Shown: positions 1-64,000 of the stretch, piece by piece
Numbering within the stretch: position 1 is the first letter of the stretch
How the letters are laid out: each line of letters begins with the position of its first letter
Source of the DNA: Comamonadaceae bacterium
Lineage (GTDB): Bacteria > Pseudomonadota > Gammaproteobacteria > Burkholderiales > Burkholderiaceae_C
Reading direction: 5' to 3'
DNA length: 64,000 bases
Assembly: GCA_947447355.1 (NCBI GenBank)
Contig: CANFJF010000004.1
Coordinates: 1 to 64,000, forward strand
The notes under the pieces: generated by a model
Told to the model about the DNA's origin: nothing
Databases searched by the model: none
The model's input: only the letters and a program-made list of their open reading frames with translations
Made by a program: the position numbers and the translations under genes

Positions 1-6
1 AATTGA

Positions 7-1254
7 CTGTTTCACGCATTTTTTACAAGGTTTAACACGTGTGCCCTGGCTGCTCTGGCCGCTGTCTCTGCAGCTTCTGCACAATCGACCGTCGAAATCT
101 ACGGCCGCGCTCACCTGGCTCTGGACAGCTGGGAAATGACTGGCGCTACGGCTGGCCCTGGTTCCGATGTTCGCTCACGTATGCGTCAGTCTGACGACTC
201 GTCACGCATCGGCTTTCGTATCAATGAAGACCTCGGCGGTGGCTTGCGCGCCTTCTCCGTGATCGAAACCGGTATCAACATCGACACCGCCACGGCCAAC
301 GGCCAATCTGGTGCTGCCAACTCTGGCGCTGGTTTCATCGGTACGCGTGAAGCCCACGTCGGTATTGGCAACGGCTATGCTGAAGTGCGTTTGGGTCGTC
401 AGAACGTGTTCTGGGCCAACGGCAAGATTGAAGATGTGTCTGCCAATTTGATCCACGGTGGCGTCACTTCGGCTTACACCGCCCCAGGATCAGGCTGGAT
501 CAACACACCGGCAGCACGTGTAGACAACACCACCAAGATCGTTTTTAACAAAGATCTGGTTGGCACCATGTTCGCTGGCTCAGAAGTCTGGTACGCCATC
601 GGTACAAAAGCTGAGCAAACTCCAGCTGGCGCTGATGACAAAGCCAAATCAATGGGGTTCACCGTGAAGGCAGCTCAAGGTCCTTTTGCTGCTCAAATCG
701 ACTACGGTCAAAACAAAAATGGAAATAATGGTGTGCCGACTCCAGCAACCTCCACTCTTGGTCAAGTCTATGACTCCACCATCACTGGCACGAAGTTGGG
801 CTTGGCTTATTTTTACTTGCCCACCAGCAAGATTTCTTTTATCCACACCCAGTTGAAGCAAGAATTCTCCGACGCTACAAACGCAAACAACCAAATTGCG
901 GTCAATGCATCTGGCCTTACCAGTGCCATCGGCTTTCGGAAGCAATCCAGCAACGCATTTGGCATTCAGCACGACTTGGGCGGCGGCAATATGCTGATCG
1001 GTCAATACGTCTTGCAAGACGACATGAAGGACTACACGGGCGCTTCTGTGGGTGAAACGGGCTCGAAAGCCTACACATTGGCTTACCGTAAAGAGCTGAG
1101 CAAGCGCACCAGCCTCAGCGCTGCGTACACACGCTTTGACAACGACGCCAAAAACAACATGTTGAACGCTGGCGGTGGTCAGGCTGCTGTTGCTACAGGC
1201 CCAATGGGTGGCACCGTGACCATGGTCGGTGTTGGCATCATGCACAACTTCTAA
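7..1254 (+). CDS. Gram-negative porin, start abnormal
   Basis: This is a general diffusion porin of the betaproteobacterial trimeric type (Porin_4/OmpC-like), an outer-membrane beta-barrel for small hydrophilic solutes. The frame reads through a signal-peptide core (ALAALAAVSAASA, then cleavage before QSTVEIYGR) that matches the usual AQSSVTLYGR start of mature porins. The protein ends in ...GIMHNF with the C-terminal Phe needed for barrel assembly. The region from about position 79 to the stop looks like a complete mature porin. The start is odd: the frame has a stop at 4-6 and no ATG, GTG or TTG before the signal core, only a CTG at 7. The first internal ATG (136) would delete the signal peptide and first strand. 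A non-canonical start, a frameshift or a rearranged/mis-assembled 5' end would each explain this. Family is clear; start is unresolved. Confidence 0.85.
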   Translation: MFHAFFTRFNTCALAALAAVSAASAQSTVEIYGRAHLALDSWEMTGATAGPGSDVRSRMRQSDDSSRIGFRINEDLGGGLRAFSVIETGINIDTATANGQSGAANSGAGFIGTREAHVGIGNGYAEVRLGRQNVFWANGKIEDVSANLIHGGVTSAYTAPGSGWINTPAARVDNTTKIVFNKDLVGTMFAGSEVWYAIGTKAEQTPAGADDKAKSMGFTVKAAQGPFAAQIDYGQNKNGNNGVPTPATSTLGQVYDSTITGTKLGLAYFYLPTSKISFIHTQLKQEFSDATNANNQIAVNASGLTSAIGFRKQSSNAFGIQHDLGGGNMLIGQYVLQDDMKDYTGASVGETGSKAYTLAYRKELSKRTSLSAAYTRFDNDAKNNMLNAGGGQAAVATGPMGGTVTMVGVGIMHNF

Positions 1255-1260
1255 ATCCCA

Positions 1261-1278
1261 AGCAGGCTAAAGCCTGCT
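1261..1278. other. Perfect hairpin just after porin stop
   Basis: AGCAGGCT and AGCCTGCT form a perfect inverted repeat with a 2-nt centre, six bases after the porin stop codon. No T-run follows, so it is more likely a 3' mRNA-stabilising hairpin than a terminator. Confidence 0.5.
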
Positions 1279-1297
1279 GAAGATTGAGAGATTCAAA

Positions 1298-1329
1298 CCT
1301 CGTCACTCGCAAGAGTGGCGGGGTTTTTT
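1298..1329 (+). terminator. Rho-independent terminator of porin gene
   Basis: CCTCGTCACTC (1298-1308) pairs with GAGTGGCGGGG (1313-1323) around a GCAA tetraloop, with two G-U pairs, and is followed by six Ts (1324-1329). It lies 44 bp after the porin stop, in the right orientation. Confidence 0.85.
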
Positions 1330-1633
1330 CATGTCGGGGTTTTGTTGAAACTCAGGAACCAGACTGCAGAACATTGACCATCAGCAGTTGTACAGCTGAA
1401 AACAGCTGATTCACGCTCAATCAACGCATGGGCAAGCGTCTGTGAATGACTTGCTTGCGCAGCCAGCAACGCAAAAATTCAAATGCACAAAATAATACTT
1501 AATATTTATTTATATTGACTTTAAGCGGTCTTTAAAACCATAAAAATCAAACATAAAGTTACAATATAATCATAAATTATCAAATAACTTCAGACGTCAA
1601 CTTGCAGCAAAACATCAGTACCAGACCATTCTG
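1330..1633. other. A+T-rich intergenic stretch, no gene
   Basis: Between the porin terminator and the REP repeats no coding frame looks real. Roughly 1485-1600 is strikingly A+T-rich for this genome. It includes TTGACT (1515-1520) and a separate TATAAT (1565-1570), but these are not spaced as one sigma-70 promoter, so I assign no promoter. Confidence 0.5.
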
Positions 1634-1744
1634 ACCCGCATTGGCCTCCTTGGTACCCGTAGGAGGCCAGCCCCCTGGCCGACTCCCCCGCGTGCAGCAA
1701 GATTTCGCCGAGGGGGCTCGGCTCCTACGGGGCAGGAATGCAAC
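1634..1744. repeat. REP pair, copy 1 (GTAG-type, inverted)
   Basis: First of two 111-bp direct repeats 142 bp apart. It contains two 24-bp REP-like units in opposite orientation, at 1659-1682 (forward) and 1705-1728 (reverse). Each unit begins GTAGGAG, then a hairpin of five base pairs with a C-rich loop (GCCAG/CTGGC forward, CCGAG/CTCGG reverse), then CGA. A conserved 5' GTAG beside a short palindrome is the hallmark of GTAG-REPs mobilised by RAYT (REP-associated tyrosine) transposases. The two units can also pair with each other into a long stem (about 16 of 18 positions). They lie between the convergent porin and ruvB genes, a typical REP location. Confidence 0.85.
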
Positions 1745-1775
1745 TCTCAGAAAACATCCGTGCCCGACCCCTCTC

Positions 1776-1886
1776 ACCCGCATTGGCCTCCTTGGTACCC
1801 GTAGGAGGTCAGCCCCCTGGCCGATTCCCCCGCGTGCAGCAAGATTTCGCCGAGAGGGCTCGGCTCCTACAGGGCAGGAATGCAAA
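1776..1886. repeat. REP pair, copy 2 (GTAG-type, inverted)
   Basis: Second copy of the 111-bp repeat, differing from copy 1 at about five positions. Its REP units are at 1801-1824 (forward) and 1847-1870 (reverse). One difference (CGAGAGGG instead of CGAGGGGG) falls inside the loop/arm of the reverse unit. The copy ends 14 bp before the ruvB stop codon, so it also lies in the 3' end of the ruvAB transcript. Confidence 0.85.
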
Positions 1887-1899
1887 CGGTGCCGGAGCT

Positions 1900-2952
1900 C
1901 TAAGCGCCTTCACTCCGGCCTGCTGGCGGTGTGACGCCCAGATGTAGATAGGCGGCCAGCGTAGCAATGCGGCCGCGCGGTGTGCGTTGCAGATAGCCCT
2001 GTTGGATCAAATACGGCTCGATCACGTCTTCGATGGTGCCGGCGTCTTCGCCAATGCTGGCGGCAATGCTGTCTAGGCCGACCGGGCCGCCGTCAAAACG
2101 GTGGATCACGGCCTCGAGCAGTTTGCGGTCCATGACGTCAAAGCCGCGCGGGTCGACGTCGAGCATTTCCAGGGCTTTGTGGGCAATGTCGAGTGTGATG
2201 ACGCCGCGGCCCTTGACGTCTGCATAGTCACGTACGCGGCGCAGCAGGCGGTTGGCAATGCGCGGCGTGCCACGTGAGCGCTTGGCAATTTCGATGCCAC
2301 CGGCTTCGTCCATGGGCGCGCTGAGCAGGCCGGCGCTGCGCTTGACAATGCGCGCCAACTCTTCTGGCGTGTAAAACTCCAACCGAGCAACAATACCGAA
2401 ACGGTCTCGCAAGGGGTTCGTCAACATCCCGGCGCGTGTGGTCGCACCCACCAAGGTGAAGGGCTGCAAGTCCAGCTTGATGCTGCGCGCAGCCGGACCT
2501 TCGCCGATCATGATGTCGATCTGGTAGTCCTCCAGCGCGGGGTACAAAATCTCCTCAACGACTGGGCTGAGACGATGGATTTCGTCGATGAACAGCACGT
2601 CGTTCTTCTCAAGATTGGTCAGCAGCGCCGCCAAGTCCTTTGGCTTTTCAAGCACCGGACCGCTGGTTTGGCGCAGATTGACGCCTAATTCGTGCGCGAT
2701 GATGTGACTAAGCGTTGTTTTACCCAAACCTGGCGGACCGAACAGCAGCACATGGTCCAGCGCTTCGTGGCGCTTTTTGGCAGCACCAATGAAGATCTCC
2801 AACTGCTCACGCACCTTGGCTTGGCCGACGTAGTCGTCGAACAGCTTGGGCCGCAGGGCGCGCTCAATGGCTTCTTCTTTGGGCGAAGCCGGCGCAGCGG
2901 ACATCACGCGCTGGGTGGGCGGGATGTCGAAATCGTCGGTTTGTATGCTCAT
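1900..2952 (-). CDS. ruvB: Holliday junction branch-migration helicase RuvB
   Basis: RuvB is the AAA+ motor that, as hexamers on both sides of a RuvA-bound Holliday junction, drives branch migration in recombinational repair. The 350-residue product carries Walker A GPPGLGKT, Walker B DEIH, sensor 1 (GATTRAG), the arginine-finger region (PLRDRFG) and a C-terminal winged helix ending near [12 protein letters not shown]. An upstream in-frame start at 2979 exists, but the chosen ATG gives MSIQTDDF, the usual N-terminus in this family. It lies 30 bp downstream of ruvA and is surely co-transcribed with it. Confidence 0.97.
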
Positions 2953-2982
2953 GCCACGTAATCCAAAGTAGTCATTCAAGTA

Positions 2983-3555
2983 TTACTTCGTCAAGGCCTT
3001 GAGCGCCAGCTTGATGCCGTCGCTGACGCCCACGTCTTGCGGCAGGGCTTTCAGGGCCAGCGCGGCGTCGCGGTCGCTGTAGCCCAGCGCCACCAGCGCT
3101 TGCAAAATGTCGGACTGGCTATCGCTACCCACACTGGCCGGCAAACCAATGTCAGCACCGAGTTTGCCTTTGAGTTCTAACAGCAGACGTTCGGCGGTTT
3201 TTTTGCCAATACCCGGCACCTTGATGATGCGGCCAGCCTCTTGGGTGCTGACGGCCCGCGAGAGGTCGTCAACGCTCATGCCGCTGAGCACGCTGAGCGC
3301 CGTGCGCGGACCAACGCCGGAAATTTTGATGAGCTGGCGGAAGGCAGCGCGCTCAGTGGGTGTGGCAAAGCCATACAAAATCTGCGCGTCTTCGCGGACC
3401 ACAAAATGCGTCAGCAAGCTGACCGTTTCGCCCAGCCCCGGCAGGTTGTAGTAAGTGCTCATGGGCACCAGCAGTTCATAGCCAACACCGTGGCAGTCGA
3501 CCAGCAACTCGGGGGGATTTTTTTCGGCCAGTTGGCCAGTGATGCGTCCTATCAT
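2983..3555 (-). CDS. ruvA: Holliday junction DNA-binding protein RuvA
   Basis: RuvA tetramers bind the four-way junction and load RuvB. The 190-residue product begins [12 protein letters not shown], nearly the same as the MIGRLRG start of E. coli RuvA. It has the OB-fold domain, the helix-hairpin-helix segments ([35 protein letters not shown]) and a C-terminal three-helix domain ([15 protein letters not shown]) that contacts RuvB. A TTG two codons upstream is open but the ATG gives the family N-terminus. ruvC is not in the window. The divergent phoH gene starts only 61 bp away. Confidence 0.97.
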
Positions 3556-3616
3556 GGCCAAATCTTAGCAGTGCGCCCTGCCCGTAAAATCAGTCCTCTG
3601 CCCAAGGACACCTCTT

Positions 3617-4627
3617 TTGATTCTTCGCCACACTTTCACGCCGCCCAACAACACCCGCATGGGTCATCTTTGCGGGCCACTGGATGCCCATATCCGAACC
3701 ATTGAGGTGGCGCTGGAGGTGACGATTGCGCACCGCTTTGAACAGTTCAAGATCGACGGGCCTAAAGCCAAGGCCACGCAGGCACTCGAAGTGTTGCAGG
3801 CGCTGTATGAGATGGCGCGGCGGCCGATTCCGGAAGAGCAAGTGCAGCTGATGCTGGCGGGCGACACGACCCTGACCAAAGCCCCGGACGGCACCACGGT
3901 GCTGACAACACGCCGTGCCGACCTGCGCGCCCGCACGCACAACCAAGGTCAGTATCTGGACAACATTGCAGCGCACGACATCACGTTTGGCATTGGTCCG
4001 GCGGGCACGGGCAAGACTTACTTGGCGGTGGCCTGCGCGGTGGACGCGCTGGAACGCAGCGCCGTGCAGCGCATTGTGTTGACGCGCCCGGCGGTTGAAG
4101 CCGGCGAGCGGCTGGGTTTTTTGCCGGGCGACATGAACCAGAAAATCGACCCGTATTTGCGCCCGCTGTATGACGCGCTGTATGAATTGATGGGTTTTGA
4201 GCGCGTGCAAAAAGCCTTTGAGCGCCAACAGATTGAAGTAGCACCGCTGGGTTTTATGCGCGGCCGCACGCTGAACCATGCCTTCATTATTTTGGACGAG
4301 GCGCAAAACACGACACCCGAACAAATGAAGATGTTTTTAACTCGGATTGGCTTCGGCAGCAAAGCCGTGGTGACCGGTGACGTCAGCCAGATTGATTTGC
4401 CGCGCACTCAGTTAAGTGGTCTGGTGGATGCGGAGCGCGTGTTGAAGCGCGTCAAGGGCATCGCCATCACGCGGCTGACCAGTGCTGACGTGGTGCGGCA
4501 CCCGCTGGTGGCGCGCATTGTGGACGCCTATGACCAGCAGCGTAGCCCGGGTGCAGAGCTTGTTGACGTACTGGTTGCGCGCAAGCCGGCGGCTCGTAAA
4601 TCACGCAGCAAGGCATTGAAGACTTGA
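3617..4627 (+). CDS. ybeZ: PhoH-like ATPase YbeZ
   Basis: PhoH family ATPase of the YbeZ type. It works with the endoribonuclease YbeY in rRNA maturation and ribosome quality control and is usually its genomic partner. The 336-residue product has an N-terminal KH-like segment, Walker A GPAGTGKT at about residue 125, Walker B IILDEAQNTT, and the family motif TGDVSQIDLP. The start is a TTG (LILRHTFTPPNNTR in translation) preceded by AAGGA eight bases upstream. The alternative ATG at 3659 would lose conserved N-terminal residues. ybeY follows with no gap. Confidence 0.93.
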   Translation: MILRHTFTPPNNTRMGHLCGPLDAHIRTIEVALEVTIAHRFEQFKIDGPKAKATQALEVLQALYEMARRPIPEEQVQLMLAGDTTLTKAPDGTTVLTTRRADLRARTHNQGQYLDNIAAHDITFGIGPAGTGKTYLAVACAVDALERSAVQRIVLTRPAVEAGERLGFLPGDMNQKIDPYLRPLYDALYELMGFERVQKAFERQQIEVAPLGFMRGRTLNHAFIILDEAQNTTPEQMKMFLTRIGFGSKAVVTGDVSQIDLPRTQLSGLVDAERVLKRVKGIAITRLTSADVVRHPLVARIVDAYDQQRSPGAELVDVLVARKPAARKSRSKALKT

Positions 4628-5104
4628 ATGAAAAAAGATAAAACAAAACCAGTGGCAGCGAATGACCTTGATCTGTCATTGCAGTTCGGCGCGTTTCCAG
4701 AGCTTGCGCGGCACCGCGCCGCCCTGCCCCGCGCCGCCGTCAAACGCTGGATCGTGCAGGCGCTGCAAAGCGACGCCGAACTGACCGTGCGCGTGGTGGG
4801 GGAAGAAGAAGCGCAGACGCTGAACCGCGACTACCGCCAGAAAGATTACGCCACCAACGTACTGACCTTCGACTACACACAAGCGCCGGTGGTCACGGCC
4901 GACTTGGTCTTGTGCGGTCCGGTGGTGGCGCGCGAAGCTGCTGAGCAAGGCAAAACATTGCAAGCGCATTACGCGCACTTGCTGGTGCACTCCACTTTGC
5001 ACGCGCAAGGCTACGACCACGAAACCAACGAGGGCGATGCGCTGGAGATGGAAACGCTGGAGATTTTGCTGTTGGCGGCTATGGGGTTTGACAACCCATA
5101 TTGA
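4628..5104 (+). CDS. ybeY: rRNA maturation endoribonuclease YbeY
   Basis: YbeY is a single-strand-specific zinc endoribonuclease for 16S rRNA 3'-end maturation and late 70S quality control. The 158-residue product has the diagnostic zinc motif HxxxHxxxxxH in [16 protein letters not shown] and the family segment [29 protein letters not shown]. Its ATG follows the ybeZ TGA directly (TGAATG), so translation is almost certainly coupled. The first ~25 residues ([13 protein letters not shown]...) are less conserved. Confidence 0.95.
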
Positions 5105-5122
5105 GCGCCTTTATTTAGCAGG

Positions 5123-5902
5123 CTAGTCGGTCACACCGGCGGCAACAAACAGCGGTTTACCCACCGGGCCGGATAAAAATCCAACGAACTGCTGCGCCAA
5201 AACGGGTTGGCTGCTGCTGGTCAGCGGCGCTGCCGTGTAGGCGGTGTAGTTCTGCACTCCAGCTGGCAAGGGGCCGACCAATTGCAGTCCCTTGCCTTGG
5301 TACAAGAGAATTTCTGTCATCGCCCCAAAGCCGATTTCGCGCCCTTGGCCTTTGATGACATGCTCCAGCACAGACGCGCCGTCAGGGTAGCGGGTGGCCT
5401 TGGCCTGAACCTGCGCCTCGATGCCCATGCGGCGTAACAAACCCTCAAAGTACAGTCCGGTGGAGGCACGGTTGAAGACCACCGATTGCGCGTCAAGCAC
5501 CGACTGCTTGAGGGCGTCCTCACTGGAGATGTCTGGCACAGGGGCACCGTTGCGAACGGTGACACCCATGCCGACCCGGCCCACGTTGGCACGCGCCGCG
5601 GCCAACTGGCCGGCAGCGGCAAAATCGGCCATCACCGCGGGCGGGGCGATCACCACGTCAAACGCGGGTTGACCTAGCATGCGTTTGCGCAGCTCGGGCG
5701 CGGTGTTGAAAGTGACGCGCACCACGTGACCCGTTTCGCGCTGAAAGGCCGTCACGGCAGAAGCCAATCCGGGCTCAATGGCACCGGCGCTGAGGACTTG
5801 GAGTTCAGCGGCACTGGCTCCGCCTGCCCCGATGACCGCGCCAGTTAAACCGGACAAAACACCAGCACGCAAAGTCTTTAGCCAGGCATGAAAACAGGTC
5901 AT
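5123..5902 (-). CDS. ModA-like periplasmic substrate-binding protein
   Basis: Secreted solute-binding protein of the molybdate/extracellular-solute-binding family (ModA/SBP_bac_11). After a long signal segment (to about residue 32, GASAAELQVLSAGA) comes the typical fold: a start on beta-strand 1 (LQVLSAGAIEPGL), FDVVIAPPAVMADFAAAGQL, and STGLYFEGLLRRMGI. No ModB or ModC gene is adjacent, so it is an orphan receptor. Homologues outside mod operons often have unknown ligands, so molybdate should not be assumed. The stop is 18 bp from the convergent ybeY stop. A GAGGA sits before the chosen ATG. Confidence 0.8.
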   Translation of the reverse strand: MTCFHAWLKTLRAGVLSGLTGAVIGAGGASAAELQVLSAGAIEPGLASAVTAFQRETGHVVRVTFNTAPELRKRMLGQPAFDVVIAPPAVMADFAAAGQLAAARANVGRVGMGVTVRNGAPVPDISSEDALKQSVLDAQSVVFNRASTGLYFEGLLRRMGIEAQVQAKATRYPDGASVLEHVIKGQGREIGFGAMTEILLYQGKGLQLVGPLPAGVQNYTAYTAAPLTSSSQPVLAQQFVGFLSGPVGKPLFVAAGVTD

Positions 5903-5923
5903 GGTGAAGTCCTCATTGGGAAG

Positions 5924-6838
5924 TTAAATCAAATCGTTCTCGTCATCAAAATGTCCTTCGACATCCATCGGCAGCAGCTGAATACTGGCACGCAGGCCGG
6001 GCACGGCGCTCATCAGCGCCTGCTCGACGCTGGTGCGCACGGCGGCGGCGCGACCGAGCGTCCAACTGGCAGGCATGTGCATGTGCATGTCGACAAAAAG
6101 TCGTTGCCCGGCGCGGCGCGTGGTCAGGTGGTCAAAGCGGATGGTGTGGTGTGCAAAGCCTTGGAGCGACTTGTGGATGTCGGCCAACACATCGGGCTCC
6201 ACAGCTTCGTCCATCAAGCCTTGCGAGGAGCGCCAGATCAAGCGATAGCCTTCCCACATGATGTTGATGGCGACGCCAATGGCGACCAGCGCGTCGAGCC
6301 ACAACCAGCCGGTCAACGCGACCCCGGCGATACCAACGACCACACCCACCGAGGTCCAGACGTCGGTGATCAAATGCTTGGCATCGGCTTCGAGGGCGAT
6401 GGAGCGGTGCTGCTTGGCGGCCGCAAACATGACCCACGCCAGAAAGCCATTCAAGGCGGAGCTGACGATCGACAAGCCCAAACCCCAGCCCACTTGCTGC
6501 AAGGGTTGCGGGTCAAACAGACGGTGGCCGGCAGCCCAAATGATGGCCAGCGCCGCACCCACGATCAGCACGCCTTCAAAGCCGGATGAAAAATACTCCG
6601 CTTTGTGGTGCCCGTAGGGATGCTCGTCGTCCGCAGGTTGCATGGCAACCGTCACCATGATCAAGCCAAAAATGGCGCTGGCCAGGTTGACGAAAGACTC
6701 CATCGCATCGGCCAACAAGCCGACCGAATCGGTCAAATACCAGGCCAGTGTTTTGAGCGTGATGGTGATCAATGCGACCACCACCGAGGCCCAGAGCAGG
6801 CGTTGGGGGGTGAGCGAGTGGAGTGACGGAAATTTCAT
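5924..6838 (-). CDS. Cation diffusion facilitator (CDF) efflux protein
   Basis: Inner-membrane metal(II)/proton antiporter of the CDF family, 304 residues, with a membrane domain of about six helices and a C-terminal cytoplasmic metal-sensing domain (about 215 onward). Family marks are HPYGHHKAEYFSS after helix 2 and ADAKHLITDVWTS in helix 5, where H and D form half of the transport site. The helix-2 half reads LLADAMESFVN, so the positions equivalent to Asp45/Asp49 of YiiP are Glu47 and Asn51, an ESxVN variant. The metal is therefore uncertain. It lies 21 bp upstream of the ModA-like gene on the same strand. Confidence 0.9.
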   Translation of the reverse strand: MKFPSLHSLTPQRLLWASVVVALITITLKTLAWYLTDSVGLLADAMESFVNLASAIFGLIMVTVAMQPADDEHPYGHHKAEYFSSGFEGVLIVGAALAIIWAAGHRLFDPQPLQQVGWGLGLSIVSSALNGFLAWVMFAAAKQHRSIALEADAKHLITDVWTSVGVVVGIAGVALTGWLWLDALVAIGVAINIMWEGYRLIWRSSQGLMDEAVEPDVLADIHKSLQGFAHHTIRFDHLTTRRAGQRLFVDMHMHMPASWTLGRAAAVRTSVEQALMSAVPGLRASIQLLPMDVEGHFDDENDLI

Positions 6839-6851
6839 TCGGGCCTCAAAT

Positions 6852-8084
6852 TCAGCTCAAAGTGACTTTGGCGAACTTGCGCTTGCCAACCTGCACCACA
6901 TAGGTGCCTGCGCCCAGTTTCAAGGCCTTGTCGCTGACCACGCTGGAATCCACGCGCACGCCACCGCCGTCGATCAAACGGGTGGCTTCGCTGCCCGAAG
7001 GCGCCAGTCCGGCCGCTTTGAGCAGCGCGCCAATGCCCATAGGCGCACCTGACAGCGCGACCTCGGCGATCTCGTCGGGCACGCCGCCTTTGCTGCGGTT
7101 GATGAAGTCTTGTTCGGCCGATTCAGCCGCCGCCGCCGAATGAAAGCGCGCCGTGATTTCCTTGGCCAGCGCCACTTTGGCGTCTTTCGGGTTGCGGCCA
7201 CCGGCCACTTCGGCCTTGAGGGCGGCAATGTCGGCCTCGCTGCGGAACGACAGCAAGGTGTACCAACGCCACATCAGCGTGTCGGAGATCGACAGCACCT
7301 TGGCAAACATGCTGTTGGCGTCTTCGGCAATGCCGATGTAGTTGTTCTTGCTCTTGGACATTTTCTCGATGCCGTCCAAGCCCTCAAGCAAAGGCATCGT
7401 CAAGATGCACTGCGGCTCCTGGCCGTATTCCTGCTGAAGGGTGCGGCCCATCAACAAGTTGAATTTCTGGTCGGTGCCGCCCAACTCCAGGTCGGCCTTC
7501 AACGCCACGCTATCGTAACCCTGCATCAGCGGGTATAAAAATTCGTGCACGCTGATGGGGGTGCCGGCTTTGAAACGATCATGAAAGTCGTTGCGCTCCA
7601 TCATGCGGGCCACCGTGTATTTGGCGGCCAGCTGGATCATGCCCATCGACCCCAGCGGCAAGCACCACTCGCTGTTGTAGCGAATCTCGGTTTTGTCTGG
7701 GTCCAGCACCAAACTGGCCTGGCGGTAATAGGTTTCAGCGTTGGCCTTGATCTGCTCGGTGGTCAGCGGAGGGCGCGTGTTGTTGCGGCCGGACGGGTCG
7801 CCAATCAGGCTGGTGAAGTCACCAATCAAGAAAATTACCTGGTGCCCCAGATCCTGCAACTGCCGCATCTTATTCAGCACCACGGTGTGGCCGATATGGA
7901 TGTCGGGGGCGGTGGGGTCTAGCCCCAATTTGATGCGCAAAGGCTGGCCAGTTGCCTCAGAACGGGTCAATTTTTTCATCCAGTCGGCTTGCGGAATCAA
8001 CTCCTCGCAACCGCGCAAAGACACGGCGAGCGCCTCCTGTACGCCATCGGACAAAGGTAAAGTTGTGGAATGCGCTTGATTCAT
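6852..8084 (-). CDS. tyrS: Tyrosyl-tRNA synthetase
   Basis: Class I aminoacyl-tRNA synthetase charging tRNA-Tyr, 410 residues. It has the HIGH signature (PDIHIGHTV), the KMSKS loop ([13 protein letters not shown]), the tyrosine-binding segment ([15 protein letters not shown]) and a C-terminal S4-like RNA-binding domain ([14 protein letters not shown]...[19 protein letters not shown]). The pattern is that of the TyrZ-like form common in betaproteobacteria. Of several in-frame starts, the ATG giving MNQAHSTT is chosen; upstream ATG (8102) and TTG (8108) starts cannot be excluded. It is divergent from the M23 peptidase gene. Confidence 0.95.
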
Positions 8085-8265
8085 AAGGGTTTTCGTTATC
8101 ATCCGCAAGGCTAAGGTGGCTATAATTCGATGCTTGTTTCAAGAGACCAGCACCAGCCCAATTCTAGATTGGCGCGCAACTTGCTGATCCAACCTTGAAT
8201 TGTCGCCGTAGCCTCAGAGGCTGCCCATTGAATTTTTTGCCGTCTCTGCCTTCCAGCGGGTTGCG

Positions 8266-9699
8266 ATGTGCTCTCAAGCTGGAATTTTTGTTTTGAACAT
8301 TGAAGGTTTTTCTAGGGTCTTGACGATCGTGCAACAAGGCAAGCAATGCCTGCTCGAGACGTTGACCAATCACCCCAAACGCATCGCCGGCACGCTCGCC
8401 GTGCTGTTGCTTGGCACGGGTGTCACCGCTTTTGGCGTCGCCCCTCTTGCCCCTGATGCGTCCGATCTGCCAGTCCGCCAAATCGTCGAAGTGGTGCAAG
8501 CCTTGCCTGGTCAAGCCCAAGTCGATACGCTGTTGGACCACCATTTCAACCTGTATCGCACTGAAGTCACACGCAGTTCAGACACCGCGGAATCCCTGCT
8601 TCGCCGCCTGAACATCGACGACGCTGATGCAGCCGCTTTTCTGCGCGTTGACGGCAATGCCCGTTCGCTGATCATCGGCCGCGCCGGAAAAACTGTCACC
8701 GCCGAAACCAGCGACGACCAGCGTCTGCTGAAATTGTCGATGCGCTGGGCAACGGAAGACGACACGCAATTCAAACGATTGGTGATTTCCCGCAATGGCA
8801 AGGCGTTCAGCTCACGGATTGAATCCGCGCCTTATTCCATATCCACCCGCATGGCCAGCGGCAACATCAAAAGCTCGCTGTTTGCAGCCACCGACGACGC
8901 AAACATCCCAGACGCCGTGGCCACCCAGATGGTCAACATTTTTTCTGGTGACATCGACTTTCAACGCAGCCTGCGCAAAGGCGACCGCTTCAGCGTGTTT
9001 TACGAAACTCTGGAAGCCGATGGCGAAGCCATCAAAACAGGCAAGGTGGTGAGCACGGAGTTCATCAACAATGGCAAGACCTTCCAAGCCATGTGGTTCA
9101 ATGATGCGGCTCAAGCGGCCAGCGGCAACATCATCAAAGCCAGTAACAAGACGTCAAAAGGCGCTTACTACTCTCTTGACGGTCAGAGCCTGCGCAAGGC
9201 TTACTTGGCATCGCCAGTGGCGTTTTCGCGCATCAGCAGCGGCTTCAAAATGCGCTTTCACCCGATACTGAATACTTGGCGCAACCACCTTGGCGTCGAC
9301 TACGCATCCCCAACAGGCACCCCGGTGCGCAGCATTGGCGACGGCGTGGTGGACTTTGCCGGCGTGCAAAACGGTTTTGGCAACGTGATCTACATCAACC
9401 ACAAGGCCGGCCACACCACCGTTTATGCGCACTTGAGCCGCATCAATGTGAAGCGCGGCGAGCGCATCAGCCAAGGTCAAAACATCGGTGCTGTCGGCTC
9501 CACGGGCTGGGCTACCGGTCCTCACCTGCATTTTGAGTTTCGCGTGAACGGCCATCAACAGGATCCTATCTTGCTGGCGCAACAAAGCACGAGCATTCCT
9601 CTGTCTGCGAGCAGCATGCCGGCATTCAAACAGCTGGCTGGCACGGTGCGTCAGCAGCTGCAAATCGCCAGCACGATTGGCCAGAGTCGCGCCGAATAA
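8266..9699 (+). CDS. M23 family murein endopeptidase, membrane-anchored
   Basis: LytM/M23 zinc metallopeptidase with an N-terminal signal anchor (IAGTLAVLLLGTGVTAFGVA), a long periplasmic stalk including an OapA/CsgA-like segment (about 85-250), and the catalytic domain (about 320-440). Zinc ligands are visible in FHPILNTWRNHLGVDYASPTG and GPHLHFEFRVNG. It should cleave peptidoglycan cross-links or act as an amidase activator. The translation start is uncertain: the first ~35 residues upstream of LTNHPKR are unlike the usual family N-terminus, and TTG at 8320 or GTG at 8329 are alternatives. anmK follows after 37 bp, so a shared wall-turnover transcript is likely. Confidence 0.93.
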   Translation: MCSQAGIFVLNIEGFSRVLTIVQQGKQCLLETLTNHPKRIAGTLAVLLLGTGVTAFGVAPLAPDASDLPVRQIVEVVQALPGQAQVDTLLDHHFNLYRTEVTRSSDTAESLLRRLNIDDADAAAFLRVDGNARSLIIGRAGKTVTAETSDDQRLLKLSMRWATEDDTQFKRLVISRNGKAFSSRIESAPYSISTRMASGNIKSSLFAATDDANIPDAVATQMVNIFSGDIDFQRSLRKGDRFSVFYETLEADGEAIKTGKVVSTEFINNGKTFQAMWFNDAAQAASGNIIKASNKTSKGAYYSLDGQSLRKAYLASPVAFSRISSGFKMRFHPILNTWRNHLGVDYASPTGTPVRSIGDGVVDFAGVQNGFGNVIYINHKAGHTTVYAHLSRINVKRGERISQGQNIGAVGSTGWATGPHLHFEFRVNGHQQDPILLAQQSTSIPLSASSMPAFKQLAGTVRQQLQIASTIGQSRAE

Positions 9700-9736
9700 A
9701 TGGGAGCTGGGCTCTTGACGCCCGGTCTTGTGACGC

Positions 9737-10870
9737 ATGTCTGAGTACTTCATCGGCTTGATGTCGGGGACATCGCTAGACGGCGTGGATGGCGTGATCG
9801 CCGATTTTTCCGCTCATGCCCCAGCACTTGTGCTCGCCTCCGCCAGCATGCCGTTTGAGTCTAGTTTCAAAGACGAACTGCTGGCTCTCAATACCCCAGG
9901 GGAGAATGAACTCCATCGGGCTGCGTTGGCCGCGAATCAGCTGGTCGAAACCTACGCGCCAGTGATTGAACGCCTGCTGGCCAGCGCCGCAACCAACGGC
10001 ATCAGACGCCGAGACATCGTCGCGATTGGGGCGCACGGGCAAACCGTCCGACATCGGCCGCAAGAATTCGGCGTCGGTTACACACTTCAATTGAACAACC
10101 CGGCCTTGCTGGCTGAACGCACAGGCATCGACGTGGTGGCTGACTTCCGTACCGCCGATATCGCGGCCGGTGGCCAAGGCGCGCCTTTGGTGCCGGCTTT
10201 TCATGCTGCCATCTGGGGCGACAGCAACCACGCCAGAGCCGTCCTCAATGTCGGCGGTATCAGCAATATCACGCTGCTGCACGCAGGCGGCGCGGTCCAG
10301 GGCTTTGACTGCGGCCCTGGCAATGCGCTGATGGATTTTTGGTGCCAGCGCCACATTGGCCAGCCTTATGACGATGCAGGCGCTTGGGCGGCTTCGGGCC
10401 AAGTCAATACCGCCTTGCTCGCGCAGTTGTTCAGTTCGCCCTATTTCTCCCGCCTGCCACCCAAAAGTACCGGACGCGACTTGTTCAACCCAACTTGGCT
10501 TGAGCAGCAGTTGAGCTGCTTTGGTGCACTACCGGCAGCGGATGTGCAAGCCAGCCTGACAGCGCTGACCGCACAAGCCTGCGCCCAAGATCTGCGCCAC
10601 TATTTGCCCTCAGCCACTGAGTTGCTGGTGTGCGGTGGCGGCGCGCTCAACACCGAACTGATGCGTCAGATCAAATTGGCTTTACCGGGTGTTCAGGTCA
10701 GCTCAACGCAAGCCCACGGCCTGCCGCCACTGCAGGTTGAAGCCACGGCATTTGCCTGGCTGGCACAAGCCTTCACGCACAACAAACCGGGTAATCTAGT
10801 GGCAGTGACTGGCGCCAAAGATCCACGAGTGTTGGGTGCGCTTTACAAGGCTCCTCGAAAACCCGCTTAA
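9737..10870 (+). CDS. anmK: Anhydro-N-acetylmuramic acid kinase
   Basis: AnmK phosphorylates and opens 1,6-anhydro-MurNAc, released during wall turnover, to give MurNAc-6-phosphate for recycling. The 377-residue product starts MSEYFIGLMSGTSLDGVD, the family's phosphate-binding start. It contains GAHGQTVRHRP, DFRTADIAAGGQGAPLVPAFH (catalytic Asp region), LNVGGISNITLL and FDCGPGNALMD. It sits behind the M23 peptidase gene, which fits a common role in peptidoglycan turnover, and ends before a bidirectional terminator. Confidence 0.96.
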   Translation: MSEYFIGLMSGTSLDGVDGVIADFSAHAPALVLASASMPFESSFKDELLALNTPGENELHRAALAANQLVETYAPVIERLLASAATNGIRRRDIVAIGAHGQTVRHRPQEFGVGYTLQLNNPALLAERTGIDVVADFRTADIAAGGQGAPLVPAFHAAIWGDSNHARAVLNVGGISNITLLHAGGAVQGFDCGPGNALMDFWCQRHIGQPYDDAGAWAASGQVNTALLAQLFSSPYFSRLPPKSTGRDLFNPTWLEQQLSCFGALPAADVQASLTALTAQACAQDLRHYLPSATELLVCGGGALNTELMRQIKLALPGVQVSSTQAHGLPPLQVEATAFAWLAQAFTHNKPGNLVAVTGAKDPRVLGALYKAPRKPA

Positions 10871-10903
10871 GCCGGAGGGCTGCTGAGCGACCGCCCCCAA
10901 TGC

Positions 10904-10926
10904 AAAAAGGGCCAACGGCCCTTTTT
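10904..10926. terminator. Bidirectional terminator between anmK and erpA
   Basis: AAAAAGGGCC, AAC, GGCC and CTTTTT form a near-perfect hairpin with a T-run on the forward strand and the matching A-run on the other side. It separates the convergent anmK and erpA genes and can serve both. Confidence 0.9.
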
Positions 10927-10967
10927 ATTGCGCTGCAATGCAGCCGTGAATCTCTAACTTCGAAGCT

Positions 10968-11333
10968 TCAAGCGGAAAAGCTAGAGCCGCAACCGCACGA
11001 GCTGGTGGCATTTGGGTTCTTGATCACGAACTGAGCCCCTTCAAGGTCATCTTTGTAGTCGATTTCAGCGCCAACCAAGTATTGGTAGCTCATCGCGTCG
11101 ATCAACAACGACACGCCATTTTTGGTCATGGTTGTGTCGTCTTCGTTGGTAATTTCGTCGAAGGTGAAGCCGTACTGAAAGCCAGAGCAACCACCGCCCT
11201 GAACAAACACACGCAACTTCAAGTCCGGATTACCTTCTTCCGCGATCAGATCTGCCACCTTGGCGGCGGCGCTGTCGGTGAAGACAAACGGGCTGGGCAT
11301 TTCGGTCTGGATATCGTTGGCAACTGCGCTCAT
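10968..11333 (-). CDS. erpA: A-type iron-sulfur carrier ErpA
   Basis: ErpA accepts Fe-S clusters from the Isc scaffold and delivers them to apo-proteins such as IspG/IspH. The 121-residue product has the three invariant cysteines of A-type carriers: one in [11 protein letters not shown] and the pair in SSCGCGSSF at the C-terminus. The ATG giving MSAVANDIQ is preceded by GAGGAG about eight bases upstream. A longer frame from 11387 has no family support. It lies downstream of rpsI, as in many betaproteobacteria, but a terminator lies between them. Confidence 0.96.
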
Positions 11334-11418
11334 GGAAGACTCCTCTTTAGTTTCAGGTAAGAATAGTACAGTAATTTGATCAACCACAAGACCGTCAGGC
11401 CTACTCCCGGCGCAGATG

Positions 11419-11450
11419 AAAAAAGCCGCCGGGCTTGCACCGCGGCGGCT
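11419..11450 (-). terminator. Terminator of the rplM-rpsI operon
   Basis: On the reverse strand AGCCGCCG and CGGCGGCT pair around an 11-nt loop and are followed by a run of Us (the A-run at 11419-11424). It lies about 30 bp past the rpsI stop and before erpA. Confidence 0.88.
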
Positions 11451-11480
11451 TTCTCTGCTGTGGGCAGATCGTGAAGCGAA

Positions 11481-11873
11481 TTAACGCTTGCTGAACTGCT
11501 TGCGGCGACGTGCTGAACGGAAACCGACCTTTTTACGCTCGACTTCACGTGCATCACGGGTGACAAAACCAGCCTGGCTCAGAGCCGGCTTGAGGGTGGT
11601 GTCATAGTCGATCAGCGCGCGGGTGATACCGTGGCGGATTGCGCCAGCCTGGCCGGACTCGCCGCCGCCGTGAACGTTGACCATGATGTCAAACGTTTCG
11701 ACGTGGTTTGTCAGAAACAGGGGTTGGCGGCAAATCATGATCGACGTCTCGCGACCGAAGAACACGCGAATGTCGCGGTCATTGATCGTGATCTTGCCAG
11801 TGCCTTTTTTGATAAACACGCGGGCAACGCTGGATTTGCGTCGGCCGGTGCCGTTGTTCCATTCACCAATCAT
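11481..11873 (-). CDS. rpsI: 30S ribosomal protein S9
   Basis: S9 of the small ribosomal subunit, 130 residues, starting [20 protein letters not shown]. It ends in the basic tail ...RRRKQFSKR, whose last residues reach the P-site tRNA. AAGGAG lies seven bases before the ATG. The gap to rplM is 11 bp; the two form the standard L13-S9 operon. Confidence 0.98.
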
Positions 11874-11884
11874 CTCAAGGCTCC

Positions 11885-12313
11885 TTAGATTTCCAACAGT
11901 TTGGGTTGCTGGGCAGTGTGCGGATGCTCAGCACCGCCATACACCTTGAGTTTTTTGATCATGGCGTAACCAAGCGGGCCCTTAGGCAGCATGCCTTTAA
12001 CGGCTTTTTCCAAGGCGCGGCCTGGGAATTTGGTTTGCATGTCGCGGAAATTGGTGGCAGAGATGCCGCCTGGATAACCGGAATGGCGATAGTAAATTTT
12101 GTCAGTCGACTTGGCGCCGGTGACGCGCAGCTGCGCTGCGTTGATGATGACAATGAAGTCACCGGTATCGACGTGAGGCGTATAAATGGCCTTGTGTTTG
12201 CCGCGTAAACGGAGAGCAACTTCGCTGGCTACTCGTCCGAGGACCTTGTCGGTCGCGTCAATCACAAACCATTCATGCACGACGTCAGCGGGTTTTGCGC
12301 TGAAAGTTTTCAT
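11885..12313 (-). CDS. rplM: 50S ribosomal protein L13
   Basis: L13, an early assembly protein of the large subunit, 142 residues: [27 protein letters not shown]..., then [25 protein letters not shown] and [22 protein letters not shown] precedes the ATG. It is first in the rplM-rpsI operon and has a long leader with a clear promoter upstream. Confidence 0.98.
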
Positions 12314-12521
12314 GAATTACTCTTTAAAAAAGTTGGTTTGCCCGACACACTTGAGGGCTGCGCCGGAATGGTTCCACGTCTATTCCACGGTCGGCGTTCT
12401 TCTGAAGAGAACCTCTTAGGTGGGTTTCACCCGCCGGACTCGAAGCCTTACGGCCCTGAGTTTTCCACCATTGCTGGCGGCCAAGCGGGTGTCTTCCGGC
12501 GGATATGGAAACGCTGAAGAG
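12314..12521 (-). promoter_or_regulatory. Long 5' leader of rplM mRNA
   Basis: From the predicted transcription start near 12521 to the rplM ATG is about 208 nt, long for a ribosomal-protein mRNA. It contains small hairpins, for example GGCGGGT/ACCCACC around GAA at about 12418-12434 (one mismatch). In E. coli, rplM expression is autogenously controlled by L13 through its leader. By analogy this leader may be regulatory, but I do not recognise a named RNA family here. Confidence 0.45.
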
Positions 12522-12527
12522 CCTGCG

Positions 12528-12557
12528 ATTATACGAATATTCTGGGTTTATGGGCAA
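12528..12557 (-). promoter_or_regulatory. Sigma-70 promoter of rplM-rpsI
   Basis: On the reverse strand a consensus -10 TATAAT (12533-12528) lies 18 bp after a -35-like TTGCCC (12557-12552). It is the best promoter match in this stretch and points at rplM; rlmJ starts on the other strand 51 bp beyond. Confidence 0.75.
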
Positions 12558-12608
12558 ATTCTCAAAACAAGCGCAGCTTTATGGGCTGTCAGCGGTTAGC
12601 ATCGCTGC

Positions 12609-13568
12609 ATGTTTAGCTACCGCCACGCCTTCCACGCCGGCAACCACGCTGATGTGCTCAAGCACACCACGCTGATTGCCCTGATGAAGTATCTGACCCA
12701 AAAAGACACGGCTCTGACCGTGATTGACACGCACGCCGGTGCCGGCCTTTACCGACTGGATGGTGACTACACCGAAACCAGCGGCGAGGCACTGGAAGGT
12801 GTGCTCAAACTCTTTGCTCCGCTGACGCCCCCGGCCCCTGACGCCAAACCGCGCAAGCCCGCCGTGCCCACCGCTCCCGAAGTGCTGGCACCTGCGCTGC
12901 AAGACTATTTGAATGTGCTGAAGGCGCTGAACCCGCAGTTCGCGCAGACCGGCGAAGCCGCGCACCTGAAAATTTACCCCGGCTCCCCTTTTATAGAGCA
13001 GCAGTTTTTGAGTGGCCGCGACAAGCTCAAGCTGTTTGAATTGCACCCGACGGATTTCAAATCACTGTCGGGCAATATTGAGCAGCTCGGCGTTGGCCGT
13101 CAAGTGACGGTGTCGCGTGAAGACGGTTTTGAGGTGCTGAAGACCTTTTTGCCACCACCGGCCCGCCGGGCGATGGTGTTTTGCGACCCCAGCTATGAAA
13201 TCAAGAGCGACTATGCCCGCGTGAGCGCTTGCATGGCCGACGCCGTCAAGCGTTTTGCCACCGGCACTTATGTGGTGTGGTACCCGATCATTCCGCGTCC
13301 CGAAGCGCACGACCTGCCGCGCAAGCTCAAGACCTTAGCCGTCAAGGCTGGCCGCAGTTGGCTGAATGCCAGCCTGACAGTGAAGTCGAGCAAGTTGACG
13401 ACTGACACGGAGGGTGAAGTGATTCGCCCAGGCCTGCCAGCCAGCGGCATGTTTGTGATCAATCCCCCACACACCCTGAAGGCTGATTTGCAGCTGGCAT
13501 TGCCGCAAATGGTGACCAAGCTGGGACAAGACCGGCACGCTTCTTTCGGCCTCGAACACGGCGGTTAA
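12609..13568 (+). CDS. rlmJ: 23S rRNA (A2030-N6) methyltransferase RlmJ
   Basis: RlmJ methylates A2030 of 23S rRNA using S-adenosylmethionine. The product starts MFSYRHAFHAGNHADVLKHTTL, the family signature, and contains the SAM-binding segment VIDTHAGAGLYRL. At 319 residues it is longer than E. coli RlmJ (280) because of an insertion at about 75-95 rich in Pro/Lys. The catalytic motif IV reads DPSYE instead of the usual DPPY, a conservative change at its third position. It converges on cydB across a short hairpin. Confidence 0.93.
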   Translation: MFSYRHAFHAGNHADVLKHTTLIALMKYLTQKDTALTVIDTHAGAGLYRLDGDYTETSGEALEGVLKLFAPLTPPAPDAKPRKPAVPTAPEVLAPALQDYLNVLKALNPQFAQTGEAAHLKIYPGSPFIEQQFLSGRDKLKLFELHPTDFKSLSGNIEQLGVGRQVTVSREDGFEVLKTFLPPPARRAMVFCDPSYEIKSDYARVSACMADAVKRFATGTYVVWYPIIPRPEAHDLPRKLKTLAVKAGRSWLNASLTVKSSKLTTDTEGEVIRPGLPASGMFVINPPHTLKADLQLALPQMVTKLGQDRHASFGLEHGG

Positions 13569-13588
13569 ACGCAGAAGACTTTGCGAAG

Positions 13589-13616
13589 GGCTCTGACTGA
13601 AGACTCATTCAGAGCC
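13589..13616. terminator. Hairpin between convergent rlmJ and cydB
   Basis: GGCTCTGA (13589-13596) and TCAGAGCC (13609-13616) form a perfect 8-bp stem in the 59-bp gap between two convergent genes. No clear T-run follows on either strand, so the terminator role is likely but not certain. Confidence 0.5.
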
Positions 13617-13627
13617 GATCTGACGCT

Positions 13628-14659
13628 TCAGTATTTAAGTGCAGTGCTCTTGCCCCAGAACACACGGTACGCAAACACCGTGTAGCCGATGATCATCGGC
13701 AGTACCACCAACGCCCCAACCAGAATCACGCCCATGGATTCCGGTGAAATAGTGCCTTGCCAGAGGTGGACGCGGTCAATTACCAGCCACGGGAAAAGGC
13801 TGTAGGCCAAGCCGTAAAAGGCCAGCAAAAATACCCCGACCGTGCCGCCAAACGGCACCCAAGCGCCGTACTCGTTGCCCTGCGCCAACCGCTCTGGCAA
13901 ACGCTTCAGACTGCGCCCGATGATGAGCAACAAGGTGAGTGTTGCCAGGGGAATCGGCGACAGCAAAAAGATATTCGGGAAAGAAAACCATTTGGCAAAA
14001 ATCGCCGTGCTCACCATCGGCGTCGCCAACGAAATGGCCGCGATGCCGGCCGCGGTGAACCACAAACTGCCACGCGCCCATTGCACGGCTTTCAACTGCA
14101 ACGGCCCTTCGGTTTTGATGATGAGCCAGCCCGCGCCCAACAGGCAGTAAGCCGCCACCAGCGCCAGACCGATCGCCGCGCTGAACACCATAGCCCCGAG
14201 GTCACCGGAAAAACCCGTCACCAGCGAACCCAGCATGTAACCCTGCGACCAACCAGCCAGCAGGGAGCCAGCATAAAACGCACGGTTCCAGGCTGGCTTG
14301 TGCTGCGCCCGCGCCTTGACACGAAAGTCAAATGCGACGCCGCGCAACGTCAAGCCAATCAGCATCAGTGCCACGGGCAAATACAAGGCCCCCAAAATCA
14401 CACCATTGGCCAGCGGAAAAACTGTCAGCAAAATACCGATGCCGAGCACCAACCAGGTTTCATTGGCGTCCCAGAAGGGGCCGATGCTGGCGATCATCGC
14501 GTCTTTGTCGTCTTCGCTGGCGCGGCGCATCAGCACGCCCACGCCTAGGTCGTAGCCGTCCAAAATCACATAAGCCAGCATCGCCAGTCCCATGACACCC
14601 ATGAAGACAATCGGCATCCAGCCGGCGGGCTGGCTCAGGTCGGGAATGAAATCAACCAT
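13628..14659 (-). CDS. cydB: Cytochrome bd-type quinol oxidase subunit II
   Basis: Subunit II of the membrane-bound bd-type quinol oxidase, about eight to nine membrane helices over 343 residues. Family marks include the N-terminal YVILDGYDLGVG, GPFWDANETWLV and LRGVAFDFR. It pairs with CydA to oxidise ubiquinol and reduce oxygen without proton pumping. Its start overlaps the cydA stop by 8 bp, so translation is coupled. No cydX-like small ORF follows it. Confidence 0.96.
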   Translation of the reverse strand: MVDFIPDLSQPAGWMPIVFMGVMGLAMLAYVILDGYDLGVGVLMRRASEDDKDAMIASIGPFWDANETWLVLGIGILLTVFPLANGVILGALYLPVALMLIGLTLRGVAFDFRVKARAQHKPAWNRAFYAGSLLAGWSQGYMLGSLVTGFSGDLGAMVFSAAIGLALVAAYCLLGAGWLIIKTEGPLQLKAVQWARGSLWFTAAGIAAISLATPMVSTAIFAKWFSFPNIFLLSPIPLATLTLLLIIGRSLKRLPERLAQGNEYGAWVPFGGTVGVFLLAFYGLAYSLFPWLVIDRVHLWQGTISPESMGVILVGALVVLPMIIGYTVFAYRVFWGKSTALKY

Positions 14660-16046
14660 GGGACAAGCCCTCCTTAGCGTTTGTTAACGCGGCAGTCGTT
14701 GGCGTGCCTTCGTGCGTGGGCGTTCCTTTGCGGGCCAAGTAAAACAGCACCGACACATAAGCGGACAGCAGCACCGCGTAGAGCAGCAGGTACAGCGTCA
14801 GGGTCAGCCCGATGTGCGCGGCTGGCACCTTGGACGCTGCGTCTGCTGCGGTTAGAACGCCCGTCACCAGCCAAGGCTGACGACCGACTTCCGTCACGTA
14901 CCAGCCGGCAATCAAAGCCCCCCAACCGGCAAACGTCATGGCCACCAAAATGCGCGCTTGCCAATCCTGCAACTCTCGCCGGGCTTGGTTTGGGCTCAGC
15001 CGCTGCCAAGGCTTGAGTTGCAAGACGCTGAGCCAACTCACCAACAGCATCAACACACCGATACCAACCATCACGCGAAAAGCCCAAAACACCGGCGCCA
15101 CGGGCGGATGCTTACCCTCAAAATCATTCAAGCCCTTGATCTCTCCAGTCCAGCTGTGCGTGAGGTAGAGCGAGGCCAAACCGGGGATAGCCACTTCGTA
15201 ATCGTTTGAGCGCGTTTCCTTGTTTGGCAAAGCGAACAATACCGCCGGGGCACCCTTTTGCGTCTCCCAGATGCCCTCCATCGCCGCCACTTTGGCCGGC
15301 TGATGCTCCAGCGTGTTGAGGCCATGCGCATCACCGACTAAGATTTGCACAGGGATCAAGAATGCAGCGAGGTAAACCCCTGTCCGCAAAGCAGCCCGGA
15401 CATCTGCGCCGCGGTCGTTTCGGAGCCAGCGGTAAGCCGACAGACCGGCCACCAAAAACGACACCGTCAGGCCAGACGCCAACATCATGTGGCTGAAACG
15501 ATAAGGGAAAGACGGGTTGAAAATCACCTGCAGCCAACTGGTCACATGGGCCTGCCCGTTGATCATTTCAAAACCGGTTGGCGTGTGCATCCAAGAGTTG
15601 AGCGCAAGAATCCAGACCGCCGACATCGTCGTACCCGCCGCCACCAAAAAGGTCGCCAATGTGTGCACGCGCTCACTCACCCGCTGCCGCCCAAACAGCA
15701 TGATGCCGAGCATGGTGGCCTCGAGGAAAAACGCGGTGAGCACTTCATAGGCCAGCAGCGGCCCGGCAATGTTGCCAACCGTGTTCATGAAACCCGGCCA
15801 GTTGGTGCCAAACTGAAAGCTCATAGTGATGCCGCTGACCACACCCAGCGCAAAGGTCAGCGCAAAAATTTTGACCCAAAACTGGTAGGCGTCCATCCAG
15901 TGCTGATCACCAGTCTTCACAAAGCGAAGTTTAAAAAATAGCAACACCCAAGCCAACGAAATTGAAATCGTCGGGAACAGGATGTGAAAGGTCATGTTGG
16001 TCGCGAACTGAATGCGCGCGAGCAGAAAGGCGTCAAGGTGTTCCAT
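14652..16046 (-). CDS. cydA: Cytochrome bd-type quinol oxidase subunit I (CIO-like)
   Basis: Heme-carrying subunit I, 464 residues. Visible features are the heme-ligand His21 (MTFHILFPT), the second ligand region (RFSHMMLASG), the GDAHG segment and the quinol-site motif QPAKVAAMEG with its Lys and Glu. The Q-loop is short, with no C-terminal insertion, which places it with the cyanide-insensitive oxidase (CIO/short Q-loop) group rather than E. coli-type CydA. It follows a GbsR-like regulator gene by 5 bp, so the operon order is regulator-cydA-cydB. Confidence 0.96.
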   Translation of the reverse strand: MEHLDAFLLARIQFATNMTFHILFPTISISLAWVLLFFKLRFVKTGDQHWMDAYQFWVKIFALTFALGVVSGITMSFQFGTNWPGFMNTVGNIAGPLLAYEVLTAFFLEATMLGIMLFGRQRVSERVHTLATFLVAAGTTMSAVWILALNSWMHTPTGFEMINGQAHVTSWLQVIFNPSFPYRFSHMMLASGLTVSFLVAGLSAYRWLRNDRGADVRAALRTGVYLAAFLIPVQILVGDAHGLNTLEHQPAKVAAMEGIWETQKGAPAVLFALPNKETRSNDYEVAIPGLASLYLTHSWTGEIKGLNDFEGKHPPVAPVFWAFRVMVGIGVLMLLVSWLSVLQLKPWQRLSPNQARRELQDWQARILVAMTFAGWGALIAGWYVTEVGRQPWLVTGVLTAADAASKVPAAHIGLTLTLYLLLYAVLLSAYVSVLFYLARKGTPTHEGTPTTAALTNAKEGLSHG

Positions 16047-16051
16047 GCGGT

Positions 16052-16648
16052 TCAGCTTTCGTTATTGGTTTTATGAGGGGTAGCTGCCATGGTCGATCGA
16101 CCGGTCAAGCTCGCCTTGACCTTGTCCTTGATCTCCAGCAGCTTTTGCACTTTGGCGCCCATCTTCATCAGGCTGACCAAGGTGGCCGAGTCCATTTTTT
16201 GCACTTCGGCCAGCCAGCCCGTCATGAGCTCGACCAGATCGTGCATTTGCTTCATGCGCGCTTGGGCATGGATGTCGTCTTGGTTCGTCGGCTGCTCCAT
16301 CAGCGCTTCTCGCAACATCGACAGTGTTGGGTCGATCTCACGTTTTCGTCGCTCCTCGGCCAGCGTTCGGAAAATCGCCCAAACATCTTCAGGTGCCTGA
16401 AAATACTCGCGCCTGTCGTTGGGCAAATGCTGGAGTCGCACCAAATTCCAGGACTGCAATTCCTTCAGACCCATGCTGACGTTGGAGCGCGAAAAGGCCA
16501 GCGCCTCACCGATGTCGTCCGCATTCAGCGCGCGCGGTGACACATACAGCAAGGCGTAAATTTGCCCTACAGTCCTGTTGATGCCCCAGCGGCTGCCCAT
16601 TTCACCAAAGTGCAAAACGAAACGCTGGGTTAAAGGGGCCAACTGCAT
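16052..16648 (-). CDS. GbsR/MarR-like transcriptional regulator
   Basis: Winged-helix regulator of the GbsR branch of the MarR superfamily, 198 residues. The start MQLAPLTQRFVLHFGEMGSRWGINRTVGQIYALLY is typical of GbsR proteins. A helix-turn-helix follows at about 42-70 (DIGEALAFSRSNVSMGLKELQSW) with the wing HLPNDRREYF, then a coiled-coil dimerisation tail. It is the first gene of an operon with cydAB (5-bp gap) and has a perfect TTTCAG-N6-CTGAAA dyad just upstream. The simplest reading is autoregulated control of the bd oxidase. GGAGAA lies before the ATG. Confidence 0.88.
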   Translation of the reverse strand: MQLAPLTQRFVLHFGEMGSRWGINRTVGQIYALLYVSPRALNADDIGEALAFSRSNVSMGLKELQSWNLVRLQHLPNDRREYFQAPEDVWAIFRTLAEERRKREIDPTLSMLREALMEQPTNQDDIHAQARMKQMHDLVELMTGWLAEVQKMDSATLVSLMKMGAKVQKLLEIKDKVKASLTGRSTMAATPHKTNNES

Positions 16649-16660
16649 AGCTTCTCCAAA

Positions 16661-16678
16661 TTTCAGGAATTACTGAAA
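16661..16678. promoter_or_regulatory. Candidate operator for the GbsR-like regulator
   Basis: TTTCAG, six spacer bases (GAATTA), then CTGAAA: a perfect 6-bp inverted repeat centred about 21 bp upstream of the regulator ATG, where it would overlap the promoter or first transcribed bases of the regulator-cydAB operon. Confidence 0.55.
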
Positions 16679-16715
16679 GTTGTGGAAGTGTACGACTCTG
16701 AAGCAAATACCGAGA

Positions 16716-16736
16716 AACCCTCAGCGGATGAGGGTT
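16716..16736. terminator. Hairpin upstream of the cyd operon
   Basis: AACCCTCA and TGAGGGTT form a perfect 8-bp stem with a 5-nt loop. On the reverse strand it lies about 55 bp after the next gene's stop and may help end that transcript, though only three Us follow. Confidence 0.4.
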
Positions 16737-16758
16737 GATGGCTGGTGATGATTCACCA

Positions 16759-16785
16759 AGGCAATCCTGCGGGGTTGCCTTTTTT
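16759..16785 (+). terminator. Forward-strand Rho-independent terminator
   Basis: AAGGCAA (16759-16765) pairs with TTGCCTT (16775-16781) and runs into a T-tract (16780-16785). The orientation is forward, yet no forward-strand gene lies upstream for 3 kb. It may end a short unannotated RNA, or act only as a 3' hairpin for the reverse-strand gene ending at 16793. Confidence 0.6.
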
Positions 16786-16792
16786 GACACGC

Positions 16793-17092
16793 CTAAATTG
16801 ACATCGGGTGCGTTCCCGTCATGGCGATTTTTTCTTGATATTCTTTAGTTACTAATGCAGTCACCTCGAAATTGGCGGGCACATTCTCTGACCACTGATT
16901 GATGAGCTTGTGCAGGGTTTCGTGAGAATCGACATCCATGATCACCACTGCTCCACGGCCCGTCTTAGTCCAGACATTTTTAACAATACCGTCTTCAATC
17001 AATTTATTGAGCCAAACCCAGTACGCTTTTTGCCGATCACGGACAGCGGAGGGGAAATCGGGACGGGGTGTACTGATAACGAGAAACAGCAT
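16793..17092 (-). CDS. Muconolactone isomerase-like small protein
   Basis: A 99-residue protein resembling the muconolactone delta-isomerase (MIase) family, a ferredoxin-like alpha+beta barrel. Support comes from its length, the MLFLVIS strand at the start, and the ordered elements RQKAYWVWLNKLIEDG..VKNVWTKTGRGAVVIMDVDSHETLHKLINQWS, which follow the family's order (regulatory strand, then VDSxxELHxLL). It could isomerise a lactone, but the catalytic residues cannot be confirmed by eye. AAGGA precedes the ATG. It is divergent from the LysR gene at 17321. Confidence 0.6.
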   Translation of the reverse strand: MLFLVISTPRPDFPSAVRDRQKAYWVWLNKLIEDGIVKNVWTKTGRGAVVIMDVDSHETLHKLINQWSENVPANFEVTALVTKEYQEKIAMTGTHPMSI

Positions 17093-17320
17093 GATTTTTC
17101 CTTGGATAAATAACTGAAGGCGCAGAATAATTGAACGTGGGAAATGACCAACCTCACTTATTAATCATCCCCGAAAACAGGGCACCAGACAAATCAGATG
17201 AGTTGGCCAAGTCATAAGAAAAAGCTATACATCAATCGGAAGAAAAGAGTCTACGTGATACAGTTATTGACGGTGATTTACCCCAACTGATTTTTATTTC
17301 GCGCCTACAACGACTCAAAC

Positions 17321-18220
17321 ATGACCTTGCGCCAGCTGGAAATTTTCTACGCCATCATGCAGGCCGGCTCTGTGACTGGTGCAGCCCGCACCTTGAACGT
17401 CAGCCAGCCCGCCATCAGCGGCGCCTTGAAATATGCTGAGCAACGGCTCAAAATGAAACTTTTTGAGCGCATTGGCGGCCGCCTTCACCCGACGCCTGAA
17501 GCTCTTTCAATTTTGCCCGACGTGAGCGAGATTTTTGGCCGCATTGATACCCTTCAGCGTGTGATGCAAGAGATGCGCGATGGTCGTTCCGGAAGCATTG
17601 TCGTAGCCACTTCGCCGACGCTGGCCAATGCCTATCTTCCGCAAGCGATCGGCCTGTTCCACAAAGTCAGCCCCCAAGTTCAGATTTCTATCCATTCGTT
17701 GCCGACACCTTTAGTCATTGAGCGTGTTGCCAGAAGGGAAGCTGATATCGGACTTGTCTATGCGCACGTCATGGACCCAAGCGTTGAGGCCGAAGATTTG
17801 ACCATCACTGAGATTGCTTGCGTTTTGCTAAAAACCCATCCCCTTGCTCGGAAGCAACAAATATGTGCCGCTGATCTCGTCGGTGAATCCGTGATTTCTC
17901 TGGGGCCCAACACCATGCTTGGGAAGCTCATTGAAGAGACTTCTCGCAAGTTTGGTGGTGTGGCACCGGTGATTCAAATTGAAGCCAGTTCGTCCTTGAC
18001 CGCGTGCCTGTTAGTGGCAGAGGGCGCCGGCGTTGCGCTCATAGACAAAGCAACTGCCAGCTCCCGAAAATTCAATGATCTTGAGTTTAGAAGCTACGAA
18101 CCCAAAATTACAGTCCCTATCAATTTGATCTACCAACGGGCCCGACCTCGCGCTCGCGCCACCGTTCAACTCGCAGGTTTTCTCAAGAAAGTTGTCGCTG
18201 ACGCCGAATCAAGTGGCTGA
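17321..18220 (+). CDS. LysR-family transcriptional regulator
   Basis: LysR regulator, 299 residues. It has an N-terminal winged helix (MTLRQLEIFYAIMQAGSVTGAARTLNVSQPAISGALKYAE), a linker helix and a periplasmic-binding-fold effector domain (about 90-290). It stands between the MIase-like gene (divergent) and the SDR gene (convergent, 29 bp away) that ends the large reverse-strand catabolic cluster. It may regulate either. I see no convincing T-N11-A site in the 228-bp upstream gap. Confidence 0.93.
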   Translation: MTLRQLEIFYAIMQAGSVTGAARTLNVSQPAISGALKYAEQRLKMKLFERIGGRLHPTPEALSILPDVSEIFGRIDTLQRVMQEMRDGRSGSIVVATSPTLANAYLPQAIGLFHKVSPQVQISIHSLPTPLVIERVARREADIGLVYAHVMDPSVEAEDLTITEIACVLLKTHPLARKQQICAADLVGESVISLGPNTMLGKLIEETSRKFGGVAPVIQIEASSSLTACLLVAEGAGVALIDKATASSRKFNDLEFRSYEPKITVPINLIYQRARPRARATVQLAGFLKKVVADAESSG

Positions 18221-18249
18221 TGCCACACCTATTCAAGACGCCAGAAGCA

Positions 18250-19080
18250 TCAGCCGCGTCGCATTGTTTCAACGTTACCGCATACGCCGATCGACATCCC
18301 CGAAATGCTCTTTCCTGCTTCGGAAGAAAGATGGATCACCATGTCAGCGATCTCTTGAGCATCAATTTTCCGCTTAAGGGATACATTGGCAACGTAGCGC
18401 ACTGCCATCTCCTCTTCTGAAATGCCCAGTGTGATGGCTCGCGCATTTTGGACCCGCCGTTGTCGCGGACCTTCGACAATTCCGGGGAGTATGGCGTTGA
18501 CCCGAATATTGAATTCGCCCACCTCCATGGCGACGCTCTGGGTCAGTCCGATGATCCCCCATTTGGAGGCTGAGTAAGCACTTCGGTATGGAAAACCTAG
18601 CCGGCCTGCAATGGACGACATGTTGATAATGCTGCCGCCACCGGCCTCGCGCATCAGTGGGACGGCACGGTGAATGCAATTGAATTGCCCGACCAAATTA
18701 ACACTGACCGTGCGCGCCCAATCGCTAGGATCATTCGACTCAACGGGTCCATTCGGCCCCGTGATCGCAGCATTATTCACCAGCACATCGAGACCGCCCA
18801 TCTGCTCTACAACGTCTTTGAAAAGGCGATCGACCTCACCTGAATGGCTCACGTCCGCCGCAGTTTTTCCTATGTCTGAAGGTATTGTGTTGGCTGCATT
18901 GAGAAGCACATCTTCAAGGTCACAGATGTGAACCCTGGCTCCTTCAGCCAGACAGGCCGAGGCGATTTCCAAGCCAATGCCACCGGCCGCACCGGTGACA
19001 AGGATACGCAGACCCGGACGCAGTCCTCGTCGGGCTGAGCGATTGATACTTGGATCAGGGGAGGACTGATTCATAGCCAT
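18250..19080 (-). CDS. Short-chain dehydrogenase/reductase
   Basis: NAD(P)-dependent oxidoreductase of the SDR superfamily, 276 residues. Coenzyme motif TGAAGGIG, NNAA structural motif, catalytic Ser in NMSSIAG, and YSASK with Tyr and Lys are all present. An acidic residue after strand 2 (VHICDLED) suggests NAD preference. An extra N-terminal stretch of about 22 residues precedes the Rossmann start. It is the last gene of the catabolic cluster, 14 bp after a Bug receptor gene, and probably oxidises a hydroxyl of the pathway intermediate. Confidence 0.92.
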   Translation of the reverse strand: MAMNQSSPDPSINRSARRGLRPGLRILVTGAAGGIGLEIASACLAEGARVHICDLEDVLLNAANTIPSDIGKTAADVSHSGEVDRLFKDVVEQMGGLDVLVNNAAITGPNGPVESNDPSDWARTVSVNLVGQFNCIHRAVPLMREAGGGSIINMSSIAGRLGFPYRSAYSASKWGIIGLTQSVAMEVGEFNIRVNAILPGIVEGPRQRRVQNARAITLGISEEEMAVRYVANVSLKRKIDAQEIADMVIHLSSEAGKSISGMSIGVCGNVETMRRG

Positions 19081-19094
19081 GATTTGGCGGCTGA

Positions 19095-20069
19095 TCAGTC
19101 CAGCTTAGCGCCACTGTCTTTGACGATCAAAGACCATTTACTCAACTCGCCCGCAAGATACCCACGAAACTCTGCCGCGTTCATCAGGTCTGGCACCAAC
19201 CCTTGCGGATTGAGTTGGTCGGCAAAGGTCTTGGACTGCGCGACCTTGGCCATGTCGGCATAAACCTTGGAAATCACTGCCTCAGGGGTACCGGCTGGTG
19301 CCAGCAGGCCACTCCAAGTAGAAACGTCATAGCCTGTCATCGCGCCACCGGATTCAGCCACTGTCGGGACGTCTGGCAGAACAGGTGAGCGCTTGGCACT
19401 GGTCACTGCAAGCGCCTTGAGTTTGCCGGATTTGATATTGGCTACCGCACTGGCCACGGCCGGAGAACCCAGGTTGATCTGGTTGCCCAGAATGTCCGTC
19501 ATCATTTGGGAAATGCCTTTGTATGGAATGTGCACCATTTTGATGTTGGCCCTTGACTTCAACATTTCCAATGACAAGTGAGTCACGCTGCCATTGCCAC
19601 CGGAACCAAAATTGATTTTTCCTGGTTGTGCCTTGGCCAGTGCGATCAATTCGGAAATGGTGTTCGCCGCCACACTCGGGTGCGCAATGATGACCAACGG
19701 GCCACTTGCGACCCGACCAATCGTTTTGAAGTCACGCAGCAAATCGAACGGAACATCTTTGTAAAGACTGGGATTGATGACATGGTTCAAGCCCAGCATC
19801 AACAAGGTGTACCCATCGGGCGAGGCCTTCGCTGCTGTGGCAGCCCCGACACCACCGCCAGCCCCTTGTATGTTCTCAATGTAGACAGGCTGCGCCCAAA
19901 GTTCAGACAAGCCCTGGCCAAGTTGGCGCGCCACGATGTCGGCCGCGGTCCCGGCAGAGAACGGGACAATTATTTTGACTGGTTTGCTGGGAAAGCTTTG
20001 CGCCTGTGCAATCGAAGCTAGCAACCCACTCAAGAGCAAGGCTCCTAATTTCAATAGTGAAGTTTTCAT
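19095..20069 (-). CDS. Bug-type (TctC) periplasmic receptor 1
   Basis: Tripartite tricarboxylate transporter family (TTT) solute receptor, 324 residues, with a signal peptide MKTSLLKLGALLLSGLLASIAQA and the family start FPSKPVKIIVPFSAGTAADIVAR. It has VENIQGAGGG, DGYTLLMLG and the loop HIPYKGISQMMTDILGNQI. Bug receptors bind carboxylic acids in the periplasm; no TctA or TctB gene is adjacent. The ATG at 20069 has AGGACA upstream; a longer frame would overlap the preceding lactonase gene and lacks family support. Confidence 0.92.
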   Translation of the reverse strand: MKTSLLKLGALLLSGLLASIAQAQSFPSKPVKIIVPFSAGTAADIVARQLGQGLSELWAQPVYIENIQGAGGGVGAATAAKASPDGYTLLMLGLNHVINPSLYKDVPFDLLRDFKTIGRVASGPLVIIAHPSVAANTISELIALAKAQPGKINFGSGGNGSVTHLSLEMLKSRANIKMVHIPYKGISQMMTDILGNQINLGSPAVASAVANIKSGKLKALAVTSAKRSPVLPDVPTVAESGGAMTGYDVSTWSGLLAPAGTPEAVISKVYADMAKVAQSKTFADQLNPQGLVPDLMNAAEFRGYLAGELSKWSLIVKDSGAKLD

Positions 20070-20118
20070 GTGTTGTCCTATGGCTGCGTTTAGACGGTGA
20101 GAAAAATCTGCGTCACCA

Positions 20119-21057
20119 TCAGGCCTCGCAAAAGAGTTTGAGTCCGGGCCGGGCCCAGTCGAGCTCAACCAAACGACCCGCATAAGACTGCGTCACATAG
20201 GCCTTTTTCATGTCAACACCGCCAAAGCAGATATTGGTGCAGTGCGTATCGCCTGGGACGGGTACAAATTCGACCAGTTCGCCTTCTGGTGAGCAGACTG
20301 TGATTCCCCCAACGTCCAGCGTACCAATACAAATGTTGCCATTCGCCTCGACGGCCAAAGAGTCGAACCGCATGTAGCTGGGTGCCGTGTAAAGGAGCCT
20401 CGATCCGTGTGGAGAACTGGGTGACGCGCTGGCGGGTCGGGCAAACTTGCCGGGCTCCGCCAAGTCCCAAGCCCAGAGTCGAGCGGTTTCCGTTTCGACG
20501 GCATAAAGCGTCTTGCCATCCGGTGACAGCCCAATACCGTTGGGTTTGTAAATCGGCGCGACCATTTCTCGGATCAACGAACCATCGGCTTTGGCATAGC
20601 AAATCTTGCCGCGATCCATGGTCCGGTGCCGGGTCTTGCCAGGGTCTGTGAAATAAAAGCCCCCGTGCGCATCAAAGACGAGATCATTTGGGCCTCGGAT
20701 CGGCTCCATATCGCTGCCCACCGGGACTTGGTCATACACCTCCTCGAAAGCACCGGTCGCGAGATTAACCCTTTCTATCCGACCCTTGATGTAATCGGTC
20801 GGCGTGCCAGAACTGACCCAAACGCCATCCGCACGCTGAGCAAAAGAAAATCCGCCGTTATTGGCAACATAGCAATGCCCGTCCGGCCCAATGGCCGCAC
20901 CATTCGGTCCACCACCTAGATTGGCAACAACCTCAACCCGGCCATCAGGCCAGACTCGCGTAAGTGTCTTACGACGGATTTCAACCACGAGAACACTGCC
21001 ATCTTTCAGCCAGACAGGACCTTCAGGAAACTGCAACTGATCAGTCAAAACACGCAT
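20119..21057 (-). CDS. SMP-30/gluconolactonase family hydrolase
   Basis: Six-bladed beta-propeller lactonase, 312 residues. Likely metal ligands are the Glu of QFPEGPVW, the Asn of GPNDLVFD, and Asn/Asp of KPNGIGLSPDGKTLY. Further blades are seen in GPDGHCYVANNGG and FDAHGGFYFTDPGK. The enzyme should open an aldonolactone or similar lactone to the hydroxy acid. It fits between an aldolase, dehydrogenases and carboxylate receptors. AAGGAATG precedes the ATG. Confidence 0.92.
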   Translation of the reverse strand: MRVLTDQLQFPEGPVWLKDGSVLVVEIRRKTLTRVWPDGRVEVVANLGGGPNGAAIGPDGHCYVANNGGFSFAQRADGVWVSSGTPTDYIKGRIERVNLATGAFEEVYDQVPVGSDMEPIRGPNDLVFDAHGGFYFTDPGKTRHRTMDRGKICYAKADGSLIREMVAPIYKPNGIGLSPDGKTLYAVETETARLWAWDLAEPGKFARPASASPSSPHGSRLLYTAPSYMRFDSLAVEANGNICIGTLDVGGITVCSPEGELVEFVPVPGDTHCTNICFGGVDMKKAYVTQSYAGRLVELDWARPGLKLFCEA

Positions 21058-21114
21058 TTTTCATTCCTTATTGAAGTGAGATAGCTGCCCCCCTGGACGG
21101 GGAATTCAGCAGAA

Positions 21115-21912
21115 CTAGTCGAGCGTCAATTCGCGCAGCATGGCCGTGCGTTGGCGTGCGGCGGCCATCATGAAACCCCAGTCATTGCCAGCGGTGACAA
21201 AGCGGACCCCCATGCGCAATATTTTTTGCGTCACTTCAGGTTCTGTGCCCATGCCGCCCACGCCAGCAATTTTTCCGTGCTGACGACACGCCGCCACGAC
21301 TGTGGCAAAAGCCTGCTCAATCTTTGGGTGACTAAATTGACCAGGAATGTTCAAGGCGTCACATAAATCAGTCGAGCCAATGTGAAGCAAATCCACACCC
21401 GGAACCGCCGCAATCTCATCGGCGTTGGCAATGGCTTCGGGCGTTTCGAGCATGACGATCACCATCGTGTTTGCGTTGAAAGCGCTTCTGACTTGCTCCG
21501 CGGGATAAGTGCGATAGCCCAGATGCGGCCAACTGCCCGCCACCGAACGCTGCCCAACCGGGGCGAACTTGCAGGCGGCGACGATAGCGCGAGCCTCATC
21601 GGCAGTGTTGACATGAGGTACCACCACACCCATCGCGCCGGCATCCAAAATCCTGGCCGCGTAATAGGGGTCATGACTCGGCACCCTTACCAAAGGCGTG
21701 ATACCTAAGCTCAAAGCAGCGACGCAAATTTGCGCGGCCGCTGACTCCGGAATAACCGAATGTTCCATATCCACGTAGACCGCGTCGAACCCGCAGGATT
21801 TTGCTGCGACGGCAATTTCAACGGTCCTCATTTGCTTGACGATCATGCAAATGCCAAGGCCACCGCCTCGCAGTGTCTCAAGCAGTGGGTTGTGCAAAGG
21901 TAAAGTCGTCAT
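21115..21912 (-). CDS. HpcH/HpaI aldolase family protein
   Basis: Class II metal-dependent aldolase of the HpcH/HpaI (2-oxo-acid/4-hydroxy-2-oxovalerate-type) family, 265 residues. It has VYVDMEHS at strand 2, PLVRVPSHD with the catalytic Arg, VVPHVNTADEARAI, and the metal ligands Glu in MLETPEAIAN and Asp in HIGSTDLC. It should split a 4-hydroxy-2-oxo acid into pyruvate or glyoxylate plus an aldehyde. The start giving MTTLPLHNP is preferred because a longer frame would run into the upstream dehydrogenase gene. Confidence 0.92.
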   Translation of the reverse strand: MTTLPLHNPLLETLRGGGLGICMIVKQMRTVEIAVAAKSCGFDAVYVDMEHSVIPESAAAQICVAALSLGITPLVRVPSHDPYYAARILDAGAMGVVVPHVNTADEARAIVAACKFAPVGQRSVAGSWPHLGYRTYPAEQVRSAFNANTMVIVMLETPEAIANADEIAAVPGVDLLHIGSTDLCDALNIPGQFSHPKIEQAFATVVAACRQHGKIAGVGGMGTEPEVTQKILRMGVRFVTAGNDWGFMMAAARQRTAMLRELTLD

Positions 21913-21964
21913 CAAGGAGTCCCGTCTTGTGTCTTTAAAAAATGCATTGCAAGTGGCGCAGTTG

Positions 21965-22939
21965 TTATGCCACGGGAACGATGACATCTTCCGGTGCCAA
22001 TGGCTGGCCATTGAGGACGCGCATGATGTTGCCAATCGCGTGGCGCGCTACGTTCTCGACATTGTCAAAAACTGCGCCGCCAATATGCGGGGTCAGGACA
22101 ACCTGATCGAGCTTGAGCAGCGGGTGGTCAGCAACAACCGGTTCAACAGCGAAAGCATCCAAACCAGCACCGAGTAATTTGCCACTCAGCAGCGCTTGCA
22201 GCAAAGCATCTTCATCGACCAACTCGCCACGAGCAGTGTTGATAATGACCGCCCCATCCTTCATGGAGGCCATGCTTTGGGCATTGACGACATGCGCAGT
22301 GGCAGGAATAAAGGGGGCATGCAGCGTCACAATATCGCTGTGAGCAAACAGCGTTGCACTGTCGACGTACTGCGCATTTAATTTTTTCTCAGTCGCTTCA
22401 TCGGCCCGGTGCGCATCAAAGTAAATGATGCGGCAGTCAAACCCCATCAGTCGCTGCGCTACTTTTCGACCGATGTTGCCAAAGCCGTAAATGCCCACCG
22501 TTTTACCGGCAATTTGATAGCAGGTTTCACGCATCTCTGACTTGAGCCATGAGCCTTGCCGCAAGGCACGGTCGACGTGCGCAATCCGCCGGTAAACAGC
22601 CAGCATCAATCCCACCGCCAGCTCAGACACCGCACCGGCGTTTGACCCGGACGTGATCGCCACCGGAATTTTCATTTCACGCGCAGCCGCGATGTCAATC
22701 CGATCAACACCGATGCCCCACTTTTCAATCATGCGGAGCTTGTGGGCGTGCTCTAGCATCGGCCGCGTGACGGCCGCCCAACCCGCAAAGATGATGCTGG
22801 CCTCGCGCACCAGCGCCATTTGCTCAGCCTCGTCATATGACGTGGCAAAGTGCAAGTCCAGCTCAGGTGGCGCGACCCTTTGAATCACTTGACGAACAGC
22901 AGGAGCCCACACGTCTAGGCAAGCAACAAAATGCTTCAT
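21965..22939 (-). CDS. D-isomer-specific 2-hydroxyacid dehydrogenase
   Basis: NAD-dependent dehydrogenase of the D-2-hydroxyacid family (phosphoglycerate/glyoxylate/hydroxypyruvate group), 324 residues. The Rossmann motif is YGFGNIGRKVAQ, with an acidic residue YFDAHR downstream suggesting NAD. The catalytic triad is Arg in NTARGELVDEDAL, Glu in DAFAVEP and His in LTPHIGG. A G-rich stretch precedes the ATG; a GTG two codons upstream is possible. It probably interconverts a 2-hydroxy and a 2-oxo acid ahead of the aldolase. Confidence 0.94.
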   Translation of the reverse strand: MKHFVACLDVWAPAVRQVIQRVAPPELDLHFATSYDEAEQMALVREASIIFAGWAAVTRPMLEHAHKLRMIEKWGIGVDRIDIAAAREMKIPVAITSGSNAGAVSELAVGLMLAVYRRIAHVDRALRQGSWLKSEMRETCYQIAGKTVGIYGFGNIGRKVAQRLMGFDCRIIYFDAHRADEATEKKLNAQYVDSATLFAHSDIVTLHAPFIPATAHVVNAQSMASMKDGAVIINTARGELVDEDALLQALLSGKLLGAGLDAFAVEPVVADHPLLKLDQVVLTPHIGGAVFDNVENVARHAIGNIMRVLNGQPLAPEDVIVPVA

Positions 22940-22964
22940 CAGCACACCCCCCGATGGCGCGTCA

Positions 22965-23816
22965 TCACAGCGACACCGGTTGTAACGGGGCCCCGTTCAG
23001 CATGATGCGATAAAGGTAACGGTATTGCGCCGGGTCGTAGTCCGCATTCGCTTGATGCATGACGCTTCGGTTATCCCAAATCACCATGTCGCCCGCCAAC
23101 CACTTGTGCCGATACTCATACTTAGATTGAGTTGCATGGGCGAACAACTCATCGATCAGTGCAAAACCTTCATCGCTCGACAGACCCTCGACACCCTCCA
23201 TACGGCCGGTATTGAGATACAGCGCAGCGCGGCCGCTCACAGGGTGGCGGATCACCAATGGCTGCAATGAAACCGGAATTTTGGCCCGTTCATCGTCGCT
23301 CAAGGCCATCATCTTGCGGGGGCTTTGGCTACTTTCATAGACATGCGGTGCCCTGAGCGAAACGATCTTGCGCTTCACGTCTTCAGGAAGGTCGTCAAAC
23401 GCCGCTCGCACATCGACAAACTGCGTGTCACCCCCTTGATCTGGCAAAGCGATCGCGTGCAAAGTCGTCGCTTTTGGCGGCTCAGCATAGTTGGAATGAT
23501 CGGTGTGGTAATTTTCACCGCGCACATGAAGTTTGCCGTCAACGATGGGCAAGTCACGACTGGAAATGGTCCCCACCTTTGGATGATCGGGAAGCAGGAA
23601 TTTAGTCAATTGCTGCTGCATGATGTCGCCAAAGATCTCGGCGGCTTCTGCAAACTGCGGAGGCGTCAGGGCTTGATCGCGAAAGACGAGAACCGCATGC
23701 TCCGTCCATGCCGAAATGATCGCGGCCTTGACTTCCGCAGATACAGGTTTGGATAAATCTAGTCCGGTGACTTCAGCGCCAACGTAATGGCTCAATGGTT
23801 TGATTTTGAAATCCAC
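22965..23816 (-). CDS. TauD/TfdA-family 2-oxoglutarate dioxygenase
   Basis: Fe(II)/2-oxoglutarate-dependent dioxygenase, 283 residues. The iron-binding facial triad is seen as His104 and Asp106 in NYHTDHSNY and a distal His in SVMHQANADY. The 2-oxoglutarate Arg lies in RYLYRIM. The family cleaves sulfonates, aryloxyacetates or sulfate esters, or hydroxylates. Here it is the second gene of the cluster, so it may start degradation by hydroxylating or cleaving an ether or sulfonate. The start is GTG with AGGAG seven bases upstream. Confidence 0.93.
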   Translation of the reverse strand: MDFKIKPLSHYVGAEVTGLDLSKPVSAEVKAAIISAWTEHAVLVFRDQALTPPQFAEAAEIFGDIMQQQLTKFLLPDHPKVGTISSRDLPIVDGKLHVRGENYHTDHSNYAEPPKATTLHAIALPDQGGDTQFVDVRAAFDDLPEDVKRKIVSLRAPHVYESSQSPRKMMALSDDERAKIPVSLQPLVIRHPVSGRAALYLNTGRMEGVEGLSSDEGFALIDELFAHATQSKYEYRHKWLAGDMVIWDNRSVMHQANADYDPAQYRYLYRIMLNGAPLQPVSL

Positions 23817-23947
23817 GGGATGCTCCTAGGCTTGTTTGCGATCAACAAATTCTGGCATTGGTAGACGTTCCCGACTAATCAGAAGAACTGGGCCGCCCAT
23901 AAGGTAAGGTGATGCCAGAACCTTTCAAACAACCGATAACTTTTGCA

Positions 23948-24940
23948 TCAATCGATTTGGGCGCCTGAGGTCATGATGATTTTCTTGGCTTTGACCATGT
24001 CAGTCTTGATGAATTGCGTGAAAGCCTCTGGTGAGGATGCATAAATCTCAAACTCTGAAAGACGCTTGCTGATAGCTGGATTTTTCAGCCCTTTGATGAT
24101 CGATTGATTCAGCCGTTCAACCACGGCTGCAGGCGTCCCGGCAGGCGCCAAAATTCCAAACCAGGAAGCGAATTCGTAGCCTGGAAAGCCGCTTTCAGAG
24201 ATCGTTGGCACGTTAGGTAAAGCTGTCGTGCGCTGAGGAGACGTAACAGCAATGGCGCGCAGTCTGCCATCTTTGATCATTGGAAGCACCGAAGGTAAAA
24301 ATCCAAACATCGACTCCACGTGCCCCGCTAGAAGGTCGGGCATCACAGAACCGCTGCCTTTGTAGGGCACGTGTTGAATATCGATTTTGGAGAGTAGTTT
24401 CAAATACTCCCCGGCAAGGTGATTGACCGTGCCACTGCCTGCAGATGCGAAATTAATAGCCCCAGGTTTTGCTTTGGCCGACGCCATGAAATCAGCAAAC
24501 GTGTTCACACGGGACGTCACAGGGACGACCAGAACGTGCGGGTTTCCAGCCACCAGCGAGACAGGCGTCAAGTCACGGACAGTATCGAAATTAAGTTTGT
24601 TGTACAGGGACGGATTAACCGTCAAATTATTAGTTTGTATCAGCAGGGTGTAGCCATCTGCTGGCGCACGAACCACGAATTCCGTGGCGATCAGCGTGTT
24701 GCCACCCGGCCGATTTTCGACGACAACAGGCTGCCCAAGATCTGCTGCCATGCCATCTGCCAGACCCCTGGCTAACAGGTCGGTACCACCACCGGCCGTG
24801 AAAGGGACGATGATTTTGAGTGGTCGAATAGGAAAAGCATCCGCGGCCCAAACGAACGTCCCCACCATCGCCAGCAAACTTAAACAAAAACCAAACATGC
24901 TGCGCGCACTGGGCGCGTGTTTCAAAAAAGAGGACGGCAT
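23948..24940 (-). CDS. Bug-type (TctC) periplasmic receptor 2
   Basis: Second TTT-family receptor, 330 residues, at the head of the reverse-strand catabolic cluster. Signal peptide up to VWAADA, then FPIRPLKIIVPFTAGGGTDLLARGLAD, VENRPGGN, DGYTLLIQTNN and HVPYKGSGSVMPDLLAGHV. An ATG at 24970 is also open, but the one chosen has GGAG six bases upstream. It is separated from the TauD gene by 131 bp, so TauD may have its own promoter. Receptor 1 in the same cluster is clearly diverged, suggesting different ligands. Confidence 0.92.
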   Translation of the reverse strand: MPSSFLKHAPSARSMFGFCLSLLAMVGTFVWAADAFPIRPLKIIVPFTAGGGTDLLARGLADGMAADLGQPVVVENRPGGNTLIATEFVVRAPADGYTLLIQTNNLTVNPSLYNKLNFDTVRDLTPVSLVAGNPHVLVVPVTSRVNTFADFMASAKAKPGAINFASAGSGTVNHLAGEYLKLLSKIDIQHVPYKGSGSVMPDLLAGHVESMFGFLPSVLPMIKDGRLRAIAVTSPQRTTALPNVPTISESGFPGYEFASWFGILAPAGTPAAVVERLNQSIIKGLKNPAISKRLSEFEIYASSPEAFTQFIKTDMVKAKKIIMTSGAQID

Positions 24941-25063
24941 CAATAACTCCAAATCAAAATTATTTTCCATGCTGCCTCAAACAGATGCTGTAGACCAATC
25001 AATTAAATGTAGACATCCATAAGTATTCGTTATGATGCGGCGCTGATTGTTTGGGGTTGAGTC

Positions 25064-26116
25064 CTAAAAGACATAACCAACCCCAAAGATCAGACTGCTG
25101 TCGGTTGTCTTGATCCCATTGGGTGGTGAACTGTCATAAGCTAAATTGAGTTGAGTGCTGAGATTCAAACCATTGGCAATCGGAATTCGAAAGCCCAGTT
25201 TGTTGGTGGCCAGCGTGCTGGCACTCTCATGGTGGCTGCCCGTCAGATGGGTATTGTTGAAAAACACCAGCTTATTGTTGAAAAATTTGTGCTCGTAATT
25301 CAGAGCCAAGCTCAGTGCCGGATAAGTCCGGTCTGGCGCAATGGCATAGTTTTCACTGAGGTAACTCAACCCCACTTCAGCCGACAATTTTGTCACCGGG
25401 TTTTCGATGATTTGCCGGCCATAGCCAGTGCCCAGGGATGTCCGCATCGTCAGATCGGCCAGGACATCACTCTGTGCACGGGCATTGACGTAGACATAGT
25501 TTTTTGGGCTCAGAAAAATGTCATGTTGGGCTGTCAATAGGCGCCTTGACGCGGTGGTGAAGCCAAATGCCCTGGCCTCGTTGACAGCCATGTTGATGGC
25601 ATAACGTTTGTCCGGCGTTCTGGCGACCAACTCGGCGTCCAAGTTCAGCATTTCGTCAGTGGAGTTGCCTTGATTGAAGGTGCCGCCCAGCGTCGCACGG
25701 CCAGAATATTTGACCGAGGGATCGATGACAGGCGGGTTGAGTCGGGCGACGTCCGACCGCATGATGTGAACCTCCGGGCTGGACTGTGAGGGCGCCACCA
25801 CAACCCGCCCGTCTGGCAGTAGGAGCAGTTGGCCCTTCAGTTGCGTGCCATCGGCCAGTTCAATCCGAACGCCGCTGTCCGAGCGCAATTCGACGACTTG
25901 ACCCCAAGGTATTTTGACTGTGCCAAACAGCGGCGAGTTCAAGGTCAGCAACTGCCCTTGCAGGCTGACAATCCCACCAGAAACTTGATCCCCATTGGTG
26001 AGCGTCAGCTTGGCAGCGTGTGCCCCCGGCGCTACAAAAAGGGCGACTATGGCAAGCGTATGAGTAAGGGCCAACGCCCCGGTGCGTAGAAAATTTATGA
26101 AGAACCTAAAGCACAT
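25064..26116 (-). CDS. DUF481 (YdiY-type) outer-membrane protein
   Basis: Exported protein, 350 residues, with a signal peptide ending APGAHA. The N-terminal third consists of short repeats of the form 'LTNGDQVSGGIVSLQ' and 'LADGTQLKGQLLLLPDG', as in many DUF481 proteins. The C-terminal 220 residues are a DUF481 beta-barrel (GRATLGGTFNQGNSTDEMLNLDAELVAR ... SSLIFGVGYVF) with a terminal aromatic typical of outer-membrane insertion. Its function is unknown. It stands alone between the catabolic cluster and metF. Confidence 0.85.
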   Translation of the reverse strand: MCFRFFINFLRTGALALTHTLAIVALFVAPGAHAAKLTLTNGDQVSGGIVSLQGQLLTLNSPLFGTVKIPWGQVVELRSDSGVRIELADGTQLKGQLLLLPDGRVVVAPSQSSPEVHIMRSDVARLNPPVIDPSVKYSGRATLGGTFNQGNSTDEMLNLDAELVARTPDKRYAINMAVNEARAFGFTTASRRLLTAQHDIFLSPKNYVYVNARAQSDVLADLTMRTSLGTGYGRQIIENPVTKLSAEVGLSYLSENYAIAPDRTYPALSLALNYEHKFFNNKLVFFNNTHLTGSHHESASTLATNKLGFRIPIANGLNLSTQLNLAYDSSPPNGIKTTDSSLIFGVGYVF

Positions 26117-26206
26117 GCAGCGTGGTTGCTTTCACTTTTTGTGGAAAGCGAAAACGGTAACACAGCCTCTAATAACTTAGTTCCTAAGAAGTAATTCAGA
26201 ACGTAA

Positions 26207-27037
26207 TCAGGCCAAGTGCAAGCGGCGAATGATTTCAGACGTCGCACCGGCTTGGTTCATGGTGTAGAAATGAATGCCCGGTACGCCGGCCATGTGCAGT
26301 TGGTCGCAGAGGTCGGTGATAACGTCCAAGCCAAAAGCCTTGATCGAATCCGTATCGTCACCGTAGCCTTGCAGGCGCAGCCGGATCCAGCGTGGAATCT
26401 CTGCACCACAGGCATCGGAAAAACGCATCAATTGGGTCGAGTTGAGGATCGGCATGATGCCTGGCACCACCGCCACGTCGACGCCCAGTTTGTGCACGTC
26501 ATCAACAAACCGGAAGTAGGCATCACTGTTGAAAAAATACTGCGTGATGGCGGCATTGGCCCCCGCCTTGACCTTGGCGGCAAAGGCTTGCAAATCAGCC
26601 TCAGCGGATTTCGCCTGCGGATGAATCTCAGGGTACGCCGCCACTTCAATGTGAAAAGCGTCACCTGTTTCGGCGCGGATAAAGGCCACCAAGTCGCTGG
26701 CGTGATGGAACTCGCCGCCCATGCCGAAACCGCTAGGCAAGTCACCGCGCAAGGCCACCAGACGCTTCACGCCCATGGCCTGCAACTGGGCCAGTTGTTC
26801 GCGCACGGTCGCTTTGCTCGCACCCACGCATGAAAAGTGCGAAGCCGCATCAACGCCTTCGGCCAGGATTTCCTTGACTGCTGCAAACGTGCCTTCTTGC
26901 GTCGAACCGCCTGCCCCAAAAGTGACAGAGCAAAACTCCGGCTTGAACGCGTACAACTGCTGCCGCGTGACGCGCAGCTTGGCCGCCCCTTCAGGGGTCT
27001 TGGTCGGGAAAAATTCGAAACTGATCGGCAGTGTCAT
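26207..27037 (-). CDS. metF: 5,10-Methylenetetrahydrofolate reductase
   Basis: FAD enzyme reducing methylene-THF to methyl-THF for methionine synthesis, 276 residues. Signatures: ISFEFFPTKTPEG at the start, FCSVTFGAGGST, HFSCVGASK, ALRGDLP, ITQYFFNSDAYFRF and PGIMPI. The ATG at 27037 is chosen over GTG at 27046. It is third in the transcript ahcY-tlyA-metF, so it should fall under the SAH riboswitch upstream of ahcY, linking methyl-group supply to SAH clearance. Confidence 0.96.
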   Translation of the reverse strand: MTLPISFEFFPTKTPEGAAKLRVTRQQLYAFKPEFCSVTFGAGGSTQEGTFAAVKEILAEGVDAASHFSCVGASKATVREQLAQLQAMGVKRLVALRGDLPSGFGMGGEFHHASDLVAFIRAETGDAFHIEVAAYPEIHPQAKSAEADLQAFAAKVKAGANAAITQYFFNSDAYFRFVDDVHKLGVDVAVVPGIMPILNSTQLMRFSDACGAEIPRWIRLRLQGYGDDTDSIKAFGLDVITDLCDQLHMAGVPGIHFYTMNQAGATSEIIRRLHLA

Positions 27038-27054
27038 GGCATTCACTCAAGCAT

Positions 27055-28098
27055 TCATGCGTTATTTTTATCAGCAAGATTCTTTTTCTCGCGCTTCTTG
27101 CTGCGCGCCGGACCGGGCTGACCCGCGTGCGCGGCTTCGCCATCTTCATCCATGGCATCGAGCAAGCTGCGAGTCGCACTGCGCGGCACCCGCTTGACAG
27201 CCTGACGCGCAGGTGCTGCCGGCAAGGGCTTGTCTTCACCCACCGCTTCCAAGCCTTTGCGGGCCTGAATGAAAAATTCGCGGTTGCCATCGCCGCCGTC
27301 AATCGGCGAGTCGATCCAAGCCAACACCTCAAGGCCGAGTTCGGCGCAACACTCGCGCAGCCGCTGCTCCACAAAGGCGAAGTGAATCGGGTCGCGCACA
27401 ATGCCTCCCTTGCCAATCTGCCCAGGCTGCAATTCAAACTGCGGCTTGACCAGCATCAGCAAGTCGCCGCCCGGCTTGAGCAAACGCACCACCGCCGGCA
27501 ACACCAGCGTGAGTGAAATAAAAGACAAATCACCGGTGAGGAAGTCAAACACCGGGTCAAAGTCAGCGTCCAGCGCAGCCAGCAATTCAGGATGGTCTTG
27601 CAGCGTGCCCTCGGCTTCTGCGGCATCCAGCTTGACCGTTATCGCGCGGCTGTGGTGCTCGACCAAATCGTCTGCCGTCAGCGACCGTGCGTTGACACCT
27701 TCGATGCACACGACGCGCGCATCTGAACGCAACGTTGGGTGCAACTGACCGTGACCCACATCAACGCCGACCACCTGCGCCGCACCGTGCTGCAGCAAGC
27801 AGTCGGTGAAGCCGCCGGTGGACTGGCCGATGTCTAGGCAGCGCCAGCCGGTCACAGCCAGACCGGCTTTTTTCAGCGCGCCTTCGAGCTTGAGCCCGCC
27901 ACGCGAGATGTACTTGGCTTCTGTCGTGTCGGGCACGACCAACTCTGCGCCTTCTGGGATTTCATCGCCGTTCTTGGCGACTTTGCGCCAAGCCGAGTCC
28001 TCGTCGGCGCGCCATTGCACACCCGAAGCGATCAGGCGCTGGGCCTGGGAACGGGTCGTGGCCAGGCCACGGTCGACGAGAAACAGATCAGCGCGCAT
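27055..28098 (-). CDS. tlyA: TlyA-family RNA methyltransferase/hemolysin
   Basis: S4-domain plus FtsJ-like SAM methyltransferase of the TlyA family, 347 residues. The S4 part is MRADLFLVDRGLATTRSQAQRLIASG; the methyltransferase has LDIGQSTGGFTDCLLQHGA and LVKPQFEL. Characterised TlyA proteins make 2'-O-methyl-cytidine in rRNA. About 60-90 residues at the C-terminus form a low-complexity basic extension (ending ARSKKREKKNLADKNNA) beyond the usual ~270 residues. It sits between ahcY and metF, a SAM-using enzyme in the SAH-recycling operon. Confidence 0.9.
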   Translation of the reverse strand: MRADLFLVDRGLATTRSQAQRLIASGVQWRADEDSAWRKVAKNGDEIPEGAELVVPDTTEAKYISRGGLKLEGALKKAGLAVTGWRCLDIGQSTGGFTDCLLQHGAAQVVGVDVGHGQLHPTLRSDARVVCIEGVNARSLTADDLVEHHSRAITVKLDAAEAEGTLQDHPELLAALDADFDPVFDFLTGDLSFISLTLVLPAVVRLLKPGGDLLMLVKPQFELQPGQIGKGGIVRDPIHFAFVEQRLRECCAELGLEVLAWIDSPIDGGDGNREFFIQARKGLEAVGEDKPLPAAPARQAVKRVPRSATRSLLDAMDEDGEAAHAGQPGPARSKKREKKNLADKNNA

Positions 28099-28134
28099 AA
28101 GGCAGTCAGAGTTGGTGCGCTTAGCGCGCGTTTA

Positions 28135-29571
28135 TCAATAACGGTAAGTGTCGGCTTTGTAAGGGCCGGCTTTCGATACACCGATGTAAGCCGCTTGCTC
28201 ATCGCTGAGTTCGGACAACATGGCACCGACTTTCATCAGATGCAAGCGTGCGACTTTTTCATCGAGGTGTTTCGGCAACACGTAAACCTTGCCCACTTCG
28301 TAGTCCGCCTGTTTGGTGAACAGTTCGATCTGCGCGATGGTCTGGTTGGCGAAGCTCGAAGACATCACAAAGCTCGGGTGACCGGTGCCGCAACCGAGGT
28401 TGACGAGGCGACCTTTGGCCAACAAGATGATGCGTTTGCCGTCCGGGAAGATCACATGATCGACTTGCGGCTTGATCTCGTCCCACTCGCATTTGTCGAG
28501 CGATGCGACATCGATCTCGTTGTCGAAATGGCCGATGTTGCAAACGATGGCTTGGTCTTTCATAGCCGCCATGTGCTTGTAGGTGATGACGTTTTTGTTG
28601 CCGGTGGCCGAGACAAAAATATCGGCCTTGTCAGCGGCGTATTCCATGGTCACGACTTTGTAACCCTCCATCGCGGCCTGCAAGGCGTTGATCGGGTCGA
28701 TCTCGGTGACCCAGACTTGGGCGCTCAAGGCGCGCAGTGCTTGGGCCGAGCCTTTGCCGACGTCGCCGTAACCAGCGACCAGTGCGACCTTGCCGGCGAT
28801 CATCACGTCGGTGGCGCGCTTGATGGCGTCGACCAGCGACTCGCGGCAACCGTAGAGGTTGTCGAACTTGGATTTGGTGACGGAGTCATTGACGTTGATG
28901 GCGCGCAGTGCCAGCGTGCCCTTGACCGACATCTCGTTCAGGCGCAGCACGCCAGTGGTGGTTTCTTCGGTCACGCCGATGATGTTTTTCAGGCGGCGGC
29001 TGTACCAAGTACCGTCTTTGGCCAGCTGCTTCTTGATGGCGTTGAACAGGCAGATTTCTTCTTCGCTGCCGGGGTTGGCCAGCACTGAGATGTCGGTCTC
29101 GGCCTTGGTGCCGAGGTGCATCAACAAAGTGGCATCGCCGCCGTCGTCCAGAATCATGTTTGGACCTTCTTCAGGCGTGCCTTTAGCGCCCTTGAATTCA
29201 AAAATACGGTGGGTGTAATCCCAGTAGTCATCCAGGTTTTCACCCTTGTAGGCAAACACCGGCGTGCCTTTGACCACCAGCGCGGCAGCAGCATGGTCTT
29301 GCGTCGAGAAAATATTGCAGCTGGCCCAACGCACATCAGCGCCCAGGGCTTGCAGGGTTTCGACCAGCACGCCGGTCTGAATCGTCATGTGCAGCGAGCC
29401 GGTGATGCGCGCGCCCTTGAGCGGCTGGGTGGTGGCGAATTCCTTGCGGATGGCCATCAGGCCAGGCATTTCGGTTTCAGCGATCTTCAGCTCTTTGCGG
29501 CCCCAGTCGGCGAGCGACAGGTCGGCAATGGCGTAATCTTGGTTGTGAATGGGTTTGACGACTGCGTTCAT
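28135..29571 (-). CDS. ahcY: Adenosylhomocysteinase
   Basis: NAD-dependent SAH hydrolase splitting S-adenosylhomocysteine into adenosine and homocysteine, 478 residues. It has the NAD-binding [15 protein letters not shown], substrate motifs [24 protein letters not shown] and [13 protein letters not shown], and the C-terminal KADTYRY. The length includes the roughly 40-residue insertion common in proteobacterial forms. The ATG giving [18 protein letters not shown] has GGAGAA before it. A longer open frame to 29718 is actually the riboswitch leader. Confidence 0.97.
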
Positions 29572-29650
29572 TGAGAGTTCTCCAAAGCGAGACAAGCTGG
29601 GCAAAATAGCCACGAGCATGGTGCTGAACGAGCTAGGAGAATATGGAATC

Positions 29651-29680
29651 TCACCCGGCCTGAAAAGCACATGCGGGTGA
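29651..29680 (-). promoter_or_regulatory. Expression-platform hairpin of the SAH riboswitch
   Basis: On the reverse strand TCACCCG (29680-29674) and CGGGTGA (29657-29651) form a perfect 7-bp stem. Its first two bases are also the last two of the aptamer's ACGCTC pseudoknot strand, so the two structures compete. No U-run follows, so control may be at Rho access, stability or translation rather than classic termination. Confidence 0.6.
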
Positions 29681-29745
29681 GCGTGGTTGCAAAAGAAAGT
29701 CCTGAGCCTAGACCACATGTGTGGGTTGCAACGCTCCTCAGGAGA
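29674..29745 (-). ncRNA. SAH riboswitch aptamer upstream of ahcY
   Basis: On the reverse strand, 5' to 3', the region has the SAH riboswitch layout: P1 CCTGAG (29742-29737) with CTCAGG (29706-29701), core GAGGAGCGTTGCAA, a P2 hairpin (CCAC/GTGG), TAGGCTC, then GCAACCACGCTCA. GAGCGT (29736-29731) pairs with ACGCTC (29684-29679) as the pseudoknot. This matches the published aptamer core (GAGGAGCGCUGC...AGGCUC...GCGCUCA). It senses SAH and turns on ahcY-tlyA-metF. Confidence 0.9.
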
Positions 29746-29842
29746 GGCCAGATTGTACCCAAATCTTGGCGTTGAGCCAGAATCTCATCATTGGCTACGC
29801 TCTTAGAGAGCTAGCATTGACCTTCAAAAAAAGAGGCCCTAC

Positions 29843-30490
29843 ATGGAACTTGACTTCTCTCAACTCACGGCCGCTCAACGGTACAAATTGCTGGTCGGAC
29901 TGGTCGTTCCGCGGCCTGTCGCCTTGGTCTCGACGCTGGGTCAGGACGGTATTGTCAATGCAGCACCTTTCAGCTTCTTCAATGTATTGGGGGACGATCC
30001 GCCGATTCTGATCATCAGCATCGAAAACAAACCTGATGGCCAACAAAAGGACACCACGCGCAACATTCTTGGGAACCAGGAGTTTGTCGTGAACTTGGTC
30101 GATGAAGCCTTGGCCGGTCCCATGCATGGATGCTCCACGGCATACCCCAGCGGCATCAGTGAACTGGAACAAGTTGGGCTGACGGCGCTGCCTTCTCGCG
30201 GTGTCGCGCCGCCTCGCATCAAAGAAGCGCCCGTCGCACTGGAGTGCAAGCTGTACCAGCATATTCAGATCCATGAAAAGCGGCATCTGTTCATCGGCGA
30301 AGTCTTGTGGCTGCACACCGCAGACGGAATCATCGAACCCGAAACGTTGAGAGTTCGGCTGGATGATTCGGGTGGCTATTTCCCGATTGGGCGCTTGTAC
30401 GCTGACCGCTACACGACGGTGCGCGACCAGTTCACGCTAGCGGGCGGAGAAGGCTATGTCAACGCCATCAAAGCCATGGGGCGCTCATAA
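29843..30490 (+). CDS. Flavin reductase-like FMN-binding protein
   Basis: Split-barrel flavin reductase/FMN-binding family protein, 215 residues: VPRPVALVSTLGQDGIVNAAPFSFFNVLGDDPPILIISI, then TRNILGNQEFVVNLVDEAL and the C-terminal GRLYADRY. Members supply reduced flavin to monooxygenases or act as NADH:FMN oxidoreductases. It is divergent from ahcY and convergent with the amidase gene; a partner monooxygenase is not seen nearby. Confidence 0.9.
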   Translation: MELDFSQLTAAQRYKLLVGLVVPRPVALVSTLGQDGIVNAAPFSFFNVLGDDPPILIISIENKPDGQQKDTTRNILGNQEFVVNLVDEALAGPMHGCSTAYPSGISELEQVGLTALPSRGVAPPRIKEAPVALECKLYQHIQIHEKRHLFIGEVLWLHTADGIIEPETLRVRLDDSGGYFPIGRLYADRYTTVRDQFTLAGGEGYVNAIKAMGRS

Positions 30491-30530
30491 GCATCCGTTT
30501 CTCGCCCGCCCGGCAAACGAATCAAAACGA

Positions 30531-31811
30531 TCACAGTCGGTCTTCGATCCAGCGAGCACACGTCAAGGTGGCAACATCGCCTTGTCGCCGACCGACCACC
30601 TGCAGGCCAAGAGGCAAACCTGCCGTTCCGGTGCCAAACGGAAGATGCACACAAGGAACACCCAGCAAGGTCCAGATGCGGTTAAATACCGCGTCTCCCG
30701 TGTTCTCGAGTCCCAACGGCGCTTCGTCCACAGCGCTCGGTGTGATCAACACGTCCAGCTCGCCCCAAACGTCCGCAAAATCTTGTCGGCCGGATTCGGC
30801 TTGCCGCAAGGCCGCCTCATAGCGTTCATGCGGAATGGCCAGTCCCGCCCGCATGCGCTGGTGATACGCGGGACTCAGAAGGTCTCCGTGGACACGGTAT
30901 TCCCAAGCTGTCGCGCGGGCAGCTTCGTACTGCATGATCACAGCATGGGCCTCATGCAACTGCTCAAAGGCCGGCGTCAACGCTACAAGCTCGACGTCTG
31001 CGCCAGCAGCAGCCAGCTTCTGTGCAGCGCTTTCAATGACTTCTCGCATCTGACTTGAGGCCTGCGACCACCGTGACGTTCGGCAAAGTCCAATGCGCGG
31101 CGCTTTGTCTTCACGCAACCCTGCGTCGCCAAGGCGCTCTTGCCCCGACATCACATGCGCAAGCAGCGCAATATCGTCGACGCTTCGCGCAAAGAAGCCG
31201 ATCGTGTCGAAGCTCTCCGCCGAGAACTTGAGGCCCGCCCGGTTGACGCGGTTGAAGGACGGTTTATAGCCCACGACGCCGCAAAATGCCGCGGGCCGGA
31301 TCGTCGATCCCCCTGTCTGTGTGCCAAGCGCCAACGGCACCATGAAGTCGGCCACCGCCGCCGCCGAGCCGCTCGAAGAACCACCGGGTGTGTGTGCAGG
31401 GGCAAGGGGGTTGCGCGTGGCCGCGGGGTGAATGCTGGCGAACTCCGCCGTTTCAGTTTTCCCAAGAATGACCGCCCCAGCAGCGCGGGCCAGCGACACG
31501 CATGCCGCGTCAGCGCGCGGGCGGTAGCCCTTGTAGATCGCCGAGCCATACGCGGTGGGCATGTCCGCCGTGTCGATCACATCTTTGACCCCAATGGGCA
31601 CGCCATGAAGCAGCCCTTTCGGCCCGACGGCACGGTCACAGGCGCGCGCCTGTGCCAGTGCGGCGTCAGCATCCAGCCACGACCAAGCGCGAATCTCCGG
31701 CTCGCGCTCAGAAACGCGATCCAGACAAGCCTGCACCAGCGCTTCAGAGCTGAGCTCGCCGGCCTTGATCTTGGCCGCAGCGCTGTTCGCGCTTAGGCGG
31801 GCCGGACTCAC
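30531..31811 (-). CDS. Amidase-signature family hydrolase
   Basis: Amidase signature enzyme, 426 residues, with the Ser-cisSer-Lys triad: Lys in GVPIGVKDVIDT, the Gly/Ser-rich TPGGSSSGSAAAVA, and the nucleophile region GTQTGGSTIRPAAFCG. It hydrolyses a linear amide to acid and ammonia. The GTG start overlaps the stop of the upstream deacetylase-fold gene (GTGA), so the two are translationally coupled and likely act in sequence: the other enzyme may open a cyclic amide, and this one would hydrolyse the resulting amide. Confidence 0.92.
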   Translation of the reverse strand: MSPARLSANSAAAKIKAGELSSEALVQACLDRVSEREPEIRAWSWLDADAALAQARACDRAVGPKGLLHGVPIGVKDVIDTADMPTAYGSAIYKGYRPRADAACVSLARAAGAVILGKTETAEFASIHPAATRNPLAPAHTPGGSSSGSAAAVADFMVPLALGTQTGGSTIRPAAFCGVVGYKPSFNRVNRAGLKFSAESFDTIGFFARSVDDIALLAHVMSGQERLGDAGLREDKAPRIGLCRTSRWSQASSQMREVIESAAQKLAAAGADVELVALTPAFEQLHEAHAVIMQYEAARATAWEYRVHGDLLSPAYHQRMRAGLAIPHERYEAALRQAESGRQDFADVWGELDVLITPSAVDEAPLGLENTGDAVFNRIWTLLGVPCVHLPFGTGTAGLPLGLQVVGRRQGDVATLTCARWIEDRL

Positions 31812-32707
31812 AGGCTGCCCGGCACCACGCCCGCCGGCAAGGTCTCAATATAGTCACAAATGGCGCCCGGCCGGGTCAGCCAGATGTCGCTGCGATGCTT
31901 CAAGATGTGTTCGATCACACGGCGAAACTGACGCAAGCGATAAGGCTGACCGAGGATGTAACTGTGCATGACGATGGGGAGCACCAATGGCCGGCGTTCA
32001 GACTCTTCCAAGAATTCATCGAACTGATCGATCAGGTTGTCACAAAAAGATTGCGATGGCGTTCGCCGGGTGATGCATTCAAACGAATCATTGAGATCGT
32101 GCGCATAGGGAATCGACAGGATCGGACCCTGGGTAGTCCGCATCCACACGGGCTGGTCGTCCAGCGGCCAGTCCATCATGTAGCGAATCCCGGCTTCTTT
32201 CAGCAGGTCTAGAGATTGCTCCGTCTGCGAAATATAGGGGGCCAGCCAGCCCTTGGGTTTCACGCCTTCTTGTTGCTCGATACGGGCGACAACCTCTGTG
32301 ATGCAGGCGCGCTCTTCGTCAACAGACATATCGACTTGACGCTCAGCATTGGTGCGGCCATGTGCCACGATTTCATCACCACGGTCGCTGAACGCCTTGA
32401 TCATCTCAGGGCAGTAGTCATACAGCTCGGTGTTGACCAACAAGGCATACGGCAGGTCATACGCCTGAGCAAGTTCTAAGAGTCGCCATGCACCCACGCG
32501 ATTACCGTAATCGCGCCAGGCAAAGCTGCGTTGATTCGGCTGGGGGTGCGGCGCCGCATAGTCATTGCCCATCCCTTCACCGAACGCGAAATGCTCAACA
32601 TTCAGGTTCAGATGCACTGCCAGGCGTTTGCCCCCCGGCCAACAGTAATCGGGCCTATTCGGCAGGGCAGAATAATCATAGCGACCGTGTGATTTCAGCA
32701 TGTTCAT
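31808..32707 (-). CDS. PuuE-like polysaccharide deacetylase-fold hydrolase
   Basis: NodB-fold protein of the PuuE (cofactor-independent allantoinase)-like branch, 299 residues. It begins MNMLKSHGRYDYSALPNRPDYCWPGGKRLAVHLNLNVEHFAFGEG and carries EIVAHGRTNAERQ, GWLAPYISQTEQSLDLLKEAG and PLVLPIVMHSYILGQPYRLRQF. Members of this branch hydrolyse cyclic amides such as allantoin rather than sugars. AGGAG precedes the ATG. It lies 51 bp after the acyl-CoA synthetase gene and overlaps the amidase gene, so a ring-opening role is plausible. Substrate unknown. Confidence 0.85.
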   Translation of the reverse strand: MNMLKSHGRYDYSALPNRPDYCWPGGKRLAVHLNLNVEHFAFGEGMGNDYAAPHPQPNQRSFAWRDYGNRVGAWRLLELAQAYDLPYALLVNTELYDYCPEMIKAFSDRGDEIVAHGRTNAERQVDMSVDEERACITEVVARIEQQEGVKPKGWLAPYISQTEQSLDLLKEAGIRYMMDWPLDDQPVWMRTTQGPILSIPYAHDLNDSFECITRRTPSQSFCDNLIDQFDEFLEESERRPLVLPIVMHSYILGQPYRLRQFRRVIEHILKHRSDIWLTRPGAICDYIETLPAGVVPGSL

Positions 32708-32758
32708 TAACTCCTGGAAAGTTGCAAACTTCGTGTCGATCCCCGCACGGATCAACCG

Positions 32759-34858
32759 TCAGCGCTTCAGTATCAGCGCATCCACCGCTAGCACGCCTTG
32801 GCCTTCGCCCATGATCATCAGCGGGTTGACTTCAGCCTCCAGCACGCCGTGCTCGGGCTGCACTGCCAGCTGCGACAAAGCGCTGATGGCGTCAGCCAGC
32901 GCTGCCAAATCGCCACGTGGCTTACCACGCAGTCCGGTGAGTATTTTCAGTGCGCGCACCTCGCCGATCATCTCTTGGGCCGTGACCACACTGACAGGTG
33001 CCAAGCGGATGCTGCGGTCGCGCAGCAAATCAGTCCAAATACCACCGGCCGCCAGCATGATGAGCGGCCCGGCGTCCGGGTCGATGCGGTAACCCACCAG
33101 CACTTCAGCCAAGCCTGGTCGCATCGGTTGGATCAGCGCCAACTCGGCCGGCACGCCGGGCGCGCGCTCTGCGAGGTTGCTGCGCAAGGTCGCCAAAGCC
33201 GCGTTCAGACTGGCCGCGTCACGAATATTCAGCAGCACGCCGCCGACTTCTGTCTTGTGCGCAATAGCCGCCGAGCAAACCTTGACGACGACCGGAAAAT
33301 CAAACGGCAGCGCCGGCGCCATGCTGCTTTGCAGTGGCAGCGTTAGGTACGCTGCATGGGGAACGCCGAGCTGGTCCAACAGGTCGTAGGCCTGGGCTTC
33401 ATTCAAATTGACCGGCGTTGTCGCCAGCGCAGCAGCATCCCAAGCGGGCTCTTGCAAATCGAGCGGCGAGCGCCGATTGAACAGCGCGGTGATCACATCC
33501 GCGCAGGACTCGGGGGAGCGAAAACACGGCACACCGGCGGCGGTCAGTTGCGCAATGGCTTGCGGCGCCTCAGGCACCAACATAGCGACCAGCGGTTTGG
33601 CGCTGCCGGCGCTGTCGATGATCGGCTTGACGGCCAGCTCGGGCTGCAGCCGTGCCGATGAACCAACCACGGCCACGACCAGGTCAAACTCGGGCGCCTG
33701 CAGCAAAATGTCCAGCGCGCCCTTCATCACGTCATAACGAGCGCCGGCCAAAGTCAGGTCGACGATTCGGCCGGGGCTCACCTGAATGCCGACGGCAGCG
33801 AGTTTGGCCAAGGTCGCGGCCGATGCCGGTTCGGCATCAAGCCCCCGAATCCCAAGCTGATCGACCACCATCGCCGCACCGCCCCCGGTGGTGGTGACAA
33901 TCCCGACCCGCGGCCGCGCCGCCTGCGGTGCACGCAAAGGCAAGCGCAAGGCCAGCGGACGGCTTTCCAGCAAGGCATCAAGAATGCCGATGCGGGCGAT
34001 GCCGCAATCGCGCAGAAAAGCCTCGGCTACATCGTCCTCACCAGCCAGCGCGCCCGTGTGGGTCACGACCATTTCAGCGGCGGCCGGTGAACGGCCCAAT
34101 TTGTAAGCCATCACGGGTTTGCCGCGCCGCGCGGCTTCACGGGCAAAAGATCGCAAAGCCGCACCGTGGTGCAGGCTTTCCAGAAACAGCACATAACTGT
34201 CGATGCCCGGGTCGTCCAGCGTCGCCGCACAAATCTCACCGATGCTCAAGTCAACTTCGTTGCCGACGGACACCAGTCCGGCAAAGCCGACCCCACGCGC
34301 CCGACCGCGCGAGACCAGTGCGCCAATCATGCTGCCACTGTGCGAGGCCACAAAGACCCGCCCTTCTGGAATATCGGGTTCGGCAAAAGCCGCATTGGCC
34401 GTGAGCAACAAATGCGCGCGCGGATGGATGACACCCAAGCTGCTGGGCCCCACCAGACGAACGCCGGTCTGGCGCACGATGGCCCGCAAGGCCTCTTCAC
34501 GGGCCGCACCCGCGCTGCCGGATTCTGAAAATCCGCTGGCCAGCACCGTCACCACTTTGACGCCTAGGCGGCCACACTCAGCCACTGTTTCAACGACCGA
34601 GTCGGTGCCCGTCAAGACAAACACATGCTCCGGCACTTCGGGCAGATCGGCCAGCGCGGCCCAGGCCTTTTCACCCTGGACAAGCGCACGGCGGGGATTG
34701 ACGGGGTAGATCGCGCCGGAAAAACCAGCCTGCCGCAAAAATTGCAAAGGCCGGCCAGCGGTTTTAGAAGCGTCGTCCGACGCCCCGACCAAGGCGATGC
34801 TGCGGGGGCTGAGCAAAGCTTGCGCGAGCGCCGAACCGGTGGTGGCCGAAAAAGTCAT
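32759..34858 (-). CDS. Acetate-CoA ligase-like ADP-forming acyl-CoA synthetase
   Basis: ADP-forming acyl-CoA synthetase (NDP-forming, Acs/Pat-like), 699 residues. The N-terminal CoA-binding domain is RSIALVGASDDASKTAGRPLQFL; two succinyl-CoA-ligase-like domains follow (about 160-460, with HSGSMIGALVSRGRARG). The C-terminal ATP-grasp domain is at about 490-700 (FPVVVKVCSAAIAHKTEVGGVLLNI). It activates a carboxylic acid to its CoA thioester, which fits the nearby acyl-CoA dehydrogenase. No acetyltransferase domain is present. The start giving MTFSATTG is preferred to a GTG 13 codons upstream. Confidence 0.92.
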   Translation of the reverse strand: MTFSATTGSALAQALLSPRSIALVGASDDASKTAGRPLQFLRQAGFSGAIYPVNPRRALVQGEKAWAALADLPEVPEHVFVLTGTDSVVETVAECGRLGVKVVTVLASGFSESGSAGAAREEALRAIVRQTGVRLVGPSSLGVIHPRAHLLLTANAAFAEPDIPEGRVFVASHSGSMIGALVSRGRARGVGFAGLVSVGNEVDLSIGEICAATLDDPGIDSYVLFLESLHHGAALRSFAREAARRGKPVMAYKLGRSPAAAEMVVTHTGALAGEDDVAEAFLRDCGIARIGILDALLESRPLALRLPLRAPQAARPRVGIVTTTGGGAAMVVDQLGIRGLDAEPASAATLAKLAAVGIQVSPGRIVDLTLAGARYDVMKGALDILLQAPEFDLVVAVVGSSARLQPELAVKPIIDSAGSAKPLVAMLVPEAPQAIAQLTAAGVPCFRSPESCADVITALFNRRSPLDLQEPAWDAAALATTPVNLNEAQAYDLLDQLGVPHAAYLTLPLQSSMAPALPFDFPVVVKVCSAAIAHKTEVGGVLLNIRDAASLNAALATLRSNLAERAPGVPAELALIQPMRPGLAEVLVGYRIDPDAGPLIMLAAGGIWTDLLRDRSIRLAPVSVVTAQEMIGEVRALKILTGLRGKPRGDLAALADAISALSQLAVQPEHGVLEAEVNPLMIMGEGQGVLAVDALILKR

Positions 34859-34953
34859 GGTGTCGATCTGGGGTACTGCAATAACCTCTATTCTCACGGC
34901 AGAGGGGTGCGGACTGGCCTTCGGATCAAGCCAGCAGGCATAATAAAAAGTAC

Positions 34954-35934
34954 TTGCTGGCGCATCGCCAGCCCCGCGTTTTCACCACGCTGCCAACCTT
35001 TCACTTTTCCGCTTTGCGTCGCACTCCTCCTCTCAACCCGCTGCGTGTCTTTGAGACCGTGGCGCGCACCAACAACCTGACGGCTGCCGCGCATGAACTG
35101 CATGTCACCCAGTCGGCAGTCAGCCGGCAGATCGCCGTGCTGGAAGCCTATCTCGGGGTCGAATTGCTGCGGCGCGAACGTCATGGCGTCAGTCTCACAC
35201 GCGTTGGCCAGGCCTATGCAGCGCAAGTGATGCCGGCCTTCGCCGCCATCCAGGCCGCCACCGAAGCACTTCTGCAAGACACCAGCGACGGCGCACTGCG
35301 GCTGCGTACTTACACCACCTTTGCGGCCAAATGGCTGATCCCACGCTTGCCCGACTTTCAGGCCGATGGACTCGGCTTGGAGGTGCGCATCAGCACCGGA
35401 GTGCCTGATGTTGATTTCGACCGCGACCCGGTCGATCTGGCGATTCAGTTTGGTGATGGTCATTGGCCGAATGCGCAGGTCGATTTTCTTTTTTCGGACC
35501 ACATTGAGCCGGTCTGCTCGCCGCGCTTTTTAGCGCAGCATGCCCCGGAGCGACAGCACCCAGAATCCCTCCTGCGTCAACGCTTGCTGGAAGCCCATTA
35601 CCGACGCAACGATTGGGCGCAATGGCTTGCGCTGAACGAGCTCACCGACATGACGACACAGAGCGCGCGTATGAGCTTTAACAGCTCGGTATTGACACTC
35701 CAAGCAGCCGTCGACGGCCTGGGCATCGCCATGGGCCAACCCCGACTGCTGACGTCGGAGCTTGAAAGTGGCTTGCTAGTCCGTCCCTTTGATGGCAGCC
35801 GCTGGGGACCACTGCGCAGCGAGCGCGCTTATTATTTGCTGCGCCCATTGCATCAACGTGAAAGCCCAAAAATCAACGCCTTCAGAGACTGGCTGCTGAA
35901 AACGGTGGCTGCATTGCCACCGCTGGCCGCTTGA
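34954..35934 (+). CDS. LysR-family regulator (GcvA-like)
   Basis: LysR regulator of the GcvA-like group, 326 residues from a TTG. The winged helix is PLNPLRVFETVARTNNLTAAAHELHVTQSAVSRQIAVLE, followed by an effector domain. GcvA-like proteins usually begin MRRLPPLNALRAFE, so a TTG at 35014 (LRRTPPLNPLRVFE) may be the true start; neither has a good ribosome site. It is divergent from the acyl-CoA synthetase operon across about 95 bp and probably regulates it, and converges on Bug receptor 3. Confidence 0.92.
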   Translation: MLAHRQPRVFTTLPTFHFSALRRTPPLNPLRVFETVARTNNLTAAAHELHVTQSAVSRQIAVLEAYLGVELLRRERHGVSLTRVGQAYAAQVMPAFAAIQAATEALLQDTSDGALRLRTYTTFAAKWLIPRLPDFQADGLGLEVRISTGVPDVDFDRDPVDLAIQFGDGHWPNAQVDFLFSDHIEPVCSPRFLAQHAPERQHPESLLRQRLLEAHYRRNDWAQWLALNELTDMTTQSARMSFNSSVLTLQAAVDGLGIAMGQPRLLTSELESGLLVRPFDGSRWGPLRSERAYYLLRPLHQRESPKINAFRDWLLKTVAALPPLAA

Positions 35935-35947
35935 TGTGAGCTGACGC

Positions 35948-36937
35948 TCAATTCAAGCGGAGATTGAGACTCTTGATCAACGCACCATAGCTGCTGCTTT
36001 CGTGGGCCAAATAAGCACGAAACTCTGCCGGCGTGCTGCCCACCACCACGGCACCTTGGGCCATCAGTCTGTCGTTGACGTCCGGTGCGGCCAGTGCTTT
36101 TGCAATTTCGCGCTGCAACTTGTCGACGATCTCGGGAGGCGTTTTGGCCGGTGCGAGCAGGCCACTCCAAGAGTCAATCTCGACCCCTGGCAAGCCAACT
36201 TCAGCCATGGTCGGCACATCTGGCAACTGCGGCAAGCGCTTTGCCGAGGCCACAGCCAAGGCACGCAAACGACCATCCTTGAAATAAGGCACGGCAGACA
36301 AAGAGGTCATGAAACCCATCGAGACCTGACCCCCCATCAGGTCATTGAGCGCTGGGGACGCACCTTTGTAAGGGATATGAATGAGCTTCACCCCGGCCTT
36401 TTGTTGCAACAACTCACCCGCCAGATGTTGAGAGCCCCCCGCACCAGACGATGAAAAACTCAGCTTGCCGGGCTCCTTGCGCGCCATCGTCATCAACTCG
36501 GCCAGCGTCTTGGCGGAATTCGGGGGAACAGCCAAAATACACGGCGCCGACATCACTTGGCTGATAGGCTCAAAGCTGCGCATCGCGTCGAATTTCAAGT
36601 CTTTGTACAGATAACCATTGATGGACAGCGGCGCCGCCGCCATCAACAGCGTCAGCCCATCGGGTGCAGCACGCGCCACTATTTCAGACGCTAAATTGGA
36701 ACCCGCGCCCGGCCGGTTTTCAACCAGGACAGGTTGTCCAAAGACGATCTGCAACTTGGCGGCAACCATTCGGGCCGCCAGGTCGGTGGGGCCGCCAGCA
36801 GAAAAACCCACGATGATTTTGATCGGCGCTGATGGATAGCCATTGGCGCTGCCTTGGGCTTGCGCCAGCGAACTCACGCCGCCGAAACCGAGACACAGTG
36901 AAGCCATCAAGGCCGGAATTTTTTTCATCATCTTCAT
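35948..36937 (-). CDS. Bug-type (TctC) periplasmic receptor 3
   Basis: Third TTT-family solute receptor, 329 residues. Signal peptide MKMMKKIPALMASLCLGFGG...AQA, then YPSAPIKIIVGFSAGGPTDLAARM, VENRPGAGSN, DGLTLLMAAAP and HIPYKGASPALNDLMGGQV. AAGGGA precedes the ATG at 36937; a frame from 36979 adds only an unlikely N-terminus. It lies 42 bp after the acyl-CoA dehydrogenase gene, and the pair is the transport-plus-oxidation half of this set. No TctAB is adjacent. Confidence 0.92.
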   Translation of the reverse strand: MKMMKKIPALMASLCLGFGGVSSLAQAQGSANGYPSAPIKIIVGFSAGGPTDLAARMVAAKLQIVFGQPVLVENRPGAGSNLASEIVARAAPDGLTLLMAAAPLSINGYLYKDLKFDAMRSFEPISQVMSAPCILAVPPNSAKTLAELMTMARKEPGKLSFSSSGAGGSQHLAGELLQQKAGVKLIHIPYKGASPALNDLMGGQVSMGFMTSLSAVPYFKDGRLRALAVASAKRLPQLPDVPTMAEVGLPGVEIDSWSGLLAPAKTPPEIVDKLQREIAKALAAPDVNDRLMAQGAVVVGSTPAEFRAYLAHESSSYGALIKSLNLRLN

Positions 36938-36979
36938 GCTTGTGTCCCTTTTGGTTTTTAATTCTTCAAGCCCATTCAC

Positions 36980-38137
36980 TCAAGCCGAGCGCGACGGTCG
37001 CTGCGAAAAACTACGCTCAAAAACGCCTTCGGCAATTCGGTTTTTCAGCATCTCAATCGAGCCTCCCGCGATCATCCAGCCGCGAATGCGCCGGAGGCAA
37101 TATTCAACGATGGTGTCACGGCTGTAGCCGGTACCGCCCATCGTCTGCAAAGCTTCGTTGGCGACATCCCAGCCGGCCTGATTACACGCCAGCTTGGCCA
37201 TCGCTGTGCTGTGCGCGCTTGGCAGACCATGTTCGCCCTCCATCGCCGCTTTGTAAAGCAACAACTGCGCAGATTCCAGCTTCATCGTCATCTCGGCAAA
37301 CTTCCACTGAATGCCCTGAAATTCGCACAAAGGGCGGTTGAACTGCTTGCGGATCAGCACGTGTTCACGGGCGATATTGAAGCAATGACGACCCAGCGCC
37401 AGTGAGCGCGAGGCATTGCCCAAGCGCTCCACGTTGAAGCCTGAAATTTGCTTTTTGAAGCCACCCACACCGAGTAAAACCTGCGAAGCGGGAATGCGAC
37501 ATTCTTCAAAAAACAGCGGACACCATTGCTCACCACTCATGAAGGCCGATGACTCGCCAATGCTGAAACCGGGCGTGCCGCGCTCGATCAACACAGAGCC
37601 AATGCCCTCGGTGCCGGGGCCGAAACGCAGGTAAATCAGAAACAAGGAAGCGTCCGGGCTGTGCGTCGAAAACACTTTGCTGCCATTGATGACGTAGTCG
37701 TCACCATCGCGGCGGGCACTGGTTTGCAGCTCAGTCACGGCAGAGCCCGCCTCGGGCTCGCTCATGCCGAGCGAGATGAGCTGCTCGCCGCTCAGCAAGC
37801 CTGGCAACCAGCGCGCTTTTTGCGCCGGACTGGCGTATTCGACAAAGGTGCGAATCGGCCCAAAGTTACCCGCCTGCACGATGTCTGCACTCTTGGGGCA
37901 GACCAAGGCGACCTCCTGAATCGCCAGCACAGCGTGCATCAGCGATCCACCCTGCCCGCCGTCTTCCTCGGAAAAGGCAATGCCTAACAAACCTTGCGCC
38001 GCCAGCTGACGCGCGACGTCGACTGGATAAACGCTGGAATGGGCGAGCTGCAAAGCGCCGTCGGCCAGTTTTGATTGTGCGAAACGACGCACCGAATCCG
38101 CAAAGCTGGTGTGCTCTTCGCTCAGATTGAAATCCAT
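36980..38137 (-). CDS. Acyl-CoA dehydrogenase
   Basis: FAD acyl-CoA dehydrogenase, 385 residues, starting MDFNLSEEHTSFADSVRRFAQ. It has the flavin/substrate motif LGMSEPEAGSAVTELQTSARRDGDDYVINGSKVFST and the C-terminal MGGTGYSRDTIVEYCLRRIRGWMIAGGSIEMLKNRIA, typical of the family. It inserts a 2,3 double bond in an acyl-CoA, probably the product of the ADP-forming synthetase nearby. GGAGAA precedes the ATG; a longer frame to 38167 lacks family support. It is divergent from the MmgE/PrpD gene. Confidence 0.94.
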   Translation of the reverse strand: MDFNLSEEHTSFADSVRRFAQSKLADGALQLAHSSVYPVDVARQLAAQGLLGIAFSEEDGGQGGSLMHAVLAIQEVALVCPKSADIVQAGNFGPIRTFVEYASPAQKARWLPGLLSGEQLISLGMSEPEAGSAVTELQTSARRDGDDYVINGSKVFSTHSPDASLFLIYLRFGPGTEGIGSVLIERGTPGFSIGESSAFMSGEQWCPLFFEECRIPASQVLLGVGGFKKQISGFNVERLGNASRSLALGRHCFNIAREHVLIRKQFNRPLCEFQGIQWKFAEMTMKLESAQLLLYKAAMEGEHGLPSAHSTAMAKLACNQAGWDVANEALQTMGGTGYSRDTIVEYCLRRIRGWMIAGGSIEMLKNRIAEGVFERSFSQRPSRSA

Positions 38138-38376
38138 AGGTTCTCCAAGATGGCTTGCGCCAAACAAATACGACGGCCTGATTTTGTTTCCGCGACGACG
38201 CTTTGAGAGCTTCAGATTGCACCAGTAGTCATGAGGTAAGGTTATGTCTTGAGACCAATTTCAGCCCCAAGCCGACAGAAAACTCATGGCAAGGCCACAA
38301 ATGCGCATTGCCAACGTCGGGGATGTGAGGCAAAAATAAGCTTTTAAAAATAATTTCTTTTTAGACGGCACGACGC

Positions 38377-39717
38377 ATGACCACCACGACCCAAACTTTT
38401 GCGGCATTTGCTTGCAACCTGAACCGACAGCCGCTCGCGCCCGACGTCATTCACCACGCCAAACGCGCCGTGATCGACTGGTACGCGGCATGGCTGCCAG
38501 GCGCCGTGGTGGAACCGGCCACCCGACTCGAGCAGGCGCTGGCAGAAGATCTAGACCGCGGCAACGCAAAACTCGCGCTTGGGCGCGCTGCCAGTACCCG
38601 CACCGCCGCCTTGATCAATGGCACCGCAGCGCATACGGCGGAAGTCGATGACATTTACCGCGAAGCGATTTACCACCCTGGCGCGCCGACCATCGCCGCG
38701 GCTTGGGCCGTCGGCCAAGAGCAGCAAGCCAGCGGCCTGCAGGTGCTCAAGGCCGTAGTGGCCGGTTACGAAATTTCGACCCGCATCGGCGCCGCACTGG
38801 GCCGCGCTCATTACCAGTATTGGCACAACACCGGCACGGTCGGCAGCTTTGGCGCAGCAGCGGCAGCGGCTACTTTGTACGAGCTTGAACCTGCACCCTA
38901 CGCGCATGCCTTGGCGACCGTCGGCACTTTTGCAGCGGGCTTGCAGCAGGCCTTTCGCATGGATTCGATGTCGAAACCCTTGCACGCAGGACGGGCGGCC
39001 GAAGCCGGTGTGCTGGCGGCGCAGATGGCGCGCGCTGGCGTCACCGGGTCGCTGGATATTCTGGAGGGCGACGCCGGCTTGGGCCGCGCCATGAGCAATG
39101 GACCTGACTGGCTGGCAGCGGTCGCCACGCTCGGACGCGATTTTCATGTGACGCGCATGACCTTCAAGACCCACGCCTGCTGCGGCCATACCTTTGCCCC
39201 GATCGACGGTGCACTGGCCTTGCAACGGCAACTCGGCATCCGGGCTGACGACATCGAGACACTTCGCATCAGCACTTACCGTCCGGCACTGGACGTGGCC
39301 GGTAATCCCAATCCACAGACGGCGGCTGAAGCCCGCTTCAGCGTGCCCTACGTGGTGGCCACAGCGTTGCTGTATGGGAGTGTGCGCTTGTCGGCGTTTG
39401 ATGCCAGCCGACTGGCCGACCCGGCCATTCGTCAATTGATGCAACGCATTGAACTGTGTGTTGATCCAGCGATCGATGCCGCGTTCCCGGGCAAACGCGC
39501 CGCACACATCCACATTCAAACCCGCGATGGTCGCAGCGGTGAGCACCTGCAACCGACCCGCAAAGGCGATCCCGAAGAACCCCTGAGCGACACCGATCTG
39601 GACGACAAGTTCATGGAACTGGCCAGCCCCGTCATTGGCGACGCAACGGCTCGCCAGCTCCTCCACATCTTGTGGGCACTGGATGTCCAGCAAGACATCC
39701 GATCCCTGCAGCGCTGA
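38377..39717 (+). CDS. MmgE/PrpD family protein 1
   Basis: MmgE/PrpD-family protein, 446 residues (members include 2-methylcitrate dehydratase, cis-aconitate decarboxylase and iminodisuccinate epimerase). Family marks: LINGTAAHTAEVDDIYREAIYHPGAPTIAAAWAV, VVAGYEISTRIGAALGRAHY, WHNTGTVGSFGAAAAAA, KPLHAGRAAEAGVLAAQMA and FKTHACCGHTFAPIDGAL. It acts on a polar carboxylic acid by dehydration, isomerisation or epimerisation. It stands alone between the acyl-CoA dehydrogenase (divergent) and iclR (convergent); two more family members lie 10 kb downstream. Confidence 0.92.
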   Translation: MTTTTQTFAAFACNLNRQPLAPDVIHHAKRAVIDWYAAWLPGAVVEPATRLEQALAEDLDRGNAKLALGRAASTRTAALINGTAAHTAEVDDIYREAIYHPGAPTIAAAWAVGQEQQASGLQVLKAVVAGYEISTRIGAALGRAHYQYWHNTGTVGSFGAAAAAATLYELEPAPYAHALATVGTFAAGLQQAFRMDSMSKPLHAGRAAEAGVLAAQMARAGVTGSLDILEGDAGLGRAMSNGPDWLAAVATLGRDFHVTRMTFKTHACCGHTFAPIDGALALQRQLGIRADDIETLRISTYRPALDVAGNPNPQTAAEARFSVPYVVATALLYGSVRLSAFDASRLADPAIRQLMQRIELCVDPAIDAAFPGKRAAHIHIQTRDGRSGEHLQPTRKGDPEEPLSDTDLDDKFMELASPVIGDATARQLLHILWALDVQQDIRSLQR

Positions 39718-39738
39718 ATCACTGGCGGTAACCCGCCG

Positions 39739-40584
39739 TCACACCCCCAGCCGCATCCTTTCGTAGGCGTTGCTGTTGAGCTGAATGGACAACTCCTCCG
39801 CATACTTTTGCAGCAGAGCGATCTGGGCTGGGTGCGGTGGGTCAGGGATTTCCTGCACCGAACCCACGATGCCGAGCGAGCCGGCAAGCACATTGTCGTC
39901 CCGAAAAACAGGCACCACGACCGTGTTGATGCCCACCATCATTTCCCCCGCAGCGTAGTCATAGAGCCGCTGGCGGATCAGCGGCAACCGGGCTAAAACG
40001 CTCTCGCGATCAATCAGAGAGCTGTCGGTTTCGGGCAGTAGCGCACTCGACAACAGCGCTTGCTGTGCCTCAGCTGAGGCATACGCCAGCGTCAGCCGCC
40101 CAAAGGCTGAGCAATGCGGCAAAGGCCGGTTTCCGGGCTTCACCGAGATGCAAATCCGTGCATAAATATTGTCCGCGGTGGCAATGACCATTGGCTGATC
40201 ATTGATCGGAATGGCCAAAACGGCCGTCTGCCGCAGTTCGTCGCGCAACTTGATCAGATACGGCTCCGCACGGTAGCGCAGATCGAATTGCGCCCCCGCC
40301 GCCTCCCCGAGTTGAAACAGGCGCCATCCGAGCCGATAGCGTTCAGTCGCGTGCTCCTGCTCGACGATCCCCATCTCTTTGAGGGTGGCCAGATGCCGGT
40401 GGATGCGGGGTTTGGTCTCCCCCATCTTGTCGGCCAGTTCCGTGATGCGCATGGCACGCCGTGCCAGTGCCATCTCGTTGAGCATGCGCATGGCCACTTT
40501 GACAGCATCCACTGAGTTCGGTTTACGCAGGGCGGAACCCCTGCGTGCCTTCAAGGGTGTCGTTTGAGAGTCAGATGTAGGCAT
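39739..40584 (-). CDS. IclR-family transcriptional regulator
   Basis: IclR regulator, 281 residues. A winged helix-turn-helix at about 25-90 (RRAMRITELADKMGETKPRIHRHLATLKEMGIVEQE) is followed by a GAF-like effector domain (about 105-275, with LPHCSAFGRLTLAYA). The ATG giving MPTSDSQTT is three bases inside a possible TTG. It is divergent from the G3E GTPase gene heading the forward catabolic operon, with 150 bp between, and is the best candidate regulator of that operon. Confidence 0.92.
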   Translation of the reverse strand: MPTSDSQTTPLKARRGSALRKPNSVDAVKVAMRMLNEMALARRAMRITELADKMGETKPRIHRHLATLKEMGIVEQEHATERYRLGWRLFQLGEAAGAQFDLRYRAEPYLIKLRDELRQTAVLAIPINDQPMVIATADNIYARICISVKPGNRPLPHCSAFGRLTLAYASAEAQQALLSSALLPETDSSLIDRESVLARLPLIRQRLYDYAAGEMMVGINTVVVPVFRDDNVLAGSLGIVGSVQEIPDPPHPAQIALLQKYAEELSIQLNSNAYERMRLGV

Positions 40585-40737
40585 CAATATTGCTTATAAA
40601 TATATTTCAACAAAGCACAAATAATACGGATGAACAGTACTTCGCGCCATGCTAGAGTCGTCTAGCGTAATAGAATTTCGCAGAGCGTAAAAATAACTTC
40701 CGAAAAATTCATCCCTGAGTCCTGTGTTAATCCATCC
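40585..40737. promoter_or_regulatory. Divergent control region, iclR / catabolic operon
   Basis: A+T-rich 150-bp gap between the divergent iclR and G3E GTPase genes. It contains imperfect dyads, for example GAATTTCG and CGAAAAATTC flanking about 24 bases near 40671-40712. Operon promoters and the IclR operator should be here, but no -35/-10 pair is clear enough to assign. Confidence 0.5.
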
Positions 40738-41775
40738 ATGATCGTTTTTGACTTGCTCACCGGCTTTCTCGGCAGTGGAAAAACCACCCTGCTGAACGCC
40801 TTCCTGAAAACGGGGGCAGGGACAGACACGGCCGTCATCGTCAATGAATTCGGGGCTATTGGCCTAGATCAACTGCTTTACAAAGAGCTTTCCGAAGACG
40901 TCTACCTGCTGGACTCCGGTTGCCTGTGCTGCACCGTGACCCACTCGCTGCGCGAGACCTTGCTGGAAATTAAGAACCTCTCCAACCGACTCGGGCGCCC
41001 GCCCTTGCAACGCGTGGTCATCGAGACCACCGGCCTGGCCGACCCGCTGCCGGTTTTGCACGCCCTGCTTGGCGACAAGGCCTTGATGCCCCACTTTAGG
41101 CTCGGGCAAGTCATCACCACCGTTGATGCGGTGCAAGGCGCAGCGCAACTGGTGCAGCACATGGAGTCCCGCCGCCAAGCCAGCGTCGCCGAGCATTTGG
41201 TCATCACAAAAACTGACATGGCGAACCCCGACCAGCTGCAATCACTGAGACAACACCTGCATCAAATCAACCCACGGGCGCAGGTCACGGAATCGGTGGA
41301 CGGACATGCCGCAGCGTCAGTGTTCAGCACGGCGGTTGGTGACCGCAGCCTGCAACTCCTGCCCACCGCAACTTTCTTCATCCCTGGCACCTCCGCTCCG
41401 CGCGGCGTCTTGACCCACGGTAGCGGCAGCGACATCGGCTCATGGAGCACGTTCACCGACATCCGGCCAACCTGGGTCGGCATCGCGGCGTGGTGGAACT
41501 TGCTCATCCTACAGTTCGGCAACCAGTTGCTGCGCTGCAAGGGGTTGCTGTCAGTGAACGATGCACGTCCCTTCGTCCTGATTCAAGGTGTCGGCAAGGT
41601 CTTCCACTCTCCGACCTTCTTGCCCACATGGCCAGACGCCGATCCGCGGGGGCGTATTGTTTGTATTGGCTCAAAGCTCGACCCGGTCTGGTTACAGGCC
41701 AGTTTGCGTGCACTGACCATCACAGAAGCATCGGCACGCCCCCAAAACCTGAACGAATTGAACGATTGTTTTTAA
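40738..41775 (+). CDS. G3E (CobW/COG0523) GTPase, putative metallochaperone
   Basis: P-loop GTPase of the COG0523/CobW branch of the G3E family, 345 residues. Walker A GFLGSGKTT (9-17), the metal-binding GCLCC motif (Cys62, Cys64, Cys65) of CxCC type, VIETTGLADP switch region, base-recognition TKTD, and a C-terminal CobW_C domain (WSTFTDIRPTWVGIAAWW...). Members such as ZNG1 insert zinc or other metals into client enzymes. It is first in the operon and lies 13 bp before a dihydropyrimidinase-like metalloenzyme, its obvious candidate client. Confidence 0.92.
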   Translation: MIVFDLLTGFLGSGKTTLLNAFLKTGAGTDTAVIVNEFGAIGLDQLLYKELSEDVYLLDSGCLCCTVTHSLRETLLEIKNLSNRLGRPPLQRVVIETTGLADPLPVLHALLGDKALMPHFRLGQVITTVDAVQGAAQLVQHMESRRQASVAEHLVITKTDMANPDQLQSLRQHLHQINPRAQVTESVDGHAAASVFSTAVGDRSLQLLPTATFFIPGTSAPRGVLTHGSGSDIGSWSTFTDIRPTWVGIAAWWNLLILQFGNQLLRCKGLLSVNDARPFVLIQGVGKVFHSPTFLPTWPDADPRGRIVCIGSKLDPVWLQASLRALTITEASARPQNLNELNDCF

Positions 41776-41788
41776 GGAACACACAACC

Positions 41789-43183
41789 ATGACGACTGCG
41801 GAATTCGTACTGCGAGACGGTACTTTGGTGGATGCGACGACGGACGGAACCACCATGGACTTGCTGATTCGTGACGGCAAAATTGTCGGCCACCTGGCGC
41901 CCGGCACACCGGTTGACGCCTCGATCCCCGTCAAGTCGGCCAAGGGCCTCCACGTCTTTCCGGGACTCATCGATGCGCATGTGCACTTCGGTTTCGGCGA
42001 GAAGATCACCGAGTATGAAACCGAGACCATCTATGCCGCGCAGGGCGGCTTCACCACGGTACTCGGTTACTTCCTGAACAACGAAGCCTATGCGGATGTG
42101 TTTCAGCGCGAGCAGGGCTATGCCAAAACGCGCGCGTATATCGACTACGCCTTTCACTTCAGCACGGCCAATGAAGAACACATCAAAGAACTGGCGGACT
42201 ACGTCAAGACCTACGGCGTCACCTCGTTCAAGTACTTCATGAACTTCAAGGGTGAAGAAGGCCGCTATCTGGGCCTGGACGGCACCGATGACGGCTACTT
42301 CTACGAGCTGCTCGCCAAGGCGGCCTCCTTGGGTGACATCAAGGTGGTCTGCCACACTGAGAACATCGAGATCGTCAACCGCATTCGCAGCCGGATCCAA
42401 GCCGAAGGTGGCTCAACACTGAAAGATTGGTCAATGGCCAAGCCGGCCTTCACGGAAGCCGAAAGCTCGTTACGCGCCATGTATTTTGCCGAGCACTTGG
42501 GCGCGCAAATCTACATTCCGCACATCAGTACACGACTGGCGCTTGATGAAGTCCGCAAATGGCGCAGCCGTTATGACAAAATTTTTGTCGAAACCTGTCC
42601 GCATTACCTGACCCACACCGAAGACTCCGATCTGGGCGGCATGGGCAAAGCCAATCCCCCGTTCCGCAGCGCTGACGATGTCGACGCCATGTGGGAAGGT
42701 TTGCGCGATGGGTCGATCAACGTGGTCGCCTCCGACCATTGCCCACGTAAACGGGTCACCAAAGACAAACCCCTTTGGCTGGCGTCGCAGGGGTTCCCCG
42801 GCACCGCCACCATCCTACCGGTGCTGCTGCACGAGGGTTACCACAAGGGACGTCTGAGCCTGCGCCGAATCGCTGAAGTACTGACCTCGGCACCAGCTCG
42901 AATTTTCAATGTCGCCCCCGCCAAAGGCAGCCTGGAAGTGGGCAGCGATGCAGACATCACGCTGGTCGATATCAACCTGGCGCGCGTGGTGAACCCCGCT
43001 GAGCTGGGCTCCTACTCTGACTACAGCTTGTACGAAGGCCAGACGTTCAAGGGTTGGCCTGTCGAAACGATCGTGCGGGGGAAGACCGTCATGGCCAACG
43101 GCAAGATCACCGGACAGCCTGGCTACGGCAGCTATATCTTCCGCTCACTCTCTACACCCACCACCACAGGAGCATCAACATGA
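41789..43183 (+). CDS. Dihydropyrimidinase/hydantoinase-like amidohydrolase
   Basis: Cyclic amidohydrolase of the dihydropyrimidinase/hydantoinase/allantoinase superfamily, 464 residues. The binuclear metal site is complete: His64 and His66 (DAHVHFG), Lys148 in TSFKYFMNF (the carbamylated lysine), His189 (VCHTEN), His245 (IPHIST) and Asp316 (ASDHCPR). It hydrolyses a cyclic amide bond in a ring such as dihydropyrimidine, hydantoin or imide. AAGGA precedes the ATG. The next gene overlaps it by ATGA and encodes an amidase-type hydrolase suited to the ring-opened product. Confidence 0.93.
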   Translation: MTTAEFVLRDGTLVDATTDGTTMDLLIRDGKIVGHLAPGTPVDASIPVKSAKGLHVFPGLIDAHVHFGFGEKITEYETETIYAAQGGFTTVLGYFLNNEAYADVFQREQGYAKTRAYIDYAFHFSTANEEHIKELADYVKTYGVTSFKYFMNFKGEEGRYLGLDGTDDGYFYELLAKAASLGDIKVVCHTENIEIVNRIRSRIQAEGGSTLKDWSMAKPAFTEAESSLRAMYFAEHLGAQIYIPHISTRLALDEVRKWRSRYDKIFVETCPHYLTHTEDSDLGGMGKANPPFRSADDVDAMWEGLRDGSINVVASDHCPRKRVTKDKPLWLASQGFPGTATILPVLLHEGYHKGRLSLRRIAEVLTSAPARIFNVAPAKGSLEVGSDADITLVDINLARVVNPAELGSYSDYSLYEGQTFKGWPVETIVRGKTVMANGKITGQPGYGSYIFRSLSTPTTTGAST

Positions 43184-43854
43184 AACCATGGGACGGCATC
43201 ATCAGCGAAGAAGAGCAACGGGCTTACCGCGCAGCCGGTTTCGGACGTCCGACCGGTGTCGGCAAGCGCCCCGCCCTGTTGATCATTGACGTGCAATACC
43301 GCACCACGGGAACCACACCACTGCCTTTCTTTGAGGCGATCAAGGAATTCCCCACCAGCTGCGGTGATGTGGCCTGGAAAGCCGTTGACAACATCAAGCT
43401 GTTGGTCGACGAATTTCGACAGCGCGGCTGGCCCGTCTTGTACCCGCATGTGGCGCCCAAGAACAAAAATGAAGGCGGACGTCTGGCCGAAAAAGTGCCG
43501 GCCATCATGAACATTCCGGCGCATGGCTACGAGTTTGTCAAGGAAATCGCGCCGCAACCGGGCGATGTGTTACTACCCAAAAAACATCCCAGCGCTTTTT
43601 TCGCCACAGCCCTGACAAGTCACCTGATCGATCTACAAGCAGACACACTGGTGATCACCGGCTGCAGCACCAGCGGCTGCGTGCGGTCCAGCGTGGTCGA
43701 CGCCTTCGCCCTGAACTTCAAAGTATTGGTGCCGCAGGACGCGGTCTATGACCGGAGTCGTGTCTCCCACGCGGTCAACCTGTTTGACATGGCCGAGAAA
43801 TATGCCGATGTCGCCACCACCACTGAAACACTAGAAACCTTGCGAAAAATTTGA
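43180..43854 (+). CDS. Isochorismatase-fold amidohydrolase (N-carbamoylsarcosine amidase-like)
   Basis: Cysteine hydrolase of the isochorismatase-like family, 224 residues. The catalytic triad is Asp37 (LLIIDVQ), Lys134 (LPKKHPSAFFAT) and Cys167 (GCSTSGCVRSS). The order and the long N-terminal part (WDGIISEEEQRAYRAAGFGRPTGVGKRP) resemble N-carbamoylsarcosine amidase and maleamate amidase. It should release ammonia and/or CO2 from a carbamoyl or half-amide. The ATG overlaps the upstream stop (ATGA) and has AGGAG seven bases before it. Together the pair parallels hydantoinase-carbamoylase or imidase-half-amidase systems. Confidence 0.92.
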   Translation: MKPWDGIISEEEQRAYRAAGFGRPTGVGKRPALLIIDVQYRTTGTTPLPFFEAIKEFPTSCGDVAWKAVDNIKLLVDEFRQRGWPVLYPHVAPKNKNEGGRLAEKVPAIMNIPAHGYEFVKEIAPQPGDVLLPKKHPSAFFATALTSHLIDLQADTLVITGCSTSGCVRSSVVDAFALNFKVLVPQDAVYDRSRVSHAVNLFDMAEKYADVATTTETLETLRKI

Positions 43855-43864
43855 TGTCCCTCGT

Positions 43865-43892
43865 GGCGGCCAAATCCGGCCGTCTTTTTATT
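43865..43892 (+). terminator. Intra-operon attenuator-like terminator
   Basis: GGCGGCC and GGCCGTC pair (one G-U) around AAATCC and are followed by TTTTTATT. It lies between the amidohydrolase pair and the ABC receptor gene in the same direction, so it should only partly end transcription or mark a separate transport transcript. Confidence 0.75.
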
Positions 43893-43915
43893 GTTCCAAC
43901 TGTCCTGGAAAGAAA

Positions 43916-45076
43916 ATGAAACCTTCGAAACGACGTAATTTGTTGGCGCTCTCGGCGCTGGTCATCAGCGGCGCGGCGCTTTCGCCTGCAGCTTGGGCGC
44001 AAGCCAAAGAAACCCTGAAGTTCGGCCTTGCGATGCCGTTGTCAGGCTCGCAGGCGCTGTATGGGGCCGACCAAGTCAAGGCGGCGCAGTGGGCCGTGGC
44101 GGACATCAACGCCAAGGGCGGTGTCAACGGCAAGCAACTCGAAATGATCCTCTTGGACACCCAAGCCGATCCCCAAGTTGGCATCAATGCCGTCAAGCGT
44201 CTGACCAGTGTCGACAAGGTGCCAGTGTTCATCACGGCTTGGAGCGCAGTGGTCAAAGCGGTCGCCCCTATCGCCAACCGTGACAAAGTGCTTGAGCTGA
44301 GCGTCGGCGCCAACTCCCCCGACATTGCCAAACTCGGCGACTACGTCTACACAACGTTTCCCCTGGCGGACGTTGATGTCAGCGGCTTGGCCAAGTACAC
44401 CCACACAACGCTCGGCAAGAAGACAGCCGCCGTCATGTATATCAACAACGACAGTGGTGTCGAAGGCGCTGCCATCTACAAAAGCGTGTTCGAAAAAGCT
44501 GGCGGCAAGGTCGTGGCCTATGAGGCCTACGACCCGAAAGCCACGGAGTTCACAGGCGCGCTACTGAAGGTGCGTGTTGCCAACCCGGAGATCATCCATA
44601 TTCAGGGCTTGGTGTCAGACCTGCCGCAAGTCATTGCCCAAATGCGCCAACTCGGCTTGCAGCAACGTGTGTCCACTTATGCCGCGGGCTACAACCCCAA
44701 GGTCATTGAGCAACTGGGTGCGGCGGCTGAAGGCCTGATCGTGACGTCTCTTGCCCCTGGCGCTTCTGACAACGCCAACGTCGGCGCCTTCGTGAAACGC
44801 TGGACAGACACTGAAAAGCGCGTGCCTAACGGCCTGCCTTACACCCAGTATTTGTACGACGGCCCCTACCTTGTTGCCGAGCTGTACAAGTGGGTAGAGA
44901 AAAACAAACTGCCAGCCACCGGCGAAAACATGCGCAAGGCATTGGTCACCGTGAAGAATTTTGATCTCCCAATGACGGGTGCACTGCAAGTCGGTGAAGA
45001 TCACCGCGTTTCTAAACCGGTGTACTTGCTGACTGTGGACAAAGGTCAGTTCGTTCCGCTGGCAACCATCAAGTAA
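43916..45076 (+). CDS. Branched-chain-type ABC substrate-binding protein
   Basis: Periplasmic receptor of the LivJ/LivK (HAAT) family, 386 residues. A Tat-like signal peptide comes first (MKPSKRRNLLALSALVISGAALSPAAWAQ, with an RR pair though not the full Tat motif). Then LKFGLAMPLSGSQALYGADQVKAAQWAVADINAKGGVNGKQL, the family hallmark. GGAAAG precedes the ATG. It is followed by livH, livM, livG and livF, giving a complete importer. Given the neighbours, the ligand is more likely a cyclic amide, ureide or small acid than an amino acid. Confidence 0.93.
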   Translation: MKPSKRRNLLALSALVISGAALSPAAWAQAKETLKFGLAMPLSGSQALYGADQVKAAQWAVADINAKGGVNGKQLEMILLDTQADPQVGINAVKRLTSVDKVPVFITAWSAVVKAVAPIANRDKVLELSVGANSPDIAKLGDYVYTTFPLADVDVSGLAKYTHTTLGKKTAAVMYINNDSGVEGAAIYKSVFEKAGGKVVAYEAYDPKATEFTGALLKVRVANPEIIHIQGLVSDLPQVIAQMRQLGLQQRVSTYAAGYNPKVIEQLGAAAEGLIVTSLAPGASDNANVGAFVKRWTDTEKRVPNGLPYTQYLYDGPYLVAELYKWVEKNKLPATGENMRKALVTVKNFDLPMTGALQVGEDHRVSKPVYLLTVDKGQFVPLATIK

Positions 45077-45087
45077 GTAACCGAGGT

Positions 45088-45124
45088 CCGGACAGCGGCG
45101 CCCAAACGGGCTGTCGCTGTCCGG
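45088..45124 (+). other. Strong hairpin between receptor and permease genes
   Basis: CCGGACAGCG and CGCTGTCCGG form a perfect 10-bp stem with an inner GCCC/GGGC stem. It lies between the binding-protein gene and livH without a T-run. Such hairpins often protect upstream receptor mRNA so that receptor is made in excess of permease. Confidence 0.7.
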
Positions 45125-45144
45125 CTTTCAAGTAAAGGGTCGGT

Positions 45145-46080
45145 GTGATCGATATATCCATCTTGTTGCAGATCATTTGGACGGGGCTGGCAGCTTCGAC
45201 CTATGCGGTTCTGTTTGCCGTGGCGTTTTCGCTCGTCCTCAAGGTCGTCAAAGTTTGGAACTTTGCGCAGGCCGGCATCATGGCTTTGTCGTTTTATGTC
45301 ATGTATGCCGCACACCAAAAATGGGGCCTGCCCTTGCTGCCATCCGTCGGCATCGGCCTGACAGTGACCATTGCCGCGAGCGTGTTCATGGACACTTATG
45401 GTCTGCAAACATTGCGCGCCAGAAACTCGCCGAACCTGACCTTTTTTATCTTCACCTTGGTGGTGTCTGAATTCTTGGCTTACTTGCTCGCGATGATTTT
45501 TGGCACCGAGCCGGTTGCCTTGACGCAGAGCATCATGTCGGGGGTCAACATCATCAACGGCATTGTCATCAGCAATTGGGACCTTCAGGCGCTCGCCGTC
45601 ACGATCGTTTTGTTGGTTCTGCTCTATCTCTTTATTGACCGGACGCGCGACGGCCAATTCATGGCCGCCGTTGCGGACAACCCTGATTTGTCGCGACTTT
45701 ACGGCATCAACGTCAAACGCGCTTACGTCATCACCTTTGTTCTCGCATCCATGCTGATCACAGCCGGTATGTATCTGTTTGGAACCCGAGCGTCGATGAT
45801 TCCGAACACGCCGCTACAGATGATGTTGTTCGCCGTTATTTCGACATTGCTAGGCGGTATGGGCCGGATTTTTGGCGCTGCGCTGGCAGCGATCGGACTG
45901 TCGCTGATTCAGGGTTTGAGCATCTTCGTCATTCCCTCGCAATGGCAGAGTCTGATTCTTTACGTCTTTCTTTTCATCACGATCCTGTTCTTCCCACAAG
46001 GCGTCAACATGCAAAAGTTCAAACAACTGATGCGGACTGCGAGAAAAACAATGCCCAGCGCACAACAAAAAGGGCCCTGA
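45145..46080 (+). CDS. livH: Branched-chain-type ABC permease LivH-like
   Basis: Inner-membrane permease of the HAAT ABC family, 311 residues, eight or so helices. The start is GTG with AAAGGG upstream. Family features are LQIIWTGLAASTYAVLFAVAFSLVLKVVKVWNFAQAGIMAL and GINVKRAYVITFVLASMLITAGMYLFG, followed by the ATPase-coupling loop. It forms the translocation pore with the LivM-like protein, whose gene follows after 2 bp. Confidence 0.92.
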   Translation: MIDISILLQIIWTGLAASTYAVLFAVAFSLVLKVVKVWNFAQAGIMALSFYVMYAAHQKWGLPLLPSVGIGLTVTIAASVFMDTYGLQTLRARNSPNLTFFIFTLVVSEFLAYLLAMIFGTEPVALTQSIMSGVNIINGIVISNWDLQALAVTIVLLVLLYLFIDRTRDGQFMAAVADNPDLSRLYGINVKRAYVITFVLASMLITAGMYLFGTRASMIPNTPLQMMLFAVISTLLGGMGRIFGAALAAIGLSLIQGLSIFVIPSQWQSLILYVFLFITILFFPQGVNMQKFKQLMRTARKTMPSAQQKGP

Positions 46081-46082
46081 CC

Positions 46083-46943
46083 ATGGAATATATCGTCTCA
46101 CTGGTGGTTCTGGTCGGGATCTACGTGATCCTCAGTTCAAGCTTTAACCTCGTTATTGGATTCGGCGGGCTGATCAGTATTGCCCACCCCATTTTCTTTG
46201 CACTGGGCGCCTACACCACCGGCTTGCTGGCCATTCACTTCAACACCCACCCGGTGCTCGCGGTTTTAGCAGGAGGGGTTGTCGCGTTTTTATCGTCGAC
46301 CATGCTGTCCCTGCCTTCGCTGCGCATCTCGGGGGACTATTTGCTGATCACCAGCATCGGCTTTCAGTTGGGCTTGCTCGAAGTCATCAAGCACCTCGGC
46401 TTCACGGGCGGCGCGAGCGGCCTTGGAAATATTCCGAACGTGGTCGTGGGGCCCTCACGAAGCGCTGTCTTTGCGGTGATCTCGTGCCTGATTGCCGCGG
46501 CGGTGGTGCTGATGATTCGCTGGCTGCTGACGGGGCCTTATGGTCGCGTCATTTCTGCCATGCGTGACGATGAACTGGCATTTTCTGCGCTCGGTCGAAA
46601 CGCGATGGCCATCAAAATGTCGATCTTTGCCATCGGCTCAGGATTTGCAGGCATCGCAGGCGGCATTTATGCCTATTACTACCAGTACATCAGTCCCGAC
46701 CAGTTTGAAATTCTCCAATCGGCCATGTTGCTGACCATGGTGGTGGTCGGCGGCATGGGCTCACACCTTGGCCCGGTGGTCGGTGCTGTGCTGCTGCTCT
46801 TGCTACCGCAAGCCATCAGCTTCTTGAATTTACCGCCCAACGTCATGGCTCCGCTTCAGGGCGTCATCTTCACGTCGTTGGTCATCGTCTTTTTGTTCTG
46901 GCGGCCGCAGGGCTTGATTGCGCCAGCCAAGCGTCAGTCATAA
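46083..46943 (+). CDS. livM: Branched-chain-type ABC permease LivM-like
   Basis: Second permease subunit, 286 residues. MEYIVSLVVLVGIYVILSSSFNLVIGFGGLISIAHPIFFALGAYTTG is the family start, and the coupling region is SAMRDDELAFSALGRNAMAIKMSIFAIGSGFAGIAGGIYAYY. The ATG is 2 bp after the livH stop; a longer frame inside livH is spurious. No ATPase domain is fused, unlike some LivM-LivG fusions. Confidence 0.93.
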   Translation: MEYIVSLVVLVGIYVILSSSFNLVIGFGGLISIAHPIFFALGAYTTGLLAIHFNTHPVLAVLAGGVVAFLSSTMLSLPSLRISGDYLLITSIGFQLGLLEVIKHLGFTGGASGLGNIPNVVVGPSRSAVFAVISCLIAAAVVLMIRWLLTGPYGRVISAMRDDELAFSALGRNAMAIKMSIFAIGSGFAGIAGGIYAYYYQYISPDQFEILQSAMLLTMVVVGGMGSHLGPVVGAVLLLLLPQAISFLNLPPNVMAPLQGVIFTSLVIVFLFWRPQGLIAPAKRQS

Positions 46944-46956
46944 AGGGCATGAAGAC

Positions 46957-47715
46957 ATGAATGCGTTGATTTCCTTGAATGACGTCTGCAAAAGCTTTGG
47001 CGGCATCGTCGTCGCAGACCATATTTCTATCGACATCCATCGGGGCGAAATCCTCGGACTGATCGGTCCCAACGGGGCCGGCAAGACCTCGCTTTTCAAT
47101 TTGATCTCGGGTGTTTATCCGGTAGACGCCGGCACCATTTCGGTCGCCGGTCAATCACTCGACGGTTTGGCTTTGCATCGACGGGCGCGGCTTGGCGTGG
47201 CACGCACTTGGCAAAACATGCGCCTGTTTGCGACCATGAGCGTGCTGGAAAACATGCTGGTGGCGCCGCGCGACTATCCCGGCGAGAAAATCTCGCACAT
47301 TATTTTTCGCCCGAAACAGGTTGCGGCCGCCAGTCAGCTGCTGCGTGAACGTGCCATGGTGATCTTAGGCAGGATGAAGCTCGAAGCGATTGCACACGCC
47401 AATGTCAACGACATCACCTTTGGCCAGCAAAAACTCGTCGGGCTGGCCCGCGCGCTGATGAACGACGGCGACTGCCTGCTGCTTGATGAGCCGATGGCTG
47501 GCGTCGAAGGCGTCGCCTACGACACGATGAAAACCATCGTCAGGGAAGAAGCCGCCGCCGGGCGAGCTGTCTGCGTGGTTGAACACAACGTGTCCTTCAT
47601 CAAAGATCTGTGCAACAGCGCCGTGTTCATGGCCAGCGGAAAAATACTCGAACGCGGAAGCGTCGACACCCTGCTGTCCAGCAAGACCCTGGCGGACTTG
47701 TATTTCGGCGCGTGA
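46957..47715 (+). CDS. livG: Branched-chain-type ABC ATPase LivG-like
   Basis: ATPase subunit, 252 residues. Walker A GPNGAGKTS, Q-loop region TWQNMRLF, a degenerate signature (FGQQKLVGLARAL instead of LSGGQ/LSYGQ), Walker B LLLDEPMAG followed by V, and the switch His in VVEHNVSF. AAAGGG precedes the ATG. It powers the LivHM-like pore with its partner ATPase. Confidence 0.94.
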   Translation: MNALISLNDVCKSFGGIVVADHISIDIHRGEILGLIGPNGAGKTSLFNLISGVYPVDAGTISVAGQSLDGLALHRRARLGVARTWQNMRLFATMSVLENMLVAPRDYPGEKISHIIFRPKQVAAASQLLRERAMVILGRMKLEAIAHANVNDITFGQQKLVGLARALMNDGDCLLLDEPMAGVEGVAYDTMKTIVREEAAAGRAVCVVEHNVSFIKDLCNSAVFMASGKILERGSVDTLLSSKTLADLYFGA

Positions 47716-47744
47716 GCGGCGTTTAACCAGAAAGAGAGCCTACG

Positions 47745-48428
47745 TTGCTGCAAGTCGAAAACCTCAACGCTCACTACGGAAAGCTGCAAGTTTTGCATGA
47801 GCTTTCTCTGACCATCCATGACGGCGAGCGCGTCGGCATATTCGGGCACAACGGCGCCGGAAAAACCACGCTGCTCAAGAGCTGCGTCGGCGATATTGCA
47901 CAGATCAGCGGCAACATCCGCTATCACGGCCAGCCCATCTTGCCAGGTCAAGTTCACCTCAACGTGCGCCAAGGCATTGGCTTCGTGCCCCAAGGCCACA
48001 ACGTCTTTCGTGAACTGTCGGTGGCGCAAAATTTGCGGATTTCGGGCTTGATGCATGACCCGGCTTATGCCGAAACGGTTTATGGCATCTTCCCCATTCT
48101 CAAAGAAAGAAGCGTGCAGCAGGCGGGTTCTTTGAGTGGTGGTCAGCAGCAAATGCTGGCGCTCGGGATGGCACTGATGACGCGCCCGAAACTGTTGCTG
48201 TTGGACGAACCCACCACGGGGTTGGCACCGATCATTGTTAGAGATGTCCTTGCATCGATCCGGTCAATCAACCAGGCCGAAGGAACAACCGTGATCATCG
48301 TCGAGCAAAACGTTCCCGCCACGCTGCAACAAGTTGAGCGTGCGGTTGTTCTCAAATCCGGTCGCATTATTTTCGATGGCCCCAGCAAGCAATTGCTGGA
48401 GCAAGAAAACCTGTGGCACTTATTTTAA
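47745..48428 (+). CDS. livF: Branched-chain-type ABC ATPase LivF-like
   Basis: Second ATPase, 227 residues from a TTG start with GAGAG about seven bases upstream. Walker A GHNGAGKTT, signature LSGGQQQ, Walker [13 protein letters not shown] and switch His in IVEQNV (Gln in place of His at the canonical spot, as usual for LivF). The TTG start may lower its yield relative to LivG. The MmgE/PrpD gene follows after 4 bp. Confidence 0.93.
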   Translation: MLQVENLNAHYGKLQVLHELSLTIHDGERVGIFGHNGAGKTTLLKSCVGDIAQISGNIRYHGQPILPGQVHLNVRQGIGFVPQGHNVFRELSVAQNLRISGLMHDPAYAETVYGIFPILKERSVQQAGSLSGGQQQMLALGMALMTRPKLLLLDEPTTGLAPIIVRDVLASIRSINQAEGTTVIIVEQNVPATLQQVERAVVLKSGRIIFDGPSKQLLEQENLWHLF

Positions 48429-48432
48429 AAAT

Positions 48433-49854
48433 ATGAAAATCAATCCATTGAGAGAAGCGGCAGGTCAGGGTGTTATTGAGTTAGTGCAATGGGCCGTCGC
48501 GCAGGAATTCAGCGATATTCCTGCCAACACCTTGCAAAAGACAGTGATGGTAATTGCAGATGATCTGGCAGCCATGTTGTCGGCAGAGAATGAGCCCCAA
48601 GTCGCTGCCGCCCACGCCAAACTAACTGACATTGGCACAGGCAGAACGGCGTCACTGTTTCGGCATGATCGCCCGCAGTTGTCACCCTTACAAGCCGCCT
48701 TGGGCAATGCCTTATCGGCCAGTTGGAATGAACTGGACGAGGGCTATCGAAAGGCGGTTTGCCATGCCGGTCTGTACACCTTGCCCGTCTTGCTGGCTAT
48801 TGCCGAGAGTGAAAATATTTCTACAGCAGACGTGATTCGTGCCAGCACACTCGCCTATGAGGTGACGGCACGATTTGCCAGAACCTGGCGCTTCCGAGAA
48901 CTGAAAATTCACCCGCACGCCTTGTTCAACGCCGTCGGTACGACAGCGGCCATTGGCTTTTTGCGGCGTTTGCCGGCAGGCCTGATGGTCAGCGCCTTGT
49001 CCAACGCCAGCACATTGGGCGTGGTCGGCCCCTACAACCAAGCGATTCACGGCGCGTTGATTCGTAACGCTTGGGCAGCCGCCGGCATCGTCAATGGTTT
49101 CCAGGCGATTGAGTGGGCCGAAGCCGGTATTGTGGGCCTGCCTGAAACACCTCACGACGTCTATTTTGAGACACTGGGCAGCGAGGTCCATATTGAAGAT
49201 CTCACCTCGGAACTGGGAACTGACTGGGCGGTGGCCTCCGGTTATCACAAGATCAACGCTTGCTGTCAGTACGCCCATTCGGCGATCGAGGCGGTGCAAG
49301 AAATTCTGTCCGTCCACCCGTTACTGATGGGGGGCGAACGGATCGCCCGGATTCAAATACAAACCCACCGCTTGGGGATGACCTTAGACAACTACCGCCC
49401 CGTCACCACCCTGGGCGCCAAATTCTCCTTGCCCCACGCTTTGGCGGCATCCTTGGTCTACGGACACGGCGGTGCAGAAGCCTTCGACACGCCATCAGTG
49501 GCAGATGCCAGAGTGGCCCGACTGCGTGATCTTGTCGAGATGCAACAGGTCGCTGAAGAATTGCCTTGGCCGCATGATCGGCCGGCTTTTGTCACGCTGC
49601 TTGACGCGAACGGCCGCAGCTACAGCGCCAATTGCCTGAGTGCAAGGGGTGGCCCCGACAAGCCCTTCAGCGACGAAGAGCTGTGGGGCAAGATCGATGG
49701 CTTGTCTCGCGCATCGGCACCCGGCCTGTGCACGGCCCTGCAATCACTTCACGCCCGCTGCAGTGACAACTCAAACGGCCAGGCTTTCGCCCAACCCTGG
49801 TGTGACCTTGTCGATCAATTTTTCAGCCCCGCGGCGTCGACCGTCAAACCGTGA
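48433..49854 (+). CDS. MmgE/PrpD family protein 2
   Basis: MmgE/PrpD family member, 473 residues, diverged from copies 1 and 3. Recognisable parts are GYRKAVCHAGLYTLPVLLAIAE, AYEVTARFARTWRF, HPHALFNAVGTTAAIGFL, GPYNQAIHGALIRNAWAAAGIVNGF, YHKINACCQYAHSAIEAVQE and FSLPHALAASLVYG. It should isomerise, dehydrate or decarboxylate a small carboxylic acid. It is inside the ABC-importer operon, 4 bp after livF. A longer frame from 48334 overlaps livF and is spurious. Confidence 0.9.
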   Translation: MKINPLREAAGQGVIELVQWAVAQEFSDIPANTLQKTVMVIADDLAAMLSAENEPQVAAAHAKLTDIGTGRTASLFRHDRPQLSPLQAALGNALSASWNELDEGYRKAVCHAGLYTLPVLLAIAESENISTADVIRASTLAYEVTARFARTWRFRELKIHPHALFNAVGTTAAIGFLRRLPAGLMVSALSNASTLGVVGPYNQAIHGALIRNAWAAAGIVNGFQAIEWAEAGIVGLPETPHDVYFETLGSEVHIEDLTSELGTDWAVASGYHKINACCQYAHSAIEAVQEILSVHPLLMGGERIARIQIQTHRLGMTLDNYRPVTTLGAKFSLPHALAASLVYGHGGAEAFDTPSVADARVARLRDLVEMQQVAEELPWPHDRPAFVTLLDANGRSYSANCLSARGGPDKPFSDEELWGKIDGLSRASAPGLCTALQSLHARCSDNSNGQAFAQPWCDLVDQFFSPAASTVKP

Positions 49855-49877
49855 ACGTCGGAACAGGAATCAATGTC

Positions 49878-51284
49878 ATGAATGCGAATGCCACCCCATG
49901 GGACATGGAAGTCGATGTGCTTGTCATCGGTGCGGGAGGCTGCGGCCTCACTGCCGCTATTGCCGCCTATGACGATGGTGCCCATGTAGCCATCGTCGAG
50001 AAGCGTGAGAAGCCTGGCGGTAACACGGCACTGAGCACGGGATCGATTCCTGGCGCTGGCAGCCGGTTTCAGCGAGCCGCCCACATTGAAGACTCACCCG
50101 AGACCATGATCGCCGACCTGCGTCGCGTTGCCGGCGAGCATGAACTCAGCGCTGTCAGCGACACACTGGCCGCCATATCGGCTGAACTTTGCGAATGGCT
50201 GGTCGACCGTGTGCCGGCGCGCATGAGCCTGATCACCGACTACTGCCATGTCGGCCATTCGCTACCGCGCCTGCATGCGCCCGCCTCGCGCCGTGGCCAA
50301 GACCTGATGGACGACTTGCTGGCGGGGGTCACACAACGCGACATTCCCCTGGCCGTTGGTAACCCGGTGCAGTCGCTGCTGACGTCAGCGCAAGGCGAGG
50401 TGATTGGCGCGCTGATTGGCGGCAAAGGCGTCGAATCGACCCGCATCAAAGCCGGCAAGGTTATTTTGGCCTGCAATGGTTTTGCCGGGAACCGCGCACT
50501 GGTCCAAGAGTTTTGCCCCGAGATTGCAGACGCCGAGTATTTTGGCGCCCTTGGCAGCCAAGGCGAAGCCGTGCAATGGGGACGTGAGCTGGGCGCCGGA
50601 CTGGCCAATATGGGCGCCTATCAAGGATATGCAGCCGTCGCTTACCCGCACGGCTCGCTGCTGTCGTGGACCACCCTGGAAAAAGGCGGCATCTTGGTCA
50701 ATTCACGCGGCGAACGCTTTGGCAACGAAGACATAGGCTACTCAGGCTATGCCCGCATGGTGCTAGCGCAACAGACTGAAGTCTTTGCGATTTTTGATGA
50801 CCGCATCAAGGCCATCGCCGACAAGGAAGATGAGTTCCGCGATCTGGTCGATCTCGGTGGTGTCAAGTCGGCGACCAGCGTTGCCGAACTGTCTGCGCTG
50901 TTCAAACTGCCGGCCGAGACGCTGGCCAAGACATTGAGTGACTACAACCAGTCCGCCGACGGGAAAGCGCTGGATGGCTTCGGGCGCCACCAATACGGTC
51001 TGGCACCGCTGCTGGCGAACTACTGGATTTGCCGGGTCACGCCGGGCCTGTTCCACACGCAAGGCGGACTGGCCGTCGACACGGAAGGTCATGTGCTGAA
51101 GCCTGACGGCAGTCGCATCCCAAATCTGTTCGCGGGTGGCGGTGCCGCGGGCGGCATCAGCGGTCAGACCGGCGCAGCGGGCTATGCCTCCGGCAATGGA
51201 CTCCTGACCGCCATCGGCCTGGGATACCTGAGCGGCAAGGCGGCGGCCAAAGAACTGAAAGCAGCTGGGACCCTTTCGCCATGA
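49878..51284 (+). CDS. FAD-dependent oxidoreductase, fumarate reductase-like
   Basis: Flavoprotein of the fumarate reductase/succinate dehydrogenase (FAD_binding_2) family, 468 residues. The dinucleotide motif DVLVIGAGGCGLTAAIAA with VEKREKPGGNTALS is at the start; GGGAAGGISGQTGAAGYASGNGLLTAIGLGYLSG is the C-terminal FAD motif. Similar proteins include tricarballylate dehydrogenase TcuA and 3-ketosteroid dehydrogenases. It probably oxidises or reduces an alpha,beta bond of an acid. The ATG has AGGA ten bases upstream; GTG at 49851 is an alternative. Overlaps the next gene by ATGA. Confidence 0.9.
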   Translation: MNANATPWDMEVDVLVIGAGGCGLTAAIAAYDDGAHVAIVEKREKPGGNTALSTGSIPGAGSRFQRAAHIEDSPETMIADLRRVAGEHELSAVSDTLAAISAELCEWLVDRVPARMSLITDYCHVGHSLPRLHAPASRRGQDLMDDLLAGVTQRDIPLAVGNPVQSLLTSAQGEVIGALIGGKGVESTRIKAGKVILACNGFAGNRALVQEFCPEIADAEYFGALGSQGEAVQWGRELGAGLANMGAYQGYAAVAYPHGSLLSWTTLEKGGILVNSRGERFGNEDIGYSGYARMVLAQQTEVFAIFDDRIKAIADKEDEFRDLVDLGGVKSATSVAELSALFKLPAETLAKTLSDYNQSADGKALDGFGRHQYGLAPLLANYWICRVTPGLFHTQGGLAVDTEGHVLKPDGSRIPNLFAGGGAAGGISGQTGAAGYASGNGLLTAIGLGYLSGKAAAKELKAAGTLSP

Positions 51285-52660
51285 CGCTCAGCGGACGTAT
51301 TGCCGATTTTGGCTTGACCACCCACTTGGAGACCATTCCGCAAGATGTGGCACAGCTGGCGCGCCTGCACACACTCGATGCCTTGGGTGTTGGCATCGCT
51401 GCTTCGGCAGGCACTGTTCAACGCCGAATGTCCAGCAGCCTCTTGCGGCTGAATGCACACACCGACGGCTGCACGGTGCTCGGCAGTGCAGACCCAGTCA
51501 ATGGTGCCAGTGCTGCGCTGCTCAATGGCAGCTTCATCCACGCGCTCGAATATGACGACACGCACATGGCGTCCATCGTGCATGGCAGCGCTGTGCTGGT
51601 CCCCACCGCGCTAGCGGCCACAGAGCAACACCACTTGGCCCTGGGCGACCTGATCCGCTTGGTGACGATCGGTTGGGAAGTGCTGATTCGCGTCGGCTTG
51701 GCGGCACCAGGCGCTTTCCAGAAACGCGGTTTTCAGGTGACGTCCGTCGGCGGTACGCTGGTGTCGGCTTGGATGGCCGGCCTCGCGGCGGGCGCCAGCC
51801 GCGACGAGCTGATCTCGGCTCAAGGCATCGCCGGTAGCCAGGCCTCGGGGATTTTCGAATTTTTGACTGACGGCGCCACCGTCAAAGCGATGCACCCGGG
51901 CTGGGCCGCCCACTCGGGTGTCATGGCGGCACAGCTGGCAGCGGCCGGCATGACCGGACCCGCGACTGTGTACGAAGGCCGCTTCGGCCTGTACAAAACC
52001 TACACCGACGACCACGGCGCTGGCGAGGTGCTGCGTCATGAACTGGACAGTCTGGGGCAGGACTGGCTGCTGCGCGCTGCGGCTTTTAAATTGTTCCCCT
52101 GCTGCCACTACATTCACCCCTTCCTCGAAGGCGTTTTACAGCTGGCTGTGCAGCAGCCCTCGCTGAAAGACATCGAACGCATCGAGTGCCAGGTGCCGGC
52201 CGGCGCCGCTGCCATCATTTGCGAACCTTGGGATCGCAAACAGACGCCTGGCATTTTGAACGAAGCGAAATACAGTCTCCCCTATTGCATGGGACTCGCC
52301 TTCTTGGGCATTCCGATCACCGCTAGCCATTTTTTATCGGGGCAGGTGAATGCCGACGCCGTCGCATTTGCCCAAAAAATAAGTTGGACGCCAATGCTGG
52401 ATGCCAACTTCCCGAAAAAGTTTGAAGCCGAAATAGGCATCCACTTCCGGAACGGTCAGACAGCCAGAACCCGCATTGACCAGGTCAAGGGCAGTGCCGA
52501 GCGTCCCGCATCAGCGGCTGAGATTCAAGCCAAGTTCATCGACAACACGCGAGCACTTTATGCACCGGATGAACAGCAGCGCCTGATCGACATGCTGTTG
52601 GAAGGCAATGCAAACCGACCTGTTGCAGAACTGAGTTCCCTGCTGCGCACATTCAAGTGA
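51281..52660 (+). CDS. MmgE/PrpD family protein 3
   Basis: Third family member, 459 residues: LARLHTLDALGVGIAASAGTVQRR, LLNGSFIHALEYDDTHMASIVHGSAVLVPTALA, GWEVLIRVGLAAPGAFQKRGFQVTSVGGTLVSAWMAG, KAMHPGWAAHSGVMAAQLA and FKLFPCCHYIHPFLEGVLQ. The HALEYDDTHM motif and GFQVTS match the decarboxylase/dehydratase fold. The start overlaps the flavoprotein stop, so they are translationally coupled. It is the last gene of the forward catabolic operon. Paralogy with copies 1 and 2 is clear by motif but identity is low. Confidence 0.92.
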   Translation: MTLSGRIADFGLTTHLETIPQDVAQLARLHTLDALGVGIAASAGTVQRRMSSSLLRLNAHTDGCTVLGSADPVNGASAALLNGSFIHALEYDDTHMASIVHGSAVLVPTALAATEQHHLALGDLIRLVTIGWEVLIRVGLAAPGAFQKRGFQVTSVGGTLVSAWMAGLAAGASRDELISAQGIAGSQASGIFEFLTDGATVKAMHPGWAAHSGVMAAQLAAAGMTGPATVYEGRFGLYKTYTDDHGAGEVLRHELDSLGQDWLLRAAAFKLFPCCHYIHPFLEGVLQLAVQQPSLKDIERIECQVPAGAAAIICEPWDRKQTPGILNEAKYSLPYCMGLAFLGIPITASHFLSGQVNADAVAFAQKISWTPMLDANFPKKFEAEIGIHFRNGQTARTRIDQVKGSAERPASAAEIQAKFIDNTRALYAPDEQQRLIDMLLEGNANRPVAELSSLLRTFK

Positions 52661-52705
52661 CAAGCGCTAAGTGGAAGCCCACTGATTGACAGGGTTGAAC
52701 ACGCC

Positions 52706-53146
52706 ATGAATAAACCGCGCATCAAAACCATTGCACTTGCCGGAATGCTTGGATTGGTCAGTCTTGCTACATCAACAAACGTGCTGGCCACACCGTTGCT
52801 ACGCTGTAATCTGACCTATGCGGGCGACACCCAGTCGATTGCAGCCACGCCAGTGATCGATCCTTATCCGGTGCCCTCTGTCGACATCGGTGGGCGTTTT
52901 CGCTTCAAAGCAGTGATGGTCGGCAGCACGACAAAGCTTGATCGCATCGTGCTCTACGCCTACTTCAATGCAGATGCAGATGCGGATGCGGGGACCCAGC
53001 CCATGCTGATTCAGCAGGTCAAATACTTGCCCCCCTTCAAAGCCTCGGCAACGCCCTATCCACTCACCGGCGAGCAGCGCTTGTATGCCGGCACGGCTGA
53101 GCGCGAGCTGATCTACAGTTGCACACTGGAAGGGGCTCAGCCATGA
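52706..53146 (+). CDS. Small exported protein of unknown function
   Basis: A 146-residue protein with a clear signal peptide (MNKPRIKTIALAGMLGLVSLATSTNVLA, cleaved before TPLLRC). The mature part has two cysteines (LLRCNLTYAG and LIYSCTLEG) well placed for one disulfide and is rich in beta-strand-forming stretches. An ADADADAG microrepeat reflects repeated GATGC units in the DNA. I do not recognise a family. It overlaps the CapA-like gene by ATGA, so the two probably work together in the periplasm. Confidence 0.7.
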   Translation: MNKPRIKTIALAGMLGLVSLATSTNVLATPLLRCNLTYAGDTQSIAATPVIDPYPVPSVDIGGRFRFKAVMVGSTTKLDRIVLYAYFNADADADAGTQPMLIQQVKYLPPFKASATPYPLTGEQRLYAGTAERELIYSCTLEGAQP

Positions 53147-54147
53147 GGCGCATTTTTTATCGCAGGTTCAATGACTTATTCCTGCTCTTGTTCATGGCTT
53201 GGTGTCCGCTGGCTTTGAGCGTTCAAGCGCCTGAACAAGCCAGCTTGGTCAGCCTGGTCTTTGCCGGCGACATCGTGCTCGATGACACGGCCGGCGCCAT
53301 GATCGCACGGGGCGAAGACCCGTTCTCTGGCTTAGCTGATGTCTTTGCGGACGCTGATATTCGCATTGGCAATCTGGAGTGCGTGGTTGCCAGCATCGGT
53401 TCCGCGGGCAACAAAAATTTCACCTTCCGGGCACACCCGCGCACGCTGCCGGTGCTCAAGCGACACTTTGACGCGGTCGCGCTGGCCAACAACCACTCCG
53501 GCGATTACGGCCGCGAGGCGTTTGCACAAATGCTCGGCCTGCTCAAAGAGGCCAATTTGGCGCAGTTCGGCGGTGGACACAACTTGTCGCAGGCGCACAC
53601 CCCGCTCATCGTCGAGCGCAAGGGCTTGCGCATTGCACTGCTCGCCTACAGCGAGTTCATGCCGCGCAGTTTTGAAGCCGACTACAACGCGCCTGGTATT
53701 GCCTGGAGCGAAGACGAGCAAGTGGTCGATGACATCCGCAAAGCCCGCACCGTGCATGGCGCGAATTTAGTGATTCCGGTGATGCACTGGGGCTGGGAAA
53801 ACGAGCCGACATCGAACGTCCGTCAGCGCGAACTGGCCCAGCGGATGATTGACGCCGGCGCCGATGCAGTGATTGGCGGCCACCCGCACGTCACCCAGGA
53901 AACGGCCCAGTACAAGGGCAAACCCATCATCTACAGCGTCGGCAATTTCGTGATGAAGGAAACCGACAACCCGGCGCAGAGACGCGCCTGGGTACTGCGC
54001 TTGCAGCTGGACGCCCAAGGCGTGAGTCGCTTTGACACCGTCGCAGTGCAGATCGACATGGAGGGCATTCCGAAGCGCCAGCGCAACACGGCCAGCCCGT
54101 GCTGGCAACGCGGCGACACCGATGCGCGCTTGTGCACGCCTGATTGA
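53143..54147 (+). CDS. CapA-family (poly-gamma-glutamate synthesis-like) protein
   Basis: Exported metallophosphatase-fold protein of the CapA/PGA_cap family, 334 residues, with a signal anchor (FNDLFLLLFMAWCPLALSVQA). Family motifs: LVFAGDIVLDD, RIGNLECVVAS, LANNHSGDYGREA, VIPVMHWGWENE, VIGGHPHVTQ and PIIYSVGNFV, including the GD, NNH, HWG and HPH metal positions. True poly-gamma-glutamate capsule genes capBC are not near, so a role in another envelope polymer is possible. Translation is coupled to the upstream exported protein (ATGA). Confidence 0.9.
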   Translation: MRRIFYRRFNDLFLLLFMAWCPLALSVQAPEQASLVSLVFAGDIVLDDTAGAMIARGEDPFSGLADVFADADIRIGNLECVVASIGSAGNKNFTFRAHPRTLPVLKRHFDAVALANNHSGDYGREAFAQMLGLLKEANLAQFGGGHNLSQAHTPLIVERKGLRIALLAYSEFMPRSFEADYNAPGIAWSEDEQVVDDIRKARTVHGANLVIPVMHWGWENEPTSNVRQRELAQRMIDAGADAVIGGHPHVTQETAQYKGKPIIYSVGNFVMKETDNPAQRRAWVLRLQLDAQGVSRFDTVAVQIDMEGIPKRQRNTASPCWQRGDTDARLCTPD

Positions 54148-54471
54148 GCTCTTTCCATGAACATGCGGTTTTTCCTGCCGCGTGCGACAACCCAAGCCCG
54201 TTCTTCATAGTGAGTTTTCCGAATCCGGCCCGATACCGCAGACAGAACTTGAACAACACGCTCAAAATCTCGTAGCTGCGAACGAAAAATTACCAGTCAC
54301 TGCGAGCGAAGCGCGGCAGTCCATCACCGCGGGCCTCAAAGATGGATGGCCGCGCTGCGCTCGCCATGACGGGAGGGGTTTTGCCATGATCGGCTGGATA
54401 AAACATATGTTCATGGAAATAGCTGCACGGCGGTCCATGGCTGCGGATTCGGGCTCATGAGCTGCCGCGGC
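54148..54471. other. Non-coding gap with a palindromic repeat
   Basis: This 324-bp gap between the convergent CapA-like and uvrA-like genes has no convincing gene. An open frame at 54182-54460 crosses the palindrome and has no family features, so I reject it. The repeat at 54296-54370 is the only strong structure. Confidence 0.6.
54296..54370. repeat. 75-bp dispersed-type palindromic repeat
   Basis: Two 30-base arms (54296-54325 and 54341-54370) are inverted copies matching at 25 of 30 positions around a 15-base loop. The arms begin GTCAC-TGCGAGCGAAGCG and end near TCCATC. This 'GTCA..GCGAGCG.AGCGCGGC..TCCATC' palindrome resembles short interspersed repeats found in multiple copies in many proteobacterial genomes. 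No transposase is linked. Confidence 0.7.
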
Positions 54472-57400
54472 CTAACCTCGCAGTGACGGAATTTTCGTCA
54501 CTGCAGCCACTGACCGAGACAGCACCGGTTTCAAAGCCAGACCCGTCGGTGTGCCCAGCAACACCACGTCCTCCGGCGGCGCTGACGCGACCACGCGCCC
54601 ACCAGCGTTGCCACCATCGGGGCCGAGGTCTATCACCCAGTCGGCCTCGGCAATCACATCCAAGTCATGTTCGATCACCACCACGCTGTGGCCGCCGTTG
54701 ACCAGCCGGTGCAGCACGTGGATGAGTTTTTCAACGTCGGCCATGTGCAAACCCACAGTCGGCTCGTCCAGCACGTAAAGCGTGTGCGGTGCTTTTTGAC
54801 CGCGCCGGGTGATGTCGTCGCGCACCTTGCTGAGTTCGGTCACCAGCTTGAGCCGTTGGGCTTCACCACCCGACAGCGTCGGTGACGGTTGGCCGAGCGT
54901 GAGGTAGCCGAGTCCGACGTCCTTGAGCAGTTGCAGCGGGTGCGCGATGTTCGGCATCGAGGCGAAGAAAGCCACCGCCTCGTCGATCTCCATGCGCAGC
55001 ACTTCGCCAATGCTTTTGCCGCGCCAAGTAACAGCCAGCGTCTCCGGATTAAAGCGCGCACCGTGGCAGGTTTCGCAGAGCACTTTCACGTCCGGCAAAA
55101 AGCTCATGCCAATGGTCCGCACGCCTGCGCCTTCGCAGGTCGGGCAGCGGCCCTCGCCGGTGTTGAATGAAAAACGGTTGGCAGCATAACCCCGCGCACG
55201 CGCTTCCAGCGTGTCGGCAAAGAGCTTGCGGATGACATCCCAAAAACCGATGTACGTGGCCGGGCAACTGCGCGGCGTTTTGCCAATCGGCGTCTGGTCG
55301 ACTTCCAACACGCGGTCCACCCCACGATAACCGCCGATGCTGGCGCAGCCTATCCACGCCGGATGCTTGCCCGCGTCGTCGGCGTCGCGGCCGGCCTTGG
55401 TGCTGCGCTGCTGAACAGCCGCCTGCACATTGGCCAGCAGCACGTCGCGCGCGAGGGTCGATTTGCCCGAACCTGAAACGCCGGTCACGGCCACCAAACG
55501 GTTCAGCGGCACAGCCACCGAGACGTCTTGCAGGTTGTGCAAACTGGCGCCGCTGACGGTAATCCATCGGGTGTTCGGGTTGACAGCGACCGCGCCCACA
55601 GACTCGCTGGCTCTGTCTTCATTCGCTTGGACACTGGCCTGTGCAGCTTTGAGTTTGAGCGCTTCGGCCTTGGCTTTGGCCGTTGGCTTTTTGCTGACGA
55701 CGACCACAGCGGTCTCCGCCACATCCGCCTCGCCAGGACGATGTGGCGCTGTTTCACGGCGCGCTTGCAACGGGTGTTGGATAGCGTTCAGCAGATACCG
55801 GCCGGTGAGCGATTCGGGCGCAGCCGAGACGTCGGCCACGCTGCCTTGCGCCACCACGCGGCCACCGCGCGAGCCCGCGCCGGGGCCAATATCGATGATG
55901 TGGTCGGCGCGGCGAATGGTGTCTTCGTCATGCTCAACCACCACCAGCGTGTTGCCGCGCTCGCTGAGTTTTCCGAGCGCACGCAGCAAAATCTGGTTGT
56001 CGCGCGGATGCAAACCGATGGTCGGCTCGTCCAGCACGTAGCACACGCCTTGCAAGTTCGAGCCCAGCTGCGCCGCCAACCGGATGCGCTGCGCTTCGCC
56101 GCCAGACAGCGTGGGCGCACCACGGTCGAGCGTCAGGTAGCCAAGCCCCACGTCTTGCAGAAACTCCAAGCGGCTTTTGATTTCAGGCACCAAGTCGCGG
56201 GCGATTTCAGCATCGCGACCGGACAGCGTCAACTGCTCCAGCCAAGCGCGCACATCGGTGACGCTCAAACTGGCAATGTCAGTGATGGCCCAGCTCTTGG
56301 TTTTTTCAGCTGCGATGAGCGCGCTGAACTGGCCCATGCGCACGGCCCGCGCCTGGCTGTTCAGCCGCGTGCCGTGACAGGTCGCGCACGCGGTGTCGAC
56401 CACGTCATCGACTTCAGGCTCGGCAAAACTTTGCTCTCGCCCTTTGTCTTTGTGGTCTTCATCGCGCACCGAATCGTCAAACACCTTGCGCTGCTCGCGT
56501 GTCAAAGCGACGCCAGTGCCGACGCAATCAGGACACCAACCATGCTTGCTGTTGTAGCTGAACAGCCGTGGGTCGAGTTCGGGATAAGACGTCGCGCACA
56601 CCGGGCAGGCGCGCTTGGTCGAAAACACTTCCAAGCGGCCGATGCCGCTGGTCGGCAAACCGTCGGCCATGGCGGCAGCCAAGCCCTCCAGCGGCGCCAG
56701 CACATGGACCACACCCTTGCCGTGCTCCAGTGCGGTCTTCAGGGCTTGCCGCAAAGCGGCTTCGTTGGCCGGGTTGACCAGCAGGTCAGCCACCGGCAAT
56801 TCGACCGTGTGTTCTTTGAAACGGTCGATGCGCGGAAAGCCGGTGGTCGGCAAAAACTCGCCGTCCACCCGCAGGTGCGAGTAACCGCGTGGCCGGGCCC
56901 AATCGGCGAGTTCGGTGTAGACGCCTTTGCGGTTGATGACCAGCGGCGCCAGCAAACCGATGTGCTGGCCACGGAAGTTTTTGATCAACTGCGCGGCGAT
57001 GCTTTCGGCGCTTTGCGGCATCACCGCCGCACCGTCGTGGGTGCAATGCTGTATGCCGAGTTTGACGTACAGCAAGCGCAAGAAATGCCAGACTTCGGTC
57101 GTCGTGCCGACCGTCGACTTGCGTCCGCCGCGCGACAAGCGCTGTTCAATCGCCACCGTCGGCGGAATGCCGTAGACGGCGTCCACTTCAGGCCGGCCGG
57201 CCGGTTGAACGATGCTGCGCGCATAAGCGTTGAGCGACTCCAAATAACGCCGCTGCCCTTCGTTGAACAAGATGTCGAACGCCAGCGTGGACTTGCCTGA
57301 ACCGGAGACGCCCGTCACCACATTGAACTTGCCGCGCGGAATATCGACCGACAAACTTTTCAGGTTGTTCTCGCGCGCATTGACGATCTGAATCATGTTG

Positions 57401-60400
57401 GACGCAGCCGGCCGCGTGACCCAAGCTTTGGGCTTGGACTCTTCAACCGCATGCACTCTGCCCATGGCCTCTTCGTACTCCCGCAAGGCCTTGGCGGTGT
57501 GGGAGGTCGGGTGTTCGCGCACGGCTTCAGGCGTGCCTTCGGCGACCAACCAGCCACCGGCTTCGCCGCCTTCGGGGCCCAAGTCGATCAACCAATCGGC
57601 GGAACGAATCACGTCGAGGTTGTGCTCAATGACGATCAGCGAATGACCGGCTTCGATGAGTTTTCGCAAGGCACGCATGAGCTTGGCGATGTCGTCAAAG
57701 TGCAGGCCGGTGGTCGGCTCATCCAGCAAAAAGAGTGTGCCACGGTGCGCGCGCAGCGCTAACGGCTGGCGGCTCAGGCTGGCGATGGTCGGTTTGGCTT
57801 TGGCGCTCTTCGCACCTTTGGCACTGTTACCGGCCAGAAAGCCGGCGAGTTTTAAACGCTGGGCCTCGCCACCGGAGAGTGTCGGCACCGGCTGGCCCAG
57901 CTTGACGTATTCCAGCCCCACATCAACGATCGGCTGCAAAGCGCGAATCACTTCGCGGTCATAGGCAAACAGTTGGCTGGCCTCGCTCACCGTCAACTCC
58001 AGCACATCGGCCACATTCATCACCGCGACGCGCCCATCCGGGTAACGCCGCTCAATCGTCACCTCCAGAATTTCGGGTCGATAACGCTTGCCGTCGCAGT
58101 CGGGGCAGCGCAAATAAACGTCGCTCAAAAACTGCATCTCAACGTGCTCAAAGCCAGAACCACCACAGGTCGGGCAACGGCCATCGCCGCTGTTGAAGCT
58201 GAACTTCGAGGCGGTGTAACTGCGTTCACGGCTCAGCGGCGACACAGCGAACAGCTCGCGCACGGCGTCCCAAGCACCGACATAGCTGGCCGGATTGGAT
58301 CGCGCGGTTTTGCCAATCGGCGACTGGTCGACGAAGACCACATCGCTCAAATGATCGGCCCCCATCAAACGGTCATGCTCGCCCGGTGTTTCGGTGGCTT
58401 TGCCAAATTGGCGCAGCAGAGCCGGCGCCAAAATGTCTTGCATCAAAGTCGACTTGCCCGAGCCACTGACGCCGGTGACCACCACCAGGCGCTGCAAGGG
58501 GAAATCAACGCTGATGTTTTTCAGGTTGTGGTCGCGTGCACCTTCCAAAATTATTCGCGGCGTATTGTCTGTGACCGCACGTTTGAAACCCATGCCCACC
58601 CGCTTGCGCGAACCGAGGTAATCGCCGGTCAAGGTGTCGGCATGGCGCAGGTCTTCGGGCGTGCCGTCAAAGACAATTTGACCGCCCTTTTCACCCGGCC
58701 CTGGCCCCATGTCGATCATGCGGTCAGCGGCCAACATCACCGCCGGGTCGTGCTCCACCACGACCAGCGTGTTGCCCGCGTCGCGCAGGCGGTGCATGGC
58801 TTGCGTGATGCGGTGCATGTCGCGCGGGTGCAGGCCAATCGATGGCTCGTCGAGCACGAACAGCGTGTTCACCAAGGAGGTGCCCAAGGCGGTGGTCAGG
58901 TTGATGCGCTGCACCTCGCCACCCGACAGCGTGCGGCTTTGCCGGTCCAGCGTCAGGTAGCCAATGCCGACGTCGCACAAATACTTCAGGCGCTGGTGGA
59001 TTTCTTCAAACAACAATTTCAGCGCTTGGCGGTCCGATTCATCGGCCAGCGTGGTCGGGCCAATCTGCGTGAAAAAGTCGCGCAGTTTGTCAATCGGCAA
59101 GTGCATCAAGTCGTGCAGCGAGAGTCCCGGCATAGCCTCTAACTGCTCCCGCGTCCATTCAGCGCCGACCGGCATGAAGCGTGATGCAGCTGGCAGCACG
59201 GCATCTGCCGCCACTTTGGAGCCCAAACGCCAGAGCAAGGCCTCGGTCTTCAAGCGCGCACCGCCGCAACTTTCGCAGGGCGTGTAGCTGCGGTACTTCG
59301 ACAGCAGCACGCGGATGTGCATTTTGTAAGCCTTACTTTCAAGGTATTCAAAAAAGCGCTTGATGCCGAACCAGTGTTGGTTCCACTGACCGTTCCAACT
59401 AGGCGAGCCGTTGATGACCCACTCTTTTTGGTCCGGCGTGAGTTTGTACCAAGACGTGTCTCGCGGAATGCCGGCCGCTTCGGCGTGACGCAGCAAGTCG
59501 TCCTGAGCTTCTTTCCAAGCCGGCGTCTGCATCACCTTGATGGCGCCGGAACGCAGAGTGAGCTTGTCGTTCGGAATCACCAGACCGTAATCAACACCGA
59601 TGACCCGGCCGAAACCCCGGCAGGTGTCGCACGCACCCATGGCCGAGTTGAAGGAAAACAGCGAGGGCGTCGGGTCGGCGTAGCGCAGGTCGCTGGCCGG
59701 GCAATGCAGGCCACTCGAAAACCTGTGGAGGACCTCAGGGCTCGTTGCTTCGGCGTCCATCACATACACATTCAAACGTCCGCCGCGCTTGAGCGCCATT
59801 TCAATGGCTTCAATGACGCGGACTTTTTCAGTGCTGTGCAGCCGGAAGCGGTCGGCCACCACGTCCAAAATTTTACGAACGCCCGAAATCGTGGCCATTT
59901 CACGCTCCGCATGAACGCGGGTGAAGCCGCTGGCAGACAGCCACTGCGCGACTTCTTCAGCGCTGGTGTTGGCCGGCAACTCGACCGGGAAGGTCATCAC
60001 CACGCGCGGGTCAGCGTCTTTGGTGCGGGCCATCAGCTCGGCATAAATCGACTCCGGTGTGTCGTGCCGCACCGGCTGAGCGGTTTGTTGGTCAAAGAGT
60101 TGCGTAGCGCGGGCGTAAAGCAGCTTCAGATGGTCATTCAGCTCGGTCATGGTGCCGACCGTCGAACGCGAACTGCGAACCGGATTGGTCTGGTCAATCG
60201 CGATGGCTGGCGGCACGCCTTCGACCTTGTCGACCGCCGGCTTGTCCATGCGGTCCAAAAACTGCCGCGCGTAGGCGGAGAAGGTTTCGACGTAGCGGCG
60301 CTGGCCTTCGGCAAACAGCGTGTCAAACACCAACGAAGACTTGCCCGAACCACTGGGGCCGGTGACCACCGTCAACTCGCCGGTACGGATGTCCAGATCG

Positions 60401-60456
60401 ATGTTTTTGAGGTTGTGCTGGCGTGCGCCACGAATGCGGATGATGCCTTGGGACAT
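54472..60456 (-). CDS. uvrA: Tandem double UvrA-like ABC excision-repair ATPase
   Basis: A 1994-residue protein with two full UvrA modules in one chain; E. coli UvrA is about 940 residues. Four Walker A motifs are at about residues 33 (GPSGSGKSS), 660 ([13 protein letters not shown]), 1050 ([13 protein letters not shown]) and 1660 ([13 protein letters not shown]), with four signature motifs (LSGGE) and DEPxxGLH Walker B motifs. Zinc-finger cysteine pairs recur (for example [51 protein letters not shown]). A linker at about 990-1015 joins the modules, and a low-complexity Ala/Lys stretch lies before the fourth ATPase. Each module could form the dimer-like head intramolecularly. It may be an accessory to, not the replacement of, a normal UvrA elsewhere. 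Confidence 0.93.
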
Positions 60457-60489
60457 GAAGGAGCGATCTGTGCGGATGAGGCGAACATT

Positions 60490-61089
60490 CTAGGCACGGG
60501 CGGAACTACCGGTTGCCGAATGGTCATTCGCCGCCATCAAGCCGGTCTCTCGCTCCAGCTGCGCCGCAACTTTCGGTTCAAACCCCTTCAAATGACGGAT
60601 CACAGCCAGCGCTTGGTCAGCTTGCCCCAGGTCCACATGCACCCGTGCCAGCTGATACCAGCCAAAGGGGCTCATGGGCTGAAGTTGGGTGTTGCGCTTC
60701 AGCGCGATGACGGCGTCTTCAAGCCGCCCTTGCCGAACCAGCACCAGACCGAGGCCATACCAAGCCCGGTCCATCGTGCCTTCGATCACTATCGCCGCCC
60801 GAAAACCACGTTCGGCATCGTCTAAACAACCTAATTCTGCAGCCACAAACGCCAAGTTAAACTGCGAATTCGAGGCTTCGGGCACGAGTTCCGCGACCCG
60901 TTCAAAATACGTATGCGCCAACGCCAAGTTGCCGCCGCGCATGGCGCTGAAGCCCACGCTGCTCAAGGCCCGTGAATCGTTGGGGTCGCGTCGCAATATG
61001 TCCTGAAAAACTTGTAGCGCAGTCGCTTGAAAACCCAGGAACAACAAAGTTTGGGCGCGCCAATGCAGAGCACGAAGCGCTAAAGTCAC
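60490..61089 (-). CDS. Tetratricopeptide-repeat protein
   Basis: A 199-residue protein built mostly of TPR helices: repeats near 15-50 (ALQVFQDILRRDPNDSRALSSVGFSAMRGGN), 50-85 (AHTYFERVAELVPEASNSQFNLAFVAAELG), 85-120 (AERGFRAAIVIEGTMDRAWYGLGLVLVRQG) and 120-155 (ALKRNTQLQPMSPFGWYQLARVHVDLG). It should be a protein-interaction scaffold. The GTG at 61089 overlaps the TGA of the upstream membrane-protein gene (GTGA), which I take as the start; GTG at 61095 or 61119 are possible. It lies just upstream of the double-uvrA gene. Confidence 0.8.
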   Translation of the reverse strand: MTLALRALHWRAQTLLFLGFQATALQVFQDILRRDPNDSRALSSVGFSAMRGGNLALAHTYFERVAELVPEASNSQFNLAFVAAELGCLDDAERGFRAAIVIEGTMDRAWYGLGLVLVRQGRLEDAVIALKRNTQLQPMSPFGWYQLARVHVDLGQADQALAVIRHLKGFEPKVAAQLERETGLMAANDHSATGSSARA

Positions 61090-61400
61090 TGACACGCCTG
61101 GATGCCGATCTGCAGGCACAGGTCAATTTTGGCGATGACCACCAGCACCCACGCGATCAGAAGCCAACTCGCAGTGGCCAGCGGAATGTGCCGGTCGAGA
61201 ATCTGCCTTGGAGTGATACGGCGCGTCAACCAAAGTGCCGGCTTTGACGCCACGTCCAGCAATTGCCAAAAAATATTGGTTTGCCGTTTGGCTCCGGCCA
61301 GAAAACCCAACAGAAATCGACCGATGAGAAACATCAGCGACAGCTCGGTCAAGCTCTTCAAAATAACGATTGCAAATAACATCTTGCGTTGATTTTGCAC
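61086..61400 (-). CDS. Two-helix membrane protein of unknown function
   Basis: About 104 residues with two hydrophobic helices (MLFAIVILKSLTELSLMFLIGRFLLGFL and ATASWLLIAWVLVVIAKIDLCL), separated by a cytoplasmic-looking basic loop (AGAKRQTNIFWQLLDVASKPALWLTRRITPRQILDR). I do not recognise a named family. The start is uncertain: TTG 61418, GTG 61400 and ATG 61382 are all open; GTG 61400 gives VQNQRKMLFA. Its stop overlaps the start of the TPR gene, so they likely form a unit. Confidence 0.7.
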   Translation of the reverse strand: MQNQRKMLFAIVILKSLTELSLMFLIGRFLLGFLAGAKRQTNIFWQLLDVASKPALWLTRRITPRQILDRHIPLATASWLLIAWVLVVIAKIDLCLQIGIQACQ

Positions 61401-61427
61401 GGCCTTTGATAAGGCCAAACCAACTGC

Positions 61428-61571
61428 CTATTTAGCAGCGGTCGCTGGTGGCTCAGAGTGCACGGCTTCAGCACCGTGCTTTTCACCCCCCATATCAATG
61501 TCGCCACCTTTGCTCAAAATGAAGATCGCTAACGCCGCGAACAAGACAAAAGCCAATGCCATTTTCCACAT
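61428..61571 (-). CDS. 47-residue small membrane protein
   Basis: A short frame, 47 residues: MWKMALAFVLFAALAIFILSK as one N-terminal transmembrane helix, then GGDIDMGGEKHGAEAVHSEPPATAAK outside. It fits a single-pass inner-membrane protein with a polar tail containing two His. A purine-rich stretch (AAGAAAG) precedes the ATG. It lies just after the MFS terminator and before the two-helix membrane-protein gene on the same strand. Function unknown; I rate the ORF as real from its composition and placement. Confidence 0.65.
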   Translation of the reverse strand: MWKMALAFVLFAALAIFILSKGGDIDMGGEKHGAEAVHSEPPATAAK

Positions 61572-61592
61572 AATTTTCTTTCTTTTTTAAAT

Positions 61593-61621
61593 AAAAAAGC
61601 CCCCGTCCAAAGACGAGGGCT
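61593..61621 (-). terminator. Terminator of the MHS transporter gene
   Basis: On the reverse strand AGCCCTCGTC and GACGGGGGCT pair (one G-U) around TTTG and are followed by six Us (the A-run at 61593-61598). It lies about 20 bp after the transporter stop. Confidence 0.9.
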
Positions 61622-61641
61622 CTAAATGACTCAGCCCGTGC

Positions 61642-63300
61642 TTAGTCGTCAGCGTAGATGTCAACGTCCTTGGTTTCCTTGATGAACAAGGTGCCAATCA
61701 CGACAGTCGCACCGGCGATGATGATCGGATACCACAAGCCGTTGTACATGTTGCCGGTTTGCGCCACGATGGCGAAGGCGGTGGTTGGCAGCAAGCCGCC
61801 GAACCAGCCGTTACCGATGTGATACGGCAAGCTCATCGAGGTGTAACGAATACGCGTCGGGAACATCTCCACCAGCATGGCGGCAATCGGGCCATAAACC
61901 ATGGTGACCAACAGCACGAGGTAGGTCAGGATCAGAATCACCATGAAATTGTCGACCTTGGCAGGGTCAGCCTTGCTTGGGTAGCCTGCGCCTTTGAGGG
62001 CATCGGCCACGGCCTTCTTGAACTCATCGCCCTTCAACTTGGCTTCGGCTGCGGGCAGTCCTTTGGCGCTGTAGCCAGGGATCACCGTCTCACCAATTTT
62101 GATGCTGGCAGGCGTGCCGGCCGCAACCACCACGTTGTCGTAACTCACCGAAGCGCCAGCCAGCACCTGCTTGGCGATGTCGCATGAGCTGGTGAACTTG
62201 ACGGTGCCGGTCGGATTGAACTGGAACGAGCACTCAGCCGGGTCAGCCGAGACGAACACCTTGTTAGCCGCTTGGGCAGCAGCTAAGTCAGGGTTGGCAG
62301 CTTTGGTCAGGGCCGTGAACACCGGGAAGTAGGTGACAGCCGCCAAAAAACAACCCGCCATGATGATGGGCTTGCGGCCAATCTTGTCTGAGAGTGCGCC
62401 GAAGACGATGAAGAACGGCGTGCCGATCAACAGTGATATAGCCACAAAGATGTTGGCGGTAGCGCCGTCCACCTTGAGCGACTGCGTCAGGAAGAACAAG
62501 GCATAGAACTGACCCGAGTACCACACCACAGCTTGACCGGCGGTCAAGCCGATCAGCGCCAAGATCACGATCTTCAGGTTTTTCCACTGGCCGAAAGACT
62601 CGGACAATGGCGCCTTGGAGGTTTTGCCTTCCGCTTTCATTTTGACGAACGCTGGCGACTCTTCCATGGACAAGCGGATGTACACCGACACGCCCAACAA
62701 CAGAATCGACACGATGAACGGAACGCGCCAGCCCCAGTCAGCAAAAGCGGCTTCGCCAATCCAGGTCCGTGTCCCGAGAATCACCATCAAAGACAAAAAC
62801 AGACCCAGTGTGGCTGTCGTCTGAATCCATGAGGTGTAAGCACCGCGCTTGCCATGTGGCGCATGCTCTGCCACATAGACAGCAGCGCCGCCGTACTCAC
62901 CACCTAGGGCCAGACCCTGCAGCATGCGCAGACCAATCAAAATGACCGGTGCCGCCACGCCGATGCTGGCATAGCTGGGCAGCAATCCGACGATGAACGT
63001 CGACAGACCCATGATCAAAATGGTGATTAGAAAGGTGTATTTACGACCGATCATGTCGCCCAAGCGACCAAACACCAACGCGCCAAAAGGACGCACGATG
63101 AAACCCGCGGCAAACGCCAACAGCGCGAAGATGAAGGCCGAGCCTTCATCCAAGCCGCTGAAAAACTGCTTGGCAATGATCGCTGCAAGCGAGCCGTACA
63201 GGTAAAAGTCATACCACTCAAACACTGTGCCAAGAGAGGAGGCAAAGATCACCTTCTTCTCTGTGCTGGTCATTGGCCGGTCAGGCGCTGTTGTAGACAT
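61642..63300 (-). CDS. MHS-family MFS transporter with large loop insertion
   Basis: Metabolite:H+ symporter (MHS) family major facilitator, 552 residues: FASSLGTVFEWYDFYLYGSLAA (helix 1), RPFGALVFGRLGDMIGRKYTFLIT and RMLQGLALGGEYGGAAVYVAEHAPHGKRGAYTSW, with the motif GRLGDMIGRK. Typical MHS proteins (ProP, ShiA, KgtP) have about 430 residues; the extra ~110 residues lie between helices 9 and 10 (about 330-445) and include two Cys (PAECSFQF, TSSCDIA) probably in the periplasm. The substrate is likely an organic acid. A single gene with its own terminator. Confidence 0.93.
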   Translation of the reverse strand: MSTTAPDRPMTSTEKKVIFASSLGTVFEWYDFYLYGSLAAIIAKQFFSGLDEGSAFIFALLAFAAGFIVRPFGALVFGRLGDMIGRKYTFLITILIMGLSTFIVGLLPSYASIGVAAPVILIGLRMLQGLALGGEYGGAAVYVAEHAPHGKRGAYTSWIQTTATLGLFLSLMVILGTRTWIGEAAFADWGWRVPFIVSILLLGVSVYIRLSMEESPAFVKMKAEGKTSKAPLSESFGQWKNLKIVILALIGLTAGQAVVWYSGQFYALFFLTQSLKVDGATANIFVAISLLIGTPFFIVFGALSDKIGRKPIIMAGCFLAAVTYFPVFTALTKAANPDLAAAQAANKVFVSADPAECSFQFNPTGTVKFTSSCDIAKQVLAGASVSYDNVVVAAGTPASIKIGETVIPGYSAKGLPAAEAKLKGDEFKKAVADALKGAGYPSKADPAKVDNFMVILILTYLVLLVTMVYGPIAAMLVEMFPTRIRYTSMSLPYHIGNGWFGGLLPTTAFAIVAQTGNMYNGLWYPIIIAGATVVIGTLFIKETKDVDIYADD

Positions 63301-63473
63301 GTGAAAGTCTCCTAATAGTTGTTAATCGCTTCAGTCACTAAACCTTCAACTATTTTGTGTTTCTCTTCTGACCGGACTCTGACGCGAAACTGAACTTAAA
63401 CTTACAAAATAAAACCCCCTTCAAAACAACTTTTTCAGAGGAGAAACAGCCATTCCACAACAGACGTTACCAA

Positions 63474-63496
63474 GGTTTATACCTATCGGGTAAACC
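63474..63496. promoter_or_regulatory. Imperfect palindrome upstream of the transporter
   Basis: GGTTTATACC, TATC, GGGTAAACC is an almost complete dyad (one asymmetric base) in the 203-bp gap between the isomerase gene and the MHS transporter gene. It might be an operator for the transporter or a 3' hairpin of the isomerase gene; no U-run follows. Confidence 0.4.
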
Positions 63497-63503
63497 CTTT
63501 ATT

Positions 63504-64000
63504 TCAGACTGACCTGACAACTCCGATCTTGGTGTCAGAGACATCGTCCCAGGTCGAGTTGGCAAACCAAAGCCCACCCAACAGGTAGTCGCGCAACATG
63601 GGCAATGAATCCAAGCCCCAAAAAAGTTTGCCATCGACCACAAAGGCCGGCACGCCGAAAACACCGAAAGCAATGGCTTCTGCGGTGTGCGCCTTCAACT
63701 GTTCTTTCACACGCTCACTGGCAACGTTTTGCACCGGTGCCAGTTGCGCACTGAGTGCGGCCAGTCGCGCCGTGTCTGTGGCTTCGTCACCCCCAGTCCA
63801 GACATGGCGAAAAATGGTTTCACACACATAACGGTTCGGTGTTCCTGCGTCATCACAAGCCACCGCCAAACGCAGCAGGCCGAGTGGGTTGAAAGGGTGA
63901 CTGAGCGGCATCATCAGCGGCGTTTTTTGCTGCTCGGCCAACCAGAGCACCTGCCGATAAGTCCAGTCGCGTTTGGCTGGGATTTCAGCCGGTCCGAGCT
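63504..64000 (-). CDS. DsbA-fold 2-hydroxychromene-2-carboxylate isomerase, partial
   Basis: C-terminal part (about 165 residues) of a DsbA/kappa-GST-fold protein; the frame stays open to the window edge, so the N-terminus lies outside. It matches the HCCA isomerase family: AEIPAKRDWTYRQVLWLAEQQKTPL, HPFNPLGLLRLAVAC, ETIFRHVWTGGDE and GVFGVPAFVVDGKLFWGLDSLPMLRDYL. The GVPAF cis-Pro and FWGxD are diagnostic. The family uses glutathione to isomerise chromene carboxylates in naphthalene degradation, or acts as a thiol oxidoreductase. It precedes the MHS transporter gene on the same strand. Confidence 0.88.
   Translation of the reverse strand, partial: LGPAEIPAKRDWTYRQVLWLAEQQKTPLMMPLSHPFNPLGLLRLAVACDDAGTPNRYVCETIFRHVWTGGDEATDTARLAALSAQLAPVQNVASERVKEQLKAHTAEAIAFGVFGVPAFVVDGKLFWGLDSLPMLRDYLLGGLWFANSTWDDVSDTKIGVVRSV

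Follow-up and report, generated by a model that had tools for sequence, protein, structure and literature searches.

Organization of the locus

The window, a 64,000-nucleotide stretch of DNA from a Comamonadaceae bacterium, contains a conserved gene unit at positions 39739–52660 (Table 1). It opens with an IclR-type regulator gene, which is followed by G3E-HYD-ICH-SBP-LivHMGF-PrpD2-FAD-PrpD3. The protein families named in the first-pass annotation are all in place, with Pfam matches above gathering score, and the tight junctions that it described include 4-bp overlaps at HYD/ICH, PrpD2/FAD and FAD/PrpD3. The branched-chain-type (Liv/HAAT) ABC importer is complete, as had been proposed, with a Peripla_BP_6 binding protein, two BPD_transp_2 permeases and two ABC_tran ATPases. 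The LivM start was placed at the first ATG past the LivH stop, with the ORF itself opening at 45942; the LivM ORF listed for locus L029 likewise opens just past LivH.

The first-pass annotation put an IclR gene and a third MmgE/PrpD gene, PrpD1, at the operon head. The IclR gene does adjoin the operon, but on the minus strand, and it cuts PrpD1 off. PrpD1 was ruled out as a member because two same-genus genomes (L029; L030/L031) have no orthologue of it next to the operon. A close PrpD1 orthologue (93% identity) was seen only in L032, a 98% relative.

Table 1 Features of the operon and its surroundings, in window positions.
Feature	Position	Strand	Pfam match or remark
AMI, amidase-signature protein, accessory second amidase candidate	30531..31811	-	Amidase
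PDA, polysaccharide-deacetylase-fold, PuuE/cyclic-imidase family, accessory second imidase candidate	31808..32755	-	Polysacc_deac_1
ADP-forming acyl-CoA synthetase, accessory candidate	32759..34897	-	ATP-grasp_5, Succ_CoA_lig, CoA_binding_2
TctC-type tricarboxylate-binding protein, accessory candidate	35948..36979	-	TctC
Acyl-CoA dehydrogenase, accessory candidate	36980..38167	-	Acyl-CoA_dh
PrpD1, MmgE/PrpD outside the conserved operon	38377..39717	+	Pfam
IclR-family regulator	39739..40587	-	IclR_C, HTH_IclR
Palindromic operator candidate CGTAATAGAATTTCGC	40666..40681	+	divergent IclR/operon promoter region
G3E (CobW/YjiA-type) GTPase, putative metal chaperone	40738..41775	+	cobW, CobW_C
HYD, hydantoinase/dihydropyrimidinase-superfamily cyclic amidohydrolase, proposed imidase	41789..43183	+	
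ICH, isochorismatase-fold hydrolase, proposed half-amidase	43180..43854	+	
SBP, periplasmic substrate-binding protein, Liv type	43916..45076	+	Peripla_BP_6
LivH-type permease	45145..46080	+	BPD_transp_2
LivM-type permease	46083..46943	+	BPD_transp_2
LivG-type ATPase	46957..47715	+	ABC_tran; start chosen, ORF opens at 46918
LivF-type ATPase	47745..48428	+	ABC_tran
PrpD2, divergent MmgE/PrpD enzyme	48433..49854	+	MmgE_PrpD N + C; start chosen, ORF opens at 48334
FAD, flavocytochrome-c/urocanate-reductase-fold flavoprotein	49851..51284	+	FAD_binding_2
PrpD3, MmgE/PrpD enzyme, proposed hydratase/isomerase	51281..52660	+	both MmgE/PrpD domains

Hydrolases and G3E GTPase

The active sites of both hydrolases are preserved as the first-pass annotation had read them. 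The binuclear metal site of HYD (two His, Lys, two His, Asp) is formed by H64, H66, K148, H189, H245 and D316, none of which varies across the 77 aligned sequences. The D37, K134 and C167 triad of ICH is intact in 71 of 71. Both alignments include the window and exclude stretches with less than 80% coverage or with a stop. The best PDB match of HYD is the D-hydantoinase 1nfg, and its score against TIGR02033 (D-hydantoinase/dihydropyrimidinase) is 279 bits, under the equivalog cut-off of 393. ICH matches 3ot4 best, which we take to be the maleamate amidohydrolase NicF of the nicotinate pathway, and then 4l07 and the N-carbamoylsarcosine amidohydrolase 26st. Its scores against the RutB and biuret amidohydrolase equivalog models, 52.7 and 39.9 bits, fall short of the cut-offs of 378 and 370.

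The G3E GTPase is present in 63 of the 73 loci found through HYD; of the 57 with enough flank, 51 have it no more than 3 kb from HYD. A role as obligatory partner is not supported, as HYD and ICH occur without G3E in L086, L100 and L101.

MmgE/PrpD proteins and flavoprotein

PrpD2 and PrpD3 each contain both MmgE/PrpD Pfam domains above gathering score. At E ≤ 0.001, PrpD2 matches no sequence in the PDB. Its AlphaFold model (pLDDT 86.5) resembles cis-aconitate decarboxylase and iminodisuccinate (IDS) epimerase, with TM-scores of up to 0.77; the PrpD fold was compared for PrpD2 alone. Residues H144, H195, R244, N245, K306 and H315 of PrpD2 (ORF numbering) are conserved in 25 of 25 sequences, and D92, D93, H101, K202 and H205 of PrpD3 in 27 of 27. 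The best PDB match of PrpD3 is 7bra (Bacillus subtilis IRG1), followed by 7e9d and IDS epimerase. Both proteins miss the cut-offs for 2-methylcitrate dehydratase PrpD (NF042438, 950 bits; NF006943, 575 bits): PrpD2 reached 22.9 bits, against NF042438 only, and PrpD3 24.0 and 20.5 bits, respectively.

The fold of the FAD protein is nearest to that of urocanate reductase (6t86, TM-score 0.85). A tyrosine occupies the position of Fcc3 Arg402, which is presumably the catalytic arginine of fumarate reductase. Homologues have tyrosine at this position in 28 of 31 cases (proline in two, valine in one) and in all 16 sequences of set A5, and the top PDB match, 1jrz, is the Arg402Tyr mutant of Fcc3. The earlier description of this protein as fumarate-reductase-like therefore stands at the superfamily level, whereas a role as fumarate reductase was rejected on the missing arginine. 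The score against tricarballylate dehydrogenase TcuA (NF006130) is 142.5 bits, below the cut-off of 369.

Conservation and linked genes in relatives

The gene set is common to many relatives of the host bacterium. Block order is the same in two same-genus genomes, at 68–92% identity, except that G3E is split into pieces of 60% and 81%. Restriction to a single genome, which would have counted against the first-pass reading, is not what is seen: the full SBP-LivHMGF-PrpD2-FAD-PrpD3 set is present in 21 of the 73 loci, which are related rather than independent, and a partial set in others. ICH at 50% identity or more is absent from 15 of the 73, some of them incomplete. Of 300 genomes sampled from the order, four have HYD and three ICH; these three all have HYD as well, and one of them is the window's own. 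Limnohabitans sp. Rim11 and Paralcaligenes ureilyticus DSM 24591 are among the carriers. Distant HYDs (37–41% identity) may act on other substrates.

IclR at 50% identity or more occurs in 22 of the 73 loci. The operator palindrome can be aligned, with variation, in the window and 22 loci, and it is kept where the operon order is altered, lying before SBP in L113 and L120. At one mismatch or fewer, it matches twice in the window, once perfectly, against 0.09 expected in shuffles. The window's 15-mer has one perfect and one two-mismatch site in the 3.95 Mb genome, where a control pattern gave one; so no lyase can be assigned by the operator.

A C–C lyase of the methylisocitrate lyase superfamily lies within 10 kb of HYD in 23 of the 73 loci (25 copies) and in six of eight other loci. 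With 188 family members spread over 30 host genomes (~142 Mb), only about 1.75 linked copies would be expected against these 25; the genomes were hand-chosen, and many of them have a linked copy. Within 6 kb, the lyase is present at 26 of 63 scorable loci (81 in total), with at least ten state changes on a quick HYD tree with flagged long branches. The K[KR]CGH motif, which we take to be the catalytic motif of methylisocitrate lyase PrpB, is found in 31 of 31 copies. The lyase gene is inside the operon in L100, a Bacillota-labelled MAG (ICH-HYD-lyase-SBP-Liv-PrpD2-FAD-PrpD3), and in Methylobacterium nodulans (lyase-ICH-SBP-Liv-PrpD-FAD-PrpD-HYD). AcnA adjoins the lyase in L064, L073, L092 and L104 (confirmed by model score for the L104 copy); it also stands directly ahead of HYD-ICH in Shinella and one small gene from it in Antarctobacter. 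The lyase was not seen in 50 of the 73 loci, some of which are incomplete. The window contains neither lyase nor aconitase, and the nearest lyase paralogues of the host genome are 58–64% identical to the linked ones.

The linked lyases of L038, L062, L103 and L114 pass the NCBIfam methylisocitrate lyase cut-off (505–518 versus 353 bits), and that of L038 may be a housekeeping PrpB. The name is not diagnostic, because seven of eleven scored linked copies (L104, L117, L037, L084, L118, which is partial, L091 and L119) fall under the 353/354-bit cut-off and two unlinked paralogues, in L112 (the window's own genome) and L150, pass it. Among other neighbors of HYD, TcuA (596 bits, cut-off 369) is encoded ~11 kb away in Hydrogenophaga, a molybdopterin oxidoreductase stands beside HYD in L061, and the Shinella record has a class III aminotransferase annotated ~7 kb away.

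Just upstream, at 30531–32755, lies a second imidase/amidase-type pair, PDA and AMI, which is not homologous to HYD/ICH and was absent from the first-pass annotation. PDA matches PuuE structure 3cl6 and scores 120 bits against the PuuE allantoinase model TIGR03212 (cut-off 424.6, not reached). L064 encodes a PDA homologue (78% identical) near HYD and an AMI homologue (57%) ~3 kb from HYD; in L145 an AMI homologue (58%) is ~12 kb away. Nine places are at least 71% identical to PDA, and PuuE/imidase-family genes stand beside MmgE/PrpD in four of the five loci fetched. PDA-type genes are common (112 in ~58 Mb) and lie near HYD in only seven of the 73 loci (eight copies, ~2.6 expected). PDA and AMI may constitute a second imidase/amidase module.

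Proposed pathway and alternatives

From the observed gene content, conservation, active-site residues and recurrent linkage, we infer every reaction of the pathway, their order and the substrate class. We propose with moderate confidence that the operon at 39739–52660 is under IclR control and serves the catabolism of a cyclic imide. The Liv-type importer would take up the ring compound, and HYD, possibly metallated with the help of the G3E GTPase, would open the imide to a half-amide. ICH would then release the amide nitrogen as ammonia, leaving an unsaturated, alkyl-maleate- or aconitate-like dicarboxylate for PrpD3, with PrpD2, to hydrate or isomerize. The methylisocitrate-lyase-type enzyme would cleave the product to pyruvate or glyoxylate and an acid that enters central metabolism. 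The aconitase and lyase steps are suggested by the linked genes of relatives, not by the window. The FAD protein probably introduces a double bond into, or removes one from, an uncharged ring substrate or early intermediate. The sequence of import, ring opening, deamidation and dicarboxylate processing outlined in the first-pass annotation is still the best reading, and its "amide, imide or ureide" is now narrowed towards imide.

Several features would also suit a cyclic ureide pathway, in which HYD would open a hydantoin- or dihydropyrimidine-like ring, ICH would serve as N-carbamoylase yielding an amino(di)carboxylate, and PrpD2/PrpD3 would epimerize it. HYD scores best with dihydropyrimidinase/hydantoinase models and D-hydantoinase structures, ICH resembles N-carbamoylsarcosine amidohydrolase and PrpD3 IDS epimerase, and several sphingomonad loci have HyuA/HyuB and a second isochorismatase beside HYD/ICH. 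Allantoinases, which hydrolyze ureides, occur in both the HYD and the PDA families, so that family membership by itself does not point to an imide. We nevertheless consider the ureide route unlikely, since the linkage of aconitase and methylisocitrate-lyase-type genes in relatives implies an unsaturated acid free of nitrogen and thus favors an imide; moreover, HYD is under the dihydropyrimidinase cut-off, and a motif scan without positive control gave no aspartase/fumarase-type signature in the ORFs of the 73 loci. Ammonia-lyase and aminotransferase motifs, run in the same way, were not found in these ORFs either. It is also conceivable, if distinctly improbable, that the locus is a loose catabolic island, with HYD/ICH/G3E doing one job, the transporter-PrpD-FAD block another, and shared regulation joining them. 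Many loci have the HYD/ICH/G3E trio without that block, only three of the 23 genomes with PrpD2 relatives (E ≤ 1e-40; 300 sampled, the window's included) have HYD, and MmgE/PrpD matches number 18 in the host genome. Against this, the same partners recur across gene orders and lineages, including L100, M. nodulans, L069 and L073.

For the imide itself, the lower pathway of pyridine carboxylates offers a six-membered candidate: citrazinate, a dihydroxypyridine carboxylate tautomer, would be converted to cis-aconitamide and then cis-aconitate. AcnA beside HYD-ICH in relatives and the proximity of ICH to 3ot4, presumably NicF, are consistent with such a substrate. However, cis-aconitate would require neither a dedicated lyase nor a PrpD pair, no pyridine-ring hydroxylase was recognized among some 30 neighbor proteins scanned (apart from these, the molybdopterin oxidoreductase of L061 bears on this point), one full-text search gave no paper, and "citrazinic acid" is absent from the best 10 of 43 matches of another; we rate this route as very improbable. 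Under the cyclic-imide reading, we speculate that its substrates are maleimides with two substituents, such as hematinic acid and methyl-ethyl- or methyl-vinyl-maleimide, the end fragments of the rings when chlorophyll, heme and bilins are broken down, although this is quite unlikely to be the exact substrate class. Hematinic acid, once hydrolyzed at the imide and deamidated, would yield a one-carbon homologue of 2-methyl-cis-aconitate; a PrpD or aconitase acting together with a methylisocitrate-lyase-type enzyme could break this down to pyruvate and glutarate.

If the proposed pathway is correct, it is widespread in bacteria and couples cyclic-imide opening to hydration and cleavage resembling the methylcitrate cycle. 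It would then also suggest substrates for assays of four protein groups that records label only "MmgE/PrpD family", "FAD-binding protein", "dihydroorotase family" and "isochorismatase family". Should the substrates be tetrapyrrole-derived maleimides, the operon would supply genes for a missing step of chlorophyll and heme turnover, and a bacterial route closing the tetrapyrrole carbon cycle.

Comparison with known systems

The pathway appears to be undescribed: a full-text literature search gave no described pathway with this gene set among the matches listed (titles and abstract starts). Riboflavin/lumichrome catabolism was rejected as a candidate, as the available text of PMC12746152 presents a different gene set and lacks the term "isochorismatase".

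In the available text on the hxn nicotinate pathway of Aspergillus nidulans, the cyclic imidase HxnM and the amidase HxnN convert a cyclic imide through a half-amide to a dicarboxylate, as proposed for the operon (PMC9304392). HxnM is described as related to PuuE and an imidase of Pseudomonas putida (YZ-26), a family in which that description would place PDA (PMC9304392). In contrast, HYD and ICH belong to other protein families, the hxn pathway is fungal and yields α-hydroxyglutarate, and PrpD, aconitase and lyase are not named for it in that text (PMC9304392).

NicF (3ot4) is the nearest solved relative of ICH by sequence and has the same triad and fold, but the ICH loop past the first conserved Asp is longer in the alignment. 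The operon has no recognized 2,5-dihydroxypyridine ring-cleavage gene, and HYD would open the ring instead. HYD shares superfamily and metal site with the hydantoinase/carbamoylase and dihydropyrimidinase systems; it differs in scoring under the curated dihydropyrimidinase cut-off and in having hydratase- and lyase-type genes for company in relatives. The FAD protein belongs to the same flavoprotein superfamily as TcuA, under whose cut-off it falls. Genes of the MmgE/PrpD, aconitase and methylisocitrate-lyase types are linked in relatives, a likeness to the methylcitrate cycle (PrpD, AcnD/PrpF, PrpB), whereas PrpD2 and PrpD3 lie far under the PrpD cut-offs and the proposed pathway would feed in an acid derived from a ring.

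Organization and conservation of the operon

The window comes from a draft genome of 3.95 Mb, in which MmgE/PrpD proteins are matched 18 times. Its operon starts at a divergent promoter between the genes of the IclR regulator and the G3E GTPase. Each gene family named in the first-pass annotation was confirmed with Pfam and NCBIfam. The first MmgE/PrpD gene, PrpD1, had been assigned to the operon head; it sits instead beyond IclR, and orthologues of PrpD1 and the adjacent acyl-CoA genes were not found in the stretches fetched from two same-genus genomes.

Features of the window discussed in the text
Feature	Position	Strand
Two tandem copies of 142 bp, 92% alike	1609-1885	
S-adenosylhomocysteine hydrolase ORF	28135-29718	
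SAH riboswitch (Rfam RF01057, 56.8 bits)	29672-29745	-
AMI, amidase-signature protein	30531-31811	-
PDA, PuuE/cyclic-imidase-family protein	31808-32755	-
PrpD1	38377-39717	
IclR regulator	39739-40587	-
Palindrome, operator candidate	40666-40681	
G3E GTPase	from 40738	
PrpD2	from 48433	
PrpD3	from 51281	
Operon end	52660	
CapA/PGA_cap-like protein	53119-54147	+
UvrA-like protein, 1994 aa	54472-60456	-

The hydantoinase-like cyclic amidohydrolase (HYD) has its best match in the named genome collection in a Polaromonas MAG (98% identical), and close homologs (86-87%) were found in two genomes of the genus among 60 relatives searched. In this same-genus pair, the order IclR, G3E, HYD, isochorismatase-fold hydrolase (ICH), Liv-type binding protein (SBP), importer (LivHMGF), PrpD2, flavoprotein (FAD), PrpD3 is unchanged, with identities of 68-92%, except for one G3E protein that aligns as pieces of 60% and 81%. 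A HYD scan of the genome collection yielded 73 loci with identities of 56-98% and a single outlier at 41%. G3E is present in 63 of the 73, ICH at 50% identity or more in 58 (15 are without it), and the full set from SBP to PrpD3 in 21, some loci stopping at contig ends. The arrangement is thus not unique to one genome. In the 57 loci whose flanks reach 3 kb or more in both directions from HYD, ICH lies within 3 kb of it in 46 and G3E in 51. A survey of 300 genomes of the order detected HYD (E<=1e-80) in four and ICH (E<=1e-60) in three, with both in three, including the window's own. Relatives of PrpD2 (E<=1e-40) occur in 23 of these genomes; therefore, the PrpD2 family is not specific to the operon.

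When the window is aligned with 22 loci, the palindrome upstream of the operon proves conserved, also in Variovorax, where the gene order is IclR, SBP to PrpD3, G3E-HYD-ICH. A search of the window's own genome with its 15-mer, allowing up to two mismatches, gave two sites (one perfect), versus one for the reversed control.

Just downstream of the operon lies the CapA-like gene; in the Shinella region, a CapA gene adjoins a PrpD gene. The UvrA-like protein contains repeated ABC/UvrA segments, and the usual UvrA is about half its length. The SAH riboswitch is positioned at the start of the hydrolase ORF.

Active sites of the encoded enzymes

The six metal ligands of HYD are invariant across all 77 sequences aligned, as is the ICH triad across all 71. 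Residues D92, D93, H101, K202, and H205 of PrpD3 are invariant in 27 sequences and align with conserved residues of Bacillus subtilis IRG1 and IDS epimerase. One position that we take to hold an active-site histidine of the MmgE/PrpD family is glutamine in 25 of the 27, methionine in one, and histidine in one. PrpD2 had no sequence match in the PDB. Its AlphaFold model (pLDDT 86.5) has the MmgE/PrpD fold, and since it also has its own invariant His/Arg/Lys set, PrpD2 looks like an active enzyme.

The FAD fold resembles urocanate reductase and flavocytochrome c3. The position of Arg402 is occupied by tyrosine, and the best PDB match is the Arg402Tyr mutant structure (170.0 bits, versus 166.1 for wild type 1qjd). 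The position aligned with His365 is tyrosine in the window (among 31 homologs, tyrosine in 23 and histidine in five), and an arginine near the C-terminus is also changed. Because of these three changes, the substrate is expected to be uncharged.

Lyase and aconitase genes linked to HYD

A lyase of the PEP-mutase/isocitrate-lyase superfamily is encoded near HYD in 23 of the 73 loci (25 copies) and in six of eight further loci. All 31 copies contain K[KR]CGH, which we take to mark the C-C lyases. Approximately 1.75 copies would be expected by chance in the 1.325 Mb of loci, versus the 25 found. This estimate draws on 30 hand-picked host genomes, many with a linked copy, whose roughly 142 Mb encode 188 members of the family. 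Lyase presence within 6 kb of HYD (26 yes, 37 no, 18 not scorable, n=81) changes state at least 10 times on a quick HYD tree of related loci, with long branches flagged and gain indistinguishable from loss.

The lyase gene lies within the operon in M. nodulans and locus L100, after G3E-HYD-ICH in L062, L068, L103, and Hydrogenophaga, and after PrpD3 in L034. The methylisocitrate-lyase cut-off is passed by four of 11 scored linked copies (of the seven below, one is partial) and also by two unlinked paralogues (L112, L150). The AcnA aconitase gene directly precedes HYD-ICH in Shinella, is separated from it by one small gene in Antarctobacter, and adjoins the lyase gene in L064, L073, L092, and L104. 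The window has neither lyase nor aconitase; its genome has 10 lyase-superfamily matches, none on the window's contig, the closest being 58-64% identical to linked copies. At L107, elsewhere in this genome, a lyase of the superfamily adjoins another isochorismatase-fold gene. In Ottowia (L148:3404-7910), a methylisocitrate-lyase-like gene adjoins prpF and acnD, a methylcitrate-cycle set.

Proposed pathway and substrate

The linked lyase is the most informative result on the steps after the two hydrolyses. With a hydratase and a C-C lyase acting after two amide hydrolyses, as the linkage in relatives suggests, a nitrogen-free unsaturated dicarboxylate, and hence an imide, would fit better than a ureide. 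The first-pass proposal of a cyclic amide, imide, or ureide is narrowed accordingly towards an imide, with the ureide kept as the main rival. We consider it somewhat probable, and the best reading, that the substrate would be imported, opened by HYD, deamidated by ICH, hydrated or isomerized by a PrpD-type enzyme, and cleaved by a lyase encoded elsewhere.

A ureide processed by a carbamoylase is unlikely but deserves consideration. Two loosely joined jobs for the genes are less probable still, and a citrazinate-type imide is the least probable. In the sphingomonad loci L084, L071, L080, and L115, HYD is accompanied by HyuA/HyuB, which are of the ATP-dependent hydantoinase/oxoprolinase type, and by another isochorismatase (37-41%). 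A protein of the Asp/Glu/hydantoin-racemase family, presumably of the maleate isomerase superfamily, is encoded beside HYD in L104 (11416-12246) and L064, and in five of the 73 loci overall.

Hematinic acid and alkylmaleimides are attractive candidate substrates, since PMC7318184 treats them as chlorophyll/heme oxidation products and names senescent leaves and lake sediments as places where such products were found, and since several HYD host records have lake names by our reading. The leaves studied there gave hematinic acid but no maleimides.

A second imidase/amidase-type pair and comparison with known systems

PDA and AMI form a second pair, outside the region marked in the first-pass annotation. 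Both are encoded 3-5 kb from HYD in L064 (78% and 57% identical, respectively); on one contig of genome G277 (L092/L144/L145), PDA (49%) is about 3 kb and AMI (58%) about 12 kb from HYD. PDA-type genes occur in seven of the 73 HYD loci, with eight copies versus about 2.6 expected, a weak enrichment. In genomes without HYD, seven of eleven strong PrpD2 places (E<=1e-74) were fetched, and four, from genomes of two families, have a PDA-type gene within 10 kb of PrpD2 (L137, L138, L141, L143); AMI is also present in three of these. An MmgE/PrpD gene adjoins a close PDA homolog in four of five loci fetched from nine places at 71% identity or more. Given how common PDA-type genes are (112 copies in roughly 58 Mb), these linkages speak for a theme but do not prove it.

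Each enzyme family is already known, as are imidase/half-amidase pathways; no description of this combination, with a PrpD pair, a flavoprotein, and methylisocitrate-lyase-type partners, was found among the openly licensed papers that the literature searches listed. The PDA/AMI pairing in the window recalls HxnM/HxnN of Aspergillus, as described in PMC9304392.
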